A DNA stretch of 64,000 bases from Bordetella parapertussis (GCA_945901405.1 CAMDLH010000001.1:1-64000); one strand, 5' to 3'. Shown: positions 1-64,000, counted from the first letter of the stretch. Numbers and translations are program-made. The notes: generated by a model from the letters alone, not told the origin.

Positions 1-163
1 GCCTCATGCTCATCCCAGGTTACCCACCGGGGTGCTCGCCTCCCGCCTGAAAGAGGCGGCGGGCCGCACCCCCGTGGATAACCTTTTGGCCGAGGTGACT
101 CCCCCAAAAACCCGAAAAACCACCCACAAATACCCGTCACGAAGCGAAAAAGACATCCCGAAC

Positions 164-787
164 ATGAATAACGACACTCGTATGCAAGCGTATCTCGACC
201 GCGCTGAAATTCTCGCCGTGGTGCAAAGCTGGGGCCTGTTGCGCGACGAACACCGCTGGGACGAATTGCGCGCCTTGTATGCGCCCGATGCGCTGCAAAC
301 CACAAGCTGGGCGATGGGCACGGCCGAGGAGTTCGTCAACCGCTGCATCGAGGGCGCGAAGAAGCCGGGCGCGCGGCGCAGCATGCATTCGATAGGCGCA
401 TCGGCGGTCGAAATAAACGGCGACCGCGCCATCGCCGAGACGCGCCGCCTGATACTCACGCGCGCCGTGTTGCATGGCGTGCTGGTCGATCTGACGAACT
501 ATGGCCGCTCGTATGACCGCTTCGTGCGGCATCAGGGCGCGTGGAAATTAAAGCAGCGCAACGGCATTTATGAGCGCGACCGCATCGACCCGGTGGATTC
601 GACGCAAAGCGTGAAGCTCGATGACGCCGAACTCGCGAAGTACCCCGAGGGTTACCGTTACCTCGCGTATTTGCAGGCGGGCGCGGGCGAGCGTATCAGC
701 CCGAATCTGCCCACCTCGAACAGCCCGGAACTCGTGCGCCTGTATGCGGAAGGCCGCGCGTGGCTCAAGGGTGGAGCCACGGAATGA
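164..787 (+). CDS. SnoaL/NTF2-like family protein
   Basis: ORF 32..787 with internal ATG at 164 (MNNDTRMQAYLDRAEILAVVQSWGLLRDEHRWDELRALYAPDA), typical SnoaL-like N-terminus; ATGA overlap with next gene. Confidence 0.75.
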   Translation: MNNDTRMQAYLDRAEILAVVQSWGLLRDEHRWDELRALYAPDALQTTSWAMGTAEEFVNRCIEGAKKPGARRSMHSIGASAVEINGDRAIAETRRLILTRAVLHGVLVDLTNYGRSYDRFVRHQGAWKLKQRNGIYERDRIDPVDSTQSVKLDDAELAKYPEGYRYLAYLQAGAGERISPNLPTSNSPELVRLYAEGRAWLKGGATE

Positions 788-1758
788 CTGTCACGCGGTG
801 CATTGCCTTGGCGGCCCTGTTGCTGCCACTGACGATATTCGCGCAACCCACGTGGAAGCCCGAGCGCGCGGTCGAGATCGTCGTCGGCACGGCGGCCGGC
901 AGCGCGCCCGACCGCACCGCGCGGTTGATACAGGAAATTTTGCGCGGCAAAAATTTGATGACGGTTCCCACTACCGTGATGAACCGCATCGGCGGCGGCG
1001 GCGCCATCGGCTGGGCGCATCTTAATCAGCATGCGGGCGACGGACACTACGTCATGGTCGCCGCCGGCAATCTGTCGGTCGCGCACCTCACCGGCGCCGC
1101 CACCATCAGCCATCGCGATCTGACGCCCATCGCGTTGTTGTTTCACGAGTACGTGGTGATGTCGGTGCGCGCCGATTCACCGGTGAAGGATGGCCGCGAT
1201 CTTCTGGCGCGGCTCAAGAAAGATCCTGCGTCGATGAGTCTTGCCGTTTCGTCCGTCGCGGGCAGTGCCACGCATATTGCCGCCGCGCTGGCGCTGAAGG
1301 CGGGCGGCGTCGATGTCAAAAAAATCAGAACTGTGGTGTTCGACTCCGCGCCCAAATCCTTGAGCGCTGTGATGGGCGGCCACGTGGATATCGCCGCGGG
1401 CAGCATGACGCAATCGCTGGCGCAGGCGCGCGCCGGCAGGACGCGCATCGTCGGCTACAGCGCGCCGCGCCGCCTCGGTGGCGCGCTGGCGGAGGTGCCG
1501 ACCTGGCGCGAGCAGGGCGCGGACATGCATTTTTCCAACTATCGCGGCATCGTCGGCCCCAGGGACATGAGCGCGGCGCAGATCGCCTATTGGGAAAACG
1601 CGTTCGCCGAAGTGGACAAGGACGAGCGCTGGCGCGCCGACATCGAGAAAAATCTTTTCGACCGCGAGTTTCTGCGCGCCGCGGCGGCGCGAAAATATCT
1701 GGATGAACTCGCCACGCCGATACGTGCCGTGCTGGATGATCTCGGCCTGCTGAAATAA
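784..1758 (+). CDS. Divergent Bug/TctC-family tripartite tricarboxylate transporter substrate-binding protein
   Basis: Signal peptide then WKPERAVEIVVGTAAGSAPDRTARLIQEIL; ATG overlaps the upstream stop. Confidence 0.8.
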   Translation: MTVTRCIALAALLLPLTIFAQPTWKPERAVEIVVGTAAGSAPDRTARLIQEILRGKNLMTVPTTVMNRIGGGGAIGWAHLNQHAGDGHYVMVAAGNLSVAHLTGAATISHRDLTPIALLFHEYVVMSVRADSPVKDGRDLLARLKKDPASMSLAVSSVAGSATHIAAALALKAGGVDVKKIRTVVFDSAPKSLSAVMGGHVDIAAGSMTQSLAQARAGRTRIVGYSAPRRLGGALAEVPTWREQGADMHFSNYRGIVGPRDMSAAQIAYWENAFAEVDKDERWRADIEKNLFDREFLRAAAARKYLDELATPIRAVLDDLGLLK

Positions 1759-1812
1759 TGTGCGCGGCGATCAGGTATGAAAGGTACGAAAAGTACGAAA
1801 GGAGAGGAAGGC

Positions 1813-3237
1813 ATGAAGAGCATGGATAGGCGCGCCATGCTCAAGGCCGCCGCGGCGCTCGCGATAACCGGCGCGGCGGGCGGCATGGGCTGCGCTCAAA
1901 CAGGCACGCGCGGTGGCGGCAATGCGTTGCCCGCGCGCGGCGAATTCGTGATTCGCGGCGCGATTATCCTGAGCATGGATGCGGCGGTGGGCGACTTCGC
2001 GCGTGGCGACGTGCATGTGCGCGACGGTGCCATAGTCGCAGTGGCGAAAGAAATCGCGGCGCCCGGCGCGACCGTGATCGACGCCGGCGGCATGATCTGC
2101 ATGCCCGGCTTCATCGACACGCACTGGCATCTGTGGACGAGTTTTTTGCGGCCGATGATGCGCGTGGATGATCCGAAGCGCGGCTATTTTCCGGTGAGCA
2201 ACGCGATGGGCCCCTACTACACGCCGCAAGACAGCTACGTCAGCGTGCGGCTGGGCCTTGCCGAGGCGCTGAGCGCGGGCGCGACCACCGTGCACAACTG
2301 GGCGCACAACATCGTCACGCCCGAGCACGCCGATGCCGAGTTGCGCGCGATGCGCGACGTGGGGCTGCGCGGGCGGCTGGCGTACGGCCCGGCGCAGGGC
2401 ATGCCCAACGACAAGACGATGGATCTTGAGGGCCTGGCAAAAATAAAAAAACAGTGGATGCCCAACGACGGTATGCTGACGCTGGGCATCTGTTCGCGCA
2501 ACGTTGGCGACTCGACCAATCTCATGCGCGGCAATATACCGGTGGCTATCGCACAAAAGGATTGGGGCGGCGCGCGCGCACTGGGGCTGCCGATCACCAT
2601 GCACACATCGGGGCCGAGTCCGGTCAAGCTGCTGGAGAGCGCGGGCTTGCTGGGGCCGGACGTGCAACTGGTGCATCCGCTGCTGACCACCGCTGAGGAG
2701 CGAAAAACTCTCGCCGCGCGCGGCGTGAGCTACAGCATGTCGCCGGTGGGCGAATCGGGGCGTCCGGCGAGCGCGGGTGTCATTCAACTGGCGGAGCTGC
2801 TGGAAGCCGGCGTGAAAGTCAGCATGTCGATCGATCACACGGGTACTTACAACGTGGATTTTTTCCAGTGCATGCGCATACTTTACAATCTGCACAAACA
2901 TCGCGTTGGTGATCGTGTGCGCGTCACGGCCGAGCGCCTGGTGCAACTCGCCACGCTCGACGGCGCGGTTGATCTCGGTATCGCGAACCGCACCGGTTCA
3001 ATCACGCCGGGCAAACGCGCCGACATGATCCTGGTGCGCACCGGTGACATCAACATGGCGCCGATGGGCGACCCGTACGAAATGCTGGTCATGCTTGCGC
3101 AGCCGCGCAACGTAGATACGGTCATGGTTGATGGCCGCATCCTGCAGCGAGCGGGGCGCTTTACCGCGCTGGATCATGCGGAGGTGCTGCGCGAGGCGAT
3201 AGAAGCAGGTGCGGCCTTGCGCGCACGCGCAAATTAG
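1813..3237 (+). CDS. Amidohydrolase family protein with Tat-like/lipoprotein-like signal
   Basis: MKSMDRRAMLKAAAALAITGAAGG...GMICMPGFIDTHWHLW...GSITPGKRADMILV; GGAGAGGAAG ribosome-binding site before ATG 1813. Confidence 0.85.
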   Translation: MKSMDRRAMLKAAAALAITGAAGGMGCAQTGTRGGGNALPARGEFVIRGAIILSMDAAVGDFARGDVHVRDGAIVAVAKEIAAPGATVIDAGGMICMPGFIDTHWHLWTSFLRPMMRVDDPKRGYFPVSNAMGPYYTPQDSYVSVRLGLAEALSAGATTVHNWAHNIVTPEHADAELRAMRDVGLRGRLAYGPAQGMPNDKTMDLEGLAKIKKQWMPNDGMLTLGICSRNVGDSTNLMRGNIPVAIAQKDWGGARALGLPITMHTSGPSPVKLLESAGLLGPDVQLVHPLLTTAEERKTLAARGVSYSMSPVGESGRPASAGVIQLAELLEAGVKVSMSIDHTGTYNVDFFQCMRILYNLHKHRVGDRVRVTAERLVQLATLDGAVDLGIANRTGSITPGKRADMILVRTGDINMAPMGDPYEMLVMLAQPRNVDTVMVDGRILQRAGRFTALDHAEVLREAIEAGAALRARAN

Positions 3238-3281
3238 CGCTTAAAAAATATAATATAATCAACAAGTTACAATAGAATAAA

Positions 3282-4256
3282 TTGAACATGCAAAACGTAC
3301 CTGTAGTGAAGTTCGTGGCGAAACCGTTGCAATCCATTGAAGAAGTCGACGCGGGCTTGAGCGGCGCCGGCTACATCGCCAGCCGCCAGATTTCCACTGC
3401 GATTTATCTCGCGCATCATTTGCAAAAGCCGATTCTTGTCGAAGGCCCTGCCGGCGTAGGTAAAACGGAGCTGGCGAAGTCGGTCGCGGCGTGGATGAAG
3501 CTGCCGCTGATACGCATGCAGTGCTACGAGGGCCTCGACGAATCGAAGGCGCTCTACGAATGGAAATACGGCAAGCAGCTTTTGTATACACAGATACTCA
3601 AGGACAAGGTCGGCTCGGTGATCGGCGAGACCGACAACCTTGCCGCCGCGCTCGACAAGCTGCATTCATTCGGCGACATTTTTTTCTCGCGTAATTTTCT
3701 CGAGCCGCGCCCGCTGCTGCGAGCACTTGAGCAGCCCGGCGGTTGCGTGCTGTTGATCGACGAGATCGACAAATCGGATCAGGAGTTCGAGGCGTTTCTG
3801 CTTGAAATTCTGTCCGACTATCAAGTCACCGTGCCGGAGATCGGCAGCGTCACGGCGCTGGTGCCGCCCATCGTGCTGCTGACCTCGAACTCCACGCGTG
3901 ATCTGGGGGATGCGTTAAAACGCCGCTGTCTGCATCTGCACATTGGTTTCCCGGACGAAAAACTCGAAGCGCGCATCATCGCCTCGCGCGTGCCGGGCAT
4001 CGATGCGCGGCTGCTCAAACAACTGGTGAGCTTCGTGCAGCAATTGCGCGCGCTTGATCTGAAAAAATTGCCCTCGGTCAGCGAGACCATTGACTGGGCC
4101 AAGGTGATGGTGCTGATGCACACCTCGGTGCTGGAGGTCGCGGTGGTGCGCGACACGCTCAACGTGCTGCTCAAATTCGAGGCCGACATCGAGGCTGCTG
4201 AAAAACAACTGGCTGGCTTGACGCACAAGGCGCAGCGCGAGGCCGGAATCACGTGA
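3282..4256 (+). CDS. MoxR-family AAA ATPase
   Basis: PILVEGPAGVGKTELAKS Walker A, LLIDEIDKSDQEFEAFLLE Walker B; followed by a VWA gene. Confidence 0.9.
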   Translation: MNMQNVPVVKFVAKPLQSIEEVDAGLSGAGYIASRQISTAIYLAHHLQKPILVEGPAGVGKTELAKSVAAWMKLPLIRMQCYEGLDESKALYEWKYGKQLLYTQILKDKVGSVIGETDNLAAALDKLHSFGDIFFSRNFLEPRPLLRALEQPGGCVLLIDEIDKSDQEFEAFLLEILSDYQVTVPEIGSVTALVPPIVLLTSNSTRDLGDALKRRCLHLHIGFPDEKLEARIIASRVPGIDARLLKQLVSFVQQLRALDLKKLPSVSETIDWAKVMVLMHTSVLEVAVVRDTLNVLLKFEADIEAAEKQLAGLTHKAQREAGIT

Positions 4257-5608
4257 TGGTGGAATCACCCGCCGCGAGCGAGCCGCTGCGCCGCTTTTTG
4301 CAGGTCGCGCGCGGCGCGGGCTTGCGCGTGTCGGCGGCCGAGGGCATCGACGCCGCGCGCGCGCTGGATGTTGTCGGCTATGGCGACCGCGCCGTGCTCA
4401 GAAACACGCTGGGCCTGGTGCTCGCCAAGACGCCGGACGAGAAGGCCTTGTATCACGAGGCGTTCGATCTTTACTTCAAGCACGAGGCCTTGTCCGGCGG
4501 CGACGCTGATGACGCAGGGGACGGTGCCTCGCCAGCGGAGGGAGAAGCCACCTCGCTCGGCCAGTTGCTGATGGATGACGACCGCGCCGGTCTTGCGGCG
4601 GCGATGGAAGCGGCGGGGCGCGATTCGGGCATCCAGAACATCCGCTATTTCACGCAGAAAAATCTCTACACGCGCCGCATCATGGTACGCATGGGCCTGC
4701 GCGAGGTCGAGACCGAAATCGAAACGCTGCGCGAGAGCGAAACGCAGCCTGCCATGGAACGTGCGGCGCAGCTCGAAGGCCGTCTCGCGCGGCTGCGCGA
4801 CGCGGTGCGCGATTTTGTCGAGCGCAACATGCTGCTGTATGCGCGCGGCGACGCCGAGCAGTTTCGCGAGGAGATGCTCAAATCCGCGCGCCTGTCGAAT
4901 CTCGACCGCCGCGACATGGAGCGCATGCGTGTGCTGGTGCGGCAGATGGCGAAAAAACTCGCCGCGCGTTACGCCAAGACGCGCCGCCGCCGTCTGCGCG
5001 GCCAACTCGACGTGCGCCGCACGCTGCGCAGGAACATGGGCTGGGGCGGCATACCGTTCGTTACCGTGTGGAAGCAAAAGCGCATCGAGAAACCGCGCGT
5101 GATGGTGCTGTGCGATGTGTCCGGCTCGGTGGCCGCGATGTCGCAGTTCTTGTTGATGTTCTTGTATGCGCTGAACGAGGCGCTGTCGGACATACGCTCG
5201 TTTGCGTACTCAGGATCGCTGATCGAGGTGAGCGATATCCTCGAAAAAGAACCCATCGAGCAGGCGATCCAAAAGATCATGGAAGCCATCGGCTTCGGCT
5301 CGTCGAACTACGGCAACGCCTTCGCTGATTTCGAGGAAGGCTGGATGCAACACGTCACCAACAAGACCACGGTGATTATTCTTGGAGACGCGCGCGGCAA
5401 CAACAATGATCCGCGCACCGACATACTCGCACGCCTGTCGCAGCGCTCGAAACGCATCATCTGGTTGAACCCCGAATACCGCACCATGTGGGGCACCGGC
5501 GACTCCGACATGGATCGCTACACGCCGTATTGCAACCTTGTGACGATGTGCAGCACGATCAGGCAACTTGAGCGCGCGATCAGCGATATTTTGAATGATG
5601 CATGTTGA
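4253..5608 (+). CDS. VWA domain-containing protein (CoxE-like)
   Basis: VMVLCDVSGSVAAMSQF MIDAS motif; 4-bp overlap with MoxR ATPase. Confidence 0.88.
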   Translation: MMVESPAASEPLRRFLQVARGAGLRVSAAEGIDAARALDVVGYGDRAVLRNTLGLVLAKTPDEKALYHEAFDLYFKHEALSGGDADDAGDGASPAEGEATSLGQLLMDDDRAGLAAAMEAAGRDSGIQNIRYFTQKNLYTRRIMVRMGLREVETEIETLRESETQPAMERAAQLEGRLARLRDAVRDFVERNMLLYARGDAEQFREEMLKSARLSNLDRRDMERMRVLVRQMAKKLAARYAKTRRRRLRGQLDVRRTLRRNMGWGGIPFVTVWKQKRIEKPRVMVLCDVSGSVAAMSQFLLMFLYALNEALSDIRSFAYSGSLIEVSDILEKEPIEQAIQKIMEAIGFGSSNYGNAFADFEEGWMQHVTNKTTVIILGDARGNNNDPRTDILARLSQRSKRIIWLNPEYRTMWGTGDSDMDRYTPYCNLVTMCSTIRQLERAISDILNDAC

Positions 5609-5707
5609 TATCCCGCAATGCGAGGTTGATCGGATGGGTGAGACCCATCGCTGGTTTGCGGGGCAGGTTGTGATGGGTTGCGCTGCGCTCCACCCATTCT
5701 ACGGAAA

Positions 5708-6964
5708 ATGAAAGCCCAAGCATCCACCAGCAGCATCGAGTCCCCTTACGCGTGGGCGCGCCTGTGCGTCTCGCTGCTGTTGATGACCATCGGCGGCTCT
5801 GGCGTTTACACCGTGAGCGTGGTGCTGCCGCGCATTCAATCCGAGTTCGGCATTGCGCGCGGCGATGCTTCGCTGCCGTACACCGCGGCGATGATCGGCT
5901 TCGGGCTGGGCGGTGTTTTCATGGGGCGGCTTGCGGATCGCTTCGGCGTGATGGTGCCGGTGTTGATCGGCGCCGCCGGCTTGGGCGGTGGCTTCATCGC
6001 GGCGGGCGCATCGGGCAGTCTGTGGCAGTTCAGCATCGCGCAAGGCTTGCTGATGGGGTTTCTCGGCAGCGCGGCCACGTTTGCGCCGCTGGCTGCCGAC
6101 ACCTCGAAATGGTTCAGCCGCAATCGCGGCATCGCCATCGCCATCTGCATGAGCGGCAACTACCTTGCGGGCGCGGTGTGGTCGCAGGTGTTGCGTTACT
6201 ACTTCGACGCCGTGGGTTGGCGCGAAACCTATTTCGGCATGGGTGTATTTTGCATCGTTGCCATGGTGCCGCTGGCGTTTGTGTTGCGCCGGCCGACGCC
6301 GGTGCAGCCCGTGGCCGCGGCGGCGCCCGGTGTTCACGCCAGCCACGTCGATCACACGCGTCCGCTGGGGCTCTCGCCTTCGACGCTGATGACGCTGCTG
6401 TGCGTGGCCGGGGTGTCGTGTTGCCTCGCGATGTCGATGCCTCAGGTGCATATCGTCGCCTATTGCGGCGATCTGGGTTTCGGCGCGGCGCGAGGCGCGG
6501 AGATGTTGTCGCTGATGCTGGCGATGGGTATCGTCAGCCGCCTGGTGTCTGGGTGGATATCCGATCACATCGGCGGACTGAAAACGCTGCTGCTGGGCTC
6601 TGTGCTGCAAGGGGTGGCGCTGCTGATGTTTCTGTGGGCGGACGGGCTGCCTTCGCTTTATCTTGTCGCCGGCATGTTCGGCTTGTTCCAGGGCGGCATT
6701 GTGCCGAGCTACGCGCTGATCATTCGCGAACATTTTTCACCAGCCGAAGTCGGTACGCGCGTGGGCACGGTGTTGATGTGCACGCTGCTCGGCATGGCGC
6801 TGGGTGGCTGGATGTGCGGCGCGATTTTCGACATGACCGGTTCGTACCGCGCGGCGTTCTTGAACGGCACGGCGTGGAACCTGCTCAACGTCGGCATCGT
6901 TTTGTTTTTGTTGTGGCGCGCGCGCGGCGGCGGCAGGCCAGCCATCGTGCCGCGCCCGGCGTAG
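5708..6964 (+). CDS. MFS transporter
   Basis: Multiple hydrophobic helices; GVFMGRLADRFG loop motif; MFS architecture. Confidence 0.88.
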   Translation: MKAQASTSSIESPYAWARLCVSLLLMTIGGSGVYTVSVVLPRIQSEFGIARGDASLPYTAAMIGFGLGGVFMGRLADRFGVMVPVLIGAAGLGGGFIAAGASGSLWQFSIAQGLLMGFLGSAATFAPLAADTSKWFSRNRGIAIAICMSGNYLAGAVWSQVLRYYFDAVGWRETYFGMGVFCIVAMVPLAFVLRRPTPVQPVAAAAPGVHASHVDHTRPLGLSPSTLMTLLCVAGVSCCLAMSMPQVHIVAYCGDLGFGAARGAEMLSLMLAMGIVSRLVSGWISDHIGGLKTLLLGSVLQGVALLMFLWADGLPSLYLVAGMFGLFQGGIVPSYALIIREHFSPAEVGTRVGTVLMCTLLGMALGGWMCGAIFDMTGSYRAAFLNGTAWNLLNVGIVLFLLWRARGGGRPAIVPRPA

Positions 6965-6971
6965 TAAACGC

Positions 6972-7961
6972 TCAGCCTTTTATACCGACTGTCTTCACCA
7001 GCTTGCCGAATTTCGCGAGATCGGCTTTTACGATGTCGGTTAGCTGCTCCGGCGTGCCGCCGGTGACTATCGAGCCGCCTTCCGCCAGCCGCTGCTGAAT
7101 ATCGGGCATCTGCAATACCGCCATCACATCCCTGTTAAGCCGCTCCACCGCCGCGCGCGGCGTGCGCGCCGGCCCGCCCATGGCGCACCAGGTGTTGCCC
7201 TCGTAACCGCGCACGCCGGCTTCGTCCATGGTCGGCAGATGCGGCATCATCGCGACGCGGCGCGTGTCGGTGGTGGCGAGCGCGCGCACTTTGCCGGACT
7301 TCACATGCGGCGCGATGGCGATCGTGGTGTTGACCATCCAGTGCACGTGCCCGCCCATCAAATCCGTCAGCGCGGCGGATGCGCCCTTATACGGCACATG
7401 CAAAAATTTCACGTCGGTCATGGAGGCAAACAACTCTGAGGCGATATGAAACCAGCCGCCCACGCCCGCCGAGCCATAGCTGATCTGCCCCGGCCGCTCG
7501 CGCGCCATCGCCACCAGCTCCTTCACCGTTTTCACCGGCAGCGATGGGTGCACGGCCAACACGCCCGGTGTCACCGCGACGTGAATGATCGGCGTGAAAT
7601 CCTTCAGCACGTCGTACGGCAATTTGTAGAGATGCGGGTGCACGGTCCAGGTGCCGACGGTGGTATAAAAAACCGTGTGCCCATCCGCCGGTGCGCGCGC
7701 CACCACTTCCATGCCGATGATACCGTTCGCGCCCGCGCGATTTTCGACGACGACGGGTTGGCCGAAACGTTGTGCGAGCTTGTCCATCATCAGCCGCATT
7801 TGTATGTCGGGCGTGCCGCCGGGGAGGAAGGGCACCACGATGCGTATGGGTTTTGACGGAAAAGTGGCGTCGCCGGCGGGCGTTTGCGCGTGCGCGCCGA
7901 ATGGCATGCCCGTGGTGCCGATGACCCCGATGACGATCAGCGAAAACAGAAATCGTTTCAT
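6972..7961 (-). CDS. Bug/TctC-family substrate-binding protein
   Basis: FPSKPIRIVVPFLPGGTPDIQMRLM...VVENRAGANGIIG...LHVPYKGASAALTDLMGG. Confidence 0.92.
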   Translation of the reverse strand: MKRFLFSLIVIGVIGTTGMPFGAHAQTPAGDATFPSKPIRIVVPFLPGGTPDIQMRLMMDKLAQRFGQPVVVENRAGANGIIGMEVVARAPADGHTVFYTTVGTWTVHPHLYKLPYDVLKDFTPIIHVAVTPGVLAVHPSLPVKTVKELVAMARERPGQISYGSAGVGGWFHIASELFASMTDVKFLHVPYKGASAALTDLMGGHVHWMVNTTIAIAPHVKSGKVRALATTDTRRVAMMPHLPTMDEAGVRGYEGNTWCAMGGPARTPRAAVERLNRDVMAVLQMPDIQQRLAEGGSIVTGGTPEQLTDIVKADLAKFGKLVKTVGIKG

Positions 7962-8096
7962 GAAATTTCCCCTCGACAGGAGTTATGAGTATCCACGCGG
8001 TGCACCGGGACAGTCAACCGGGAATGACGGCCGCTCGTCGGCGATTCCGTGATAAGCTGATTTCATGAGTTTCAATGCAATGAAGCGGGGCCTCTA

Positions 8097-8624
8097 ATGC
8101 CGGATGGTTTCAAAGCGATTACCTGCCCGAAATGCAGAACGACTCGCAAGCCTTCGGATACGGCGCCCGAGTGGCAATGTCCGAATTGCGGCGTCGCCTA
8201 TGCCAAGGCAAGCGAGGTGTCCGCGGGCGAGGCCAGGGTGGTTTATCAAACGAGTGCCGCGCCCGAACGGCGCGGCATGCTCAGGTCTATCGGGATCGTG
8301 CTTGCCGTCTGCGCGGCGGGCGCGTGGGCCTGGAGCAAGCGTGGTGCCGCGCCCGCGGGCGATGTATCAGCAGGCAAATCCGCCGGCCAACGCGAGGTGG
8401 TGCTCTTCGCGACCTCGTGGTGCGGTTACTGCGCCGCCACGCGCGAATTCTTTGCCGCCAATCGCATCAACTATGTTGAATACGATGTCGAGCGAGACGC
8501 CGAAGGCGCGCGCAAGTACGAACAACTGGGCTTCAAGGGTAAGGGCGTGCCGGTGATCTTGATCGACGGCGACATCATTCACGGCTTCAACGAACAAGCA
8601 TTGCGCCAGGCGTTGCCAAGATAA
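8097..8624 (+). CDS. Zinc-ribbon plus transmembrane plus glutaredoxin-family protein
   Basis: CPKCRTTRKPSDTAPEWQCPNCGVAYAKA ribbon, hydrophobic helix, then VVLFATSWCGYCAATREFFAANRINYVEYDVERD glutaredoxin fold. Confidence 0.8.
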   Translation: MPDGFKAITCPKCRTTRKPSDTAPEWQCPNCGVAYAKASEVSAGEARVVYQTSAAPERRGMLRSIGIVLAVCAAGAWAWSKRGAAPAGDVSAGKSAGQREVVLFATSWCGYCAATREFFAANRINYVEYDVERDAEGARKYEQLGFKGKGVPVILIDGDIIHGFNEQALRQALPR

Positions 8625-8625
8625 G

Positions 8626-8650
8626 CACTTTTTTGATTATATAAAAAGTG
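8626..8650. terminator. AT-rich inverted repeat between convergent genes
   Basis: CACTTTTTTGATTATATAAAAAGTG, immediately after stop 8624 and before convergent gene end 8688. Confidence 0.45.
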
Positions 8651-8674
8651 TTTAAAAACAAATAGTTACGTAAT
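8651..8674 (-). repeat. AT-rich intergenic motif copy
   Basis: TTTAAAAACAAATAGTTACGTAAT, between convergent genes. Confidence 0.7.
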
Positions 8675-8687
8675 ATTTGCTGGCTGC

Positions 8688-9629
8688 TTAACGCTGTACC
8701 CGATTCATCATGCCGCCCGGCCGGCCCTCCAGAAAACAGCGCACATTGGTTTCGATGATCGGCCAGGTCATCGCCAGATTGTCATCGCTGCTGCCGGAGC
8801 AATGCGCGGTGATGAGCACGTTGTCCATGTCCCAGAACGGGCTGTCTTTCGGCAGCGGCTCGGTGCGGAACACATCGAGTCCCGCGCCGGCGATGCGTTT
8901 GTTTTTCAGTGCGTCTAGCAAGGCATTTTCGTCGCACAGGCCGCCACGCGCGAGATTGAGCAGATAGGCGCTGGGTTTCATCGCCGACAATATTTTGGCG
9001 TTGATCAGGCTATCCATCTCGCGTGAGTACGGCGTGAGCACCACCAGAAAATCCGCGCGTGCGGCGGCTTGTTCGAGCTGCGCGTAAGCGTAAACCTGGT
9101 CGAACCCTTCGACATCGCGCGGCGTTGCGCTGACACCCAGCACCGTCATGCCAAAGGCCTTGCAGCGCGGAGCAAGCGCTTTGGCGATGAGGCCGAGGCC
9201 GGTGATGACCACGGTTTTGCCGTGCAGCCGCACTTGCGTCCAGCGCTTCCAGATATGCCTTTTTTGATTGTCGTGCATGCGCGGATAGTCGCGCGCGAGA
9301 TTGAGCATGTAGAGAAACGCCATCTCCGCCATCTGCGGGCCGTGGATGCCGCGCGTGGTGGTGAGCACCACATCGGGCCGCAGCGTGCGCGAACCTGCGA
9401 TGGCGTCAAAGCCCGTGGTCATCGCGTGTATCCACTTGAGCCTGGTTGCCTGGGCGAGCCGCTCGTCGTTAAAGCCGTGGCCCGCCGCCATGATGATGTC
9501 GGCCTCGTGAAAGCGCGGCACGGATTCAGGCAGATCGGGCGCGGTGATGACTTCGATGCCGGGAAAGGATTGTTTCAGTTTGGGCGCGAAATATTCCGCG
9601 TCGCGATGGGCGAACAGTATCGTGGTCAT
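8688..9629 (-). CDS. D-2-hydroxyacid dehydrogenase
   Basis: GKTVVITGLGLIAKALAPRCKAFG and NLARGGLCDENALLDALKNKRIAGAGLDVF. Confidence 0.88.
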   Translation of the reverse strand: MTTILFAHRDAEYFAPKLKQSFPGIEVITAPDLPESVPRFHEADIIMAAGHGFNDERLAQATRLKWIHAMTTGFDAIAGSRTLRPDVVLTTTRGIHGPQMAEMAFLYMLNLARDYPRMHDNQKRHIWKRWTQVRLHGKTVVITGLGLIAKALAPRCKAFGMTVLGVSATPRDVEGFDQVYAYAQLEQAAARADFLVVLTPYSREMDSLINAKILSAMKPSAYLLNLARGGLCDENALLDALKNKRIAGAGLDVFRTEPLPKDSPFWDMDNVLITAHCSGSSDDNLAMTWPIIETNVRCFLEGRPGGMMNRVQR

Positions 9630-9634
9630 GATTT

Positions 9635-10612
9635 TCAGGTTCCAGTGTCGCCCTTGAGCCCGGCTTCTTTCACCAGCTTGCCGAATTTGGCGAATTCCGC
9701 TTTCAGATAATCACGGAATTGTTCGGGCGTGCCGCTGGTAATGATGGAACCTACCGCTGCATGTTTCTCGACAATGTCGGGCAGTTTCAGCACCGCGGCG
9801 AATTCGCGATTCAAGCGCTCGATGATGGCGCGTGGCGTGCGCGCTGGCGCGCCGAGCGCGGTCCATGATGAATTTTCGTATCCGGGCACACCGGCCTCGG
9901 CGATGGTCGGCAGCTCAGGCAGCGAGGGCAGTCGAATCGCGCCGGTGGTGGCGAGTGCACGCAGCTTGCCTGATTTGACGTGCGGCAGCGTGGTGATCAC
10001 GGTGTTGAACATGACTTGCGTGTGGCCGCCGATGACTTCGGTCATCGCGGGCGCGGCGCCTTTGTATTGCACGCCGGTCATGCGCACTTTCGTCATCGAG
10101 TTAAATAACTCGGCGGACACATGGCTGTAGCCGCCCATGCCGCCGGATGCGTAGTTGAGCGCGCCGGGTTTTTGTTGCGCCAATGCGATCAGGTCTTTCA
10201 CCGTCTTCGCCGCGACCGAAGGATGCACCACCAGCACACCCGGCGTGGTTGCGATTTGAATAATCGGCGCGAAATCTTTTTGTGTGTCGTACGCAAGCTT
10301 GCTGAAATGCGGCGTCACCGCCCACGCGCCGACCGTGGCGCTGACCAGCGTGTAGCCATCGGCGGGCGCGCGCGCGACGATTTCCATGCCGACAATGCCG
10401 CCGCCTCCGCCACGGTTATCGATCACCACCGGTTGTGCAAAACGTTGCGATAACTTTTCACCGAGCATGCGCGCCTGTATGTCGGGCGTGCCGCCGGGCG
10501 GCACCGGCACCACCAGACGTATCGCCTTGTCGGGATACGCGGCGTGCGAGGGCGCCGCTGCGCATGCGCTCGCAACAGCAATCATCAGCAACGAGCGGCG
10601 AAGGCGGGGCAT
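9635..10612 (-). CDS. Bug/TctC-family substrate-binding protein
   Basis: YPDKAIRLVVPVPPGGTPDIQARMLGEKL...VVIDNRGGGGGIVGMEIVARAPADGYT. Confidence 0.93.
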   Translation of the reverse strand: MPRLRRSLLMIAVASACAAAPSHAAYPDKAIRLVVPVPPGGTPDIQARMLGEKLSQRFAQPVVIDNRGGGGGIVGMEIVARAPADGYTLVSATVGAWAVTPHFSKLAYDTQKDFAPIIQIATTPGVLVVHPSVAAKTVKDLIALAQQKPGALNYASGGMGGYSHVSAELFNSMTKVRMTGVQYKGAAPAMTEVIGGHTQVMFNTVITTLPHVKSGKLRALATTGAIRLPSLPELPTIAEAGVPGYENSSWTALGAPARTPRAIIERLNREFAAVLKLPDIVEKHAAVGSIITSGTPEQFRDYLKAEFAKFGKLVKEAGLKGDTGT

Positions 10613-10621
10613 AAAATAATG

Positions 10622-10647
10622 TTTAAAAACAATAACTTACGTTACAA
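10622..10647 (-). repeat. AT-rich intergenic motif copy
   Basis: TTTAAAAACAATAACTTACGTTACAA, 10 bp upstream of the - strand TctC start at 10612. Confidence 0.72.
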
Positions 10648-10662
10648 CATCGAAGGGGGGCG

Positions 10663-11661
10663 TCAATCCACTTTCGCCTTCAGCGTCCTCGCGATCATCG
10701 CGTATTTCTCCACTTCGCTCTTGATCAATGCCGCGAATGCCTCCACCGTGCCGCCGACGGGCTCCGTGCCGTTGGCGGCATATTTTTCCAGCAGGCTGGG
10801 CGAGACCATGGCTTTGTTCACTGCGTCGTTCAGACGCGCGATGACGGCCTTGGACACCCCCATGGGCGTGATTAACCCGGCCCACACCGTCACGTCATAA
10901 CCGGGCACGCCGGCCTCGGCGATGGGCGGCAGTTCGGGAAAAGCCGCCACGCGTTTTAGCCCGGTGATGGCGATACCGCGCAGGCGGCCCGCGCGGTGAT
11001 GCGGCGAAATCGAACTCGTGCTTTCGAAAATCAGTTGCACCTGCCCGCTCATCATATCGGTCATCGCCTGCGCGCCGCCCTTGTAGGGAACGTGTGCGAT
11101 GCTCACCTTGGCCATCTGCTTGAACAATTCGCCGGCCAGATGGCCCGGCGTGCCGTTGCCTGAAGAGCCATTCAACAGCTTGCCCGGATTGGCCCTGGCA
11201 TGCGCAATCAGCTCGCGCACCGATTTCACCGGCAGCAGATTCGTCACGGCGAGCATCTGGCTGCCGGTGTTGGTCTGCGCAATCGGCTGCACGTCCTTCA
11301 GCACGTCATAGGGCACGCTGGGCAAGATGCTGCGATTAATCGCCAGCCCGCCGATGTTGCCGTAGCCGACGGTGTAGCCGTCGGGCGCGGCGCGCACCAC
11401 CATGTCGATGCCGATGGTGAGTCCGCCGCCGGGCCGGTTATCCACCACCACCTGCTGGCCGAGGATGCGCGTGAGTTCATGCGCGATGATGCGCGCCGAG
11501 GTGTCCGACGCGCTGCCCGCGGCCTGCGGCACGATGTAGCGTATCGGGCGGTCGGGGTACTGCGCGGCGGCATGCGTTGTTGCCGCACAAGCCACGGCAA
11601 AAAACGAACCAATCGCAAACTTCTTTGCGGTGAACCTAGGGTAGGCGTGATGACTGTTCAT
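10663..11661 (-). CDS. Bug/TctC-family substrate-binding protein
   Basis: YPDRPIRYIVPQAAGSASDTSARIIAHEL...HVPYKGGAQAMTDMMSGQVQ. Confidence 0.93.
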   Translation of the reverse strand: MNSHHAYPRFTAKKFAIGSFFAVACAATTHAAAQYPDRPIRYIVPQAAGSASDTSARIIAHELTRILGQQVVVDNRPGGGLTIGIDMVVRAAPDGYTVGYGNIGGLAINRSILPSVPYDVLKDVQPIAQTNTGSQMLAVTNLLPVKSVRELIAHARANPGKLLNGSSGNGTPGHLAGELFKQMAKVSIAHVPYKGGAQAMTDMMSGQVQLIFESTSSISPHHRAGRLRGIAITGLKRVAAFPELPPIAEAGVPGYDVTVWAGLITPMGVSKAVIARLNDAVNKAMVSPSLLEKYAANGTEPVGGTVEAFAALIKSEVEKYAMIARTLKAKVD

Positions 11662-11747
11662 GATGGTTTCTACCAGCGGTGGATCAATCGGTGTTCGGAA
11701 TCAGAGGCTATCAGAAAATACCCTCAACTTCGCACTCGCGTTGTGTG

Positions 11748-13094
11748 TCAGCCCAATCGCAACTCACGCACATCGCCGAGGCTTTCGAGCGATTGAAAGG
11801 CGTCGAAGATACCGCGCGCGTGTTCGCGTGGCAGGCTCGCCGTCAGCAGGCTGAATTTATCCCATAGTTGGGTGGCGTCCAGCGGCTGTTGCGGCATGCC
11901 GGGAAAGTAGAGCTGATCCTGCGTGATTTCGCGGCCGTTTTTCAGTCGAACGACAACGCGGCTTGCGAGCTTGTTGTCCTTGGGTCCGTCCGCATACAAC
12001 GCCAGGCTGACCTTGCGGCACAACGCGCGTATCGCCGGGTCGTTCAGCGATTCGTCGCAGAACACCCTGGGGTCGCGCGGGTTGCGATAGAACGCGAGTG
12101 CGACGCTGAACTGCGTGCTGTATTGCGCCATCGCCAGATCGCGCGGTTCGGTAATCGCGTGGTGGCTCACCAGCTTGTCGTTGCCGAATACACGTATCGA
12201 GTCGATGTCGTCGCCTGTGATGCCGTGTTTGTTTTTGATTTCCAGCGCGGCGGTCACCGCGACATGCGCGGTGCTGTGGCAGGCGTAACACTTGAGCACC
12301 GTGCGCAGCGTCTTCCACACCGTTCCGAGATCAGCGGTCAAACATGCCAGCTCCGGGTCACGGCAAAACGTATTGAGAAAACCGTATTGGCCTTCCAGCA
12401 CTTGCGGCGGCCCGCTGAACCCGTCGCGCGCCAGTTCGGCGGCGAGTATCGCGCCCTCGCTGGCGCGCCCCTGATGCAGACGCTTCACCATGCCGCCGCC
12501 GGATTTCGAGAATTCCAGCAGGCCCGAACACAACGAGCCAGCGATGCCCAGCGCGTCCGCGAGTTGCTTCGTGTCAAGCCCCATCAATCGGCCGGCGACG
12601 ACGGCGCCGCCGAACACACCAAGCAAACCCGGCGCATGAAAGCCGAGTCCCTCGCTGGTGTGGTGCGCCGCCTGGCCAATGCGGTACATCACTTCCGCGC
12701 CCGCGACGAACGCGGTGATCAGCTCACGGCCGCTGCTGCCGCGCGCCTGCGCCGCGGCGAGGCCCGGCGCGGTGAGCGAAGCGCCCGGATGCGCGCCCAC
12801 GCTCGGCTGACACATGCTGTCGAGCTCGAACGCATGCGCGAAAGCGCCGTTCACCATCGCCGCGAACGGCGGCTGCATTCGCAGTCCCGCGCCGATCACC
12901 GTGCACGGCCCGGCCGCGCTGTTTCGACGCGCGTAGTCGAGAATGATTTTGCTCCATGGCAGCGTGGCGCCGAAAACAGCAGCGCCCACGGTGTCGGCCA
13001 TGATGTCTTTTGCGCGCCCGGCAACCTGCGCGGGTATGTCGTCGTAAGACAGATCGAGCGCGAATTGGGCGAGTGTTTGCGAGGCAGTGGTCAT
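11748..13094 (-). CDS. MmgE/PrpD family protein
   Basis: PrpD-like MADTVGAAVFGATLPW...KCYACHSTAHVAVTAALEIK; likely start ATG at 13094. Confidence 0.88.
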   Translation of the reverse strand: MTTASQTLAQFALDLSYDDIPAQVAGRAKDIMADTVGAAVFGATLPWSKIILDYARRNSAAGPCTVIGAGLRMQPPFAAMVNGAFAHAFELDSMCQPSVGAHPGASLTAPGLAAAQARGSSGRELITAFVAGAEVMYRIGQAAHHTSEGLGFHAPGLLGVFGGAVVAGRLMGLDTKQLADALGIAGSLCSGLLEFSKSGGGMVKRLHQGRASEGAILAAELARDGFSGPPQVLEGQYGFLNTFCRDPELACLTADLGTVWKTLRTVLKCYACHSTAHVAVTAALEIKNKHGITGDDIDSIRVFGNDKLVSHHAITEPRDLAMAQYSTQFSVALAFYRNPRDPRVFCDESLNDPAIRALCRKVSLALYADGPKDNKLASRVVVRLKNGREITQDQLYFPGMPQQPLDATQLWDKFSLLTASLPREHARGIFDAFQSLESLGDVRELRLG

Positions 13095-13140
13095 GTTGAA
13101 TGCGGGTGGCGTGTTGATTTTGTTGACGGGGATTTCAAAG

Positions 13141-14151
13141 CTAATCGACTTTGATGCCGGCATCCTTGACCAGTTTGGTCCACAGCGCAAGTTCATGTCT
13201 GACGGTGGCCGCGCATTGTTCGGGCGTGCTGCCTACCGGTTCCGCGCCCGCTGCAAACAAACTTCTTTGCACGTCCGTTTCGGCGACGGCCTTGACGATT
13301 TCCTGATTGAGGCGGGTGACGATGGGCTTGGGCAACCCTTTCGGTCCAAGCAACGCGAACCACGGACTTGAGTCGAAGCCCGGCAGCCCTTGTTCGGAGA
13401 GCGTGGGAATCTCGGTGAATATGCGCGAGCGTTTCAATCCGGATACGCCCAACGCCTTGAGCCGCTGTGATTTCACATGCGGCATCGCGCCGGGCGAACT
13501 GGCGAACACCAACTGGATTTCACCGCTCAAGGCCGCGGCGAACACGATGCCGGAGCCTTTGTAAGGTATATGCACGATGTTCGTGCGCGTGACGTACTTG
13601 AAAAGCTCGCCAGAAAGGTGGCTTTGCGAGCCCACGCCCGCCGAGCCGTAGTTAAGCGAGCCGGGTTTGGCGCGCGCCAGCGCGATCAGTTCCTTGAGCG
13701 AGGATGCCGCGACCGTGGATGCGGCCAGCAGCACGTGCGGCGCGGTCGCTATGGTCGAGATTGGCGTGAAGTCCCGGATGGTGTCGTACGGCAGTTTGGG
13801 ATTGAGCGCCTGATTCGCGCCGTGCGAACTGTTGTTCGTCACCGTCAGCGTATAACCATCGGGCGCGGCTCTTGCGACGATCTCGCTGCCGAGCACGCCG
13901 CCGGCGCCCCCGCGGTTATCGACGACCACTGATTGCCCCATGCTATCGCTCAGTTTGCGCGCCATCAGCCTGCCGGTGAAATCAACGCCGCCGCCCGGTG
14001 CAAAAGGCACAACCAGCCGCAGCGCACGATCGGGATATCCCTGCGCCAAGACCTGATTTGCGGCCGCCGCAAGCAACAGCAAGGCGCCGCCTCGCGCGAA
14101 ACGCAGGCGTAACAACAAGACTTCTTTCCAATCGTGTAAAGATTTTTGCAT
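13141..14151 (-). CDS. Bug/TctC-family substrate-binding protein
   Basis: YPDRALRLVVPFAPGGGVDFTGRLMARKL...IVHIPYKGSGIVFAAALSGE; likely start 14151 within ORF 13141..14607. Confidence 0.92.
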   Translation of the reverse strand: MQKSLHDWKEVLLLRLRFARGGALLLLAAAANQVLAQGYPDRALRLVVPFAPGGGVDFTGRLMARKLSDSMGQSVVVDNRGGAGGVLGSEIVARAAPDGYTLTVTNNSSHGANQALNPKLPYDTIRDFTPISTIATAPHVLLAASTVAASSLKELIALARAKPGSLNYGSAGVGSQSHLSGELFKYVTRTNIVHIPYKGSGIVFAAALSGEIQLVFASSPGAMPHVKSQRLKALGVSGLKRSRIFTEIPTLSEQGLPGFDSSPWFALLGPKGLPKPIVTRLNQEIVKAVAETDVQRSLFAAGAEPVGSTPEQCAATVRHELALWTKLVKDAGIKVD

Positions 14152-14263
14152 GCCGCCGGCGACTTTACTTGAGGCGTCGGCGCACCGCAAATGCGCGAGC
14201 GTCGCGGCGCTACCGCTATAATTGCCGGCAACCCTCCGCGATTTTTTCATCGAAGGAAATCTC

Positions 14264-15631
14264 ATGTCCACCACGCGGCTTGCCCGCTTTGTCACCGCAA
14301 CCCAAGCCGCGGACATGCCGCGCGCGCTGCTCGACGCGGCGCTTGACGCGGTGATGGATACCATGTCGGTCGGCCTCGCCGGCGCGATGGAGCCGGTAAG
14401 CGAACTGGTGGCGCAATGGACAGCCGAAAACTCCGGGCGCGCCGCGGCCACGGTATGGGGGCGCCGCATCAAGGCCTCCGCCGTGGAAGCGGCGTTCGCG
14501 AATGCAATCGCGGCGCACGCGCTGGATTTCGATGACACCTTGCCGACCATGCGCGGCCACCCCAGCGCGGTGCTGGTGCCCACGGCGCTGGCGGTGGCAG
14601 AAGACACCGGGGCGAGCGGCAGGGATGTGTTGGCGGCCTACGTCATCGGTCTTGAGGTCGCGGGCAAACTTGGCCGCGCCGCGAACGAGGCATTGTTCAA
14701 ACAGGGTTGGCACACTACGCCCACATTGGGTGTATTCGCGGCAACGGCGGTTGCCGCGCGTTTGTGGGGACTTGATGCCGAGGCATTGCAGCGCGCGTGG
14801 GGGCTCGCGGCCTCGCAGGTCGGTGGCCTGATGCGCAACTTTGGCACGATGACCAAGCCGTTCCACGCGGGGCACGCGGCGCGCTGCGGCATGTTCTCCG
14901 CGTGGATGGCCAAACGCGGGTTTACCGCCGATGCGGAAATTCTGGACGGCCGCAAGGGCGTGTTTTTCACCTATGGCGGGGTCGAGGCGGCCGCGCTGGA
15001 AAACGCGTTCGAGCGGCTGGGCGATCCATGGGAAATCACCGCGCCGGGCGTCTACGTCAAGGGCTGGCCATGCTGTTACTGCAATCACCGCCCGATCGGC
15101 GGGTTGCTGCAACTCATGGCGCGGCACGCCATCAATGTTGATGAGATCAATTCGGTTGCCGTTGGATTCCTGCCGGGCTCGGACGATGCGCTGCTCAGCG
15201 ACAATCCGCAGACCGGGCTGGAAGGCAAATTCAGCATCGAATATTCCATGGCCGCAACCATGCTCGACCGCGAACTTACGCTGAAAGTCTTTACCGACAA
15301 GATGGTGCGGCGGCCGCGCATACGCGAGCTGATGAAACGCGTGCGGCGTTACCGTATCGAGGACAGCAAGATTTATTCGGGCGTTGTCGGCTACACCGAT
15401 GTGACGGTGGAGACGCAACGCGGCAGCTTCAAGCTGCGCGTCGACAAGACGCCGGGTTCACCGGATTGGCCGTTGAGCGCCGACACGCGTAGCCGCAAGT
15501 TTCTCGATTGCAGCGAACGCGTACTGGGCGCCGCGGGGGCGCGGCGTCTGCTCGAAGTCGCGCGCAATTTGCACGATTTGCCCAGCGTGCGTCCATTGCT
15601 CGATGCCGCCGTGCCGCGGCAGACGCCATGA
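14264..15631 (+). CDS. MmgE/PrpD family protein
   Basis: MDTMSVGLAGAMEPVSELV...ALDFDDTLPTMRGHPSAVLVPTALA. Confidence 0.88.
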   Translation: MSTTRLARFVTATQAADMPRALLDAALDAVMDTMSVGLAGAMEPVSELVAQWTAENSGRAAATVWGRRIKASAVEAAFANAIAAHALDFDDTLPTMRGHPSAVLVPTALAVAEDTGASGRDVLAAYVIGLEVAGKLGRAANEALFKQGWHTTPTLGVFAATAVAARLWGLDAEALQRAWGLAASQVGGLMRNFGTMTKPFHAGHAARCGMFSAWMAKRGFTADAEILDGRKGVFFTYGGVEAAALENAFERLGDPWEITAPGVYVKGWPCCYCNHRPIGGLLQLMARHAINVDEINSVAVGFLPGSDDALLSDNPQTGLEGKFSIEYSMAATMLDRELTLKVFTDKMVRRPRIRELMKRVRRYRIEDSKIYSGVVGYTDVTVETQRGSFKLRVDKTPGSPDWPLSADTRSRKFLDCSERVLGAAGARRLLEVARNLHDLPSVRPLLDAAVPRQTP

Positions 15632-16632
15632 AGTTGCAGCGAATATTGCGCGTTTGCTGCGTGCTGGCGATGCTGGCCGCCGGTTACGCGGACGACACGC
15701 ATGCGCAAGGCGAACGCACACGGCCAGGTGCCCAGGACTATCCGCAAAAACCCATACGCTGGTTGATCGGTTTCGCGCCGGGCGGCGGGCAGACCGTGCT
15801 GGTTCGGCTGGCCGGCCAAAAACTGACCGAACGCTGGGGCGTTTCGATCATTGTCGATAACCGGCCGGGCGCGGGCGGAACCATCGCGATGGATCTGGCC
15901 GCCAACGCGCCGCCGGATGGATACACCGTGCTGAATTTATCGAGCAGCATGGCGATCAACGCCGGGTTGATTACCAAGGTGTCGTTCAATATACACGAAG
16001 CATACGCGCCAGTGACGCGCCTGACTTCCCAGCCGTATCTGCTGGTGGCGCATCCCTCGCTGCCCGCGAAAAACATCAAGGAACTGATCGCGCTGGCGCG
16101 TGCCAGCCCCGGCAAGCTCAATTATGGTTCGTCGGGCACCGGATCATTGGGACATCTTGCCATGGAGTTGTTCAATCACATGGCGAAGATACAAATCACC
16201 CATGTGCCGTATAAGGGCACCGGCCAGACGCTGATCGACCTGCTCGGCGGACAGATCGGCATTGCGACCTCGAGCATTATCGCGGCCGTGCCGCATATCA
16301 AGACCGGCAGACTGCGCGCGCTGGCGGTGACGACGAGCCGGCGATCATCGATACTTCCCGAGGTTCCCGCGATCGCCGAAAGTGGATTGGCGGGTTACGG
16401 CGTCGATGGCTGGTACGGTCTTGTCGTGCCGCGCAACGTGCCGCAGGAGATCGTGGCGAAACTGAATCGCGAGATCGGCGGCATCATGGCGCTGCCCGAT
16501 GTGAGAGCGGCGCTGCTTGCGGACGGCGCGGAACCGGCGAGCGGAACGCCCGCCGAGTTTCAGGCGACAATCGCCGATGAAATAAAAAAATGGACCAATC
16601 TGGTGCGCACGTCCGGTGTGCGCCTGAATTGA
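15628..16632 (+). CDS. Bug/TctC-family substrate-binding protein
   Basis: YPQKPIRWLIGFAPGGGQTVLVRLAGQKL...ITHVPYKGTGQTLIDLLGGQ; ATGA overlap with upstream PrpD. Confidence 0.92.
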   Translation: MKLQRILRVCCVLAMLAAGYADDTHAQGERTRPGAQDYPQKPIRWLIGFAPGGGQTVLVRLAGQKLTERWGVSIIVDNRPGAGGTIAMDLAANAPPDGYTVLNLSSSMAINAGLITKVSFNIHEAYAPVTRLTSQPYLLVAHPSLPAKNIKELIALARASPGKLNYGSSGTGSLGHLAMELFNHMAKIQITHVPYKGTGQTLIDLLGGQIGIATSSIIAAVPHIKTGRLRALAVTTSRRSSILPEVPAIAESGLAGYGVDGWYGLVVPRNVPQEIVAKLNREIGGIMALPDVRAALLADGAEPASGTPAEFQATIADEIKKWTNLVRTSGVRLN

Positions 16633-16681
16633 AGGGGGCGCGCGCCGCGAGCGGCCAAACAGTAACAAGGGAGATTCAAGC

Positions 16682-18178
16682 GTGACGTCGGATTCGCAAG
16701 TGGATGTAATCGTGGTGGGCGGCGGCAATGCGGCCTTGTGCGCGGCGCTGTCCGCGCGCGAGGCCGGCGCCAGCGTGGCGTTGTTCGAGCGCGCACCAGA
16801 GGATCAGCGCGGCGGCAACAGCGGGTTCGCGGGCGGCAACTGGCGCGTGGTTTACGACGGTGTTAACGACATCAAGAAGCTGGTGCCGGACCTCACCGCC
16901 GAGGAAATCGCCAATACCGATTTTGGCAGTTACAGCGAAGCACAATTCTTCGACGACATGGCGCGTGTGACGCAGTACCGCACCAACCCGGATTTGTGCG
17001 AGGTCATCGTCAAGCGCAGTCTCGACACGCTGACATGGATGCGCGGCAAGGGCGTGCGGTTTTTGCCGTATTACGGCCGGCAATCGTTCAAGGTGGATGG
17101 GCGCGTCAAGTTCTGGGGCGGGCTTACGATCACGGTTTCCGGCGGCGGCATCGGCGTGGTGGATGCGCTGTTCGCGGCGGCGAAGCGCGATGGCGTGCGC
17201 GTCGCTTACGACAGCCGCGTCACGCGTTTGCTCAGCGATGAAAACGGTGTGCACGGCGTCGAAGTCGTGTGCGAACGCAAAACCGAACAGGTGCGCGCGA
17301 AATCCGTGGTGGTGGCGTGCGGCGGATTCGAGGCTAACGTCGAGTGGCGTACGCGCTACCTCGGGCGCGGCTGGGATCTTGCAAAAGTGCGCGGCTCGCG
17401 TTTTAACACCGGCGACGGCATACGCATGGCGCTGGATATCGGCGCGCAGGCGTATGGCCATTGGTCGGGCTGCCACGCGGTGGGCTGGGAACGTTATGCC
17501 ACGGATTACGGCGAAGTCGCGCTGCGCACCAGCTTTCAGCGGCATTCGTATCCCTACGGACTGATGATCAATGCCACGGGCAAACGCTTTGTCGATGAGG
17601 GCGCCGATCTGCGGCCTTACACCTACGCCAAATACGGGCACGTCGTGCTGGAGCAGCCGGGGCAGTTTGCGTGGCAGGTCTACGATGCCAAGGTTACGCA
17701 TCTATTGCGCGAGGAATATCGCGGCCGGCACGTGACCAAGGTCGTGGCAAACACGATCGAAGAGTTGGTGACAAAACTGGAAGGTGTCGATCCGGCGCAG
17801 GCGCTCAAAACCATCACCGAATACAACGCCGCGGCGGGCAACGGCGGGCCGTTCAATCCCACGGTCAAGGATGGGCTGTCCACCACGGGGCTGGCGATAC
17901 CGAAATCGAACTGGGCGCTCAAGCTCGACACGCCGCCGTACGAGGCGTACGCGATCACCTGCGGCGTGACGTTTACCTTTGGCGGCATCAAGATCAACAC
18001 CGGAACGGAAGTGGTGGATGTGATGGATCAGCCGATCCCGGGGCTGTTCGCGGCGGGCGAGGCCGTGGGTGGAATTTTCTACTTCAACTATCCGGGCGGC
18101 TCGGGGCTGACCAGTGGCGCGGTGTTTGGCAAGGTGGCGGGCGCATCGGCGGCGGCGTTTGCCGCCGCTAGGCGGTGA
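16682..18178 (+). CDS. FAD-dependent tricarballylate dehydrogenase-like (TcuA/CobZ-like) flavoprotein
   Basis: VDVIVVGGGNAALCAALSAREAGASVALFERAPEDQRGGNSGFAGG; C-terminal GLFAAGEAVGGIFYFNYPGGSGLTSGAVFGKVAG. Confidence 0.82.
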   Translation: MTSDSQVDVIVVGGGNAALCAALSAREAGASVALFERAPEDQRGGNSGFAGGNWRVVYDGVNDIKKLVPDLTAEEIANTDFGSYSEAQFFDDMARVTQYRTNPDLCEVIVKRSLDTLTWMRGKGVRFLPYYGRQSFKVDGRVKFWGGLTITVSGGGIGVVDALFAAAKRDGVRVAYDSRVTRLLSDENGVHGVEVVCERKTEQVRAKSVVVACGGFEANVEWRTRYLGRGWDLAKVRGSRFNTGDGIRMALDIGAQAYGHWSGCHAVGWERYATDYGEVALRTSFQRHSYPYGLMINATGKRFVDEGADLRPYTYAKYGHVVLEQPGQFAWQVYDAKVTHLLREEYRGRHVTKVVANTIEELVTKLEGVDPAQALKTITEYNAAAGNGGPFNPTVKDGLSTTGLAIPKSNWALKLDTPPYEAYAITCGVTFTFGGIKINTGTEVVDVMDQPIPGLFAAGEAVGGIFYFNYPGGSGLTSGAVFGKVAGASAAAFAAARR

Positions 18179-19526
18179 GCAGCGGCGCAAGACTCGCCAC
18201 ATCGCGCTCTTCATCGAGATGACGCGCGCGCTGTAGCAGTTGTTCGCATTGCGCCGTGTTGAGCACCACGGAGGCCAGGCGGCGGAATTTCCGGTTCACA
18301 TCCTCCGGCATCATGGCGCGCATCATGTGCACGCAGTCGGTGTAAGTTTCACCAGAATTCAGCCGCACGCTAACCCGTGCGCCGCGTGGTTTGGATGTTT
18401 GCCACTCCGTTTCGATTTCGGCATCGACATAGGTGTGGATTTTGCGGCTGAGCGCGAGCACCGCCGGGTCGCGGAGATTTTCTTCCGTGTATTCGTGAAA
18501 CCCCGCGCCGCCCTTGACCACAAACAGCGCCAGGCTGTAGTTGGCGCTGAACTGCGCGCTGGTGATGTCCGTGGGCTCGCGTATCAAACCGACGCGGTGC
18601 TCGTGCGCGTGGCGGTTGGTGCCGGCGCGGATTTCAGCGACGTCGTCCGCCTTGAATGGGTGTTGTTGCAGAATGCGCTCCAACGCCTCGGTCATCGGCT
18701 GCACATAACCATCCTGCGCGTAGTTCTTGTAATGCGCGCGCAGGATTTGCCACTCCGTGCCGAGGCCCGCGGTGAGCGCGGCGAGCTTGTTGGTTTCGTC
18801 GCCGAACGTGCTGCAAAAACCGCGCTCGCCTTCGAGCATGGTGGCGGGGCCGGTCAAGCCTTCGCGCGCCAGCAGCGCGGCGCGTATGCCGCCCGCCGAC
18901 GCCATGCCGCCGAAGATACGTTTCAGTTCGCCGCGGCCGGTGGCGGGCGATTCGGCAAGGCCCGCCGAATGTGCGCCGGCGATGCTCAGTGCGTGCAGCA
19001 TGGTTGCTTCGTCAAAACCAAGCAGCCTGCCGCTGGCCGCCGCCGCGCCGAACGGCCCGCACGAGCCGGTCGCGTGGTGACCGGATTTCCACAGCGCCAC
19101 CGCGACCGAAAGCCCCACGCGTGTCATCACCTCGTAAGCGATCACGGTCGCGAGGATGAAGTCCTTGCCCGTGCAATGTTGCTGTTCGCCCATGGCCAGC
19201 ACCGTGGGTATGGCGACGCTGCCGCCCTTGACCGCGGTGGCGGCGTGATTGTCATCCATCTCAAAGCCGTGGCCGAAACAGCTATTGGCGAACGCCGCGT
19301 GCTCGGGCGCGGTTTTCACACCGTGATTCACGATGGTACTGACGGCGTTGCCGCCAAGCGCCCGCACATAGCGATACGCCGCCGCGGACCACGGCAGCGT
19401 GCTGCCCGCCAGTTGCACGCCCCACGCGTGCAGCGCGAGTTCTTTCGCTTTTTCAATCACCGCCGGCGGCAGATCGGAGTACTGCAATTGCACCGCGAAC
19501 CGCGCCAGATGCCGGGTGTATTCCAT
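18168..19526 (-). CDS. MmgE/PrpD family protein
   Basis: LALHAWGVQLAGSTLPWSAAAYRYV...NSCFGHGFEMDDNHAATAVKGG; likely start 19526. Confidence 0.87.
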   Translation of the reverse strand: MEYTRHLARFAVQLQYSDLPPAVIEKAKELALHAWGVQLAGSTLPWSAAAYRYVRALGGNAVSTIVNHGVKTAPEHAAFANSCFGHGFEMDDNHAATAVKGGSVAIPTVLAMGEQQHCTGKDFILATVIAYEVMTRVGLSVAVALWKSGHHATGSCGPFGAAAASGRLLGFDEATMLHALSIAGAHSAGLAESPATGRGELKRIFGGMASAGGIRAALLAREGLTGPATMLEGERGFCSTFGDETNKLAALTAGLGTEWQILRAHYKNYAQDGYVQPMTEALERILQQHPFKADDVAEIRAGTNRHAHEHRVGLIREPTDITSAQFSANYSLALFVVKGGAGFHEYTEENLRDPAVLALSRKIHTYVDAEIETEWQTSKPRGARVSVRLNSGETYTDCVHMMRAMMPEDVNRKFRRLASVVLNTAQCEQLLQRARHLDEERDVASLAPLLTA

Positions 19527-19671
19527 GATGTGCCATCCTTGAGGACAATACGTTCGTTTGAATGCTAACTTTACCGTGTTCTGTTCACAAGCCACGCTGC
19601 GTGGACACGAATGCCGGCATGAAATAACATTGTTCGTTACTTACGGTTCGCAATCACTTCGGAAACAACCA

Positions 19672-20673
19672 ATGCTTGCACGTATACGTCTGACAGCCGC
19701 GGGTATCGCTGCCGCGATCCTGAGCGCGATTCTGGTTGCGGCTACGGCGGCGGCCACGGCGGCAACCTGGGCGCCCGAGCGCAACGTTGAAATCGTGGTG
19801 ACCACCGGCCCTTCGGGCGCGCAAGACCGCACCGCACGCACCATGCAGGCGATCTTGCAGCAGCGCAAGATACTGAACGTGCCTGTTTCCGTCATGAACA
19901 AGCCCGGCGCGGGCGGCGGCCTGGGGCTGATCTATCTCAATCAACATGCGCGCGACGGGCACTATCTGTTGACGACTTCGCCAACAATACTGGCCAATCA
20001 TATTGTCGGCATCAGTCAGCTGACTTACACCGACGTGACGCCGCTGGCGCAGCTATTTTCGGAATATGTCGGGTTTGCCGTGCGCGCCGACTCGCCGATT
20101 AAAAGTGCGCGCGATCTGGTGGATAGAGTCCGCAAGGACCCGTCTGCATTCAGCGCGTCGATCTCAACCAGCGCGGGCAATCACAATCACATCGCGATCG
20201 GTTTGGTGATGAAAGCAGCGGGCATCGATCTGAAGCCGCTGAAGGTGGTGGTATTCAAGGCGTCGGGCGAATCGGTGACGGCGGTGCTGGGCGGGCATGT
20301 GGATTTTCTGGCGACCACGGCGTCCAATCTCATGCAGCAGGCGAGCGAAGGCAAGATGCGCGTGCTCGCCATCGCGGCGCCTGCGCGCCTGCGCGGTGCG
20401 CTTGCCAGCGTGCCCACGTGGCGTGAGCTTGGGGTGGACGCCATCGGCAATAACTGGCGCGGTGTGGCCGGGCCGAGGGGCATGACCGGCCCGCAAGTCG
20501 AATACTGGCAGGCGCAGTTGGCTAAACTGGTGGCGACGGATGAATGGAAGTCCGACATCGACAAGAATCTGTGGGTGGGCAATTTCATGAGTGCCGCCGA
20601 CAGTGCCGCCGAATACAAGCGGCAGTACGCGGAATTGAAAGAAGTTTTGACGGGACTGGGACTGGCGAAATAA
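19672..20673 (+). CDS. Divergent Bug/TctC-family substrate-binding protein
   Basis: WAPERNVEIVVTTGPSGAQDRTARTMQAILQQRKILNVPVSVMNKPGAGGGLG; closely resembles the 784..1758 subtype. Confidence 0.82.
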   Translation: MLARIRLTAAGIAAAILSAILVAATAAATAATWAPERNVEIVVTTGPSGAQDRTARTMQAILQQRKILNVPVSVMNKPGAGGGLGLIYLNQHARDGHYLLTTSPTILANHIVGISQLTYTDVTPLAQLFSEYVGFAVRADSPIKSARDLVDRVRKDPSAFSASISTSAGNHNHIAIGLVMKAAGIDLKPLKVVVFKASGESVTAVLGGHVDFLATTASNLMQQASEGKMRVLAIAAPARLRGALASVPTWRELGVDAIGNNWRGVAGPRGMTGPQVEYWQAQLAKLVATDEWKSDIDKNLWVGNFMSAADSAAEYKRQYAELKEVLTGLGLAK

Positions 20674-20716
20674 ACGCAGGCTGTAACTATAAGCACACGC
20701 AAAGGGAGCATTCAAC

Positions 20717-21847
20717 ATGGCGGACAAAAACACCGTGACACTGATGACCGGCGGCGACATCGGCCCGGTCTACAAACCGACCGAGGAGTTCGCCGAACTC
20801 ATCGCACCCGTGATGGCGCAGGCGGATATTCGGCTGGGGCAATGCGAGCGCACGTATTCGCTGCGCGGGCAGGAGCCGCAGTTTGCCTACGGGCCGGGCG
20901 GGCAGCACAGCCGGTTGAACCCCGACATGGCGGGCGTGTGGAACAAGGCGGGCATCGATATCGTCTCGCTTGCGAGCAATCACGCGATGGATTGGGGGCC
21001 GGAGGCGATGCTCGACACCGCCGAGATGTTCAGGGGCATGGGCAAGATCGTCATCGGCGCCGGGCGCAACGAGGAAGAGGCGCGCAAGCCCGCGATCATC
21101 GAGCGCAACGGCGTGAAGATTGCGATCCTTGCGTATTGTTCGGTGTTGCGCGACGGGCAGGCCGCGGGCAAGGGCAAGGCGGGCATCGCGCCGGTGCGCG
21201 CGCATACGCATTACGCGGCCGAGGAATTCCAGCCCGGCTCGCCGCCGCGAGTGATCAGCACGCCATACGAAGAAGACGTTGCGGCGATGCAGGCGGATAT
21301 CCGCAAGGCGAAGCAGCAGGCCGACGTGGTGATCATGACGATCCACTGGGGCATACGCCTGGTGCCGAAAACAATCTGCACCTATCAGCCGCCGATCGCG
21401 CATGCGGCCATTGATGCGGGCGTGGATTTGATACTCGGCCACCACGCGCATTCGATCAAGGCGGTGGAAGTCTACAAGGGCAAGGTGTGTTTTTACAGCA
21501 TCGGCAATTTCATGACCACGGGGTCACCGAAGAATTCACCGAATACCTACGACTGGAACCTGATCTGGCTGCCGATCGATCAGGATTGTTTGCCGCCGAA
21601 CGGACGCTATTTCTTTCCATCACATTGCCGCATGACCATGGTGCCGAAAATCGTCATGAGCAAGCAGGGGGTCGATAGAATTTCGTTTCTGCCGGCCTAC
21701 ATCAACCATCGCGCGCAGCCCTACGCCGTGGCGGCGGATGATCCGAAATTCGCCGAGATACTGAAATTCACCGAGTGGGTTTCCGATCAGCACCCGCACA
21801 AGTTCCGGGTGGAGGGGAATGAAGTGGTGGTGGAGACGGTGTTATAG
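20717..21847 (+). CDS. CapA family protein (PGA-capsule/metallophosphatase-like)
   Basis: VTLMTGGDIGPVYKP...DIVSLASNHAMDWG...VVIMTIHWGIRLVP...DLILGHHAHSIKAVEVYKGKVCFYSIGNF. Confidence 0.88.
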   Translation: MADKNTVTLMTGGDIGPVYKPTEEFAELIAPVMAQADIRLGQCERTYSLRGQEPQFAYGPGGQHSRLNPDMAGVWNKAGIDIVSLASNHAMDWGPEAMLDTAEMFRGMGKIVIGAGRNEEEARKPAIIERNGVKIAILAYCSVLRDGQAAGKGKAGIAPVRAHTHYAAEEFQPGSPPRVISTPYEEDVAAMQADIRKAKQQADVVIMTIHWGIRLVPKTICTYQPPIAHAAIDAGVDLILGHHAHSIKAVEVYKGKVCFYSIGNFMTTGSPKNSPNTYDWNLIWLPIDQDCLPPNGRYFFPSHCRMTMVPKIVMSKQGVDRISFLPAYINHRAQPYAVAADDPKFAEILKFTEWVSDQHPHKFRVEGNEVVVETVL

Positions 21848-21879
21848 AGTCAAGCGAGAGCAAATAACCACGACCGTCG

Positions 21880-21903
21880 TTCCCGCCTGCGCGGCAACGA
21901 CAG
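21880..21903. repeat. REP-like sequence copy A
   Basis: TTCCCGCCTGCGCGGCAACGACAG, identical 24 bp at 27590-27613. Confidence 0.75.
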
Positions 21904-21921
21904 TACTGGCCCATCGATTTT

Positions 21922-22995
21922 TTACGGCTTGATACCCAATAACTTAGCCGCCGTCCCACCCAGCATCGCGATGCGCTCGTCGTCGGTAAACCCCGGCGTA
22001 TTCATGATGTGCGTCACCGGGTCTTCGTGCCACGGAATCGGGTGATCGGTGCCGATGACGAGTTGGCCTACCCCGACCATGGTCGCCAGGTGGCGCAGCA
22101 TCTCCGGCGTGAACACCAGTGTGTCGTAGTACATCGTCTTCAGGTATTCGGTCGGCTTCTTCTTAAGCCTTACGTTCGGGTCGCAATGCCACGGCGCCAC
22201 GCGGCAGGGGTGATCCGAGCGCGGCGCGTACGAGGGCAGAAAACCACCGCCGTGCGCGGAGCAAAGCTTCAGGTTGGGGAATTTATCCAGCGTGCCGTCG
22301 AAAATCAGGTGTGACAGGCAAATCGTCGTGTCCAACGGATTGCCGATGGTGTTGGCGAGCCAGCCGTTGCCCTTGAAGCGGCGCGCGAGTTCGGGCGTGC
22401 TTTGCGGGTGGATGAAGATCAGCACGCCGAGTTCCTCGGCCTTGGCCCAGAACGGATGAAACTTCGGATCGGAGAATTCGGCATCCGCGCAGCTCGCGCC
22501 CACTGCGGCGCCGCGCAGGCCGAGTTTTTTAACGCCGTGTTCCAATTGCTCGGCGGCGAGCTTGGGGTCTTGCAGCGTGACCGAGGCAAATGCCACCAGC
22601 CGGTCGGGATAGGTTGCGCACATCTCGGCAAGAGCATCATTCTGCAAGCGGCAAATCTCGGCGGCGAGATCGCGCTTTTCGCGATACCAGAACGGGTTGA
22701 TGGATAGCGCCTCGATATCGACACCTTGCTTGTCCATGGCGGCAATGCGCTTGGGCCCCACTTCGTCAAGATCAGGGAACTGATGATCCGCGGCGGTTTT
22801 GCCGGCCAGCGCGAACGCCTCCGGCACGATGCAATGCGCATGCACGTCGATGGTTTTGACCCGCTTGCCGCCGACCGAAACCTGCCGCCGCTGCCCGCCC
22901 GCGGCCGCCTGCATGCCATTGGTTACGCTGTTCATTTCACATCCGGTGAATACGACCGGGGATTTTCTTTTGCCTGAATTGCCACGCGTTTGCAT
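21922..22995 (-). CDS. Amidohydrolase family protein (ACMSD-like)
   Basis: VKTIDVHAHCIVPEAF...LCSAHGGGFLPSYAPRSDH...LVIGTDHPIPWHEDPV. Confidence 0.87.
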   Translation of the reverse strand: MQTRGNSGKRKSPVVFTGCEMNSVTNGMQAAAGGQRRQVSVGGKRVKTIDVHAHCIVPEAFALAGKTAADHQFPDLDEVGPKRIAAMDKQGVDIEALSINPFWYREKRDLAAEICRLQNDALAEMCATYPDRLVAFASVTLQDPKLAAEQLEHGVKKLGLRGAAVGASCADAEFSDPKFHPFWAKAEELGVLIFIHPQSTPELARRFKGNGWLANTIGNPLDTTICLSHLIFDGTLDKFPNLKLCSAHGGGFLPSYAPRSDHPCRVAPWHCDPNVRLKKKPTEYLKTMYYDTLVFTPEMLRHLATMVGVGQLVIGTDHPIPWHEDPVTHIMNTPGFTDDERIAMLGGTAAKLLGIKP

Positions 22996-23022
22996 TTATT
23001 GCTCTCCTTGGTTTGATGGTTG

Positions 23023-24018
23023 CTACTGTTTAATTCCGGTGCGGCGAATGATATCCGCAATCGTGTCGATGTCGCGCAGCAATGTGGCGCTGGCCTGCTC
23101 GGTGCTGCTGCCGATGACTTCCGAGCCTTCCGCCGCGAGCCGCGCCTTCACTTCTGGCGTGTTCAATGCCCTGATGATTTCGCGATGCAGGCGCGTAATG
23201 ATATCCGCGGGCGTGGCACTTGCAACCATGATCATATAACCTGCGTTTTCCTCGAAGCCATTGATGCCCGCCTCGCCCGCGGTCGGAACGTTCGGCAGCC
23301 GGCTTGAGCGCTTGGCGCCGGTGACGATGATGCCGCGCACGCGCCCGGAATCAACGAACGGCGCGGTTGCCACCAGATTGAAAAACCCGGCCTGTATGTG
23401 CCCGGCAACCAGATCAACCAGCGCGGGGCCGGAGCCTTTGTACGGAATATTCGTGATCATCAGGCCGGTGTTGATTTTGAGCATTTCCATGCGCAGTTGA
23501 CCGGCAGCGCCGCCGACGCCGTAGCTCAAATCCTTGGGGCGCTTTTTCGACAGCGCCACCAGTTCGCTCACCGACTTCACCGGCAGCGACGGATGTATGC
23601 TCAGCATGTTGGGCGAGGCCGCGAGTATCGAAATCGGCTTCATATCCTTGCGCGCGTCGAAGGGCATCTTCGGATACATGCCCGCGTTGACGTTATACGA
23701 GTCGCCGGACATCAGCAGCATCATGTAACCGTCGGCGGGCGCCTTGGCCACGACCTCGCTCCCCACCACGCCGCCGGCGCCGCCGCGATTTTCCACCACC
23801 ACCGGCTGCCCCAGCCCCGCCGTCAGCAGCGGCCCCATGGTGCGCGCGAGGATATCGGTGGTACCGCCCGGCGCCAGGGGTACGATCAATCTTATGGGAC
23901 GATTCGGCCACGCCTGCGGCTGCGCGATAACATACGGCGCGATCAGGGCAAGACCCGCGACGGCCAGGCGCCGCAATGCACGACTACTGATCGGGTGATT
24001 CATGGTTTGTCGCTCCAT
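23023..24018 (-). CDS. Bug/TctC-family substrate-binding protein
   Basis: WPNRPIRLIVPLAPGGTTDILARTMGPLL...VVVENRGGAGGVVGSEVVAKAPADGYM. Confidence 0.93.
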   Translation of the reverse strand: MERQTMNHPISSRALRRLAVAGLALIAPYVIAQPQAWPNRPIRLIVPLAPGGTTDILARTMGPLLTAGLGQPVVVENRGGAGGVVGSEVVAKAPADGYMMLLMSGDSYNVNAGMYPKMPFDARKDMKPISILAASPNMLSIHPSLPVKSVSELVALSKKRPKDLSYGVGGAAGQLRMEMLKINTGLMITNIPYKGSGPALVDLVAGHIQAGFFNLVATAPFVDSGRVRGIIVTGAKRSSRLPNVPTAGEAGINGFEENAGYMIMVASATPADIITRLHREIIRALNTPEVKARLAAEGSEVIGSSTEQASATLLRDIDTIADIIRRTGIKQ

Positions 24019-24210
24019 TCGTTGGTTTCGTCATCGCACGATTATTTAGACTGACAGTAACGCCGCCAGAATAGCCGCAATTGAATATTTCGCAAGTGAC
24101 GGAACAATATTGCCCGCTGCGGCCGCACTCAACACTGTTAGCATGCAATGTGAAACGGGCTTACACTCGCTATCGAAGGCAGTTCACTCATTCACGGGGT
24201 ATCGATCAAT

Positions 24211-24705
24211 ATGAAGAAGATAATATTAGGCGCGCTCGCGGCGTTGTTTGCGGCCAATGCGTTGGCGCAAAACGCAACGGTGATTGATGTAGAGGGCAAA
24301 AAACTTCAGGTGGTGAATCTTGATGCGAACGGCCGCGTTCCCTGGGGCGGCTACACGCAGATTGGCAACTCTGTGCGCAGCGAAAACGACGGGGCCGCGA
24401 ACACCAAGGCCATCATCGCCGCCGTTGGCAACAACCCGAACTACGGCAACAAGCCGTATGCCGCCTCGCTCTGCGCCGGGCTGAATTCAGGCGGTAATCA
24501 GGATTGGTATCTGCCGTCGGTGAACGAATTAAAGGGCCTGTTCAAAAGCGCGAAGGCCCTGGGCTTTGGCGAGCGGCACACCTACTGGAGCAGCACCGAA
24601 ACCAGCGGTACGCAGGCGGCAACGGTGTACATGTACAACGGCACCGTGTACAACAACGCCAAGGTCGATAGCCATCACCATGTGTGCGTAAGAAAAGCGG
24701 AATAG
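24211..24705 (+). CDS. Exported DUF1566 (Lcl C-terminal-like) domain protein
   Basis: Signal peptide MKKIILGALAALFAANALAQ; NQDWYLPSVNELKGLF...YWSSTETSGTQAATVYMYNG...CVRK. Confidence 0.8.
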   Translation: MKKIILGALAALFAANALAQNATVIDVEGKKLQVVNLDANGRVPWGGYTQIGNSVRSENDGAANTKAIIAAVGNNPNYGNKPYAASLCAGLNSGGNQDWYLPSVNELKGLFKSAKALGFGERHTYWSSTETSGTQAATVYMYNGTVYNNAKVDSHHHVCVRKAE

Positions 24706-24780
24706 CGCGCGGTTTTTTGCGCAGGGCCTGGCGCATAGCCCGCGGCCGGGCGCCGGAGCGCTGGAAATCGTGTATCTGCC

Positions 24781-26298
24781 ATGCCTGACATCATTCTCAC
24801 CACCATCAACGCGCGCTACGTGCATGCCGCTCTTGGGCTGCGCTATCTCGCGGCGAACATGGGCGCGCTCGCGCCGCGCACGCGCATCATCGAGTTTGTG
24901 CTCGGCCAGCGCGCGTTCGAGATCGTCGAAGACCTGCTGGCGCTTAACCCGCGCATCGTCGGCATCGGCGTTTACATCTGGAATGTGGATGAGAGCACGC
25001 GCGTGGTGGCGTTGCTCAAGAAAATCGCGCCTCACGTCACGGTGATTCTCGGCGGGCCGGAGGTGAGCTTCGAGACTGGCGGGCAACGCATCTGCGCACT
25101 GGCGGATCATGTGATCACCGGTTGGGGTGATGTGACATTTGCGAAAGTGGCGCATGAAATACTGAACGATAACGCACCCTCGCAAAAGATGATCGCTGGC
25201 GTGCAGCCGCCGCTGGCGCAGCTCGCAATGCCCTATGCGCAATACACCGACGTGGATATCGCGAAACGTTTTATCTATGTCGAGGCCTCGCGCGGCTGTC
25301 CGTTCAAGTGCGAGTTTTGTCTGTCGGCACTTGATAAAACCGCGTGGCCCTTCGAACTGGATGTGTTCATGGCCGAGCTCGGGCAACTCTACAATCGCGG
25401 CGCGCGTAATTTTCGTTTCGTCGATCGCACCTTCAATCTCAAGGTGGCGGTGAGCGAGCGCATCCTGGAGTTTTTTCTGGCGCGCATGGACGACAATCTG
25501 TTCATGCACTTCGAACTGATACCTGATCATCTGCCGGACAAGCTGAAGGATGCCATCGCAAAGTTTCCGCCGGGCGCGCTGCATTTCGAGATCGGCATTC
25601 AGACCTTCAACCCGGATGTGCAGGAGCGTATTTCGCGGCGGCAGGACGACGCGCAGGCCGAGGCGAATATTCGCTGGCTGCGCGAGCAATCGAATGCGCT
25701 GATCCACGTCGATCTCATCGCCGGGCTGCCGGGCGAAGACCTCGCGAGTTTCGGCCGCGGGTTCGACCGGCTGCATGCGTTAAAGCCGCATGAGATTCAG
25801 GTCGGTATCCTCAAACGTTTGCGCGGCGCGCCGATAGAGCGCCACACGGATGCGCATCAACTGCGTTTCAATCCCGATGCGCCCTACAACGTGCTGGCGA
25901 CCGATTGCATCAACTTCAACGACATGCAGCGCATCAATCGCTTCGCGCGTTATTGGGATCTTGCGGGCAACTCCGGGCGCTTTCGCTATGCGCTGCCGCT
26001 GCTGCTCGCCGATGCGCCGTTCGAGCGCTTCATGCGCTTTGCCGATTGGCTGTATGCGCGCACGCACAAGACGCATGAGTTCGCGTTTGAGCGCTTGTGC
26101 GAATTCGTGCATGCGCATCTGATCGAGATCGCGGGTGTTGATGCTGCCGCCGCAAGTGCAGCCGTGGAGGCGGATTACGAAGCCAGCGGCGCGCGCGGTA
26201 AACTCGCGTTCATGCAGAGTGGCGTGCGCCCGCGTGATGCCCGCAACGCCACCGCGCGGCAGCACATGCGCCAGGCGCGGCACGTCACGGCGGTATAA
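24781..26298 (+). CDS. B12-binding domain-containing radical SAM protein (DUF4080-type)
   Basis: MPDIILTTINARYVHAALGLRYLAANM; radical SAM motif EASRGCPFKCEFCLS. Confidence 0.9.
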   Translation: MPDIILTTINARYVHAALGLRYLAANMGALAPRTRIIEFVLGQRAFEIVEDLLALNPRIVGIGVYIWNVDESTRVVALLKKIAPHVTVILGGPEVSFETGGQRICALADHVITGWGDVTFAKVAHEILNDNAPSQKMIAGVQPPLAQLAMPYAQYTDVDIAKRFIYVEASRGCPFKCEFCLSALDKTAWPFELDVFMAELGQLYNRGARNFRFVDRTFNLKVAVSERILEFFLARMDDNLFMHFELIPDHLPDKLKDAIAKFPPGALHFEIGIQTFNPDVQERISRRQDDAQAEANIRWLREQSNALIHVDLIAGLPGEDLASFGRGFDRLHALKPHEIQVGILKRLRGAPIERHTDAHQLRFNPDAPYNVLATDCINFNDMQRINRFARYWDLAGNSGRFRYALPLLLADAPFERFMRFADWLYARTHKTHEFAFERLCEFVHAHLIEIAGVDAAAASAAVEADYEASGARGKLAFMQSGVRPRDARNATARQHMRQARHVTAV

Positions 26299-26300
26299 GG

Positions 26301-26332
26301 TAACTAATTGTTTTTATTGAATATTTTGTGAG
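26301..26332 (+). repeat. AT-rich intergenic motif copy
   Basis: TAACTAATTGTTTTTATTGAATATTTTGTGAG, between stop 26298 and ATG 26338. Confidence 0.7.
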
Positions 26333-26337
26333 ACTGT

Positions 26338-26727
26338 ATGAGGCGATTCGACCCCCACGAACACTCGCGCAACGTGCTTGGCGAAAAGTTGCAGTCGTGC
26401 AGCGAAGACCCGGTGACGGGTTTTTATCGCGACGGCTGCTGCAACGTCGGCCCCGACGATTTGGGCGTGCACTCGGTTTGCGTGAGCTTGACGGCGGAAT
26501 TTTTGGAATTCAGCAAGGCGCGCGGCAACGATCTATCGACGCCGATGCCGCAGTTCGGTTTTGATGGATTAAAGCCCGGCGATCAATGGTGTTTGTGCGC
26601 CGCGCGCTGGAAGGAGGCGCTCGATGCGAACGCCGCGCCGCGCGTGGTACTGCGCGCCACGCACGAAGCGACGCTGGAGTTTGTATCGCTGGATGACTTG
26701 AAAAAATTTGCGATTGATTTGAGCTGA
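26338..26727 (+). CDS. DUF2237 family protein
   Basis: NVLGEKLQSCSEDPVTGFYRDGCCNVGPDDLGVHSVCVSLTAEFLEFSKARGNDLSTP. Confidence 0.88.
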   Translation: MRRFDPHEHSRNVLGEKLQSCSEDPVTGFYRDGCCNVGPDDLGVHSVCVSLTAEFLEFSKARGNDLSTPMPQFGFDGLKPGDQWCLCAARWKEALDANAAPRVVLRATHEATLEFVSLDDLKKFAIDLS

Positions 26728-26731
26728 CGTC

Positions 26732-27139
26732 ATGGCCGACTACGACGAAAAAACCCAACTGGCGCTCCCGGGCAACAACCTCATCACGCTCACCCACGTG
26801 GTCTACGCGCTGCACGCCTTCAGCGCGATCACTGGGCTGACCACGGCGGCGTTCATCGTCACTGCGTTTCTCACCGGCTGGCCTTCGATCATCGCGGTCA
26901 TCATCAATTACGTGAAGCGCGGCGACGTGCGCGGCACGTTTCTTGATTCGCATTTCTCGTGGCAGATACGCACCTTCTGGTGGGCGCTGCTGTGGTGCGC
27001 GATCAGCGGATTGCTGATTATTACGCTTGTCGGCGCGTTGATCGGTTTGCCGCTGCTGGCATTGACTGGCGTGTGGGTCATCTATCGCATCGTGCGCGGC
27101 TGGCTCGCGTTGCTGTCGAACAAACCCATGCCGATGTGA
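26732..27139 (+). CDS. DUF4870-like membrane protein
   Basis: Three hydrophobic segments: LTHVVYALHAFSAITGLTTAAFIVTAFL...WWALLWCAISGLLIITLVG. Confidence 0.7.
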   Translation: MADYDEKTQLALPGNNLITLTHVVYALHAFSAITGLTTAAFIVTAFLTGWPSIIAVIINYVKRGDVRGTFLDSHFSWQIRTFWWALLWCAISGLLIITLVGALIGLPLLALTGVWVIYRIVRGWLALLSNKPMPM

Positions 27140-27149
27140 CAATGTAACA

Positions 27150-27518
27150 ATGCGCATCGACAAATGGCTGTGGGCGGCGCGCTTTTACAAGACACGCTCA
27201 CTCGCCCAACACGCAGTCGAAGGCGGCAAGATCAAATTAAACGGCGAGCGCGTGAAGCCGGCAAAGGAACTCAAGGCGGGCGACAGTTTGTCGATTCACA
27301 TCGGCGCGTACGAGTGGGTGATCAACGTCGTGAAGCTGAGCGACAAGCGCGGCCCGGCGGCAGTGGCGCAAACGCTATACGAAGAAACGCCCGCAAGCCT
27401 CGCGCGGCGCACGGAACAAATGGAGTTGAGAAAATTTGTTTCCGGCCCTTCGGCGGAGCGCCATGGCCGCCCGACCAAGCGCGAACGGCGGCAATTGGAT
27501 CGCTGGCGGGAAACATGA
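27150..27518 (+). CDS. hslR: S4-domain RNA-binding protein (Hsp15/HslR-like)
   Basis: MRIDKWLWAARFYKTRSLAQHAVEGGKIKLNGERVKPAKELKAGD. Confidence 0.88.
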   Translation: MRIDKWLWAARFYKTRSLAQHAVEGGKIKLNGERVKPAKELKAGDSLSIHIGAYEWVINVVKLSDKRGPAAVAQTLYEETPASLARRTEQMELRKFVSGPSAERHGRPTKRERRQLDRWRET

Positions 27519-27531
27519 AACATTTTCAAAG

Positions 27532-27613
27532 TGTCGTTCCCGCGCAGGCGGGAATCCATAACGCAGCGCCACTTGGGGCATTGCATGGGTTCCCGCCTGC
27601 GCGGCAACGACAG
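27532..27613. repeat. REP/BIME-like inverted repeat
   Basis: Arms TGTCGTTCCCGCGCAGGCGGGAA (27532-27554) and TTCCCGCCTGCGCGGCAACGACA (27590-27612), 22/23 complementary. Confidence 0.8.
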
Positions 27614-27660
27614 CTTCGATGGTTGGGCTGAATGATTCGTGCGTGAAACTTAAAATAGAC

Positions 27661-27685
27661 AATAAAAACAAATACTTACGTTATG
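27661..27685 (-). repeat. AT-rich intergenic motif copy
   Basis: AATAAAAACAAATACTTACGTTATG, ending at the ATG of the Rieske gene (27683). Confidence 0.72.
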
Positions 27686-28702
27686 CCGGCAACTACGCTA
27701 AACCCCTGGATGATCGCCTGCCGTTCAGGCGAGCTGAAGGCAAACGCGCCGTACGCCGCCACGATAGAACGCAAACACCTCGTATTGTTTCGCGACGAAT
27801 CGGGTGCTCCCGCAGCGCTCGAAGACCGTTGCGCGCATCGCAACACGCCGCTGTCCATCGGCACGGTGAAGCACGGGCGGCTGCATTGCGCGTATCACGG
27901 CTGGACTTACGGTGCGGATGGCTCGGTCGCCGAAGTGCCCGCGCTGCCGCTGGGGCAGTTGTGCAAGCATGCGGTGCGCCGTTATCACACGGTTGAACAG
28001 GATGGCTTTGTGTGGGTGTCGCTGTATGCCGATGCGCCGGACGCGCGGCCGCTGGCGTTTCCCCATTTGAATGAACCGGGCTGGTCGAGCTTCGTGATGA
28101 AGACGCATTTCGAATCAACCGTTGATGCGTGTCTGGAGAACTTTCTCGATTGTCCGCATGCGACTTTCGTGCATCGGTATCTGTTTCGCGCGCCGACCTC
28201 GCGCCCGGTGAAGGCCGTGGTGCGCACGTTGCCCGACGGCGCGGAAGCCGAATTCTTCGAGGAGCCGCGCGAAAAAAGTCTGGTGTGGTGGCTGCTCGCG
28301 CCACGTGGTGGCGGCATGCGTCACATCGACCGTTATATTGCCCCGCGCACCAGCCGTGTCGATTATGTGTTCCCCAATGGGCTGCACTACATAATCACCT
28401 CCTCGTGCACGGCGATAGCCGAGCGCGAGACCGAGGCCTACACGGTGATTTCGTTCCGCTACGGCAGCATCGGCCCGCTGATCAAACTGTTTTTCGAGCC
28501 GCTGTCACGCCGCATCATCCGGCAGGATGTCGAGATACTTGCGCGGCAGGGCCGCAACATCGCGCGGTTTGGTGATGCACGTTTCGCGGACACCAGTGCT
28601 GATTTGCTCGGCCCGCACATCCGTGCCTGGCGCAACGCCATCAGCGGCGGTGGTGCGTTTCCACCAGCGGGTGCAGAACAGCATGTCGATATCCGGCTCT
28701 AA
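27683..28702 (+). CDS. Rieske (2Fe-2S) aromatic ring-hydroxylating oxygenase
   Basis: CAHRNTPLSIGTVKHGRLHCAYHGWTYGADG Rieske motif; NFLDCPHATFVHRYLF non-haem iron site region. Confidence 0.9.
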   Translation: MPATTLNPWMIACRSGELKANAPYAATIERKHLVLFRDESGAPAALEDRCAHRNTPLSIGTVKHGRLHCAYHGWTYGADGSVAEVPALPLGQLCKHAVRRYHTVEQDGFVWVSLYADAPDARPLAFPHLNEPGWSSFVMKTHFESTVDACLENFLDCPHATFVHRYLFRAPTSRPVKAVVRTLPDGAEAEFFEEPREKSLVWWLLAPRGGGMRHIDRYIAPRTSRVDYVFPNGLHYIITSSCTAIAERETEAYTVISFRYGSIGPLIKLFFEPLSRRIIRQDVEILARQGRNIARFGDARFADTSADLLGPHIRAWRNAISGGGAFPPAGAEQHVDIRL

Positions 28703-29318
28703 CCGGCGCCGCGCCGTATGGGGCGCCGTGCTGGGCGTGTTCGCGGCGGCGGCGCTATTTTGGTGGGTGCAAAACAATCTGCGGCTCGTCGGCGGCGCGA
28801 TGGCGTTTCAAAAAGCGCTGTGGCTGGCCGACGCGCTGGTGTTATGGTTCGTGTTGCCGATTTTCATCGTGGGTGATGCGCGCATCAGAGCCGAAGCGCG
28901 GCGCGCGTTCAAGGCGCTGCTGATTTTGATGGCGCTGCGCGCGGTGGTCGAAGGCTGGATGCTGTATGTCACACTCAATTGGTCGCCGTGGTATGGCATC
29001 GCGCATGATCTGGCGTGCATGGCGGCGCTGGTGTACTACTTTGCGCGATACGCGCCGGTGATCCAGCCGATGTGGCGTGTGCACATTGCGGTGACCACGC
29101 TGGCGTTTGTTCCCGAGATTTATTTTGCGTGGTACATGCAGCATTACTTCAACACGCAAGGGCAGGGTGCGGTTTATTTTGTGCCAGACGAGCCCGCGCA
29201 GGCGTTCGCGCTTAACGTGACGTGGGCCGCCGTAGTATGCTTTACGCTCTATATTTTCGTATTCCTTTTCAGGTGGCTCAATGCGACGTCTGAAGGCGGC
29301 GGCGAGGGCGCGCGGTGA
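28683..29318 (+). CDS. Multi-pass membrane protein of unknown function
   Basis: In-frame ATG 28683; several hydrophobic helices (GVFAAAALFWWVQ..., LWLADALVLWFVLPIFIV...); overlaps neighbours. Confidence 0.65.
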   Translation: MSISGSNRRRAVWGAVLGVFAAAALFWWVQNNLRLVGGAMAFQKALWLADALVLWFVLPIFIVGDARIRAEARRAFKALLILMALRAVVEGWMLYVTLNWSPWYGIAHDLACMAALVYYFARYAPVIQPMWRVHIAVTTLAFVPEIYFAWYMQHYFNTQGQGAVYFVPDEPAQAFALNVTWAAVVCFTLYIFVFLFRWLNATSEGGGEGAR

Positions 29319-30021
29319 GATCGGCGACGCCGAAGTTGATGGCATGTACGCGTTGTTCGCGAAGTACTACGATGCCACGGAATCCGCGGCCTTTCGCGCT
29401 GATCTGAATGGCAAATCACACGTAATCGAATTGCGCGAAGACGGCGCGCTGCGTGGGTTTTCCACCTTGGCGCTGATCGACTTCAAAGTGGAAGGCGTCG
29501 CCCGGCGTGCGATTTTTTCCGGTGACACCATCATCGATCACCGGTACTGGGGCGAGCAGACGCTGCCCATGGCGTTTTGCGAGTTCGCGGGGCGGGTTCA
29601 TGCGGATGATCCCGTTGCGCCGCTCTACTGGTTTTTGATTTCCAAAGGTTATCGCACCTATCGCTATCTCAATGTTTTCTCACGCAACTACTTTCCTCAT
29701 CCCGCCATGCTCACACCACCGGAAGAGCAGGCGTGCATGAATGAGCTCGCCCGGGCGCGCTTTGGCGGCGCCTATGCGCGCGAACGCGGCGTGCTGCATT
29801 TTCCGCAATCGCGCGGGCATCTGCGCGCGGAGTGGGCGGGCGTGCGCGAGGCGGTAAGCCGGCGTGCCGAGGTGCGGTTTTTTCTCGAACGTAATCCCGG
29901 TTACCGGACCGGGGATGAACTCGTGTGTATCACGCGGCTTGCGCCCGAGAACCTGCGCTCGTTCGCGCGGCGGGCGTTCATCAAGGGAATGGCTCAACTT
30001 GAGCACGCGGGCGCTGTATAA
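29281..30021 (+). CDS. GNAT-like/uncharacterised acyltransferase-like protein
   Basis: DGALRGFSTLALIDFKVEGVARRAIFSGDTIIDHRYWG; overlaps upstream and downstream genes. Confidence 0.55.
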   Translation: MRRLKAAARARGEIGDAEVDGMYALFAKYYDATESAAFRADLNGKSHVIELREDGALRGFSTLALIDFKVEGVARRAIFSGDTIIDHRYWGEQTLPMAFCEFAGRVHADDPVAPLYWFLISKGYRTYRYLNVFSRNYFPHPAMLTPPEEQACMNELARARFGGAYARERGVLHFPQSRGHLRAEWAGVREAVSRRAEVRFFLERNPGYRTGDELVCITRLAPENLRSFARRAFIKGMAQLEHAGAV

Positions 30022-31450
30022 GGCGATTGCAGGCAGCGCCGCGCGTTTCAGGGCGCGGCTTGGTCAAGCGCGCCAGGTGCAGCAACGGCAATTGCTGGCG
30101 ATAATGCGTCACAATGCCGCCACAGAATATGGCCGGCGACACGGGTTTGGCGGCATCAACTCATACGCGCAATTTCGCGGGCAGGCGCCGGTCAGCGATT
30201 ACGAAACGCTGCGTGAGCCGATAGAGCGCATGGCCCGCGGCGCGGCGGATGTGTTGATACCCGGATTGCCGCTGGCGTTTGAAGAAACCGGCGGCTCCAC
30301 CAGCGGGCCGAAATTGATTCCGTATACGCCGCAATCGCTGGAGTCGTTTCGGCTTGCGTTGCTGCCGTGGCTCGATGATCTGGCTGTCGCCTACCCGAAG
30401 ATCACGCAGGGATATGCCTACTGGGCGATCTCGCCCGCTGCCCGTCCGGCGCGCAAGACCGAAGGCGGAATACCCATGGGCCTGGGCGGCGATGCGGCGT
30501 ATTTCGGCGACGCGTTGGCGCCGTTGGTGCTTGAAACGCTGGCGGCGCCGCCGTCGGTTGCGGCGATCACGGATATCGACGCGTGGCGCGAGGCCACTTG
30601 CACGCACTTGCGCGCGTGCGAACAACTCACAATGATATCGGTGTGGAGTCCTACGTTTCTTGAGGAACTGATTTCGCACATGAATGCGCGCGACATCAAG
30701 AGCATCTGGCCGCAACTGCAAGTGGTGAGTTGCTGGGATCAGGCGGCTTCAAGGTCGTACGCCGATGCGTTGCGCGCAAAATTGGGCGCGGTGCCGATTC
30801 AGGGCAAAGGGCTGCTTGCCACCGAAGGGGTTACGTCGATTCCGCTGCACGGCTTGGCCATTCCGGTGTTGGCGGTTGAGTCGGGTTTCTATGAATTTCG
30901 CGACGCGCAAGGCATTTGCCATGACATAAGTGAAGTTCACATGGGCACCGACTACGACTTGCTGCTGACAACCTGGGGCGGGCTTTACCGTTACGCGATC
31001 GGGGATCGGGTGCGCATGCATGGTTTCGCCGGGGAAGCGCCGTTGCTGGAGTTTCTCGGCCGCGGCGGTGTTGCCTCCGATCTGTGTGGCGAGAAGCTCA
31101 CCGAGGATTTTGTGATCAACGCATTGCGGCCGCTGGGGTTGCGTTTTTCGCTTCTTGCACCGGACGTTGGGCGCGGTTACGTGCTGTTCGTTGATTGCGA
31201 TGAGGTTGCGAATTCCTGCACGGAAGATTACGTGACGCGAGCCGATGCCGCGTTGTGCGCGAATCCGCAATACGCCTACGCACGCAAACATGGCCAACTG
31301 GCGCGCGTTGAAATCCGACATTGCACGCAACCCCTGCAATCATGGCGGCGTGAACATCTGGCGCGCGGCATGCGGCTGGGCGACATCAAGCCGCCCGCGT
31401 TTTCGCCCCGCAACGACTGGGAGCGCTGCTTCGAGGTGATCAAGCCGTGA
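29999..31450 (+). CDS. GH3 auxin-responsive-promoter family (acyl-adenylate/amido synthetase-like) protein
   Basis: QQRQLLAIMRHNAATEYGRRHGF...FEETGGSTSGPKLIPYTPQSLESF...VESGFYEFRD...YDLLLTTWGGLYRYAIGDRVRMHGF; start (TTG about 29999) approximate. Confidence 0.82.
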   Translation: MSTRALYKAIAGSAARFRARLGQARQVQQRQLLAIMRHNAATEYGRRHGFGGINSYAQFRGQAPVSDYETLREPIERMARGAADVLIPGLPLAFEETGGSTSGPKLIPYTPQSLESFRLALLPWLDDLAVAYPKITQGYAYWAISPAARPARKTEGGIPMGLGGDAAYFGDALAPLVLETLAAPPSVAAITDIDAWREATCTHLRACEQLTMISVWSPTFLEELISHMNARDIKSIWPQLQVVSCWDQAASRSYADALRAKLGAVPIQGKGLLATEGVTSIPLHGLAIPVLAVESGFYEFRDAQGICHDISEVHMGTDYDLLLTTWGGLYRYAIGDRVRMHGFAGEAPLLEFLGRGGVASDLCGEKLTEDFVINALRPLGLRFSLLAPDVGRGYVLFVDCDEVANSCTEDYVTRADAALCANPQYAYARKHGQLARVEIRHCTQPLQSWRREHLARGMRLGDIKPPAFSPRNDWERCFEVIKP

Positions 31451-32543
31451 GCCGTTACACCTTCGCGCTCGCCTCGACGGCAGACGACGCGCAACTCAGG
31501 GCGCGCATGGCGCAAGATCACATGGAAGGCGCGATCGCGGTGAGTTTTCGCCGCGAGCCTTCGTATTTTGAGGGTTGCCGGGTGCAGGGCGATGTGACGC
31601 AGGTGGTGAAATGCGTTGACAACCAAACCGGCGGGCTGGCCGGGTTGGGCAGCCGCAGTACTGCGCTGGCGTACGTGGATGGCGCGGAACGCAGAATTGG
31701 TTATCTATCCGATTTACGTGTCGCACCCGAATACAGGCGCGGCATGCTGCTGGCGCGCGGTTACCGTTACTTTCGCGCGCTGCACGATGCCGATCCCGTG
31801 CCGTTCTACACCACAATGATTTACGAAGGTAATGCGCCCGCTCTCGAAGCATTGAAAGGCGGTCGCGCGGGGCTGCCGGTCTATCGAGACTGGGGTCGCT
31901 TTCTGACGCCGGCGCTACATCTGGATTTTCGCGTAAAGCCCGCGCCCGTTGCGGGCGTGTCAGTGGAGCGTGGCACACCTGCGCGGCGTGCGGAGATCGT
32001 GAAATTTCTCAACTGCCGGCATTCGCACAAACAATTCGCACCCGTGGTTCGCGAAAGCGATTTTCCGCATGGACGCTTTCGCGGCCTGCGCGCGGAAGAT
32101 TTTTATCTCGCCGTGCGCGACGGCCGTATTGCCGGCACGATAGCGGTGTGGGATCAGTCGGCATTGCGGCAAACGCATGTGGAGCGCTATTCAACTATGC
32201 TGAAGCTGCTGCGTCCCGCATACAATGTGCTGGCGGGAGTTTCCGCATTAAAGCCCTTGCCCGCGCCGGGCGAGCGTATTCCCGGCGTGTATCTCGCGTG
32301 CATCGCAACAGAGGAGGACGATGTGGATGTGTTTCGCCACCTGCTGCGCGCCGTGCACGAAGACATCCGGCGCGGCCCGTGGCACTTTGCGATCGCTGGC
32401 TTGCACGAGCAAGACCCGCGCGCAGCCGTGCTTGCCGAGATGCGGCATTTACCCGCGGCGGGGCGCTTGTTTGCGGTGCACTTCGTGGATCAGCCGTTGG
32501 ACATAGAGCCGCTTACGCGGCGCGTGCCCTATGTGGAGGCCGG

Positions 32544-32553
<10 letters not shown>
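31447..32553 (+). CDS. GNAT-like acetyltransferase
   Basis: RRIGYLSDLRVAPEYRRGMLLARGYRYFRAL...YTTMIYEGNAPALEALKGGRAGLP. Confidence 0.65.
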
Positions 32554-35210
<2,657 letters not shown>

Positions 35211-35230
35211 GAACGCGAAACAAAAAAGTG

Positions 35231-35265
35231 TTTATAAACAAAAACTTACGAATTAACTAACTATG
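35231..35265 (-). repeat. AT-rich intergenic motif copy
   Basis: TTTATAAACAAAAACTTACGAATTAACTAACTATG, abutting the ATG of the second Rieske gene (35263). Confidence 0.68.
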
Positions 35266-36249
35266 CAGCTTTTACAACGAACCACCTTCGATTATCCGCA
35301 AGCGTGGTATCCGCTGATCTGCTCGGATGAATTGCCGCGCGGGCGTGCGCTGGCCGTGCGCGCATTCAGCGATGATCTCGTCGCATGGCGCGGGCGGGGC
35401 GGGCAGGCGGCTGTGATGGCGCGCCACTGCGCGCACATGGGTGCCGACCTTGCGCGCGGCGTTGTGAGCGGTGACGATCTGGTGTGCCCGCTGCATCGTT
35501 TGCATATCGATCTCGCGGGGCATGGCCGCTACACGGTTGATTCCGCGCCGGCGCTTGGGCCGTGCCAGTTCGCGCTGCCGGTGATCGAACGATACGGCAT
35601 TGTGTTTGTGTATCTGGGCGCGCGGCCCGCGTGCGAATTGCCTGCGCCGTACCGTGAGCCGCCACGATTTGGTTCGCGGCCGTTCGTGGAACATTTCGAC
35701 ACCTCATTCGACGCGGTGTGCCTGAACAATTTCGACCGTCAGCATTTCGGCACGGTGCATGGCCGCGAATTGCAGTCGTTCACGGTCGAGCGCCCGGCGG
35801 AAACGGGATTGCGCGTGCGTTTTCAGTCACGTGTCGCGGGCGCGGCGTTTGCTGACAAACTCATGCGCGCGGCTGGCATCAGCGAGGTCAACATCGAAGT
35901 GGAAATCCATGGTGGCAATCTCGCGCTGATGCGCAACCCGCGCACGGGCGCCGCCGCGATCATCACCACGCTGCCGGTGGAGGCGCAGAGTTCGCGGTTA
36001 TTCGTGGTCACCTTTGGCGCGAATGGCAGCCGTCTGCGCTTCGCCATTCAATCGTGGATCGTGATGCACTTTTTGAAGCAGGACATGCGCGCGCTCGACG
36101 GCATGCGCATTCGGCTCGATGCGGGCCTGCTGGCGGGCGACACGGTGTTGAAGCAGTGGGACGATTATTATCGCGCACTGCCGCGCACCAGCGTTGCGCG
36201 GCTGCGCGGGCGTGCCGGCGGAGTTGGTCAGCTTGCGGTGGTGGCGTGA
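35263..36249 (+). CDS. Rieske (2Fe-2S) oxygenase
   Basis: CAHMGADLARGVVSGDDLVCPLHRLHIDLAGHG Rieske motif; NNFDRQHFGTVHG catalytic-domain-like motif. Confidence 0.85.
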   Translation: MQLLQRTTFDYPQAWYPLICSDELPRGRALAVRAFSDDLVAWRGRGGQAAVMARHCAHMGADLARGVVSGDDLVCPLHRLHIDLAGHGRYTVDSAPALGPCQFALPVIERYGIVFVYLGARPACELPAPYREPPRFGSRPFVEHFDTSFDAVCLNNFDRQHFGTVHGRELQSFTVERPAETGLRVRFQSRVAGAAFADKLMRAAGISEVNIEVEIHGGNLALMRNPRTGAAAIITTLPVEAQSSRLFVVTFGANGSRLRFAIQSWIVMHFLKQDMRALDGMRIRLDAGLLAGDTVLKQWDDYYRALPRTSVARLRGRAGGVGQLAVVA

Positions 36250-36289
36250 GCGGCCGCGGACGATGCTCGTAGACCAAAGGAGGTGCGGT

Positions 36290-37261
36290 ATGAAAATTAT
36301 CTTGATTACGTCGTGGCTGGCGTGCAGCCTCCTTGCGGCTTCTTTGCCCGCGGCCGGACAGGAGCCGCGCGGATTTCCCACCAAGCCGGTGCGTGTGGTG
36401 TCGAGCGCGGCGGGCAGCCAGACCGATTTGCTCTCGCGCATGATCGGCTCCAAGTTAAGCGACCAATGGAGCCAGCCGGTGGTGATTGAAAATCGTTCGG
36501 GTGCGGGCGGTGCGCTGGCGGCGTCCATCGTCGCCAAGGCCGCACCCGACGGTTACACGCTATTGTTTCAGTCGCCGCAGTTCGCGGTGAATGCCGCGCT
36601 CAACGAGAAGCTGCCGTACGATCCCATCAAGGATTTCGCCGGCATCACGCGCGTGGGGCTGAGCACGGTGGTGGTCGTGGTCAGCCCCGGGCTTGGTGTG
36701 AAGACGGTAAAGGAATTCATGTCGCTTGCCAAGACGAGGCCCACGCCGATTATGTTCGGCTCGTCGGGTGCGGGCAGCAGCATGCACATGAACGCGGAGC
36801 GCTTCAAATTCGCGTCGGGCATCACCGCCACGCATGTGGGGTTCAAGGGCGCCTCCGAGGCTGTCATCGAAGTGGTGGCTGGCCGTCTGCAATACGCGAC
36901 ACCCGCGCTGACGGTCGCGCTGCCGCTGCTGCGCGACGGAAAGCTTACCGCGCTGGCGGTGTTGAATCCGCAACGCTCGCCTACGCTGCCCGATGTGCAG
37001 GCGATCGTCGAAACATTCCCTGGCTATGGCCGCGACGGCTCGTACACGCTGTTTGCTCCGGCGGGAACGCCGCGCGCGCTGTTGCAAAAGATCAACAAGG
37101 ACGTGGCGCAACTGCTGACCCTGCCCGACATCAAGGAACGTCTGCAACGCATGGAGTTCGACGTGGCGACCTCGACGCCCGAGGAAACAGACCGCATGAC
37201 GCGTGCCGACATTGACACCTTCCGCAAGGTCGCACGGCAGGCGGGGTTGATCGCGAAGTAA
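36290..37261 (+). CDS. Bug/TctC-family substrate-binding protein
   Basis: FPTKPVRVVSSAAGSQTDLLSRMIGSKL...VVIENRSGAGGALAASIVAKAAPDGYT. Confidence 0.92.
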   Translation: MKIILITSWLACSLLAASLPAAGQEPRGFPTKPVRVVSSAAGSQTDLLSRMIGSKLSDQWSQPVVIENRSGAGGALAASIVAKAAPDGYTLLFQSPQFAVNAALNEKLPYDPIKDFAGITRVGLSTVVVVVSPGLGVKTVKEFMSLAKTRPTPIMFGSSGAGSSMHMNAERFKFASGITATHVGFKGASEAVIEVVAGRLQYATPALTVALPLLRDGKLTALAVLNPQRSPTLPDVQAIVETFPGYGRDGSYTLFAPAGTPRALLQKINKDVAQLLTLPDIKERLQRMEFDVATSTPEETDRMTRADIDTFRKVARQAGLIAK

Positions 37262-38176
37262 CTATTCATACGCCAGCGGGAAAAGCTTGCGCACGCGGCG
37301 CGTGAAAAAGTCACGCATTGAGCGCGTGAATATGCGCAGCACTTTGAGCCCGGGGTCTTTGCTATCGGGCCAGGCTTGAAGCAGAGCGTCGGTTGCGTCG
37401 AGCTTGTTGCGGGATTTTGCGGTTTCGTGCCGCAGCCAATCGTGAAAAGCCGGATGCCCGGTGATCAACTTCACGTCTGCTGGCATGCCGGTTATCCCGC
37501 ATTCCTCAAGCAACTCGCGCGGCACATTGACGATGCCGTGCGCGAGGTCGTCATCCAGATCGCGCAGCGCCGAGCAGCGTGCGAAACACGGTACTACCGG
37601 CGCAACGTCATGTGCGCGGATGCGGCTGTCGGTCAGCAGCAATTGCAGATCAAGGGAGCGGGTAAAGGTCTCTGCGAGATGTGCATCGAGCGCGGCGCTG
37701 TACAGCACCCGGCGCGCGTCGATGCGTTCGCGGTCGCGGCACAGGGTGTCGATTAGCGCGAGAAAATTCTCGTATGGTGATTCGGCGGCGGTTGCGCGTC
37801 TATCGAGTTCCCACGTAACGGCATGTGCGAGCAGGCCTTCGCGATCCAGTGCGAATTGCCCCGTGGCGATTTGTTGCCGCACGCGCGCCGCCGCGGCGAG
37901 CGGTGGTTCCGTGATGATACGGTCACCGTCGAGTATGTCGTCAAGACGCTGCGCCAGGCAAAACGCCACGCGCATGCCGCGCCGCGCGCGCCACGCGAAT
38001 AGCGAATGCCAGTACAACAGCAGGAAAATCACGAAGTAGCGCCGATGTCGCCGGATAAAATGCACGAACTCGGCGAGGCACGCAAGTTCGGCGCGCACTG
38101 TTTCGCCAAACGTCAGCGGCGCTACCTTGGAGTCACGCGTCACGCGGCACGTGGCAATGGACGCGGTCCGCGCCAC
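37262..38176 (-). CDS. Squalene/phytoene-synthase-like protein
   Basis: AFCLAQRLDDILDGDR and ARCSALRDLDDDLAHGIVNVPRELLEE resemble the two aspartate-rich motifs of trans-isoprenyl synthases; start uncertain. Confidence 0.65.
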   Translation of the reverse strand: MARTASIATCRVTRDSKVAPLTFGETVRAELACLAEFVHFIRRHRRYFVIFLLLYWHSLFAWRARRGMRVAFCLAQRLDDILDGDRIITEPPLAAAARVRQQIATGQFALDREGLLAHAVTWELDRRATAAESPYENFLALIDTLCRDRERIDARRVLYSAALDAHLAETFTRSLDLQLLLTDSRIRAHDVAPVVPCFARCSALRDLDDDLAHGIVNVPRELLEECGITGMPADVKLITGHPAFHDWLRHETAKSRNKLDATDALLQAWPDSKDPGLKVLRIFTRSMRDFFTRRVRKLFPLAYE

Positions 38177-39045
38177 ATCGATAGGTAGACGCTCAAAAAC
38201 GACGGGCGCTGTTCGCTGAAATCAACATAGCGCGGCAGATGTATCCACGGCACCGACGGATGCTGATGATGCGCAAGGTGATGGTGATAGTTCAAAAAAA
38301 ACCACTGCACCGCGCGATTGACGCGCAGATTCCATGCGCCGTTTTTGACATCAAGCGGGCTGAACGCGTGATCGGCATATTGCAGCGAACTCCAGTTGAC
38401 GGCGAACGCGGCGTAACATGCGAGCCATCCGGCGAGCGTGAGATCGAGCAAAAATACCAGGGCGGTCTGGAACAAAATGGTGAGTAAAATTTCCAGCCGC
38501 ATACGCGTATGTGCGGCGCGATCAAACCCGGCGAACATCGCCGCCGCTCCTGTTTGCTGCCCCAGCGCGCCATCACGCGCGCGGAATACGCCTAGCCTGA
38601 AAACCCAGGGCGCCACTAGAAACACGATGCAGCCCAGGGGCAGAAACACCCAATACAAACCGGTGAGTATGCTGTACCACTGCGCGTGTTTGAGCAGCCG
38701 CGAGTCGCCGGGGCGTATGTAATCAAACTGCTCGTCCGCGCTGCGATTGCGCGCGTGATGGCTCAGATGAAACACGCGTTGAAACGACAGGCCAGTGGGG
38801 ATCATGGCCGCTGCCAGTACTCCTGCTGACTCATTAACTAATTGATTATTATGATAAATGCCATGAACGCTCTCGTGCAGCAGTGAGAACGCCGTATTGT
38901 TGAAATAGGAGAACGCAATCGCCGCGGCGAGCACCATCCATGCCTGCGGCGCATGGGACGCAACGGCAAGCAACGCCGCGCAACTCGCGATTGCACCCGC
39001 GAGCAACAGCAGATTCAGCGTGCCGGGAATGCGTTCGTTGTTCAT
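38140..39045 (-). CDS. Fatty acid desaturase family protein
   Basis: LLHESVHGIYHN, HLSHHARNR and LNYHHHLAHHQHPSVPW histidine boxes. Confidence 0.85.
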   Translation of the reverse strand: MNNERIPGTLNLLLLAGAIASCAALLAVASHAPQAWMVLAAAIAFSYFNNTAFSLLHESVHGIYHNNQLVNESAGVLAAAMIPTGLSFQRVFHLSHHARNRSADEQFDYIRPGDSRLLKHAQWYSILTGLYWVFLPLGCIVFLVAPWVFRLGVFRARDGALGQQTGAAAMFAGFDRAAHTRMRLEILLTILFQTALVFLLDLTLAGWLACYAAFAVNWSSLQYADHAFSPLDVKNGAWNLRVNRAVQWFFLNYHHHLAHHQHPSVPWIHLPRYVDFSEQRPSFLSVYLSMWRGPRPLPRAA

Positions 39046-39072
39046 CGCGACGCGTGTTATCGAACAGCAATG

Positions 39073-39672
39073 CTATTGCTTGCGCCGGCGTCCGATCAAA
39101 AAGCCGATCGCAAGCGCGATCAACGCCGCAATGCCGATCGCCCAATACAGCGTCTTGGTCACGGTGGACAACACCGGGTTGTCGAACAGATTGGCGGAAA
39201 TATGAAACGACGCGATCTGCCAGCGGCCATCTTCGCGCACCAGCGTGGATGTCCAGCGCGAGTTGATTTCGTATTCCGCGCCGCCGACGAGTTTGTATTT
39301 GCCGAGCGACGAACCCCATGAGATCGCGGTGTCGCCGCCGTAGAGCAGGCTAAGTTCGTCTGGCGTGAAAGTGACGTTCACCGACTCGACCGTGCGCGAT
39401 TGTCCTTTCATCAGTTTGTCGTTGTATTCGCGCACCTTGGCGTGGCCGCGCCCGCCGCCGGCATTGATCGAGGTGAGCACCACGTCCTTGTGCGCGTGTT
39501 TCAACACGCCATCGATGTCGCCCTTGTTCATCGCGGCCTCGACTTCGGTTTTAAGTTTGCGCAACTCGTTGTGTAGTTGCTCGACGGCAGCCTTGTCAGG
39601 CTCGGCGGATAAAGCCGCGCCTGGCAGCGCGAAAGCAACCATCGTCAGTATCAATGCGTGTATCAATTTCAT
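39073..39672 (-). CDS. Exported SnoaL/DUF4440-like protein with C-terminal TM segment
   Basis: MKLIHALILTMVAFALPGAALSAEPDKAAVEQLHNELRKLKTEVEAAMNKGDIDGVLKHAHKDVVLTSINAGGG; tail TLYWAIGIAALIALAIGFLIGRRRKQ. Confidence 0.7.
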   Translation of the reverse strand: MKLIHALILTMVAFALPGAALSAEPDKAAVEQLHNELRKLKTEVEAAMNKGDIDGVLKHAHKDVVLTSINAGGGRGHAKVREYNDKLMKGQSRTVESVNVTFTPDELSLLYGGDTAISWGSSLGKYKLVGGAEYEINSRWTSTLVREDGRWQIASFHISANLFDNPVLSTVTKTLYWAIGIAALIALAIGFLIGRRRKQ

Positions 39673-40292
39673 TCTCTTTTCCCTCGGAACGGATGACGTA
39701 CGGAGCGTATCAACACCCATGTTACTAGCAACCCGGCGATCACGTCGAGCACATGATGCTGATGCACAAGAACCACCGACGCGCATATCAACACGAACCA
39801 AGCGGCGAATACATTGCGCAGCCGCGGCGGCGAAGGCTCGAGCAGCGCGCCGAGTATCAGTCCGCTCATGATGACATGCAGCGACGGAACAAGGTTGTGC
39901 GGGTGATCCAGCGCATAAATGGCGGCGAACAAACCCTCGGGCGAGGCCGCGCGCGCAAAACCCAGTTGCGCCGGCAGCAGCAGGAAGGCCGCGCCGGAGA
40001 CCATGACGCCGAGTGCAATGCGTTTTGACAGCAACAGCAGCGCGTCGCGATTCAGGCAGAACACCGGCAACACAAACAACGCAAACAGCGACAGATATAT
40101 CCAGATCATCCACGGCGCGAGCGGTATAAAAAGCTCCCAATCGAAGTAGAGCCGCAAGGTGTGCCGGCGTTGTGACGCAAGCCAGTTGCAGCCGCCATAG
40201 ACCACGACGAAGATCGCGGACAGCAGCGCCATGCAACGCAGCGCGGTGCGCACGTTCCCGGCTTCGGGCCGCAATGTCCAGCGTGATTGCAA
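39669..40292 (-). CDS. PAP2-superfamily phosphatase-like membrane protein
   Basis: NLVPSLHVIMSGLILG and VLVHQHHVLDVIAGLLV active-site-like motifs, multi-pass. Confidence 0.75.
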   Translation of the reverse strand: MQSRWTLRPEAGNVRTALRCMALLSAIFVVVYGGCNWLASQRRHTLRLYFDWELFIPLAPWMIWIYLSLFALFVLPVFCLNRDALLLLSKRIALGVMVSGAAFLLLPAQLGFARAASPEGLFAAIYALDHPHNLVPSLHVIMSGLILGALLEPSPPRLRNVFAAWFVLICASVVLVHQHHVLDVIAGLLVTWVLIRSVRHPFRGKRE

Positions 40293-40310
40293 TGCTTTAC
40301 GTGCCCGAGT

Positions 40311-40538
40311 TCACAAGTCGTCGATCTGCACCAGCTTCATGCGCGACGCCGCGCCGCTCTTGACGGCCACCTGCGCTTTGCGCCGGCCAAAGTGTGCGGA
40401 GATCAACTCGATCAATTCCTTGTTGGCTTTGCCATCCACAGGCAGTGATTTGAGTTGGGCGTAGTAGGTGCCGTCGGGCAATTCTTCGATTTCGCTCGCG
40501 CGTGCATTGGGTTTTACCTTGACGCGGATGGATTTCAT
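40311..40538 (-). CDS. DUF167 (YggU) family protein
   Basis: IRVKVKPNARASEIEELPDGTYYAQLKSLPVDGKANKELIELISAHFGRRKAQVAVKSGAASRMKLVQI. Confidence 0.87.
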   Translation of the reverse strand: MKSIRVKVKPNARASEIEELPDGTYYAQLKSLPVDGKANKELIELISAHFGRRKAQVAVKSGAASRMKLVQIDDL

Positions 40539-41329
40539 GAACGCGTGCCCGTGAGCTGTGCACCGTCAAACTGTTGAAGCGCCAGTTTCGCGGCTTCGCG
40601 AACATCCATATAGTTGCTGACGGACAATCGCGTCAGCAGCAGCACCGAATTCTTGTGCCGAAAGCACGCAATGGAAGATACAAGCTCTTCAAGCAGGTAA
40701 GCATCCTCAAAATCCAGAATACGTTCCAGAAACATCGGATCCACTCTGCACCTCTTGCTTCGCAGCCAGCAGAGTGCCGTGAGAATTTCGTCACAGTCAT
40801 GCGAATTCCGCAGTGTCGCTTTCAGTTCATCGTATGAAGGCTGTGCCGGCGGCGGCTCGATCCGCGACCTCAATGCGCGGCCTTTGATCGAACCTTTGGG
40901 TATGCAGACAGGGCAACCGCACAATGGGCGTCCATGCGCGTACGGCATGTAGCGCCAGCCAATTGTCTGAGGGAGTTGCCGTACGCGCGTGATTTCGCGT
41001 GGCAGAATTTTTCGTTGAATGAACATTTCGTAGCCCAATGGATCAGGCAATTTCAACAGATCACCTATGGCTTCGCCAAGCTTCAGCTCGCGGTGCGGGG
41101 CGTTGTATTTTCCCGCCCACACTTTTTCGTCCGAGGGCATCCGAAAGTAAATGCCCGCATACGTGCGCGCACCATTGCGCCGCAATTCTCGCAGCCATTG
41201 ATGCGACACGAAGTGATTCTGCGTCACGGGCATGAAATACACGGCTCGCAATTTCTTCCCCGGTGCAATGCCATTGGTGGTGATCTTCTTGCTTAGCTTG
41301 GCATCGGCGATGTGCACTACCGTAGGCAT
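40535..41329 (-). CDS. Uncharacterised protein with HEAT-like C-terminus
   Basis: CGCPVCIPKGS motif; HEAT-like LLLTRLSVSNYMDVREAAKLALQQF; no confident family. Confidence 0.55.
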   Translation of the reverse strand: MPTVVHIADAKLSKKITTNGIAPGKKLRAVYFMPVTQNHFVSHQWLRELRRNGARTYAGIYFRMPSDEKVWAGKYNAPHRELKLGEAIGDLLKLPDPLGYEMFIQRKILPREITRVRQLPQTIGWRYMPYAHGRPLCGCPVCIPKGSIKGRALRSRIEPPPAQPSYDELKATLRNSHDCDEILTALCWLRSKRCRVDPMFLERILDFEDAYLLEELVSSIACFRHKNSVLLLTRLSVSNYMDVREAAKLALQQFDGAQLTGTRS

Positions 41330-41367
41330 GCGAAGCGGAAGTTCGGAAATCGAGGAATTTTAAAAAT

Positions 41368-41396
41368 ATCAATAAAAACAATTATTTACGTAAACG
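41368..41396 (-). repeat. AT-rich intergenic motif copy (upstream of - strand gene)
   Basis: ATCAATAAAAACAATTATTTACGTAAACG. Confidence 0.7.
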
Positions 41397-41409
41397 CTGT
41401 CTCACTGTG

Positions 41410-42144
41410 CTATTTCGCCAGCGGGGCGCGATAACCCTGAAACGCAGGCGATTCAGTACCCGGCGCGGCGCCTTCTTCACCGGAGAATCCAACGCGCGGC
41501 TGACTATAGCCCTCGCGCGCGCGCCAGCCGGGATACTTGAGTATGAAATTATTCAAGCCGCCGCCGGTGTCGTATTCGAGTTTTTGTCCGGGGTTGCGTT
41601 TCATCCACTCGGCGCGCAGTTCGGGGCCGGTTTTGTACCACGGCACTTTGCTGAACCATACGCGGCGCGCGTATTGCTCACGCCACGGCGTGCCTTTCAT
41701 CTCCAGCCACATTTCGTGGGCCTTCTGGATGTTGTAGCGGTAATTCATTTTCCAGAATTCACGGCCGAGGATGTCGCCGAAGATGAACAAGCGCCCGTCG
41801 ATGATTTCGTACTCGGTGGGATCGGAGCCGAGCTTGATGCCGTAGGCCGCGCCGTTGGAGCAGAACGCGCCGTACTGCGGTTCGTACTTCGTGGGCGCCT
41901 GCATGAACAGCGCGCGATGTTTCGCGTTGAGGAAGTAATACGTCTTGCCTTCGTGCGTGGCGTTGATGTCCGGGTAGCCGCGCATGGGCTTGCCCAGGGT
42001 GAAGTAGGCCACGGGGTCGTGGCCCAGCAGCATGACATCGTTGCCAGCGCCATCCTTGATAGTGGCGTTGATGGTGCCGCAGCCGCCGAGCAGGCTAAGC
42101 GCGGCAAGCGCTGCTATTGCCAGCAGAAGCCGCAGCGCTTTCAT
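41410..42144 (-). CDS. YHS domain-containing lipoprotein-like protein
   Basis: Lipobox-like LSLLGGCG; GHDPVAYFTLGKPMRGYPDINATHEGKTYYFLNAKHRALFMQAPTKYEPQYGAFCSNGAAYG. Confidence 0.82.
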   Translation of the reverse strand: MKALRLLLAIAALAALSLLGGCGTINATIKDGAGNDVMLLGHDPVAYFTLGKPMRGYPDINATHEGKTYYFLNAKHRALFMQAPTKYEPQYGAFCSNGAAYGIKLGSDPTEYEIIDGRLFIFGDILGREFWKMNYRYNIQKAHEMWLEMKGTPWREQYARRVWFSKVPWYKTGPELRAEWMKRNPGQKLEYDTGGGLNNFILKYPGWRAREGYSQPRVGFSGEEGAAPGTESPAFQGYRAPLAK

Positions 42145-42151
42145 GCGTTTA

Positions 42152-43117
42152 TCAATTCCACGGCGCCTTGAGCGGATCACCCTTGATCGTCGTGCGATGC
42201 ATGATGCGTCTTTGATTGACATCGATCTCCGTGCGGTAGTGCATGCAGCAGCGGTTATCCCACAGCACGGTGTCGCCTTCCTGCCATTTGTGCATCCACG
42301 CGTATTTGGCTTGCGTGGCATGTGCCCACAGTTTGTCGAGCAGCGCTTCGCTTTCGTCATTGGGCAGGCCGATGATGTAGTTCGACGGCCACACACGGCG
42401 CCGGCCGAGGTAGAGCGCGCGTTTGCCGGTGGCCGGATGCACGCGCACCAGCGGATGCGTGGGGCCTTCGACTTCTTCCGGTTTCGCGGGGAGCTTCACG
42501 CCGGGGCGCAGCACGCCCGCGCTGTTGCGGCTGGAGTCGTGCACTTGTGATTTGCCTTCGATGGCCTTTTTCAGATCGTCGGGCAATTCGTCGTAAGCCA
42601 TGTACTGATTGTTGAACGACGTGTCGCCGCCGCCGTTGACCGGCACCACCAGCGCATGCAGCATGCTGCCCGCGGGCGGCACTTGCACGTAAGAGTTGTC
42701 GGTGTGCCAAACAACCTCGTAGCTGCCCAGCCCGCCGTTGTCCAGCACGGGCTTGCCGTTCTTGCCGATGTTGGAAATGATCGACACGCTGGGGTGGCGC
42801 GAGATCATGTACTCGTCGTCCACTTTTTCACCCACCTCAAGGTGATACTTGCGCGCGGCGGCGGTGTGCGGCGCGCCGAAGACCTCCGACACGGCCATCA
42901 ACTGATCGTCGTTGAGTTTTGGCCCGTGCCAATAGAGCACCATGTGCTTCGCCCACGCGTCGCGCAGCGCCTGCTTCACGTCATCGGGGATCGGCAGCGT
43001 CGCGTCAAAGCCGCGTATCTCGGCGCCGACCGCGGCGCCGGTGGGCACGACTTGAAAATGGGCGAGTGTATTGACGGCGGGCGGGCGCTCGGTGGTGGCG
43101 GCTGCGGCTATTTGCAT
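42152..43117 (-). CDS. TauD/TfdA-family Fe(II)/2-oxoglutarate dioxygenase
   Basis: VVWHTDNSYVQVPPAGSMLHALVVP and VLWDNRCCMHYRTEIDVNQRRIMHRTTIKGD. Confidence 0.92.
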   Translation of the reverse strand: MQIAAAATTERPPAVNTLAHFQVVPTGAAVGAEIRGFDATLPIPDDVKQALRDAWAKHMVLYWHGPKLNDDQLMAVSEVFGAPHTAAARKYHLEVGEKVDDEYMISRHPSVSIISNIGKNGKPVLDNGGLGSYEVVWHTDNSYVQVPPAGSMLHALVVPVNGGGDTSFNNQYMAYDELPDDLKKAIEGKSQVHDSSRNSAGVLRPGVKLPAKPEEVEGPTHPLVRVHPATGKRALYLGRRRVWPSNYIIGLPNDESEALLDKLWAHATQAKYAWMHKWQEGDTVLWDNRCCMHYRTEIDVNQRRIMHRTTIKGDPLKAPWN

Positions 43118-43187
43118 GGATGGCTCCTTGTGAGTAAATCGATTCTGTTCTTGCCGCGCGGTTGCGTCAAGCGACTGTTCACGCTAT

Positions 43188-43763
43188 TCACGCATCGCCA
43201 AACTTAAAGCCGATTTTTTGCAAACCCGCCAGCGCGGATGTGCCGTATTCGGTCTCGATCTCTTTCGCGAGGCTAGGCGCGTAGGCGATCGGGTCGGCCT
43301 GTTCGTTGGTCTCCGGTACGATCATGACCAGCAGCCTGCCAACCTCGTTTGATACGTTGAAGAACTTGCGGTTTTCGCCGCGCGGCACCGAGACCATGTC
43401 GTTCGGCTCCAGCACGGTCTTGTATTCACCGCTCTCGCCCCACGAAATCTCGAAGCGGCCGCAGAGACAAAAGAAATTCTCGACCGTGTTCAGGTGGCGG
43501 TGCAGGCCCGGGCCGTTGCCCGGCTCGCACTCCGCGATGGAAACGACAAGCCCGCGCGGCCCCTTCACCGGCGCGCCCGCGCTGCGGCCCTGATAGTCGG
43601 GCGGCGCCATCACCGGATAGACCTTGCGCGCCGTCACTTTTTCGACCGCGCCCGGTGGAATGTTGTGCGCGTCGAAGTTCTGGGTCTGATAGGTTTGCAG
43701 ATTATTGAAGCGGGCGACCCGGGTGGCTTCCATCTGCTCCGGCGTCAGGGATTTGTAGGTCAT
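43188..43763 (-). CDS. Cupin domain-containing protein
   Basis: ECEPGNGPGLHRHLNTVENFFCLCGRFEISWGE...NDMVSVPRGENRKFFNV. Confidence 0.85.
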   Translation of the reverse strand: MTYKSLTPEQMEATRVARFNNLQTYQTQNFDAHNIPPGAVEKVTARKVYPVMAPPDYQGRSAGAPVKGPRGLVVSIAECEPGNGPGLHRHLNTVENFFCLCGRFEISWGESGEYKTVLEPNDMVSVPRGENRKFFNVSNEVGRLLVMIVPETNEQADPIAYAPSLAKEIETEYGTSALAGLQKIGFKFGDA

Positions 43764-43851
43764 GGTGAGTTCTCCAGTTGATCGAGCGTAGTTTGATTCA
43801 AAAACCGATGGTCGGGCAAGCGCCAAACCGGCCGCGGTCTCGGGCGAGCGT

Positions 43852-45129
43852 TCAGCGCTGCCGCGTGGCCGCCCACAGCCCGTAGCCGGTGATCACCACG
43901 CATACCGCCACGCCCAGAATGACGCCGCCGTAACTGCCGTGGCGGTCGAACATCCATCCTGCCCACCACGGGCCCAGCGCCGATCCCAAGCCAAAGCCCA
44001 GATCCAGCAATCCCAGGATGGTACCGAGGTTCTTGCCCGAAAACCGGTCTGAGACGGCCGACGCATAGACCGGGGAAATGCCGTTAAAGCCGATGCCGTA
44101 GGTGAGCAGGTAGCCCGCGAGCAGCGCGATGCGCAAGCCGTGCGATTCCGCCGAAACGAGAGAAGCAATCCACAGCAACGCCAGCCCGATGAGGCTGATG
44201 GCGCAGATGAGGACAACGCAGGAGGCGCGGCCGATGCGGTCGGACAGCGGCCCCCAGATGAGTCCGCCGGTGGCGCGCAGCACGCCGAGCACGCCGAAGA
44301 TGAGCGATGCGAGCGTGAGGCTATATCCCATGTCCACCAGCATGCGCGTCTGGTGCACGACGATCACCATGTTGCATAGCCCCGTCGCGGTGACGGCAAG
44401 CGCCAGCAGCCAGAATGCCGGCGAGTGCAGCGCCTCGCCAATGGTGGTGCTGGGCCGCGCGGGCGCCGCGGGCGCGGCAGGCTCGCGTAACGCGCCGTCG
44501 GGCGCGAGGCCGACACCCCCGGCGGAATGGCGGTGGAACAAAACGTTGATCGGAATCAGCACCACCATCGCCGCCACGCCGAACCACCACATCGTTTCGC
44601 GCCAGCCGATGCGCACGATCAGTTCCGCGCTGATGGCGGCAATCGCGAGCGAACCCAGGCCCACGCCCGCGAGCGACAGCGCGGAGGCAAGCCCGCGCCG
44701 CCGCACGAACCAGCGCGGGACGATGGCCATATGCGGGATAAATCCCAGCGCGGCATAGCTGAGACCCAGCATGATCCCGTAGGCGGCAGTCAGGCCCACG
44801 AGGGTATCCACCATGGCACAGAGCATCAGCCCGGCCCCCATGCACAGCGCGCCGATGGTAAACAGCACGCGCGCACCCAAGCGGTCGAACAGGTAGCCGG
44901 TGAGCGCCGCCGTGCAGGCATACACAATCATCGCGGCGGACACGATGCCCGCGGTGTCAGCGCGCTTCCAGCCTGTCTCGTCCAGTATCGCGGAATAGTA
45001 GACGCCGAACGAGAAGCGAAACCCCAGCGAAACGAACAGCGTGACGAACATCACGGCCACGATGACCCAGCCGTAATAAATGCCGCGCTTCTGGAACCAG
45101 GCGATCAGTGGCGGGGTGGTAACGTGCAT
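43852..45129 (-). CDS. MFS transporter
   Basis: FSFGVYYSAILDETGWKRADTAGI...TGYLFDRLGARVLF; about 12 hydrophobic segments. Confidence 0.88.
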   Translation of the reverse strand: MHVTTPPLIAWFQKRGIYYGWVIVAVMFVTLFVSLGFRFSFGVYYSAILDETGWKRADTAGIVSAAMIVYACTAALTGYLFDRLGARVLFTIGALCMGAGLMLCAMVDTLVGLTAAYGIMLGLSYAALGFIPHMAIVPRWFVRRRGLASALSLAGVGLGSLAIAAISAELIVRIGWRETMWWFGVAAMVVLIPINVLFHRHSAGGVGLAPDGALREPAAPAAPARPSTTIGEALHSPAFWLLALAVTATGLCNMVIVVHQTRMLVDMGYSLTLASLIFGVLGVLRATGGLIWGPLSDRIGRASCVVLICAISLIGLALLWIASLVSAESHGLRIALLAGYLLTYGIGFNGISPVYASAVSDRFSGKNLGTILGLLDLGFGLGSALGPWWAGWMFDRHGSYGGVILGVAVCVVITGYGLWAATRQR

Positions 45130-45367
45130 GGTGCAATGGTAAGCCGGTTCGTTTGACGGTGCTTGCGTTCGAACATCTGCCCCGCGAACTTCTCCATGGC
45201 CTCGGCGCCTCCGCCCAATTCTGGCGTGTAGAAGTCAATCGCGGCGACAATGTATCGGTGATCACCAAAGGCGTCAACGGCCAGGTTCCATCGTGACATG
45301 GCGAGCTTGCGCGCGGCGCTTGACGTTTCTATGATGCAGAATGTTGAACAGGGGCACAGGCACAATC

Positions 45368-46351
45368 ATGCATCGATCCACGGCAGCAGTGCTGCTGGCG
45401 GCAAGCCAGGCTTATATGCCCAACGCCGCGGCGCAGGCGGATTGGAAACCGCAGCGGCCCATCGAGATCGTGGTGCCGGTTTCGGCTGGCGGCACGCTCG
45501 ACCGGCCCGCGCGCGTGCTGCAGCAGATATGGACGGAAACGCGCATGGTCGATGTGCCGGTCAACGTCAACAACAAGCCCGGCGGCGGGCAGTCGGTGGG
45601 CCTGACCTACGTCCACCAGGCCAAGGGCGACGCGCACCGTTTTGCGGTCATGTCGGCGCCGCTGGTCAGCAACTTCATCACGGGCACCAGCAAACTGCAC
45701 TACTCGGAATTCACCATCCTTGGGCAGTTGTTCACCGAATACATGGTGGTGTCGGTGCTGCCGGGCTCGCCGATAAAGAGCGCGGGCGATCTTGTGGCGC
45801 GGCTCAAACCCGCGCCCGATGCGCTGTCAGTGGCGATCGGCACGACCGTCGGCAACTCCACGCACATGTCGATCGCCATGCCTCTGAAGCGCGCGGGTGT
45901 TGACGTGAAGCGCATGAAGAACGTGATTTTTTCATCCAGCGCGCAATCGATGACCGCGCTGCTCGGCGGCCACGTGGAGGTCGCCGCGTCGTCGCTGTCG
46001 ACCGGGGCGATGCACAAACGCAACGGCAAGCTGCGCATACTCGCGGTGACCGCGCCCAGGCGGCTCGCGGGTGATCTCGCCGACGTGCCGACATGGCGCG
46101 AGCAGGGTGTCGATGTCGTAGTGTCGAACTGGCGCTTTCTCACCGCCCCCGCGGGGCTGACGGCGGCGCAGATCGCGTGGTGGGATGCGCTGTTCGAGCG
46201 CACCGTGAAATCGCCCGAATGGAAGAAAGTGCTCGACGAGCATCAGTGGATAAACGAATACATATCGAGCCGCGCGGCGCGCAAGTTTCTCGACCAGGAA
46301 CACGCCGAGGCGCGCGAGATACTTACCGAGCTCGGCGTGGCGAAACAGTAG
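45368..46351 (+). CDS. Divergent Bug/TctC-family substrate-binding protein
   Basis: WKPQRPIEIVVPVSAGGTLDRPARVLQQIW...NVNNKPGGGQSVGLTYVHQ. Confidence 0.82.
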   Translation: MHRSTAAVLLAASQAYMPNAAAQADWKPQRPIEIVVPVSAGGTLDRPARVLQQIWTETRMVDVPVNVNNKPGGGQSVGLTYVHQAKGDAHRFAVMSAPLVSNFITGTSKLHYSEFTILGQLFTEYMVVSVLPGSPIKSAGDLVARLKPAPDALSVAIGTTVGNSTHMSIAMPLKRAGVDVKRMKNVIFSSSAQSMTALLGGHVEVAASSLSTGAMHKRNGKLRILAVTAPRRLAGDLADVPTWREQGVDVVVSNWRFLTAPAGLTAAQIAWWDALFERTVKSPEWKKVLDEHQWINEYISSRAARKFLDQEHAEAREILTELGVAKQ

Positions 46352-46411
46352 GCATAAACCAATCATCTTGCATTATTGACGAATAACACAGGCGAAGAGG
46401 ATACCCGCATC

Positions 46412-47158
46412 ATGGATACTGGACTAAAAGGCAAAACAGTTCTAATCACCGGCGCGAGCCGTAATGTAGGTCGCGACGCGGCGGTTTTTTTCGCGCGCGA
46501 GGGTGCGAACCTCGCGCTGTGCACCAGCAGCAAGATGGAGGGGCTGGAGGAAACCGCGCGGCTGGCGCGCGCGAAAGGTGCTGAAGTATTGACTTACAAG
46601 TGTGACGTCGCCAATGGCGCGCAGGTGGCGGCATTCGTCAAGGCCGCGCGCAAAAAATTCGGCGGCGTTGATGTCGCGGTGAATAACGCCGTGTATCGCG
46701 CCGAGGCGCGGGGCAAGGGTTTTCTAGATATGCCATTCGATATCTGGCAACGCAACATCGAAGTCAACCTCACTGGGCCGTATCACATCTGCCGCAACGT
46801 GATTCCCGACATGAAGAAAAAGCGCTGGGGCCGCATCATCAATTTCTCGGGCATCGCGCCCTTTCTCGGCCACGGCGCGCACAAGGCGATGGCCAAGGTC
46901 GGCATCATCGGCTTCACGCGCGGGCTTGCGACCGAATTCGCGGCAAACGGCATCACCGCCAATTGCATAGGCCCCGGCACCATCGCCACCGAGCGTGAGT
47001 CGAAACTGCCGGACAAAAAGCTGCGCGCCGAGCAACCCGTGCGCCGCCTGGGCAAACCCGAGGAAATCGCCGAGCTTGCGGTCTACCTTGCCAGCGAACA
47101 AGCGGCGTTCATCACCGGGCAGTGTTATCTGGTGAATGGCGGGTTGTACTACTTGTAG
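46412..47158 (+). CDS. SDR family oxidoreductase
   Basis: GKTVLITGASRNVGRDAAVFFAREGANLALC, VAVNNAVY, C-terminal ASEQAAFITGQCYLVNGG. Confidence 0.9.
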   Translation: MDTGLKGKTVLITGASRNVGRDAAVFFAREGANLALCTSSKMEGLEETARLARAKGAEVLTYKCDVANGAQVAAFVKAARKKFGGVDVAVNNAVYRAEARGKGFLDMPFDIWQRNIEVNLTGPYHICRNVIPDMKKKRWGRIINFSGIAPFLGHGAHKAMAKVGIIGFTRGLATEFAANGITANCIGPGTIATERESKLPDKKLRAEQPVRRLGKPEEIAELAVYLASEQAAFITGQCYLVNGGLYYL

Positions 47159-47169
47159 CGCTCTTCACA

Positions 47170-47288
47170 ACCCCGTCGTTCCGGGCTTGACCCGGAACCC
47201 AGGTTGTAGCGTGCGCGAAGCGCATTTGTCCGGCGCTACGCGCCGATGATTAACGCACTGGATTCCAGCCTGCGCTGGAATGACGCAT
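47170..47288. repeat. Composite intergenic repeat with hairpins
   Basis: GTCGTTCCGGGCTTGACCCGGAAC followed by GATTCCAGCCTGCGCTGGAATGACG, both with internal dyad symmetry. Confidence 0.55.
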
Positions 47289-47332
47289 GAGGTAGTGATT
47301 GAATGCGCAGCTCGTGAATTAACAGGCGAGCC

Positions 47333-47752
47333 TTAGCCGAACTGTTTCACGCCTGCCTTCAACGCAGCCTTCCTGAAATCCACGTCCAGCGTGGCCAGCG
47401 GCAGGCCCAGCCGCAGGGCCAGCTCAAGGTAAGAAGCGTCGTAAGACGATAACTTGTATCGCCGCGCCAATTGCAGCGTATCCGTCAGTGCATGTGCGTA
47501 TGTGGCCTGATCGACTACGATATCCACGCCGTCGAGCATCTCAAGGAACGCGCTGCTGCGCGCTTCCGTCACCAGCGCCTTTGATTCGGCTTTGGCGATT
47601 ACATTTGCAACTTCGAGGCCCCATGTCATGGGCACGCGCGCAGTGTCCGCTTTCAGCGCATCAAGCACCCTGCCCGCGTAGGCGATTTCCTGTGGCTTGC
47701 CGTCACCGAGAAACCAGCGCATGGTCACCGAGTTATCGAGAACGAAACTCAC
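47333..47752 (-). CDS. PIN-domain VapC-like toxin
   Basis: FVLDNSVTMRWFLGD, SSYDASYLELALRLGLPLATLDVDFRKAA. Confidence 0.86.
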   Translation of the reverse strand: MSFVLDNSVTMRWFLGDGKPQEIAYAGRVLDALKADTARVPMTWGLEVANVIAKAESKALVTEARSSAFLEMLDGVDIVVDQATYAHALTDTLQLARRYKLSSYDASYLELALRLGLPLATLDVDFRKAALKAGVKQFG

Positions 47753-47991
47753 GCGCGCCCTTCTGCAATGAGCTTCTTGATATCAACGCCGCGCACCGGG
47801 TCGGCGAGCATGAACGCCTTGAGCCGTTCCGCAGCGGCAACCTTGTCCTTGAAGCGGGCGCTCACGCTGGGCACCAGATCGGCTACGGCCTCCCCGCGAT
47901 TGGTGATGGTAAAACTCTTGCCGGATTTTACCTGCCGCAGCAGTTCGGGGAGTTTTGTTTTCGCCTCGTACGAACCAATTTCGGTTTTCAT
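47749..47991 (-). CDS. Phd/YefM-family antitoxin
   Basis: MKTEIGSYEAKTKLPELLRQVKSGKSFTITNRGEAVADLVP; 4-bp overlap with VapC-like gene. Confidence 0.87.
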   Translation of the reverse strand: MKTEIGSYEAKTKLPELLRQVKSGKSFTITNRGEAVADLVPSVSARFKDKVAAAERLKAFMLADPVRGVDIKKLIAEGRA

Positions 47992-48020
47992 GGTGCGCAT
48001 ATTCCAGGTTGGTTTAATCA

Positions 48021-48040
48021 GACTAGTATATAGACCAGTC
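48021..48040. promoter_or_regulatory. Candidate autoregulatory operator palindrome of TA operon
   Basis: GACTAGTATATAGACCAGTC, 16/20 self-complementary, 30 bp upstream of antitoxin ATG. Confidence 0.5.
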
Positions 48041-48113
48041 CAGATCAAATCAACATCTGGATAATTGCATTCCTTATGGTTCCTTATGGTTCGTCATGAC
48101 CTCCTGTGAACCC

Positions 48114-49115
48114 CTACGGCCGCACCACCAGCGGTGCAATCGGCGTCTCGCCAAAAATCTCCGGCGCGTACATCGCCTCCACGCGAGCCGGTGGGAATTC
48201 AAACGTGCCGGCGTTATTCAAACGCACGGTGTATTCGACGCTCCACTGGCCTTGCGGCACGTACCGGTAGTAGCCGCGATAACTCTCTGCGGCGCGCTCC
48301 TCGAACACGGGCCACGCGCCCGTGCGCTGCTGACCCTGCTGCGCGAGCGTGCTCTCGCGCGCGAGGCCGCGCCCGAGGATGGTGGCGCCGCTGGGCACCG
48401 GGTCGCGCACCACCACCCAGGTGAGCGCGGCGCTGCTCGACATGCTGAGCGTCACGCGCGCGACATCGCCCACGCTCCATTGTCCTGGCGTTTTCTGTTC
48501 CACCGGCGTGACGCTGCGCGCGACCGAGAGACCCTGCGCCACCGCTTTGTCGAGCTTCACCGCCGCGCGCACGGCTACTGTCGCCCACGGCGCGCCGCTG
48601 CCTTGATGACTTAACGTCAATGTGCCGGGCGCGCCGTCGCGCGGCCACGCGAGCGCGGTGCTGGCCGCGCCGGGCCATTTTACGGTGGCGCTTTGCCCGG
48701 CGAGACGCATGGTGCTCGCCCCCGTCACCGGCTCGGCTTCGCGCGCGCGGGCAAAGTCCGCCAGCGCGATCGATCCCCACACGTTGGCGGTGGTGGTGCC
48801 CCAATGCCCTTGTTGTTGACGCCCGACGAGGCCGGTGACCAGCAGCGGCAGTTCGTCGCGCCAGCTCGTATCTTCAGTACTCCAGCGGTTGACGATCCAC
48901 GCGGTGCGTGCGGCGGCCATGTTGCCGTTCCACATGAACCACCACCAGTTCTCGCGCGCTTCGTTGCGCCAGTTAAGCCGCGTGCCCTGCACGTCGTAAC
49001 GCGAGCGCAGTGCGCTGGCGGCTTCCTTCAATGCATCGACGCGCTTGGCGTCCTTCGGTGAGGCAAGCACATAGCGTATCCAGTCCACCAGCGCGGTGGT
49101 AGGCAGCAGCGCCAT
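48114..49115 (-). pseudogene. C-terminal fragment of bacterial alpha-2-macroglobulin
   Basis: Resembles only the C-terminal part (NWRNEARENWWWFMWNGNMAAARTAWIVNRW, VVVRDPVPSGATILGRGLARES, YRYVPQGQWSVEYTVRLNNAGTFEFPPARVEAMYAPEIFGE); full-length family members are much longer. Confidence 0.65.
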
Positions 49116-49127
49116 GTCCTGCGGCGT

Positions 49128-50000
49128 GTGTTCAAGCGCGTGCGCTTGAGTGTGCGCCGTGGTTCCAACGGTTTGCAGATACCGTGGGAGAGCACGTCAC
49201 TTGAAGAAGACTTCTGGTTTGTTCCTCCCAAGGCGCTTAAAAAACTGGCGGAAGCGGAAATCGAGCGCGAGTTTAAGATTGAGCTCGATCTATGGGAGAA
49301 AATAAAAGCGGCAACCCAACTCGATCCGTTGGAAGATTTCCTGCGGCGTTACCCGAACGGGCGCTTTTCCGAACTCGCGCAGTTGCGGCTCGACCAGGTG
49401 CTTGCGCGGCAAGGGGAAAAGAAGATTCAGGTTATCTCGTCTCCGGAAAATCCGTACAGCAAGGGGACTGTAGCAGCGAACACCGCGTACAAGATCGGTG
49501 ATAGTTATTCTTATATTCCGGTTGACACCTTGACCAAGCTTGAAGGTGAACCATTTACCCGACGTGTCACCGGATTTACGGATACGGAAGTCATCTTTAA
49601 TAATGGGAATTTCATTACTGATTTGTTGGGAAATAGGCTCAAAGTAGGAGGCGAGATTTGGTCGGCTAATCAAACAGTTCCCACTGAATTTGTGGTCGGT
49701 AAGCGCTGGGGAACGCGATTCCGCCGTACTCTTAGGGGTATCGACAGCACTGTTGAGATAGAGCTGGTAATCGCTGCACGTGAACAAATCACCGTTCCGG
49801 CAGGCACGTTTTACGCGTTTCGCGTGGATGCTCGTGGCTGGCACCATTATCCAGGAAATACCCTTTCCTGGGACTGGAAAAATTGGTATGCGCCAGAGCA
49901 GGTACGTCAGCCGGTTGCTTTGGCGTGGCTCACTAGGAATCAGTGGGGGGGGTTTAGTACTACGATCGGGGCGAAACTCTTGGCGTTTAGTCAACTGTAA
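49128..50000 (+). pseudogene. C-terminal fragment of caspase-family protein with following repeat/C-terminal region
   Basis: Begins at VFKRVRLSVRRGSNGLQIPWESTSLEEDFWF, typical of the end of caspase-domain proteins, with no catalytic domain upstream; then KAATQLDPLEDFLRRYPNGRFSELAQLRL. Confidence 0.55.
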
Positions 50001-50071
50001 AAGGACGTTCCGCTGGAGTTTGGCTTTCTGGTATTTCCGTTTTCTGATGCCGATTAATTCAAGGCCATTAC

Positions 50072-50491
50072 ATGCGCACCCAACTCATCACCATTCAAAC
50101 CGACGACATTCCCATCGACGGCACGTTCCACGAGCCGGACGACGGCAAGCCGAAAGGTGTGGCGCTTTATTTCCACGGCAACACCATGAACTTCTACACC
50201 GGCGGTGCGCGCTTTTTGCCGCCAGTGCTGACCAAGCTCGGCCTCGCGGTGCTGGCGTTCAACCGTCGCGGACACGACATTCTCACCACGCGTGCGAGCC
50301 GCGCGGCGGAAGGCGGCGCGTTTCAAACCACGGCGCAGGCGATTGCGGATAATCGCTATGCCGCGCAGTGGCTGGCCGCGCGCGGCAATGCTACGTACGC
50401 GAATCCGGTGATCATCGCGTCGTCAGCCAAGGCAAATTCTCCTGTCCGCAGCGAGGGGTCAGGTCTTTCATTATCATATAAATCATGGTAA
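50072..50491 (+). pseudogene. Truncated alpha/beta-hydrolase-like gene running into RAYT element
   Basis: GVALYFHGNTMNFYTGGARFLPPVLTKLGLAVLAFNRRGHD; reading frame ends inside the element. Confidence 0.6.
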
Positions 50492-51377
50492 CCTTGGCCC
50501 TACCATGGCAAGACCCCTACGACTAGAACTCGCGGGCGCTGTTTATCACGTCACCTCTCGTGGCGACGGGCGCGAGGACATTTACCTCTCCGACGAAGAT
50601 CGCGTGGCGTGGCTTGAAACGCTTGCTGAAGTTTGCAAGCGCTTTAACTGGGTGTGTCACGCCTACTGCCAGATGACCAACCATTACCACTTGGTGATCG
50701 AAACGCCCGATGCCAACCTCTCCAAAGGCATGCGCCAGTTCAATGGCGTCTATACCCAGCGATTCAACCGCACTCACGCACGCGTGGGGCATGTATTTCA
50801 AGGGCGCTTCAAAGCCATACTGGTGGACAAGGACAGCTATCTGCTTGAGTTGGCCCGTTACGTCGTTCTGAACCCGCTGCGCGCAAAAATGGTTCGGCGT
50901 CTCGAACAATGGAAGTGGAGCAGCTACCCGGCTACGTGCGGAAAAGCTGCCAAACCGGACTGGCTGCATGTGGACTTCGTGCTTGCTCAATTCGCCGCAC
51001 AGCGCGCTCGTGCCATTGAAAAATATGTGACCTTCGTGCACGAGGGCGCGGCTGCCCAGCGTGTGGAGCCAATTGCGGGGGCAGGTTTATCTCGGCCCCG
51101 ATGCGTTTATCGAGAAAATGCAGGCCTTGGTGGACAAAAAGCCAATGCTTACGGAAGTCCCCCGTGCGCAACGCCGCGCGTCAAAGCGTGCGTTGAGTGA
51201 ATATTCCGGCGCGCACGAGCGTAACGAAGCCGTGGCGCTTGCGTATTTGTCGGGGCAGCATACGATGGCGGCAGTCGCGGAGCATTTCGGCGTGCATCAC
51301 ACCACGGTAAGCCGACTGGTGAAGGTTTACGAAGCGGCGGAAAAGAGTGGAATGCGATAATGAAAGACCTGACCCCT
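50454..51377 (+). mobile_element. RAYT/IS200-like element with 22-bp perfect inverted ends
   Basis: Left AGGGGTCAGGTCTTTCATTATC (50454-50475), right GATAATGAAAGACCTGACCCCT (51356-51377), enclosing Y1-type transposase. Confidence 0.8.
50505..51360 (+). pseudogene. REP-associated tyrosine (Y1_Tnp) transposase, apparently frameshifted
   Basis: MARPLRLELAGAVYHVTSRGDGREDIYLSDEDRVAWLETL, HAYCQMTNHYHLVIETP; continuation LRGQVYLGPDAFIEKMQALVDKKP in another frame, break near 51050. Confidence 0.8.
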
Positions 51378-51563
51378 TGCCTCGGCGCCACGACTTCGTA
51401 TCGCGTGGTGAGCGACAACGGTGCGTGGAAGGTCGATAACGGGTTGTAAGTCCCTGCGACAATCGCGTCGTGGAATGCAGGCATCGAGGGTTCGGGTGAC
51501 CCCGTTAACTACGCTCCCGTCGCGGCGAGCAGGAGGGTGTGGCGCGTGGGCATGGTGCGGATG

Positions 51564-52049
51564 TTACGAAACCCGCTCCGCCATCAGCATCGCGATCTGC
51601 GCGCCGACCATCATGTCATCCTCCTGCCCGAAGCCTTGATGACGTATGCGGCCCGCGCGGTCGATCAGGATCAGCGTCGGCGTGCCGCGCATGGCGTACG
51701 CCTGCATGGTGAGCGGAATGCCTTGCGCGCCGCCAGGCGTATCGACGCCGATGGGGAAGCCTAAGCGATACTCGTGGATGAAGGCCGCGAGCGACACCGG
51801 CGTCATCGCCGCGTGATGTTCGAACACGGTGTGCAGGCCGATCACCGCGACTTCGTCGTGATCGAAAATCTCGTGTATCTTTTTCGCCTGCGGCAACCCG
51901 TGTTGCACGCAGCCGGGGCACAGCATCTGAAATGCGTGCAGCACCACGACCTTGCCGCGCAGGCCCGCAAGTGTCGGCGGTGTGGCTGCGTTGAACCACT
52001 GCGTGATTTGCAGTTCTGGTGCGGCGGTGGGCGCGGCTGGCGAGGGCAT
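51564..52049 (-). CDS. TlpA/AhpC-like redoxin
   Basis: GKVVVLHAFQMLCPGCVQHGLPQAKKIHEIF; GTPTLILIDRAGRIRHQGFG; probable start 52049. Confidence 0.82.
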   Translation of the reverse strand: MPSPAAPTAAPELQITQWFNAATPPTLAGLRGKVVVLHAFQMLCPGCVQHGLPQAKKIHEIFDHDEVAVIGLHTVFEHHAAMTPVSLAAFIHEYRLGFPIGVDTPGGAQGIPLTMQAYAMRGTPTLILIDRAGRIRHQGFGQEDDMMVGAQIAMLMAERVS

Positions 52050-52063
52050 TTCGTGACGGGATC

Positions 52064-52084
52064 GTAAGTATTTGTTTTTAAACG
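52064..52084 (+). repeat. AT-rich intergenic motif copy
   Basis: GTAAGTATTTGTTTTTAAACG; reverse complement CGTTTAAAAACAAATACTTAC, just upstream of the - strand redoxin start. Confidence 0.7.
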
Positions 52085-52097
52085 ACAATGTATTGCA

Positions 52098-52787
52098 TCA
52101 GCGTGTAGCCTTGATGCCTTGTAGAAACTCCTTCGAGCCGCGCGCCATGAATTGCTTTTGATGCACATTGATCCAGCGCAAACCCAAGTCGATGTAATGC
52201 CGCGTGGCGTCGATTTCATCCTGCACGTTCATGCCCGCGACCTTGCCGGCGTCAGCGACGCGCTTGATGGTGTCTTCGACCACGGCACGCACTTTCGGGT
52301 TCTTGCGCTGGCCCTTGAGGTCCATCGATTCGGCGAGGTCGTTCTGGCCGATGTAGTAGGCGTCGATGTCGGGCACCTTGAGCAGCGCGGGCAGGTTGTC
52401 CACCGCCTCCTGCGATTCAATCATCATCAGCAGAATTTTGTCGCGGTAGTCGCCGTCGCCCCAGCGTTTCAGTCCCTCGATGATGCGATTGGCGTCGGCT
52501 ACGTTGTGCACGTGCGGCGCTTGTATGCCGCCCGCGCCGCAGCTCAGGAACCGATTGATCAGCCCCGGCTCGTTGCTCCACGGCCGCAGCACCGAGCCCA
52601 TGCCGGATATGCGCGCGGCGCGCGAGAGTTCGCCAACCAGCTTGAAATCCGTGGTGCTGTGTTCGCAATCGATGAACAGCACATCGAAGCCGAGCCCGCC
52701 GACGAACTCCACCATCTCCGGCGTTGGGAAGTCGGTGTTGACGACGGAGATGATTTCCAACGAGAGGATTTGTTGTTTGGTTTTCAT
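52098..52787 (-). CDS. HpcH/HpaI aldolase/citrate lyase family protein
   Basis: LGFDVLFIDCEHSTTDFKLVGELSRAARISGMGSVLRP...GAGGIQAPHV. Confidence 0.88.
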   Translation of the reverse strand: MKTKQQILSLEIISVVNTDFPTPEMVEFVGGLGFDVLFIDCEHSTTDFKLVGELSRAARISGMGSVLRPWSNEPGLINRFLSCGAGGIQAPHVHNVADANRIIEGLKRWGDGDYRDKILLMMIESQEAVDNLPALLKVPDIDAYYIGQNDLAESMDLKGQRKNPKVRAVVEDTIKRVADAGKVAGMNVQDEIDATRHYIDLGLRWINVHQKQFMARGSKEFLQGIKATR

Positions 52788-52807
52788 CGTGTTATGCCTC
52801 TTAATGA

Positions 52808-53185
52808 CTATGACCGCCGATGCTGCAATGGAAGGATACGTAGCCGCGCGCGATTTGTATCAATCGTCAAGAGTGCGCCGTTTTCCAATTCATCCTCCAT
52901 TTGCCGAAGCGCGCTGATGACGGCGGCGCCGGTTATTTCCGGGCTCAGATTGTCCGCGCGGATTTGCACGACGCTTGGTTTCTCGCCGTGAGTTGCGGCG
53001 AGGATGGCGCCGAAATAGAGATCATTGGTCAGCACCACGTAGCCGTGTGCACGTGCATAAGCCATGATCTCTGAATCTGGCGCGTTGTGCGCGCCCAGTG
53101 TGGCCCAATGCGCGGCCTCCAAGCTCGCATCGGTAAGCACACGAATCCATCGCGGCGACAGATTCATGTCGACGAGCAACTTCAT
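52808..53185 (-). CDS. DUF5615 PIN-like protein (putative toxin)
   Basis: MKLLVDMNLSPRWIRVLTDASLEAAHWATLGAHNAPDSEIMAYARAHGYVVLTNDLYFG. Confidence 0.85.
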   Translation of the reverse strand: MKLLVDMNLSPRWIRVLTDASLEAAHWATLGAHNAPDSEIMAYARAHGYVVLTNDLYFGAILAATHGEKPSVVQIRADNLSPEITGAAVISALRQMEDELENGALLTIDTNRARLRILPLQHRRS

Positions 53186-53412
53186 GCGCTGGCCAGCGTA
53201 ACCTCGCGTTCTTCGGCGCGCCATGCTGCATAGCGCAGCGCCTGCATGATGTCTTCGCGCTCCAGGTATGGGTAATCGGCGAGAATTTCATCAACCCCGC
53301 GGCCCGTACCGACTTGTCCCACGATCATGCCGACCGTGATGCGCATGCCGCGAATGCATGCCTTGCCGCCCATTGTGACCGGATCTTGCGTGATGCGACT
53401 GAATTGCTCCAT
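53182..53412 (-). CDS. DUF433 domain protein (putative antitoxin)
   Basis: SRITQDPVTMGGKACIRGMRITVGMIVGQVGTGRGVDEILADYPYLEREDIMQALRYAA; 4-bp overlap with DUF5615 gene. Confidence 0.87.
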   Translation of the reverse strand: MEQFSRITQDPVTMGGKACIRGMRITVGMIVGQVGTGRGVDEILADYPYLEREDIMQALRYAAWRAEEREVTLASA

Positions 53413-53461
53413 GCCTGCCTCCGCTATCTTGCGTTCCCGATATGGTAGCGTAGAACGTGGC

Positions 53462-54589
53462 TCATGCCGCATGCGTCTTCGCAAAACCCCAGTCGATCTC
53501 AATGCCGAAGCCAGGCAGGTCATTCATATAAACGTAGCTGTCACGCACCTGCGCGCGCTCGCTGAACAGCCCGTGCCAGATCGGGTCGCGGTCGGGCGAG
53601 CCGTGTGATTCGACCGCGAAGCCGGTGCGTGGGAATGCGGCGACGAGGTGGCAGTGCATCTCCGGCGCGTGATGCGGGGTGATCATCGCGCCGGCGTGGT
53701 CGGCCATGTGTGCCACGCGCAGGGCTTCGGTGAAGCCTGCCGCGCGGGTGGCGTCGAACATGATGTAGCGCACGCAGCCGGTGGTCATGAAGTCGCGCGT
53801 GGTGAAGCGCGTGAGTTCGCGTTCACCGTGGGCGAGTGGTATCGACGTTGTCTTGGCGAGCAGCGCGAAATCGGCCGGCTGCAAATACCAGTGCAGCGGT
53901 TCTTCGAGCCAGAAAATATTGTAGGGCGCGACCGCGCGCGCGAACTCGATGCACGCGGGCAGGTCGTATGCGGCATTCAGATCGAGCATCAGAGAAATAT
54001 CCGGCCCGATGGCGGCACGCGTGGCGGCGATGCGTTTGACTTCGTTGGCGACGGTGCCGGCGCCGGTTTTCAACTTCACAGCCTTGTAGCCGCGCGCTAC
54101 AAATCCTGCAAGCTCATCGGCGCAGGCGGTGAGCGCGGCACCTTCGACGTAATAGCCGCCGGTACCGTAGGTGAACACCGGTTTGTTGTCCGCGCCGAGC
54201 AGCCTGTACACCGGCATGTTCGCGGCCTTGCCCTTGATATCCCACAGCGCCATGTCGATGCCGCCAATGGCCGCCATGATCTGCGGCCGCGCGGTGCGCG
54301 GCAGGCCTCCGATGCCGGGTTGTGGCGAGGTGAGGGCGAAGAGTTTCTCCCACACGTCGACGTGCGCGAGCGCGCTCATGCCGAGCGCGTGCGGCGCCAG
54401 CTTCGCCACCCATGCCGCGATGTCCTTCATCGGCGTGCTGCTCACTTGCCCGTAGCCCTTGATGCCATCATCTGTGACGACTTCGATCAGCAGCAGGGTC
54501 ACATCGGCGCGCGATTCGTGCGCGGTGTGCTGCCGGTGTTTGAGCGGCGCGGATATTGGGTAGGTGTTGATCGCGGCGATGTTGCTCAA
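53462..54589 (-). CDS. Mandelate racemase/muconate lactonizing enzyme family protein
   Basis: YKAVKLKTGAGTVANEVKRIAATRAAIGPDISLMLDLNAAYDLPACIEFARAVAPYNIFWLEEPLH. Confidence 0.92.
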   Translation of the reverse strand: MSNIAAINTYPISAPLKHRQHTAHESRADVTLLLIEVVTDDGIKGYGQVSSTPMKDIAAWVAKLAPHALGMSALAHVDVWEKLFALTSPQPGIGGLPRTARPQIMAAIGGIDMALWDIKGKAANMPVYRLLGADNKPVFTYGTGGYYVEGAALTACADELAGFVARGYKAVKLKTGAGTVANEVKRIAATRAAIGPDISLMLDLNAAYDLPACIEFARAVAPYNIFWLEEPLHWYLQPADFALLAKTTSIPLAHGERELTRFTTRDFMTTGCVRYIMFDATRAAGFTEALRVAHMADHAGAMITPHHAPEMHCHLVAAFPRTGFAVESHGSPDRDPIWHGLFSERAQVRDSYVYMNDLPGFGIEIDWGFAKTHAA

Positions 54590-54607
54590 GTCAAACTCCC
54601 GGCGTTA

Positions 54608-55576
54608 CTAGGGTTTTTTCGCCCCAATGAATTCCATGAATTCGCCCACTGCAGGCATCTGCTTGGTTAGATATTGCGTTAGCGCCGCGCTGCCCATGTA
54701 GGTGTTCTCGTACATGTTCTTCGATGCGTAGTCGCGCCATCCGGCGCTCTTGTGCGCGCGTTCGGCCATCGCCTCCATCACGGCGAGCGTTTCCTTGGGC
54801 ACGCCCGCGGGCATGGCCAAGCCGCGTCCGCCGCCGACGTGCACGTTGATGCCGAGTTCCCGTAACGTCGGCACGTCGGGCAAGCCCGTCAGGCGCTGCT
54901 CGGCGGGCACGGCGAGTATGCGCAGGCGCTTGGCCTCGACGCCGCTCATCACCTCGCTCACGTTTTCCATGGTGAGATCGACGTGTTTGCCCATCACCGC
55001 GGCCATGGCATCGCTGCCGCTCTTGAACGACACGTATTTGAATTTCGCGCCGGTGGCTTTTTCGAGTTGATACTGAAAGAAGCGCGCGGTGCCGGTGGCC
55101 GAGGCGATGCCGTTGATGATGGTGTCCGGCGATTGTTTCGCGGCGTCGAGCAACTCCTTGAAGGTTTTGAATTTGGAGTCGGCGGGCACGGTGATCGATT
55201 GCAAATCAAAGCCGAACAACGCGACCGGCGAGTAGATGCCAAGGTCAAGCCCGGCGTCCGGGCGATTCGCCAGCGCCAGCACGATGGTGCTCGACAGCGA
55301 CAACAGATAATGCGGATCGGCGCGCCTGCCCTTGATGAAGGTCGAAGCCACAGCGCCGCTGCCGCCAGGGCGGTTGACGATGGTGAAGGGCTGCGACAAC
55401 AATTTTTCGCGCGCGGCGATTTCGGCGACCAGGCGCCCGAATACATCCTGCCCGCCGCCGGGATTGGTGTGGATCACCATTTCGACCGGCTTGGAGGGAA
55501 ACGATTGCGCGCAGACGGCAAACGGCGACATTGCCAGGGCGACGCCAGCGCCGCGCAGAAGTTGTGAAAGTGTCAT
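54608..55576 (-). CDS. Divergent Bug/TctC-family substrate-binding protein
   Basis: FPSKPVEMVIHTNPGGGQDVFGRLVAEIAAREKLLSQPFTIVNRPGGSGAVAST. Confidence 0.83.
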   Translation of the reverse strand: MTLSQLLRGAGVALAMSPFAVCAQSFPSKPVEMVIHTNPGGGQDVFGRLVAEIAAREKLLSQPFTIVNRPGGSGAVASTFIKGRRADPHYLLSLSSTIVLALANRPDAGLDLGIYSPVALFGFDLQSITVPADSKFKTFKELLDAAKQSPDTIINGIASATGTARFFQYQLEKATGAKFKYVSFKSGSDAMAAVMGKHVDLTMENVSEVMSGVEAKRLRILAVPAEQRLTGLPDVPTLRELGINVHVGGGRGLAMPAGVPKETLAVMEAMAERAHKSAGWRDYASKNMYENTYMGSAALTQYLTKQMPAVGEFMEFIGAKKP

Positions 55577-55667
55577 CGGTTGTTCTCCTCGGATTGTTTA
55601 TTGGGGTGTTGCAACAGCCGCGAAGCGTAACATAACGCGGGCCTTGCTGGCCACGGGCGGTGTTAAT

Positions 55668-55704
55668 GTAAGTAATTTTTTTTATTGAATAAATTGTGAT
55701 AATG
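55668..55704 (+). repeat. AT-rich intergenic motif copy
   Basis: GTAAGTAATTTTTTTTATTGAATAAATTGTGATAATG, upstream of ATG 55733. Confidence 0.7.
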
Positions 55705-55732
55705 CCATGCGGTGTATGATGGCGGCAAAATC

Positions 55733-56602
55733 ATGAAAACACTCAATATCATCGGCGCAGGGCGCGTCGGCCGCACGCTGGCCTCGCTGTGGGAAGAAAA
55801 GCGCACATTCGTCATCGGTGATGTGCTCGACCGCACGCCGGCGGGCGCGCGCGAGGCGGTTGCGTTCATCGGCGACGGACGCGCGGTCAACAACATCAGC
55901 GAAATGCAGGCGGCGGACGTGTGGATGTTGACGCCGCAAGACGCGGCCATCGTGAGCTGCGGCGACGCGCTGGCGGCGAGCGGCTTGCTGCGCGCGGGCG
56001 ACATTGTGTTTCATTGCAGCGGCGCCATGCCTTCGACCGAGTTGAAAACGGCGCTCGCCTGCGGCGCGCATGTGGCCGGTGTGCATCCACTGAAAAGTTT
56101 CGCCGATCCGCGCGACGCAGTGCGCAACTTTACCGGCACCTATTGCGCGGCCGAAGGCGCACGCGACGCGCTTGAGGTTTTGAAACCCGCGTTCGAGCGC
56201 ATCGGCGCGCGCGTGTCGGAGATCGACGCGCAATTCAAGACGATTTATCACACGGCCAGCGTGATCGTGTGCAACTACTTGACCGCGCTGATGGAAGCGG
56301 GGTTGAAGTGCTACGAAAAATCCGGCCTGCCGCGCGAGACCGCCAGCGCGATGATGGAGCCGCTGGTGCGCGAGACGGTGGATAACGTATTTCGCATGGG
56401 CACGGTGAAGGCGCTGACCGGGCCCATCGCACGCGGCGATCATGCGGTGGTGGCGAAGCAGATGCAGGCGCTCGCCGAGTGGGATCCGCGGCTTGCGGTG
56501 CTGTATCGCGAACTGGGGGCGATTGCGGTGGATTTGTCGCGTGCGCAGGGCGAGGCGGGTGGGGAGGCTTTGGCGGAGTTGTCTAAGATATTAAAGGCGT
56601 GA
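55733..56602 (+). CDS. Rossmann-like/DUF2520 domain protein
   Basis: MKTLNIIGAGRVGRTLASLWEEK...GVHPLKSFADPRDAVRNFTGTYCAAEG...DAQFKTIYHTASVIVCNYLTALMEAG. Confidence 0.88.
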   Translation: MKTLNIIGAGRVGRTLASLWEEKRTFVIGDVLDRTPAGAREAVAFIGDGRAVNNISEMQAADVWMLTPQDAAIVSCGDALAASGLLRAGDIVFHCSGAMPSTELKTALACGAHVAGVHPLKSFADPRDAVRNFTGTYCAAEGARDALEVLKPAFERIGARVSEIDAQFKTIYHTASVIVCNYLTALMEAGLKCYEKSGLPRETASAMMEPLVRETVDNVFRMGTVKALTGPIARGDHAVVAKQMQALAEWDPRLAVLYRELGAIAVDLSRAQGEAGGEALAELSKILKA

Positions 56603-56714
56603 AGGGTGTAAATTCGTGAAGGGTGAAGGGGTACCTCAGTGGGCCGTGACGCAATTTATGGCTATCCCCGCGAAAGGGGGCCCCCTTCACGCATTCACCC
56701 TTCGCCCTTCACGC
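56597..56714. repeat. Intergenic inverted repeat
   Basis: GCGTGAAGGG...GTGAAGGGTGAAGGGG opposite CCCCCTTCACGCATTCACCCTTCGCCCTTCACGC. Confidence 0.6.
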
Positions 56715-56770
56715 TTTTAAGAACCACCGCAGTACAATACCCCGCTCCTCTCTAAAGACCAAAGAACACA

Positions 56771-57700
56771 GTGAGCATCGACCAACAAATCCGCCACCGC
56801 ATCCTGCGCGGCATCACCCTGAACCGCACGCCGGGCTTTCACTTCACCGGCAATTTTTTGAGTCCTTCGTACGATCATGTTTCCGTCGAGGCGGTGCATG
56901 CCTCGCTCAACGTGGGGCCGCATTGCACGGATGCGAATGGCAGCATCAATTACGGCGCGCTGGCGGTGTTTGCCGACCTTGCGGTGGCTTCCAACGTGCG
57001 TGCGGGGCACGACCGCGCGGCGCGGCTCGCGACCGTAAACATGAACATGCATTTCACCGGCGCGCCGATGACCGGGCGCATCGAGGCGAAGACGGCGCTG
57101 CAAGGTTATGTCGTCAACGCCACCAGCCGCCAGGGCGCGGGCATCGTTACCATCAGCGCCAACGGGCAGCCGGTGTGTTTCGGCACGGGGGCGTTCATGG
57201 TGCTCAATCCGCCCAAGGGTGTGGCGTTGTACAACATGGAGTTGCGCCGTGAGAGCGACCCGGAAGTACCGCTGCTAACCGAAGCCGAATTGACGCGCGA
57301 GGAGCGCCAGATCATGCGGCGCGCGGATGAGGCGATTGCCGTATCGAGTGACGGCGGATTCCTCCGCCGCTTCTGGGGCTATGACACGCATGCGCTCACC
57401 AAGGGCGCGGCGGGCACGCTGAAAAACGGACCGCACGTGGGCAACCGCGTCGGCCATTTGCAGGGCGGCATCACGATGGGGCTGGGCATGGCCACCGCCG
57501 AGGCCGCGCTGCCGCCGACCTCGATGATCAGCGCGGTGTCGGCGTGGTTCATCAGTCCCGGCGAGGGGCGCGCGATCAAGGCGAAATCGAAAATCGTGCA
57601 TCACGGGCGGCTTACCAGCGTGATTCGCACGCAGATCACCGGCAAGAACAACCGGCGCGTGATGGAAATGGTCACCACGCACGCGCATAAAGCAGCTTAG
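56771..57700 (+). CDS. PaaI-like hotdog-fold thioesterase family protein
   Basis: GSINYGALAVFADLAVASNVRAGHDRAARLATVNMNMHFTGAPMTGRIEAKTALQGY, repeated second domain HLQGGITMGLGMATAEAAL. Confidence 0.75.
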   Translation: MSIDQQIRHRILRGITLNRTPGFHFTGNFLSPSYDHVSVEAVHASLNVGPHCTDANGSINYGALAVFADLAVASNVRAGHDRAARLATVNMNMHFTGAPMTGRIEAKTALQGYVVNATSRQGAGIVTISANGQPVCFGTGAFMVLNPPKGVALYNMELRRESDPEVPLLTEAELTREERQIMRRADEAIAVSSDGGFLRRFWGYDTHALTKGAAGTLKNGPHVGNRVGHLQGGITMGLGMATAEAALPPTSMISAVSAWFISPGEGRAIKAKSKIVHHGRLTSVIRTQITGKNNRRVMEMVTTHAHKAA

Positions 57701-57705
57701 GTCCC

Positions 57706-58824
57706 GTGGTGCTGCGAACGCTCTCCGGCAAGCATACCGACCCGCGCAAGGGAAGGGGTGCGGCGATCAACCCTGAGGGGCGCTTCGAGAAAGTCGAACG
57801 CGAGGCGTACGACGACGGCTGGATGCATGATGAAGAGGACGATGAGGGCGACGGGCGCGCGCTGAAGACGCAGATCATCGAGGAAACCGCGGCGTCGATC
57901 ATCACACGCAACAACTCGCCGGACATTCCGTTCACGCAATCGATCAATCCGTATCAGGGCTGCGAGCACGGCTGCTCGTATTGCTACGCGCGGCCCACGC
58001 ATGCCTATCGCAACCTGTCGCCGGGCGTGGATTTCGAGACGCGTATTTTTGCCAAGATCAACGCGGCGGAATTGCTGCGCAAGGAATTGGCCAAGCCCGG
58101 TTACAAGTGCGAAGTGATTTCGCTCGGGGCGAACACCGACCCGTATCAACCGGCCGAGAAGAAACTCGGCATCACGCGCGCGGTGCTGGAGGTGTGCGCG
58201 GAATTCAACCAGCCGGTGGGCATCGTCACCAAGAACGCAATGGTCGAACGGGACATCGATATCCTTGCGTCCATGGCGCAACGCAAGCTGGTCAACGTGC
58301 ATCTGTCGGTGAACAATCTCGATCACGACATCGCGCGCAGGCTGGAGCCGCGCTGCTCCGCGCCCGCGCGGCGCTTGCAGGCGATACGCACGTTGAGTGA
58401 GGCCGGCGTGCCGGTGGGCGTGCTGGTGGCGCCGGTGATTCCGTTTTTGAACGACGACCAGATCGAAGCCGTGCTCGAAGCAGCATTCGAGGCAGGGGCG
58501 ACGCAAGCTGGATACGTCGTGCTGCGCCTGCCATACGAAGTGAAAACGCTATTCCGCGACTGGCTCGAACGCCACTATCCGTTGAAGGCCAAACACGTGA
58601 TGAGCCGTGTGCACGAGTTTCGCGGCGGACGTGATAATGATCCGAACTTCGGCAGCCGCATGCGGGGGCAGGGCGAATTCGCCGACTTGCTGGCGAAACG
58701 TTTCGCCATCGCCAAGCGGCGCATAGGGTACGAAGAACGGTCGCGTATGATGCGCAATGCCTCGTTGGATACAACATTGTTTCGCGTGCCTGGGTGCGAG
58801 GCGCGGCAGGGATCGTTGTTTTGA
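57706..58824 (+). CDS. PA0069-family radical SAM protein
   Basis: NPYQGCEHGCSYCYARPTHAYRNLSPGVDFETRIFAKINAAELLRKEL. Confidence 0.92.
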   Translation: MVLRTLSGKHTDPRKGRGAAINPEGRFEKVEREAYDDGWMHDEEDDEGDGRALKTQIIEETAASIITRNNSPDIPFTQSINPYQGCEHGCSYCYARPTHAYRNLSPGVDFETRIFAKINAAELLRKELAKPGYKCEVISLGANTDPYQPAEKKLGITRAVLEVCAEFNQPVGIVTKNAMVERDIDILASMAQRKLVNVHLSVNNLDHDIARRLEPRCSAPARRLQAIRTLSEAGVPVGVLVAPVIPFLNDDQIEAVLEAAFEAGATQAGYVVLRLPYEVKTLFRDWLERHYPLKAKHVMSRVHEFRGGRDNDPNFGSRMRGQGEFADLLAKRFAIAKRRIGYEERSRMMRNASLDTTLFRVPGCEARQGSLF

Positions 58825-58865
58825 GGCTGAAGAATTTTTGGCGATTGCTTGGTAAAGGAGATGTG

Positions 58866-59882
58866 ATGACGAACGGTAAAGGGCCGCGTGGTGCAGGCCC
58901 GGTAGTGGATACACATGCACACTGGTTTCCCGAGGAATGGGTGCAACTCATCGAGAAAGACGGCGCGCGCTGTGGGGCAAGCATCATACGCCAGGGCGAG
59001 AACCTCACGTTCAAGGGCGGCGGCCTCACGTCGGCGTTTTCAACCGCGTTTGTCGATCTTGATCTGCGGCTCGCCGCGATGGATAAGCAGGGTGTTGATG
59101 TGCATGCGCTGTCGCTCACCACGCCGATGGTGTATTTCGCCCCGGGTGATTACGCGCTGGCGCTGTCGCAGGTGTACAACGATGCCGCGTCCGCCGCGCA
59201 TCGCAAGCACGCCAAGCGTTTTGTCGGCATGGCGATGCTGCCGATGCACGCACCCGAGCTTGCGCTGAAAGAACTTGAACGCGCGGCGAAGCTGCCCGGC
59301 ATGCGCGGGCTATACATGGGCACGCACGTGATCGACAAGGAGCTCGACGATCCATCGTTCTTTGACGTGTACGCCAAATGCGAGGAACTTGGCTGGCCGA
59401 TTTATCTGCATCCGATGGACCCGATCGGCATGCCGCGCATGAAGAAGTATTACCTGATCAACCTGTGCGGCAATCCGTACGATACCGGCATCGCCGCGGC
59501 GCATCTTATTTTCGGCGGGGTGATGGATCGCTTTCCGAAGCTGCACGTGATGCTACCGCACGCCGGCGGCACGTTCCCTGGGCTGGTGGGGCGCTGGGAT
59601 CACGGCACGAAAGTGCGCGCGGAATTGAAACACATGAAGCAGCCGCCCAGCGCGTATCTGCGGCGCTTCAGCTACGACACCATCGGCCACAGCGATGAAA
59701 TCATGGCGAACTTGATTCGCATGGTTGGCGCCGACCGCGTGGTACTGGGCAGTGATTACTGTTTCGACATGGGTCATGAACAGCCGGTGGAAATCGTCGA
59801 GCGCTGGCCCGCGGTGCCGGCAAGCGACCGTGATTTGATCCTGGGCGGCAATGCGGCGCGTATGTTGAAGTTGGTGGGGTGA
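58866..59882 (+). CDS. Amidohydrolase family protein (ACMSD-like)
   Basis: PVVDTHAHWFPEEWVQLIEKDGAR...LHVMLPHAGGTFPGLVGRWDHG...DRVVLGSDYCFDMG. Confidence 0.9.
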   Translation: MTNGKGPRGAGPVVDTHAHWFPEEWVQLIEKDGARCGASIIRQGENLTFKGGGLTSAFSTAFVDLDLRLAAMDKQGVDVHALSLTTPMVYFAPGDYALALSQVYNDAASAAHRKHAKRFVGMAMLPMHAPELALKELERAAKLPGMRGLYMGTHVIDKELDDPSFFDVYAKCEELGWPIYLHPMDPIGMPRMKKYYLINLCGNPYDTGIAAAHLIFGGVMDRFPKLHVMLPHAGGTFPGLVGRWDHGTKVRAELKHMKQPPSAYLRRFSYDTIGHSDEIMANLIRMVGADRVVLGSDYCFDMGHEQPVEIVERWPAVPASDRDLILGGNAARMLKLVG

Positions 59883-59900
59883 GTTAACGTCAACACCTCC

Positions 59901-59986
59901 AACGCAAAGGCGCAAAGACGCAAAGGAAACGCAAAGAACATCTAGTCCTGCTTTTCTTTGCGTGTTGTTCTTTGCGCCTTTGCATT
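59901..59986. repeat. GCAAAG-rich imperfect inverted repeat
   Basis: AACGCAAAGGCGCAAAG (59901-59917) versus CTTTGCGCCTTTGCATT (59970-59986), 16/17 complementary; additional CGCAAAG iterations between. Confidence 0.75.
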
Positions 59987-60088
59987 GAGGTCTTTAGCGG
60001 TCGTGCGCTTGCTTCATGTCATCGCACTCGCGCATGGCGCGTTATTGACTGTGCCGCTGCCCGGTGGCGACCATAAAACGCATCCAAT

Positions 60089-60120
60089 GTAAGTAATTGT
60101 TTTTAAAAGATAATTTAAGG
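60089..60120 (+). repeat. AT-rich intergenic motif copy
   Basis: GTAAGTAATTGTTTTTAAAAGATAATTTAAGG, immediately upstream of ATG 60122. Confidence 0.72.
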
Positions 60121-60121
60121 A

Positions 60122-60613
60122 ATGGAAATGAAGAAATTGATCGCGATGGTGTGCTTCATGCTTGCTGCGTCGCCATTGGCGTTTGCGCAAGATAAAGCCA
60201 AGGACGCGCCGAAAGCGGCGCCCGCCGCCGAAGTGAAGGCCGACAAGGGCAAGGACGCGGAGAAGAAATCCGAGAAGAGCAAGGGCGACGAAAAGAAAAC
60301 TGATGCTGCCAAAGGCGACAAGGCCAAGGGCGACGAGAAAAAAGCCGAGAAAGCGAAGAAAGCGCCTAGTCCGGCGGAGAAGGCCAGGGCAGAGCGCAGG
60401 AGCCGTTGCAACGAACAGGCCGGCGAGAAGAAGGGCGACGAGCGCAGAAAATTCATGTCGGCTTGCGAGAAGGAGCAGAAGAAAATTGATGACGATAAGA
60501 GGAAGGCTCAGCAGGCAAGTACGACTGCCTGCGGCAAGGAAGCAGACGGCAAGAAACTCAAAGGCGACGACCGCAAGAAATTCGTGAACGAGTGCTTGTC
60601 CGCCAAGAAGTAA
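60122..60613 (+). CDS. Secreted PsiF-repeat-like protein with Lys/Ala/Glu-rich low-complexity region
   Basis: Signal peptide; KGDEKK/AEKAKK iterations; two RCNEQAGEKKGDERRKFMSACE / ACGKEADGKKLKGDDRKKFVNECL PsiF-like repeats. Confidence 0.75.
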   Translation: MEMKKLIAMVCFMLAASPLAFAQDKAKDAPKAAPAAEVKADKGKDAEKKSEKSKGDEKKTDAAKGDKAKGDEKKAEKAKKAPSPAEKARAERRSRCNEQAGEKKGDERRKFMSACEKEQKKIDDDKRKAQQASTTACGKEADGKKLKGDDRKKFVNECLSAKK

Positions 60614-60707
60614 GTTCTAGAGTTCTAATTTGCTGCCTTGTTGAAAGGCGCGCACGAATGGGGGCATACTGGAGACGGTATGCCCCTTTTTCATTGCAGG
60701 AGCAGGC

Positions 60708-61436
60708 ATGAAGTTGCTCGCGATTTTCGTGCTGGCAGGTTTGATGAATACAGCAAACGCGCAAAATAGTTTCGACGCCGAGCGCCGCCAGATGGTTGAC
60801 GAAATTGCCGCCATGGCGCGCGATACCAGCCGCGAGACCGGACGTGCGGTTTTCAGCGAGCGCGTGATGGCGGCGATGCGCAAGGTCGAGCGTCACCGCC
60901 TGGTGCCGAGCGCGCAGATCGCCAACGCCTATCGCAACCGCCCGCTGCCCATAGGCAACAACCAGACGATTTCGCAGCCCTATATCGTGGCGTTGATGAC
61001 GGACTTGTTGGACGCCAGGCCCGAAGGCCGCGTGCTGGAGATCGGCACCGGTTCCGGTTATCAGGCTGCGGTGCTCGCAGAAATCGTGCGCGAGGTCTAC
61101 ACCATTGAGATTGTCGAGCCGCTGGGCAAAACCGCAGCCGCGAACCTGCGCGACATGGGTTACCGCAACATCGTTACCCGCATCGGCGACGGCTACAAGG
61201 GCTGGCCAGAGCAGGCGCCGTTCGACGCCATCATCGTCACCGCCGCCGCGCGCGAAACGCCGCCGGCGCTGATCGAACAACTAAAACCCGGCGGCAAACT
61301 GGTGATACCCACCGGCGCGCCGTCGGACACGCAAACGCTATTCGTGTATGAAAAAAGCCGCGATGGAAAAGTGACGCGGCGTGAATTGCTGCAGGTGCGC
61401 TTTGTACCGCTCACCGGCGGCTCGGCTAAGCAGTGA
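60708..61436 (+). CDS. pcm: Protein-L-isoaspartate O-methyltransferase with signal peptide
   Basis: NNQTISQPYIVALMTDLLDARPEGRVLEIGTGSGYQAAVLAEIVREVYTIEIVEPL. Confidence 0.92.
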   Translation: MKLLAIFVLAGLMNTANAQNSFDAERRQMVDEIAAMARDTSRETGRAVFSERVMAAMRKVERHRLVPSAQIANAYRNRPLPIGNNQTISQPYIVALMTDLLDARPEGRVLEIGTGSGYQAAVLAEIVREVYTIEIVEPLGKTAAANLRDMGYRNIVTRIGDGYKGWPEQAPFDAIIVTAAARETPPALIEQLKPGGKLVIPTGAPSDTQTLFVYEKSRDGKVTRRELLQVRFVPLTGGSAKQ

Positions 61437-61531
61437 TGAGTGCTAAGTGTTGAGTGTTGAGTTAAAGTGTCCGCGCGCACGGCGCGCGCAATTTTCAACT
61501 CAACACTAAACGCTCATCACTCAACACTGAG
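61432..61531. repeat. Imperfect inverted repeat between convergent genes
   Basis: AGTGATGAGTGCTAAGTGTTGAGTGTTGAGTTAAA versus TTTTCAACTCAACACTAAACGCTCATCACTCAACACTGAG with a GC-rich loop. Confidence 0.6.
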
Positions 61532-62719
61532 TTTCCTGACTATCCACGGCAGCACGACTTTCTGAAAAATATCGCGGCTGCTCCAGCCCTGCGAGCGGCC
61601 CATGTGGCCTCCTGCCGGATTGACCCACACGTCTTTCGGGTCGCCGTGTTTCATCAACAGGTACAAATCCGCGATGGGTTGCTGCGTGTCGCGCTCGCCG
61701 TTGACCACCAGCATGGGGGCGGCGGGTTTGTCGAGAAAGCCGCGCGTGAGCAGCGACAGCTTCGGCCCGAAGGCCAGATATTCTTCCTCGGTTTTCGTGC
61801 CGTAGACCGCAGAGCGCGCGGGGAAGATGTCGAACAGGTATTCGCGCGTGGAGAACGATTTCTTTTGCCACTCCGGCTGGAAAAACCCGTGGATGCCCAC
61901 GCCGTGCACCACCGCGCCGCGTATGCGGTCTTTTTCGGTGTAGGCCATCAGCGCCGCCCAGTAGCCGCTCCAACTGCGGCCCTGCACCACGATGCGTTTT
62001 GCATCGACGTCGGCGCGCGTTTGCAGCCAGTCGAGTGCGCGCGTGAGCATGCGCTCGGAGCCCACGTCGATCAGCAGCGGCGCCTGGCCCGTACCCGGCA
62101 TGTCGATGGCGAACACGCCGATGCCGTGCTTCAGAAAATCGTCCACGCGCGCGATCACGTCTTCCTTGCGCGAATCCAGCCCATTGATGCCGAACACGAT
62201 GGGCGCGGATTTGCCGGTGGCGGGCAGCCGCAGATATGCCACCAGCTCCTTGCCCTCGAACGGGATGCGCACGGTCTCGATTGGCGGGCTTAGCAACTTG
62301 CCATAGGCCTGAAACGCTTCGAGCGAACGGTCATACGCTTTTTGCTTGCCCGGAGAAAGCCGCTCGCTTGGCCAGCGCCCGGTGTTGAAGTTGTGCCACG
62401 CGTGGTAATAGGCTTCGGCGGCTTCTTTCGGCGATGATTTTTCAAGCGCGCGCGCTTCACTCATGTAACGCTCGCCGTTGGCGATCCACGCCGCCGCCCA
62501 GTCCTCGCGATCGAGGCTGTTGATGCGGGCCAACGCCTGGCGTGCGTCGTCGGGTTTAACCCCCGACATCGGCGGCGCATTACGATCCGCGCGGCGCTGC
62601 GTTTCCTGCTTCAATTCATCGAGATTGCGCGGACCCCAGATTTGCGCGTTAACCATTGCGGGCAAGGCGGCGGCGATAAAGGTTAGTGGCGCAACGATCA
62701 GCAACTGACTCAAACGCAT
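61517..62719 (-). CDS. Exported alpha/beta hydrolase (FrsA-like esterase)
   Basis: Signal peptide; FGINGLDSRKEDVIARVDDFLKHGIGVFAIDMPGTGQAP; VVQGRSWSGYWAALMAY. Confidence 0.82.
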   Translation of the reverse strand: MRLSQLLIVAPLTFIAAALPAMVNAQIWGPRNLDELKQETQRRADRNAPPMSGVKPDDARQALARINSLDREDWAAAWIANGERYMSEARALEKSSPKEAAEAYYHAWHNFNTGRWPSERLSPGKQKAYDRSLEAFQAYGKLLSPPIETVRIPFEGKELVAYLRLPATGKSAPIVFGINGLDSRKEDVIARVDDFLKHGIGVFAIDMPGTGQAPLLIDVGSERMLTRALDWLQTRADVDAKRIVVQGRSWSGYWAALMAYTEKDRIRGAVVHGVGIHGFFQPEWQKKSFSTREYLFDIFPARSAVYGTKTEEEYLAFGPKLSLLTRGFLDKPAAPMLVVNGERDTQQPIADLYLLMKHGDPKDVWVNPAGGHMGRSQGWSSRDIFQKVVLPWIVRKLSVE

Positions 62720-62817
62720 GTCGATACTCCCGGCAGAAGTTGGATGCCGCGAATTGTCGCATGCATGGCGGCGGCGGAAAATGCCCCGCCGCGCCGAACG
62801 ACCAGAGGCAGGGGCCG

Positions 62818-64000
62818 TCAGGCCGCGGCGGGCAACTCGAAATAAAAGGTGGTGCCCGCCGCCGCCTCGCCGCTGGTGTTGCCGTTGCCGGTGGTGGATT
62901 TGTAACCGATGGTGCCGCCCATTTTCTCCACCAGCAAGCGGCACACGGCAAGCCCCAGGCCGCTGCCTTCCGTTTGGCGCGTGCTGGAGCTGTCGGCTTG
63001 CGCGAATTTGCCGAAGATGCGCTCGCGAAACGGTTCCGGCACGCCCGGCCCGCGGTCTTCCACGGATATACGTACAGCATTGTCGTGCGGCGCCGCGTGC
63101 AGCGTCACGGCCGCGCCCTTGGGCGAGAACTTCGCGGCGTTGGAAAGCAGGTTCATCAGGATCTGCAGCGTGCGGTCGCGGTCGGCGTGCACGGCGAGCG
63201 CGGCATCCACCGCGGCGATTTCAAATTTCACGCCGTGTTTTTCGGCGATCGCGCTGTTGTCGCCGGCCGCCTGCGTCAGCACATCGATCACGCTGAACGT
63301 CTGAGGCGCAAGGCTCATCTGCCCCGTTTCGAGATTCTGGATATCCAGCATGTCGTTGACCAGTTTCGCCAGCCGCTCGCCGTTGCGATGCGCGATCTCG
63401 ACCAGCGGTTGCATGCGGCTGGTTGTCTCCCCCGCCGCGCCCGCGCGCATCAGGCCCAGCGCGCCGAGGATGCCGGTGAGCGGCGTGCGCAACTCGTGGC
63501 TGACGGTGGCGATGAATTCGTTTTTAAGGCGCTCGACTTCCTTGCGCTCGTGGATGTCGGCGTTGGTGCCGACCAGCCGCAGCGCGCGGCCTTTTTCGTC
63601 GCGGCTCACCACCTTGCCGCGGCTTAATATCCAGCGCAAACTGCCGTCGTGGATGCGCACGCGGTGTTCGACTTCGTAGGTGGGCAATTCGCCCTTCAGC
63701 ACCCGGTGCAGGCGCATTTGCAAAACCTTGAAATCGTCCGGGTGGGTGATTTTTTCAAGATCGCCGATGTTGATGGTGATGGGCACGGCCTCGCCGCCAA
63801 GTATGACGTTCCAGCGGCGCGACAGCCGCACGCTGCCGGCGGCGATGTCCCAGTCGAACAGCGCAAGCTCGGAGCCGTCCAGCGCCAGCGACAGGCGTTC
63901 GCGGCTCTGCGAGAGCTCTTGCGTCATGTGTTGCGCGAGGTGGTTTGCGCGCGAGCGCAACGTGGCAAGCGACCAGATGATCGCGAACGCGAGGATGCAA
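62818..64000 (-). CDS. PAS-domain sensor histidine kinase (N-terminus beyond window)
   Basis: FIATVSHELRTPLTGILGALG H-box, GPGVPEPFRERIFGKFAQADSSSTRQTEGSGLGLAVCRLLVEKMGG; frame stays open to the window edge encoding a TM-like CILAFAIIWSLATLRSRAN. Confidence 0.9.
   Translation of the reverse strand, partial: CILAFAIIWSLATLRSRANHLAQHMTQELSQSRERLSLALDGSELALFDWDIAAGSVRLSRRWNVILGGEAVPITINIGDLEKITHPDDFKVLQMRLHRVLKGELPTYEVEHRVRIHDGSLRWILSRGKVVSRDEKGRALRLVGTNADIHERKEVERLKNEFIATVSHELRTPLTGILGALGLMRAGAAGETTSRMQPLVEIAHRNGERLAKLVNDMLDIQNLETGQMSLAPQTFSVIDVLTQAAGDNSAIAEKHGVKFEIAAVDAALAVHADRDRTLQILMNLLSNAAKFSPKGAAVTLHAAPHDNAVRISVEDRGPGVPEPFRERIFGKFAQADSSSTRQTEGSGLGLAVCRLLVEKMGGTIGYKSTTGNGNTSGEAAAGTTFYFELPAAA

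What the first reader, a model, noticed from the sequence alone, without database searches (positions are those of the whole stretch)
8651..60120. Dispersed AT-rich intergenic motif family (about TTTWAAAACAAWTACTTACRTTA) in nine clear copies
Seen directly: near-identical 22-25 bp cores at 8651, 10622, 26301 (rc), 27661, 35231, 41368, 52064 (rc), 55668 (rc) and 60089 (rc). All are intergenic in an otherwise GC-rich sequence. Eight of nine lie about 0-60 bp upstream of a start codon and the ninth lies between two convergent genes. Both orientations relative to the downstream gene occur. Downstream genes are unrelated (TctC, DUF2237, two Rieske oxygenases, HEAT-like protein, redoxin, DUF2520, PsiF-like), so homology of the genes does not explain it. 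Possibilities: global regulator or nucleoid-protein site, promoter architecture, small non-autonomous repeat, or uptake/segregation-type signal. I do not recognise it as a named element.
Basis: seen in the sequence. Interest (0 to 1): 0.8.

Follow-up and report, generated by a model that had tools for sequence, protein, structure and literature searches.

The report
Evenly spaced grid of IHF sites
The repeated short AT-rich sequence has the form of a landing site for the DNA-bending protein IHF; about 950 copies sit roughly every 6.5 kb, almost never close together, which suggests that this bacterial group writes a regular folding pattern into its chromosome.

Summary
All nine copies exist, I found a tenth, and the source genome holds about 940 (117 hits in 800 kb of held-out DNA; 1 in the reversed control). 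The full motif is 34 bp: A-tract, 8 bp, AAACAA/AATCAA, 4 bp, TTA. That is the layout of a strong integration host factor (IHF) site. A matrix restricted to these elements, built only from this genome, ranks two known lambda attP IHF sites first and second of 1736 positions. Two AA/TT base steps 9 bp apart, where IHF prolines kink DNA, are kept, the left one by AA/TT covariation (P about 1e-25). IhfA and IhfB are encoded; HU was not found. Copies are not a mobile repeat: none identical, flanks unrelated, and orthologous gaps in sister species keep site and orientation while sequence drifts. Sites avoid divergent (promoter) gaps. Unexpectedly, they are evenly spaced: mean 6.45 kb, none of 176 neighbour distances under 1 kb (about 13 expected), CV 0.61 against 0.83 for random gaps; a second genus agrees. 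Best reading: a genome-wide grid of high-affinity IHF bends with an architectural role. IHF identity is well supported by sequence but binding was not measured; the architectural role is inferred.

The parts
3242..3275 (+).
   Evidence: matrix 39.9 bits
8641..8674 (+). IHF-type site, TT kink variant; between convergent genes
   Evidence: 50.0 bits; context
10612..10645 (+). IHF-type site, TT kink variant; between co-directional minus-strand genes
   Evidence: 54.1 bits
26295..26328 (-). IHF-type site, AA kink variant; overlaps the stop codon of the upstream gene
   Evidence: 51.8 bits
27651..27684 (+). IHF-type site, AA kink variant; its end touches a possible ATG at 27683
   Evidence: 53.1 bits
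35221..35254 (+).
   Evidence: 47.4 bits
41361..41394 (+). IHF-type site, AA kink variant
   Evidence: 54.3 bits
52059..52092 (-). IHF-type site, TT kink variant
   Evidence: 41.0 bits
55663..55696 (-). IHF-type site, AA kink variant; divergent gap
   Evidence: 47.2 bits
60084..60117 (-). IHF-type site, TT kink variant
   Evidence: 50.2 bits

Best explanation
The motif is a lineage-specific, extended form of the binding site of integration host factor (IhfA/IhfB). Shown by sequence: each copy has an A-tract (AAAAWA), then 8 bp containing an AA or TT step, then AAACAA or AATCAA, 4 bp and TTA. These are the parts that IHF reads when it wraps about 35 bp and bends it by about 160 degrees. About 940 copies lie mainly between co-directional genes, in either orientation, spaced about 6.5 kb apart with an exclusion zone of at least 1 kb. 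Inferred: IHF occupies these sites, and they act as regularly placed sharp bends that pin plectoneme tips or domain boundaries in the nucleoid. A second site nearby is redundant or harmful, and promoter-bearing divergent gaps are avoided because a bend there would disturb regulation. HU was not found in most of these genomes, so IHF may carry more of the chromosome-folding work.
For: Layout: A-tract gap of 8 bp and inner spacer of 4 bp are the preferred spacings in held-out DNA (27 exact pattern matches at 8/4; 0 at any other inner spacer). Lambda attP: a matrix built only from this genome, restricted to A-tract + WAWCAA + TTR, ranks H2 first and H' second of 1736 positions; the 13-bp core alone ranks H1 first. 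Kink steps: positions -4/-3 are AA 55, TT 52, AT 6, TA 0 under masked selection (P about 1e-25) and positions 5/6 are AA in 110 of 114; the two steps are 9 bp apart, as for the IHF prolines (PMC8421141, PMC9519438). Across genera the IHF-defining positions persist while the rest drifts: the generic pattern AAAAWA-N8-WAWCAA-N4-TTR gives 661 against 22 control in G000, 193-280 against 5-10 in well-assembled g2 genomes such as G046 and G316, 200-840 against about 10-30 in most g3 genomes, 74-120 against 1-11 in g136, and weak enrichment in much of the rest of the order. Genes: IhfA and IhfB above equivalog cut-offs, matching PDB 1IHF chains, with RGFGSF, SGFGNF and PGRNPK intact; no HU found. oriC: TATCAACATATTG lies 6 bp from a DnaA box in the dnaA-dnaN gap of G000. 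Selection: orthologous gaps share sites (odds ratio about 200 without the nagZ gap) with the same orientation in 74 of 74 shared cases. Spacing: 176 distances, none under 1 kb, CV 0.606 against 0.832 +/- 0.047 for class- and length-weighted random gaps; Fano factor 0.40 per 20 kb; the second genus G046 has CV 0.54-0.57, none under 1 kb, 1 of about 50 under 2 kb.
Against: No binding was measured. At the third position of WATCAA the G000 sites carry A in 101 of 114, where E. coli IHF prefers T (PMC13036160); relatives are mixed (A 28, T 19; g2 about 1:1). The matrix holds about 44 bits, far more than about 14 needed to find 940 sites, so something beyond plain IHF recognition may be selected. 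Absence of HU does not track the amplification: g4 and g137 also have two PF00216 proteins but few sites. g3 shows the exclusion zone but its CV is not below the random-gap null. Avoidance of divergent gaps is weaker when counted by gaps than by bases in held-out data (P 0.12 against 0.0006).
Confidence: 0.82

Rival explanations
1. IHF sites as ordinary local gene regulation: each site helps to activate or repress the neighbouring promoter, and the family is a large IHF regulon.
For: Sites are intergenic and orthologous sites are kept; IHF regulates many promoters in E. coli.
Against: Orientation to the gene is random; divergent gaps, where promoters must lie, are under-used (7 seen against 17-23 expected; 16 against 23-32); at least one conserved site lies inside a CoxM-CoxL-type gene pair with almost no room for a promoter; a per-gene role predicts neither even spacing nor the 1-kb exclusion.
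Confidence: 0.2
2. Uptake-type signal: a DNA-uptake or recombination system prefers this sequence, and it accumulated by molecular drive, as USS/DUS do.
For: Many copies, both orientations, mostly permissive positions, lineage-restricted, AT tracts one helical turn apart as in the USS; fairly even distribution is also reported for USS (PMC7811141, PMC1939737).
Against: The sequence matches IHF down to the kink steps. H. influenzae USS cluster: 23% lie within 100 bp of another (PMC7811141), while here none of 176 neighbours is within 1 kb. Near-perfect copies are not in excess over degenerate ones (16 exact, more than 80 with one mismatch).
Confidence: 0.07
3. Small mobile or amplified repeat (MITE- or REP-like) spread by copying.
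For: High copy number, intergenic, often supplies the TAA stop of the upstream gene, information content above need.
Against: No two of 207 copies identical, mean identity 21.7 of 34, flank identity at most 0.44; no inverted repeats; shared position and orientation between genera with AA/TT variant swaps at the same site.
Confidence: 0.03
4. A different, unidentified nucleoid protein (IHF-like fold or other) reads the site, so it only resembles an IHF site.
For: T to A change in the core and strong extra conservation outside the IHF consensus.
Against: G000 encodes only two PF00216 proteins, IhfA and IhfB; AATCAA forms coexist with AAACAA at 10-50%; weakly enriched IHF-consensus matches elsewhere in the order have the same extended look.
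Confidence: 0.1

Closest known systems
E. coli IHF sites (WATCARNNNNTTR with upstream A-tract; lambda attP H1, H2, H')
   Same: A-tract, 8-bp gap, WAWCAA-N4-TTR, about 35 bp, AA/TT kink steps 9 bp apart, asymmetric site used in both orientations.
   Different: About 940 strong copies instead of about 300 consensus sites (PMC8421141); AAACAA favoured over AATCAA; further conserved WWTAA and ACTTACRTWA; even spacing with a 1-kb exclusion zone; between co-directional genes rather than at promoters.
RIB/RIP elements (BIME-1) of E. coli, repeats that contain an IHF site (from own knowledge)
   Same: Repeated extragenic IHF-site-bearing units placed between co-directional genes and near gene ends.
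   Different: Those are palindromic REP-based repeats of about 70 copies; here there is no palindrome, no copying signature and about ten times more sites.
DNA uptake sequences (USS/DUS)
   Same: Short, abundant, both orientations, lineage-specific.
   Different: USS cluster and often lie in genes; these exclude each other and match IHF, not any known uptake core.
Chromosome-organising sites such as matS (from own knowledge)
   Same: A short site repeated along the chromosome for a structural protein.
   Different: matS marks one macrodomain; these cover all sampled contigs evenly and match IHF.

Membership tests
IHF binding site | CAR-N4-TTR part of the core with exact 4-bp spacer | tested here: met
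   CA at 111 of 114, CAA in most, TTA/TTG 110 of 114; pattern matches occur only at spacer 4
IHF binding site | T at the third position of WATCAA as in E. coli | tested here: inconclusive
   A in 101 and T in 13 of 114 in G000; 28:19 in relatives; 32:33 in G046. A consensus preference, not an absolute rule, but a real deviation
IHF binding site | A-tract on the left side at the lambda H' distance | tested here: met
   Count peaks at 8 bp (27; 12 at 7, 11 at 9, 6 at 10, 0-1 at 4-6 and 11-12); H' aligns in register
IHF binding site | Two AA/TT steps 9 bp apart where the prolines intercalate | tested here: met
   Left AA 55, TT 52, AT 6, TA 0; right AA 110 of 114. The 9-bp distance is from PMC8421141; the H' bp numbers 28-29 and 37-38 are from my own knowledge
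IHF binding site | Genome encodes IhfA and IhfB with intact DNA arms | tested here: met
IHF binding site | Matrix recognises proven IHF sites | tested here: met
   lambda H2, H', H1 ranked 1, 2, 6 of 1736; core alone ranks H1 first. Site assignments from own knowledge
IHF binding site | Binding and bending by purified IHF | not testable with these tools
   needs EMSA, footprint or ChIP
REP/BIME | Palindromic unit | tested here: not met
   No palindrome spanning the 34-bp consensus
MITE or other mobile repeat | Copies related by duplication (identical copies, shared flanks) | tested here: not met
   0 identical pairs among 207, flank identity at most 0.44
USS/DUS | Clustered copies, excess of perfect copies | tested here: not met
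   0 of 176 neighbours under 1 kb; USS 23% within 100 bp (PMC7811141)
USS/DUS | Enhances DNA uptake | not testable with these tools
   needs a competence assay in a cultured relative

The most novel reading that the evidence does not exclude
The chromosome of this group carries a sequence-encoded, near-regular folding grid: about one strong IHF bend per 6.5 kb, kept by selection on chromosome-scale spacing, so that IHF (with HU lost) sets the size and position of supercoiled loops.
Probability: 0.45. Interest if true: 0.88.

Novelty: new variant of a known kind. Interest (0 to 1): 0.77.

Why it matters
In model bacteria the folding proteins bind weak, scattered sites, so the link between sequence and loop layout is hard to test. 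Here the sites are strong, countable, evenly placed and lineage-specific. Closely related genera with and without the grid (g4, g137, g139, g140 and the g3 species G358 have few sites) give a natural comparison. It makes the old question whether DNA-bending proteins set supercoil domains directly testable, and supplies an extended IHF matrix for Burkholderiales.

Tried and rejected
Promoter idea: rejected, random orientation and too few copies in divergent gaps. Early impression of depletion between convergent genes: not confirmed with more data (9 seen against 12-15; 13 against 15-16). Site near nagZ that looked conserved across g3: coding coincidence (start of nagZ, MVNKNKDLHLGPVM), left out of the final test. 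A conserved CGATAAAATACAAATGTTTACG element near lepA scored only 20-30 bits and was not counted as evidence. Deletion between nearby direct repeats as cause of the exclusion zone: rejected, close pairs are not short of same-orientation pairs (21 of 36 under 3 kb). Loss of HU as sole cause: does not track site number. No matrix hits of 18 bits or more near ihfA/ihfB.

Full report
OBSERVATION. Eight of the nine listed cores match the consensus with up to three mismatches; shuffles give none. The ninth (35231) and a tenth copy (3242-3275) are recovered with a full-length matrix. Aligning copies shows that the conserved unit is about 34 bp, not 22-25: TAAAAWAnnn[C/G](AA|TT)TAAAAACAAWTACTTACRTWA. 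The source genome (6.43 Mb, 327 contigs, the only member of its genus held) has 324 copies of the 16-bp core against 4 for the reversed pattern. A matrix trained on 724 kb finds 117 hits against 1 reversed in 800 kb of other contigs, i.e. about 940 per genome. Among 300 genomes of the order only some genera of one family are rich in this exact form: own genus g1, g3 (10-330), g2 (7-40). An exact-pattern scan of named genomes finds many Betaproteobacteria/Burkholderiales MAGs; loci from several carry two to four strong sites in 8 kb.

WHAT READS IT. The layout A-tract, 8 bp, WAWCAA, 4 bp, TTR is that of an IHF site; the literature gives WATCARNNNNTTR, an A-tract on the left that raises affinity, a 35-bp site, and two proline intercalations 9 bp apart (PMC8421141, PMC9519438). 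Tests. (i) In lambda attP (NC_001416 27300-28200) the matrix restricted to these elements ranks H2 first, H' second and H1 sixth of 1736 positions, and the 13-bp core alone ranks H1 first; the H1/H2/H' assignments are from my own knowledge. (ii) The strongest dependence between positions is the step -4/-3: AA 56, TT 50, AT 4, TA 0; in held-out DNA with these positions masked from selection AA 55, TT 52, AT 6, TA 0 (P about 1e-25), and 9 bp to the right positions 5/6 are AA in 110 of 114. ApA and TpT are one base step read from either strand. Superposed on H' these two steps fall on the kinks (bp 28-29 and 37-38, recalled). (iii) The A-tract distance peaks at 8 bp and the inner spacer is 4 only. 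So the IHF-defining positions stay while the rest drifts by genus. (v) The genome encodes one IhfA and one IhfB above equivalog cut-offs, related to PDB 1IHF chains, with the arm motifs intact; no other PF00216 protein, hence no HU, was found in the genomes tested of g1, g2, g136, g4, g137 or in the g3 genomes with hits except G358, which has an IhfB-like extra copy. (vi) In the dnaA-dnaN gap of G000 a canonical TATCAACATATTG lies 6 bp from a DnaA box, and several g3 species have a weaker matrix hit beside a DnaA box there, as in E. coli oriC.

NOT A COPIED REPEAT. 207 copies contain no identical pair, share 21.7 of 34 positions on average, and their flanks are at most 44% alike. Across g1 and g3, gaps between orthologous neighbours that hold a site in one species tend to hold it in the other (46 both, 26 one, 675 neither, excluding the coding nagZ gap; pairs are not independent), with the same orientation in 74 of 74 (nagZ included). 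One gap between CoxM- and CoxL-type genes keeps a site in eight species of two genera while AA and TT variants swap.

PLACEMENT. Most sites are non-coding (about 100 of 114; 109 of 117) although 85% of the DNA is coding. Co-directional gaps hold 82 of 98 and 76 of 105; divergent gaps hold 7 (17-23 expected) and 16 (23-32 expected); convergent gaps are near expectation. About a quarter of co-directional gaps of 30 bp or more carry a site, none of the 44 divergent gaps under 120 bp does. Orientation to the gene is near random. This resembles extragenic structural elements more than promoter elements.

SPACING. In 1.42 Mb (31 contiguous segments) 176 neighbour distances average 6450 bp with CV 0.606. 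Nulls: uniform 0.90, non-coding bases 1.05, random gaps 0.84, gaps weighted by class and length 0.832 +/- 0.047; none of 1000 shuffles reached the observed value. No distance is under 1 kb (12.6 pairs expected); the smallest is 1042 bp. Counts per 20 kb have mean 2.89 and variance 1.16. The result holds at thresholds from 18 to 42 bits, and in G046 of genus g2 (52 distances, CV 0.57, none under 1 kb). Pooled short g3 loci show the short-range exclusion, but their CV is not below the random-gap null. Close pairs are not short of same-orientation pairs, so deletion between direct repeats is not the cause. Uptake sequences differ: 23% of H. influenzae USS lie within 100 bp of another (PMC7811141).

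MECHANISM. Shown by sequence: IHF-type site, selection on presence and orientation, avoidance of divergent gaps, even spacing. Inferred: IHF binds and bends there, and the bends set or pin plectonemes or topological domains, a role that modelling proposes for IHF (PMC9519438). Even spacing with an exclusion zone means that what matters acts over kilobases, not on one gene.

LIMITS. Gene calls come from a simple codon-usage caller written here. Contigs are short; the genome is incomplete (97%) with 6.8% contamination. The matrix is richer (about 44 bits) than needed (about 14), which is unexplained. No binding data exist.

Noticed in passing
L257 (G000 dnaA-dnaN gap): Canonical IHF consensus TATCAACATATTG 6 bp from a DnaA box; several g3 species have an IHF-like site beside a DnaA box in the same gap.
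   Followed up: partly
PF00216 search, 18 genomes: HU was not found in most genera of this family; only IhfA and IhfB are present. G358 has an additional IhfB-like paralogue (L221) and few sites.
   Followed up: partly
IhfA position 56 (E. coli numbering): Asp in g2, g136, g137, g139 and g140, Asn in g1 and g4, Ile/Leu/Val in g3; it lies near the DNA arm and may tune specificity.
   Followed up: no
L020, L026, L029 and window 35221-35262: Some sites are followed by extra ACTTACRT-like half units (e.g. ACTTACATAACTTACATCACTCACGTCA), as if the right half were repeated.
   Followed up: no
L160:4282 and orthologues: The 5' end of nagZ (M..NKNN.HLGPVML) mimics the motif by codon choice; a false positive to watch for.
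   Followed up: yes
Genome contigs records CAMBGJ01, CAMATZ01, CAMDDY01: MAGs labelled Bordetella parapertussis carry the motif like this uncultured Burkholderiales family; the label looks wrong.
   Followed up: no
many sites, e.g. window 26295: The motif often supplies or overlaps the TAA stop codon of the upstream gene.
   Followed up: no
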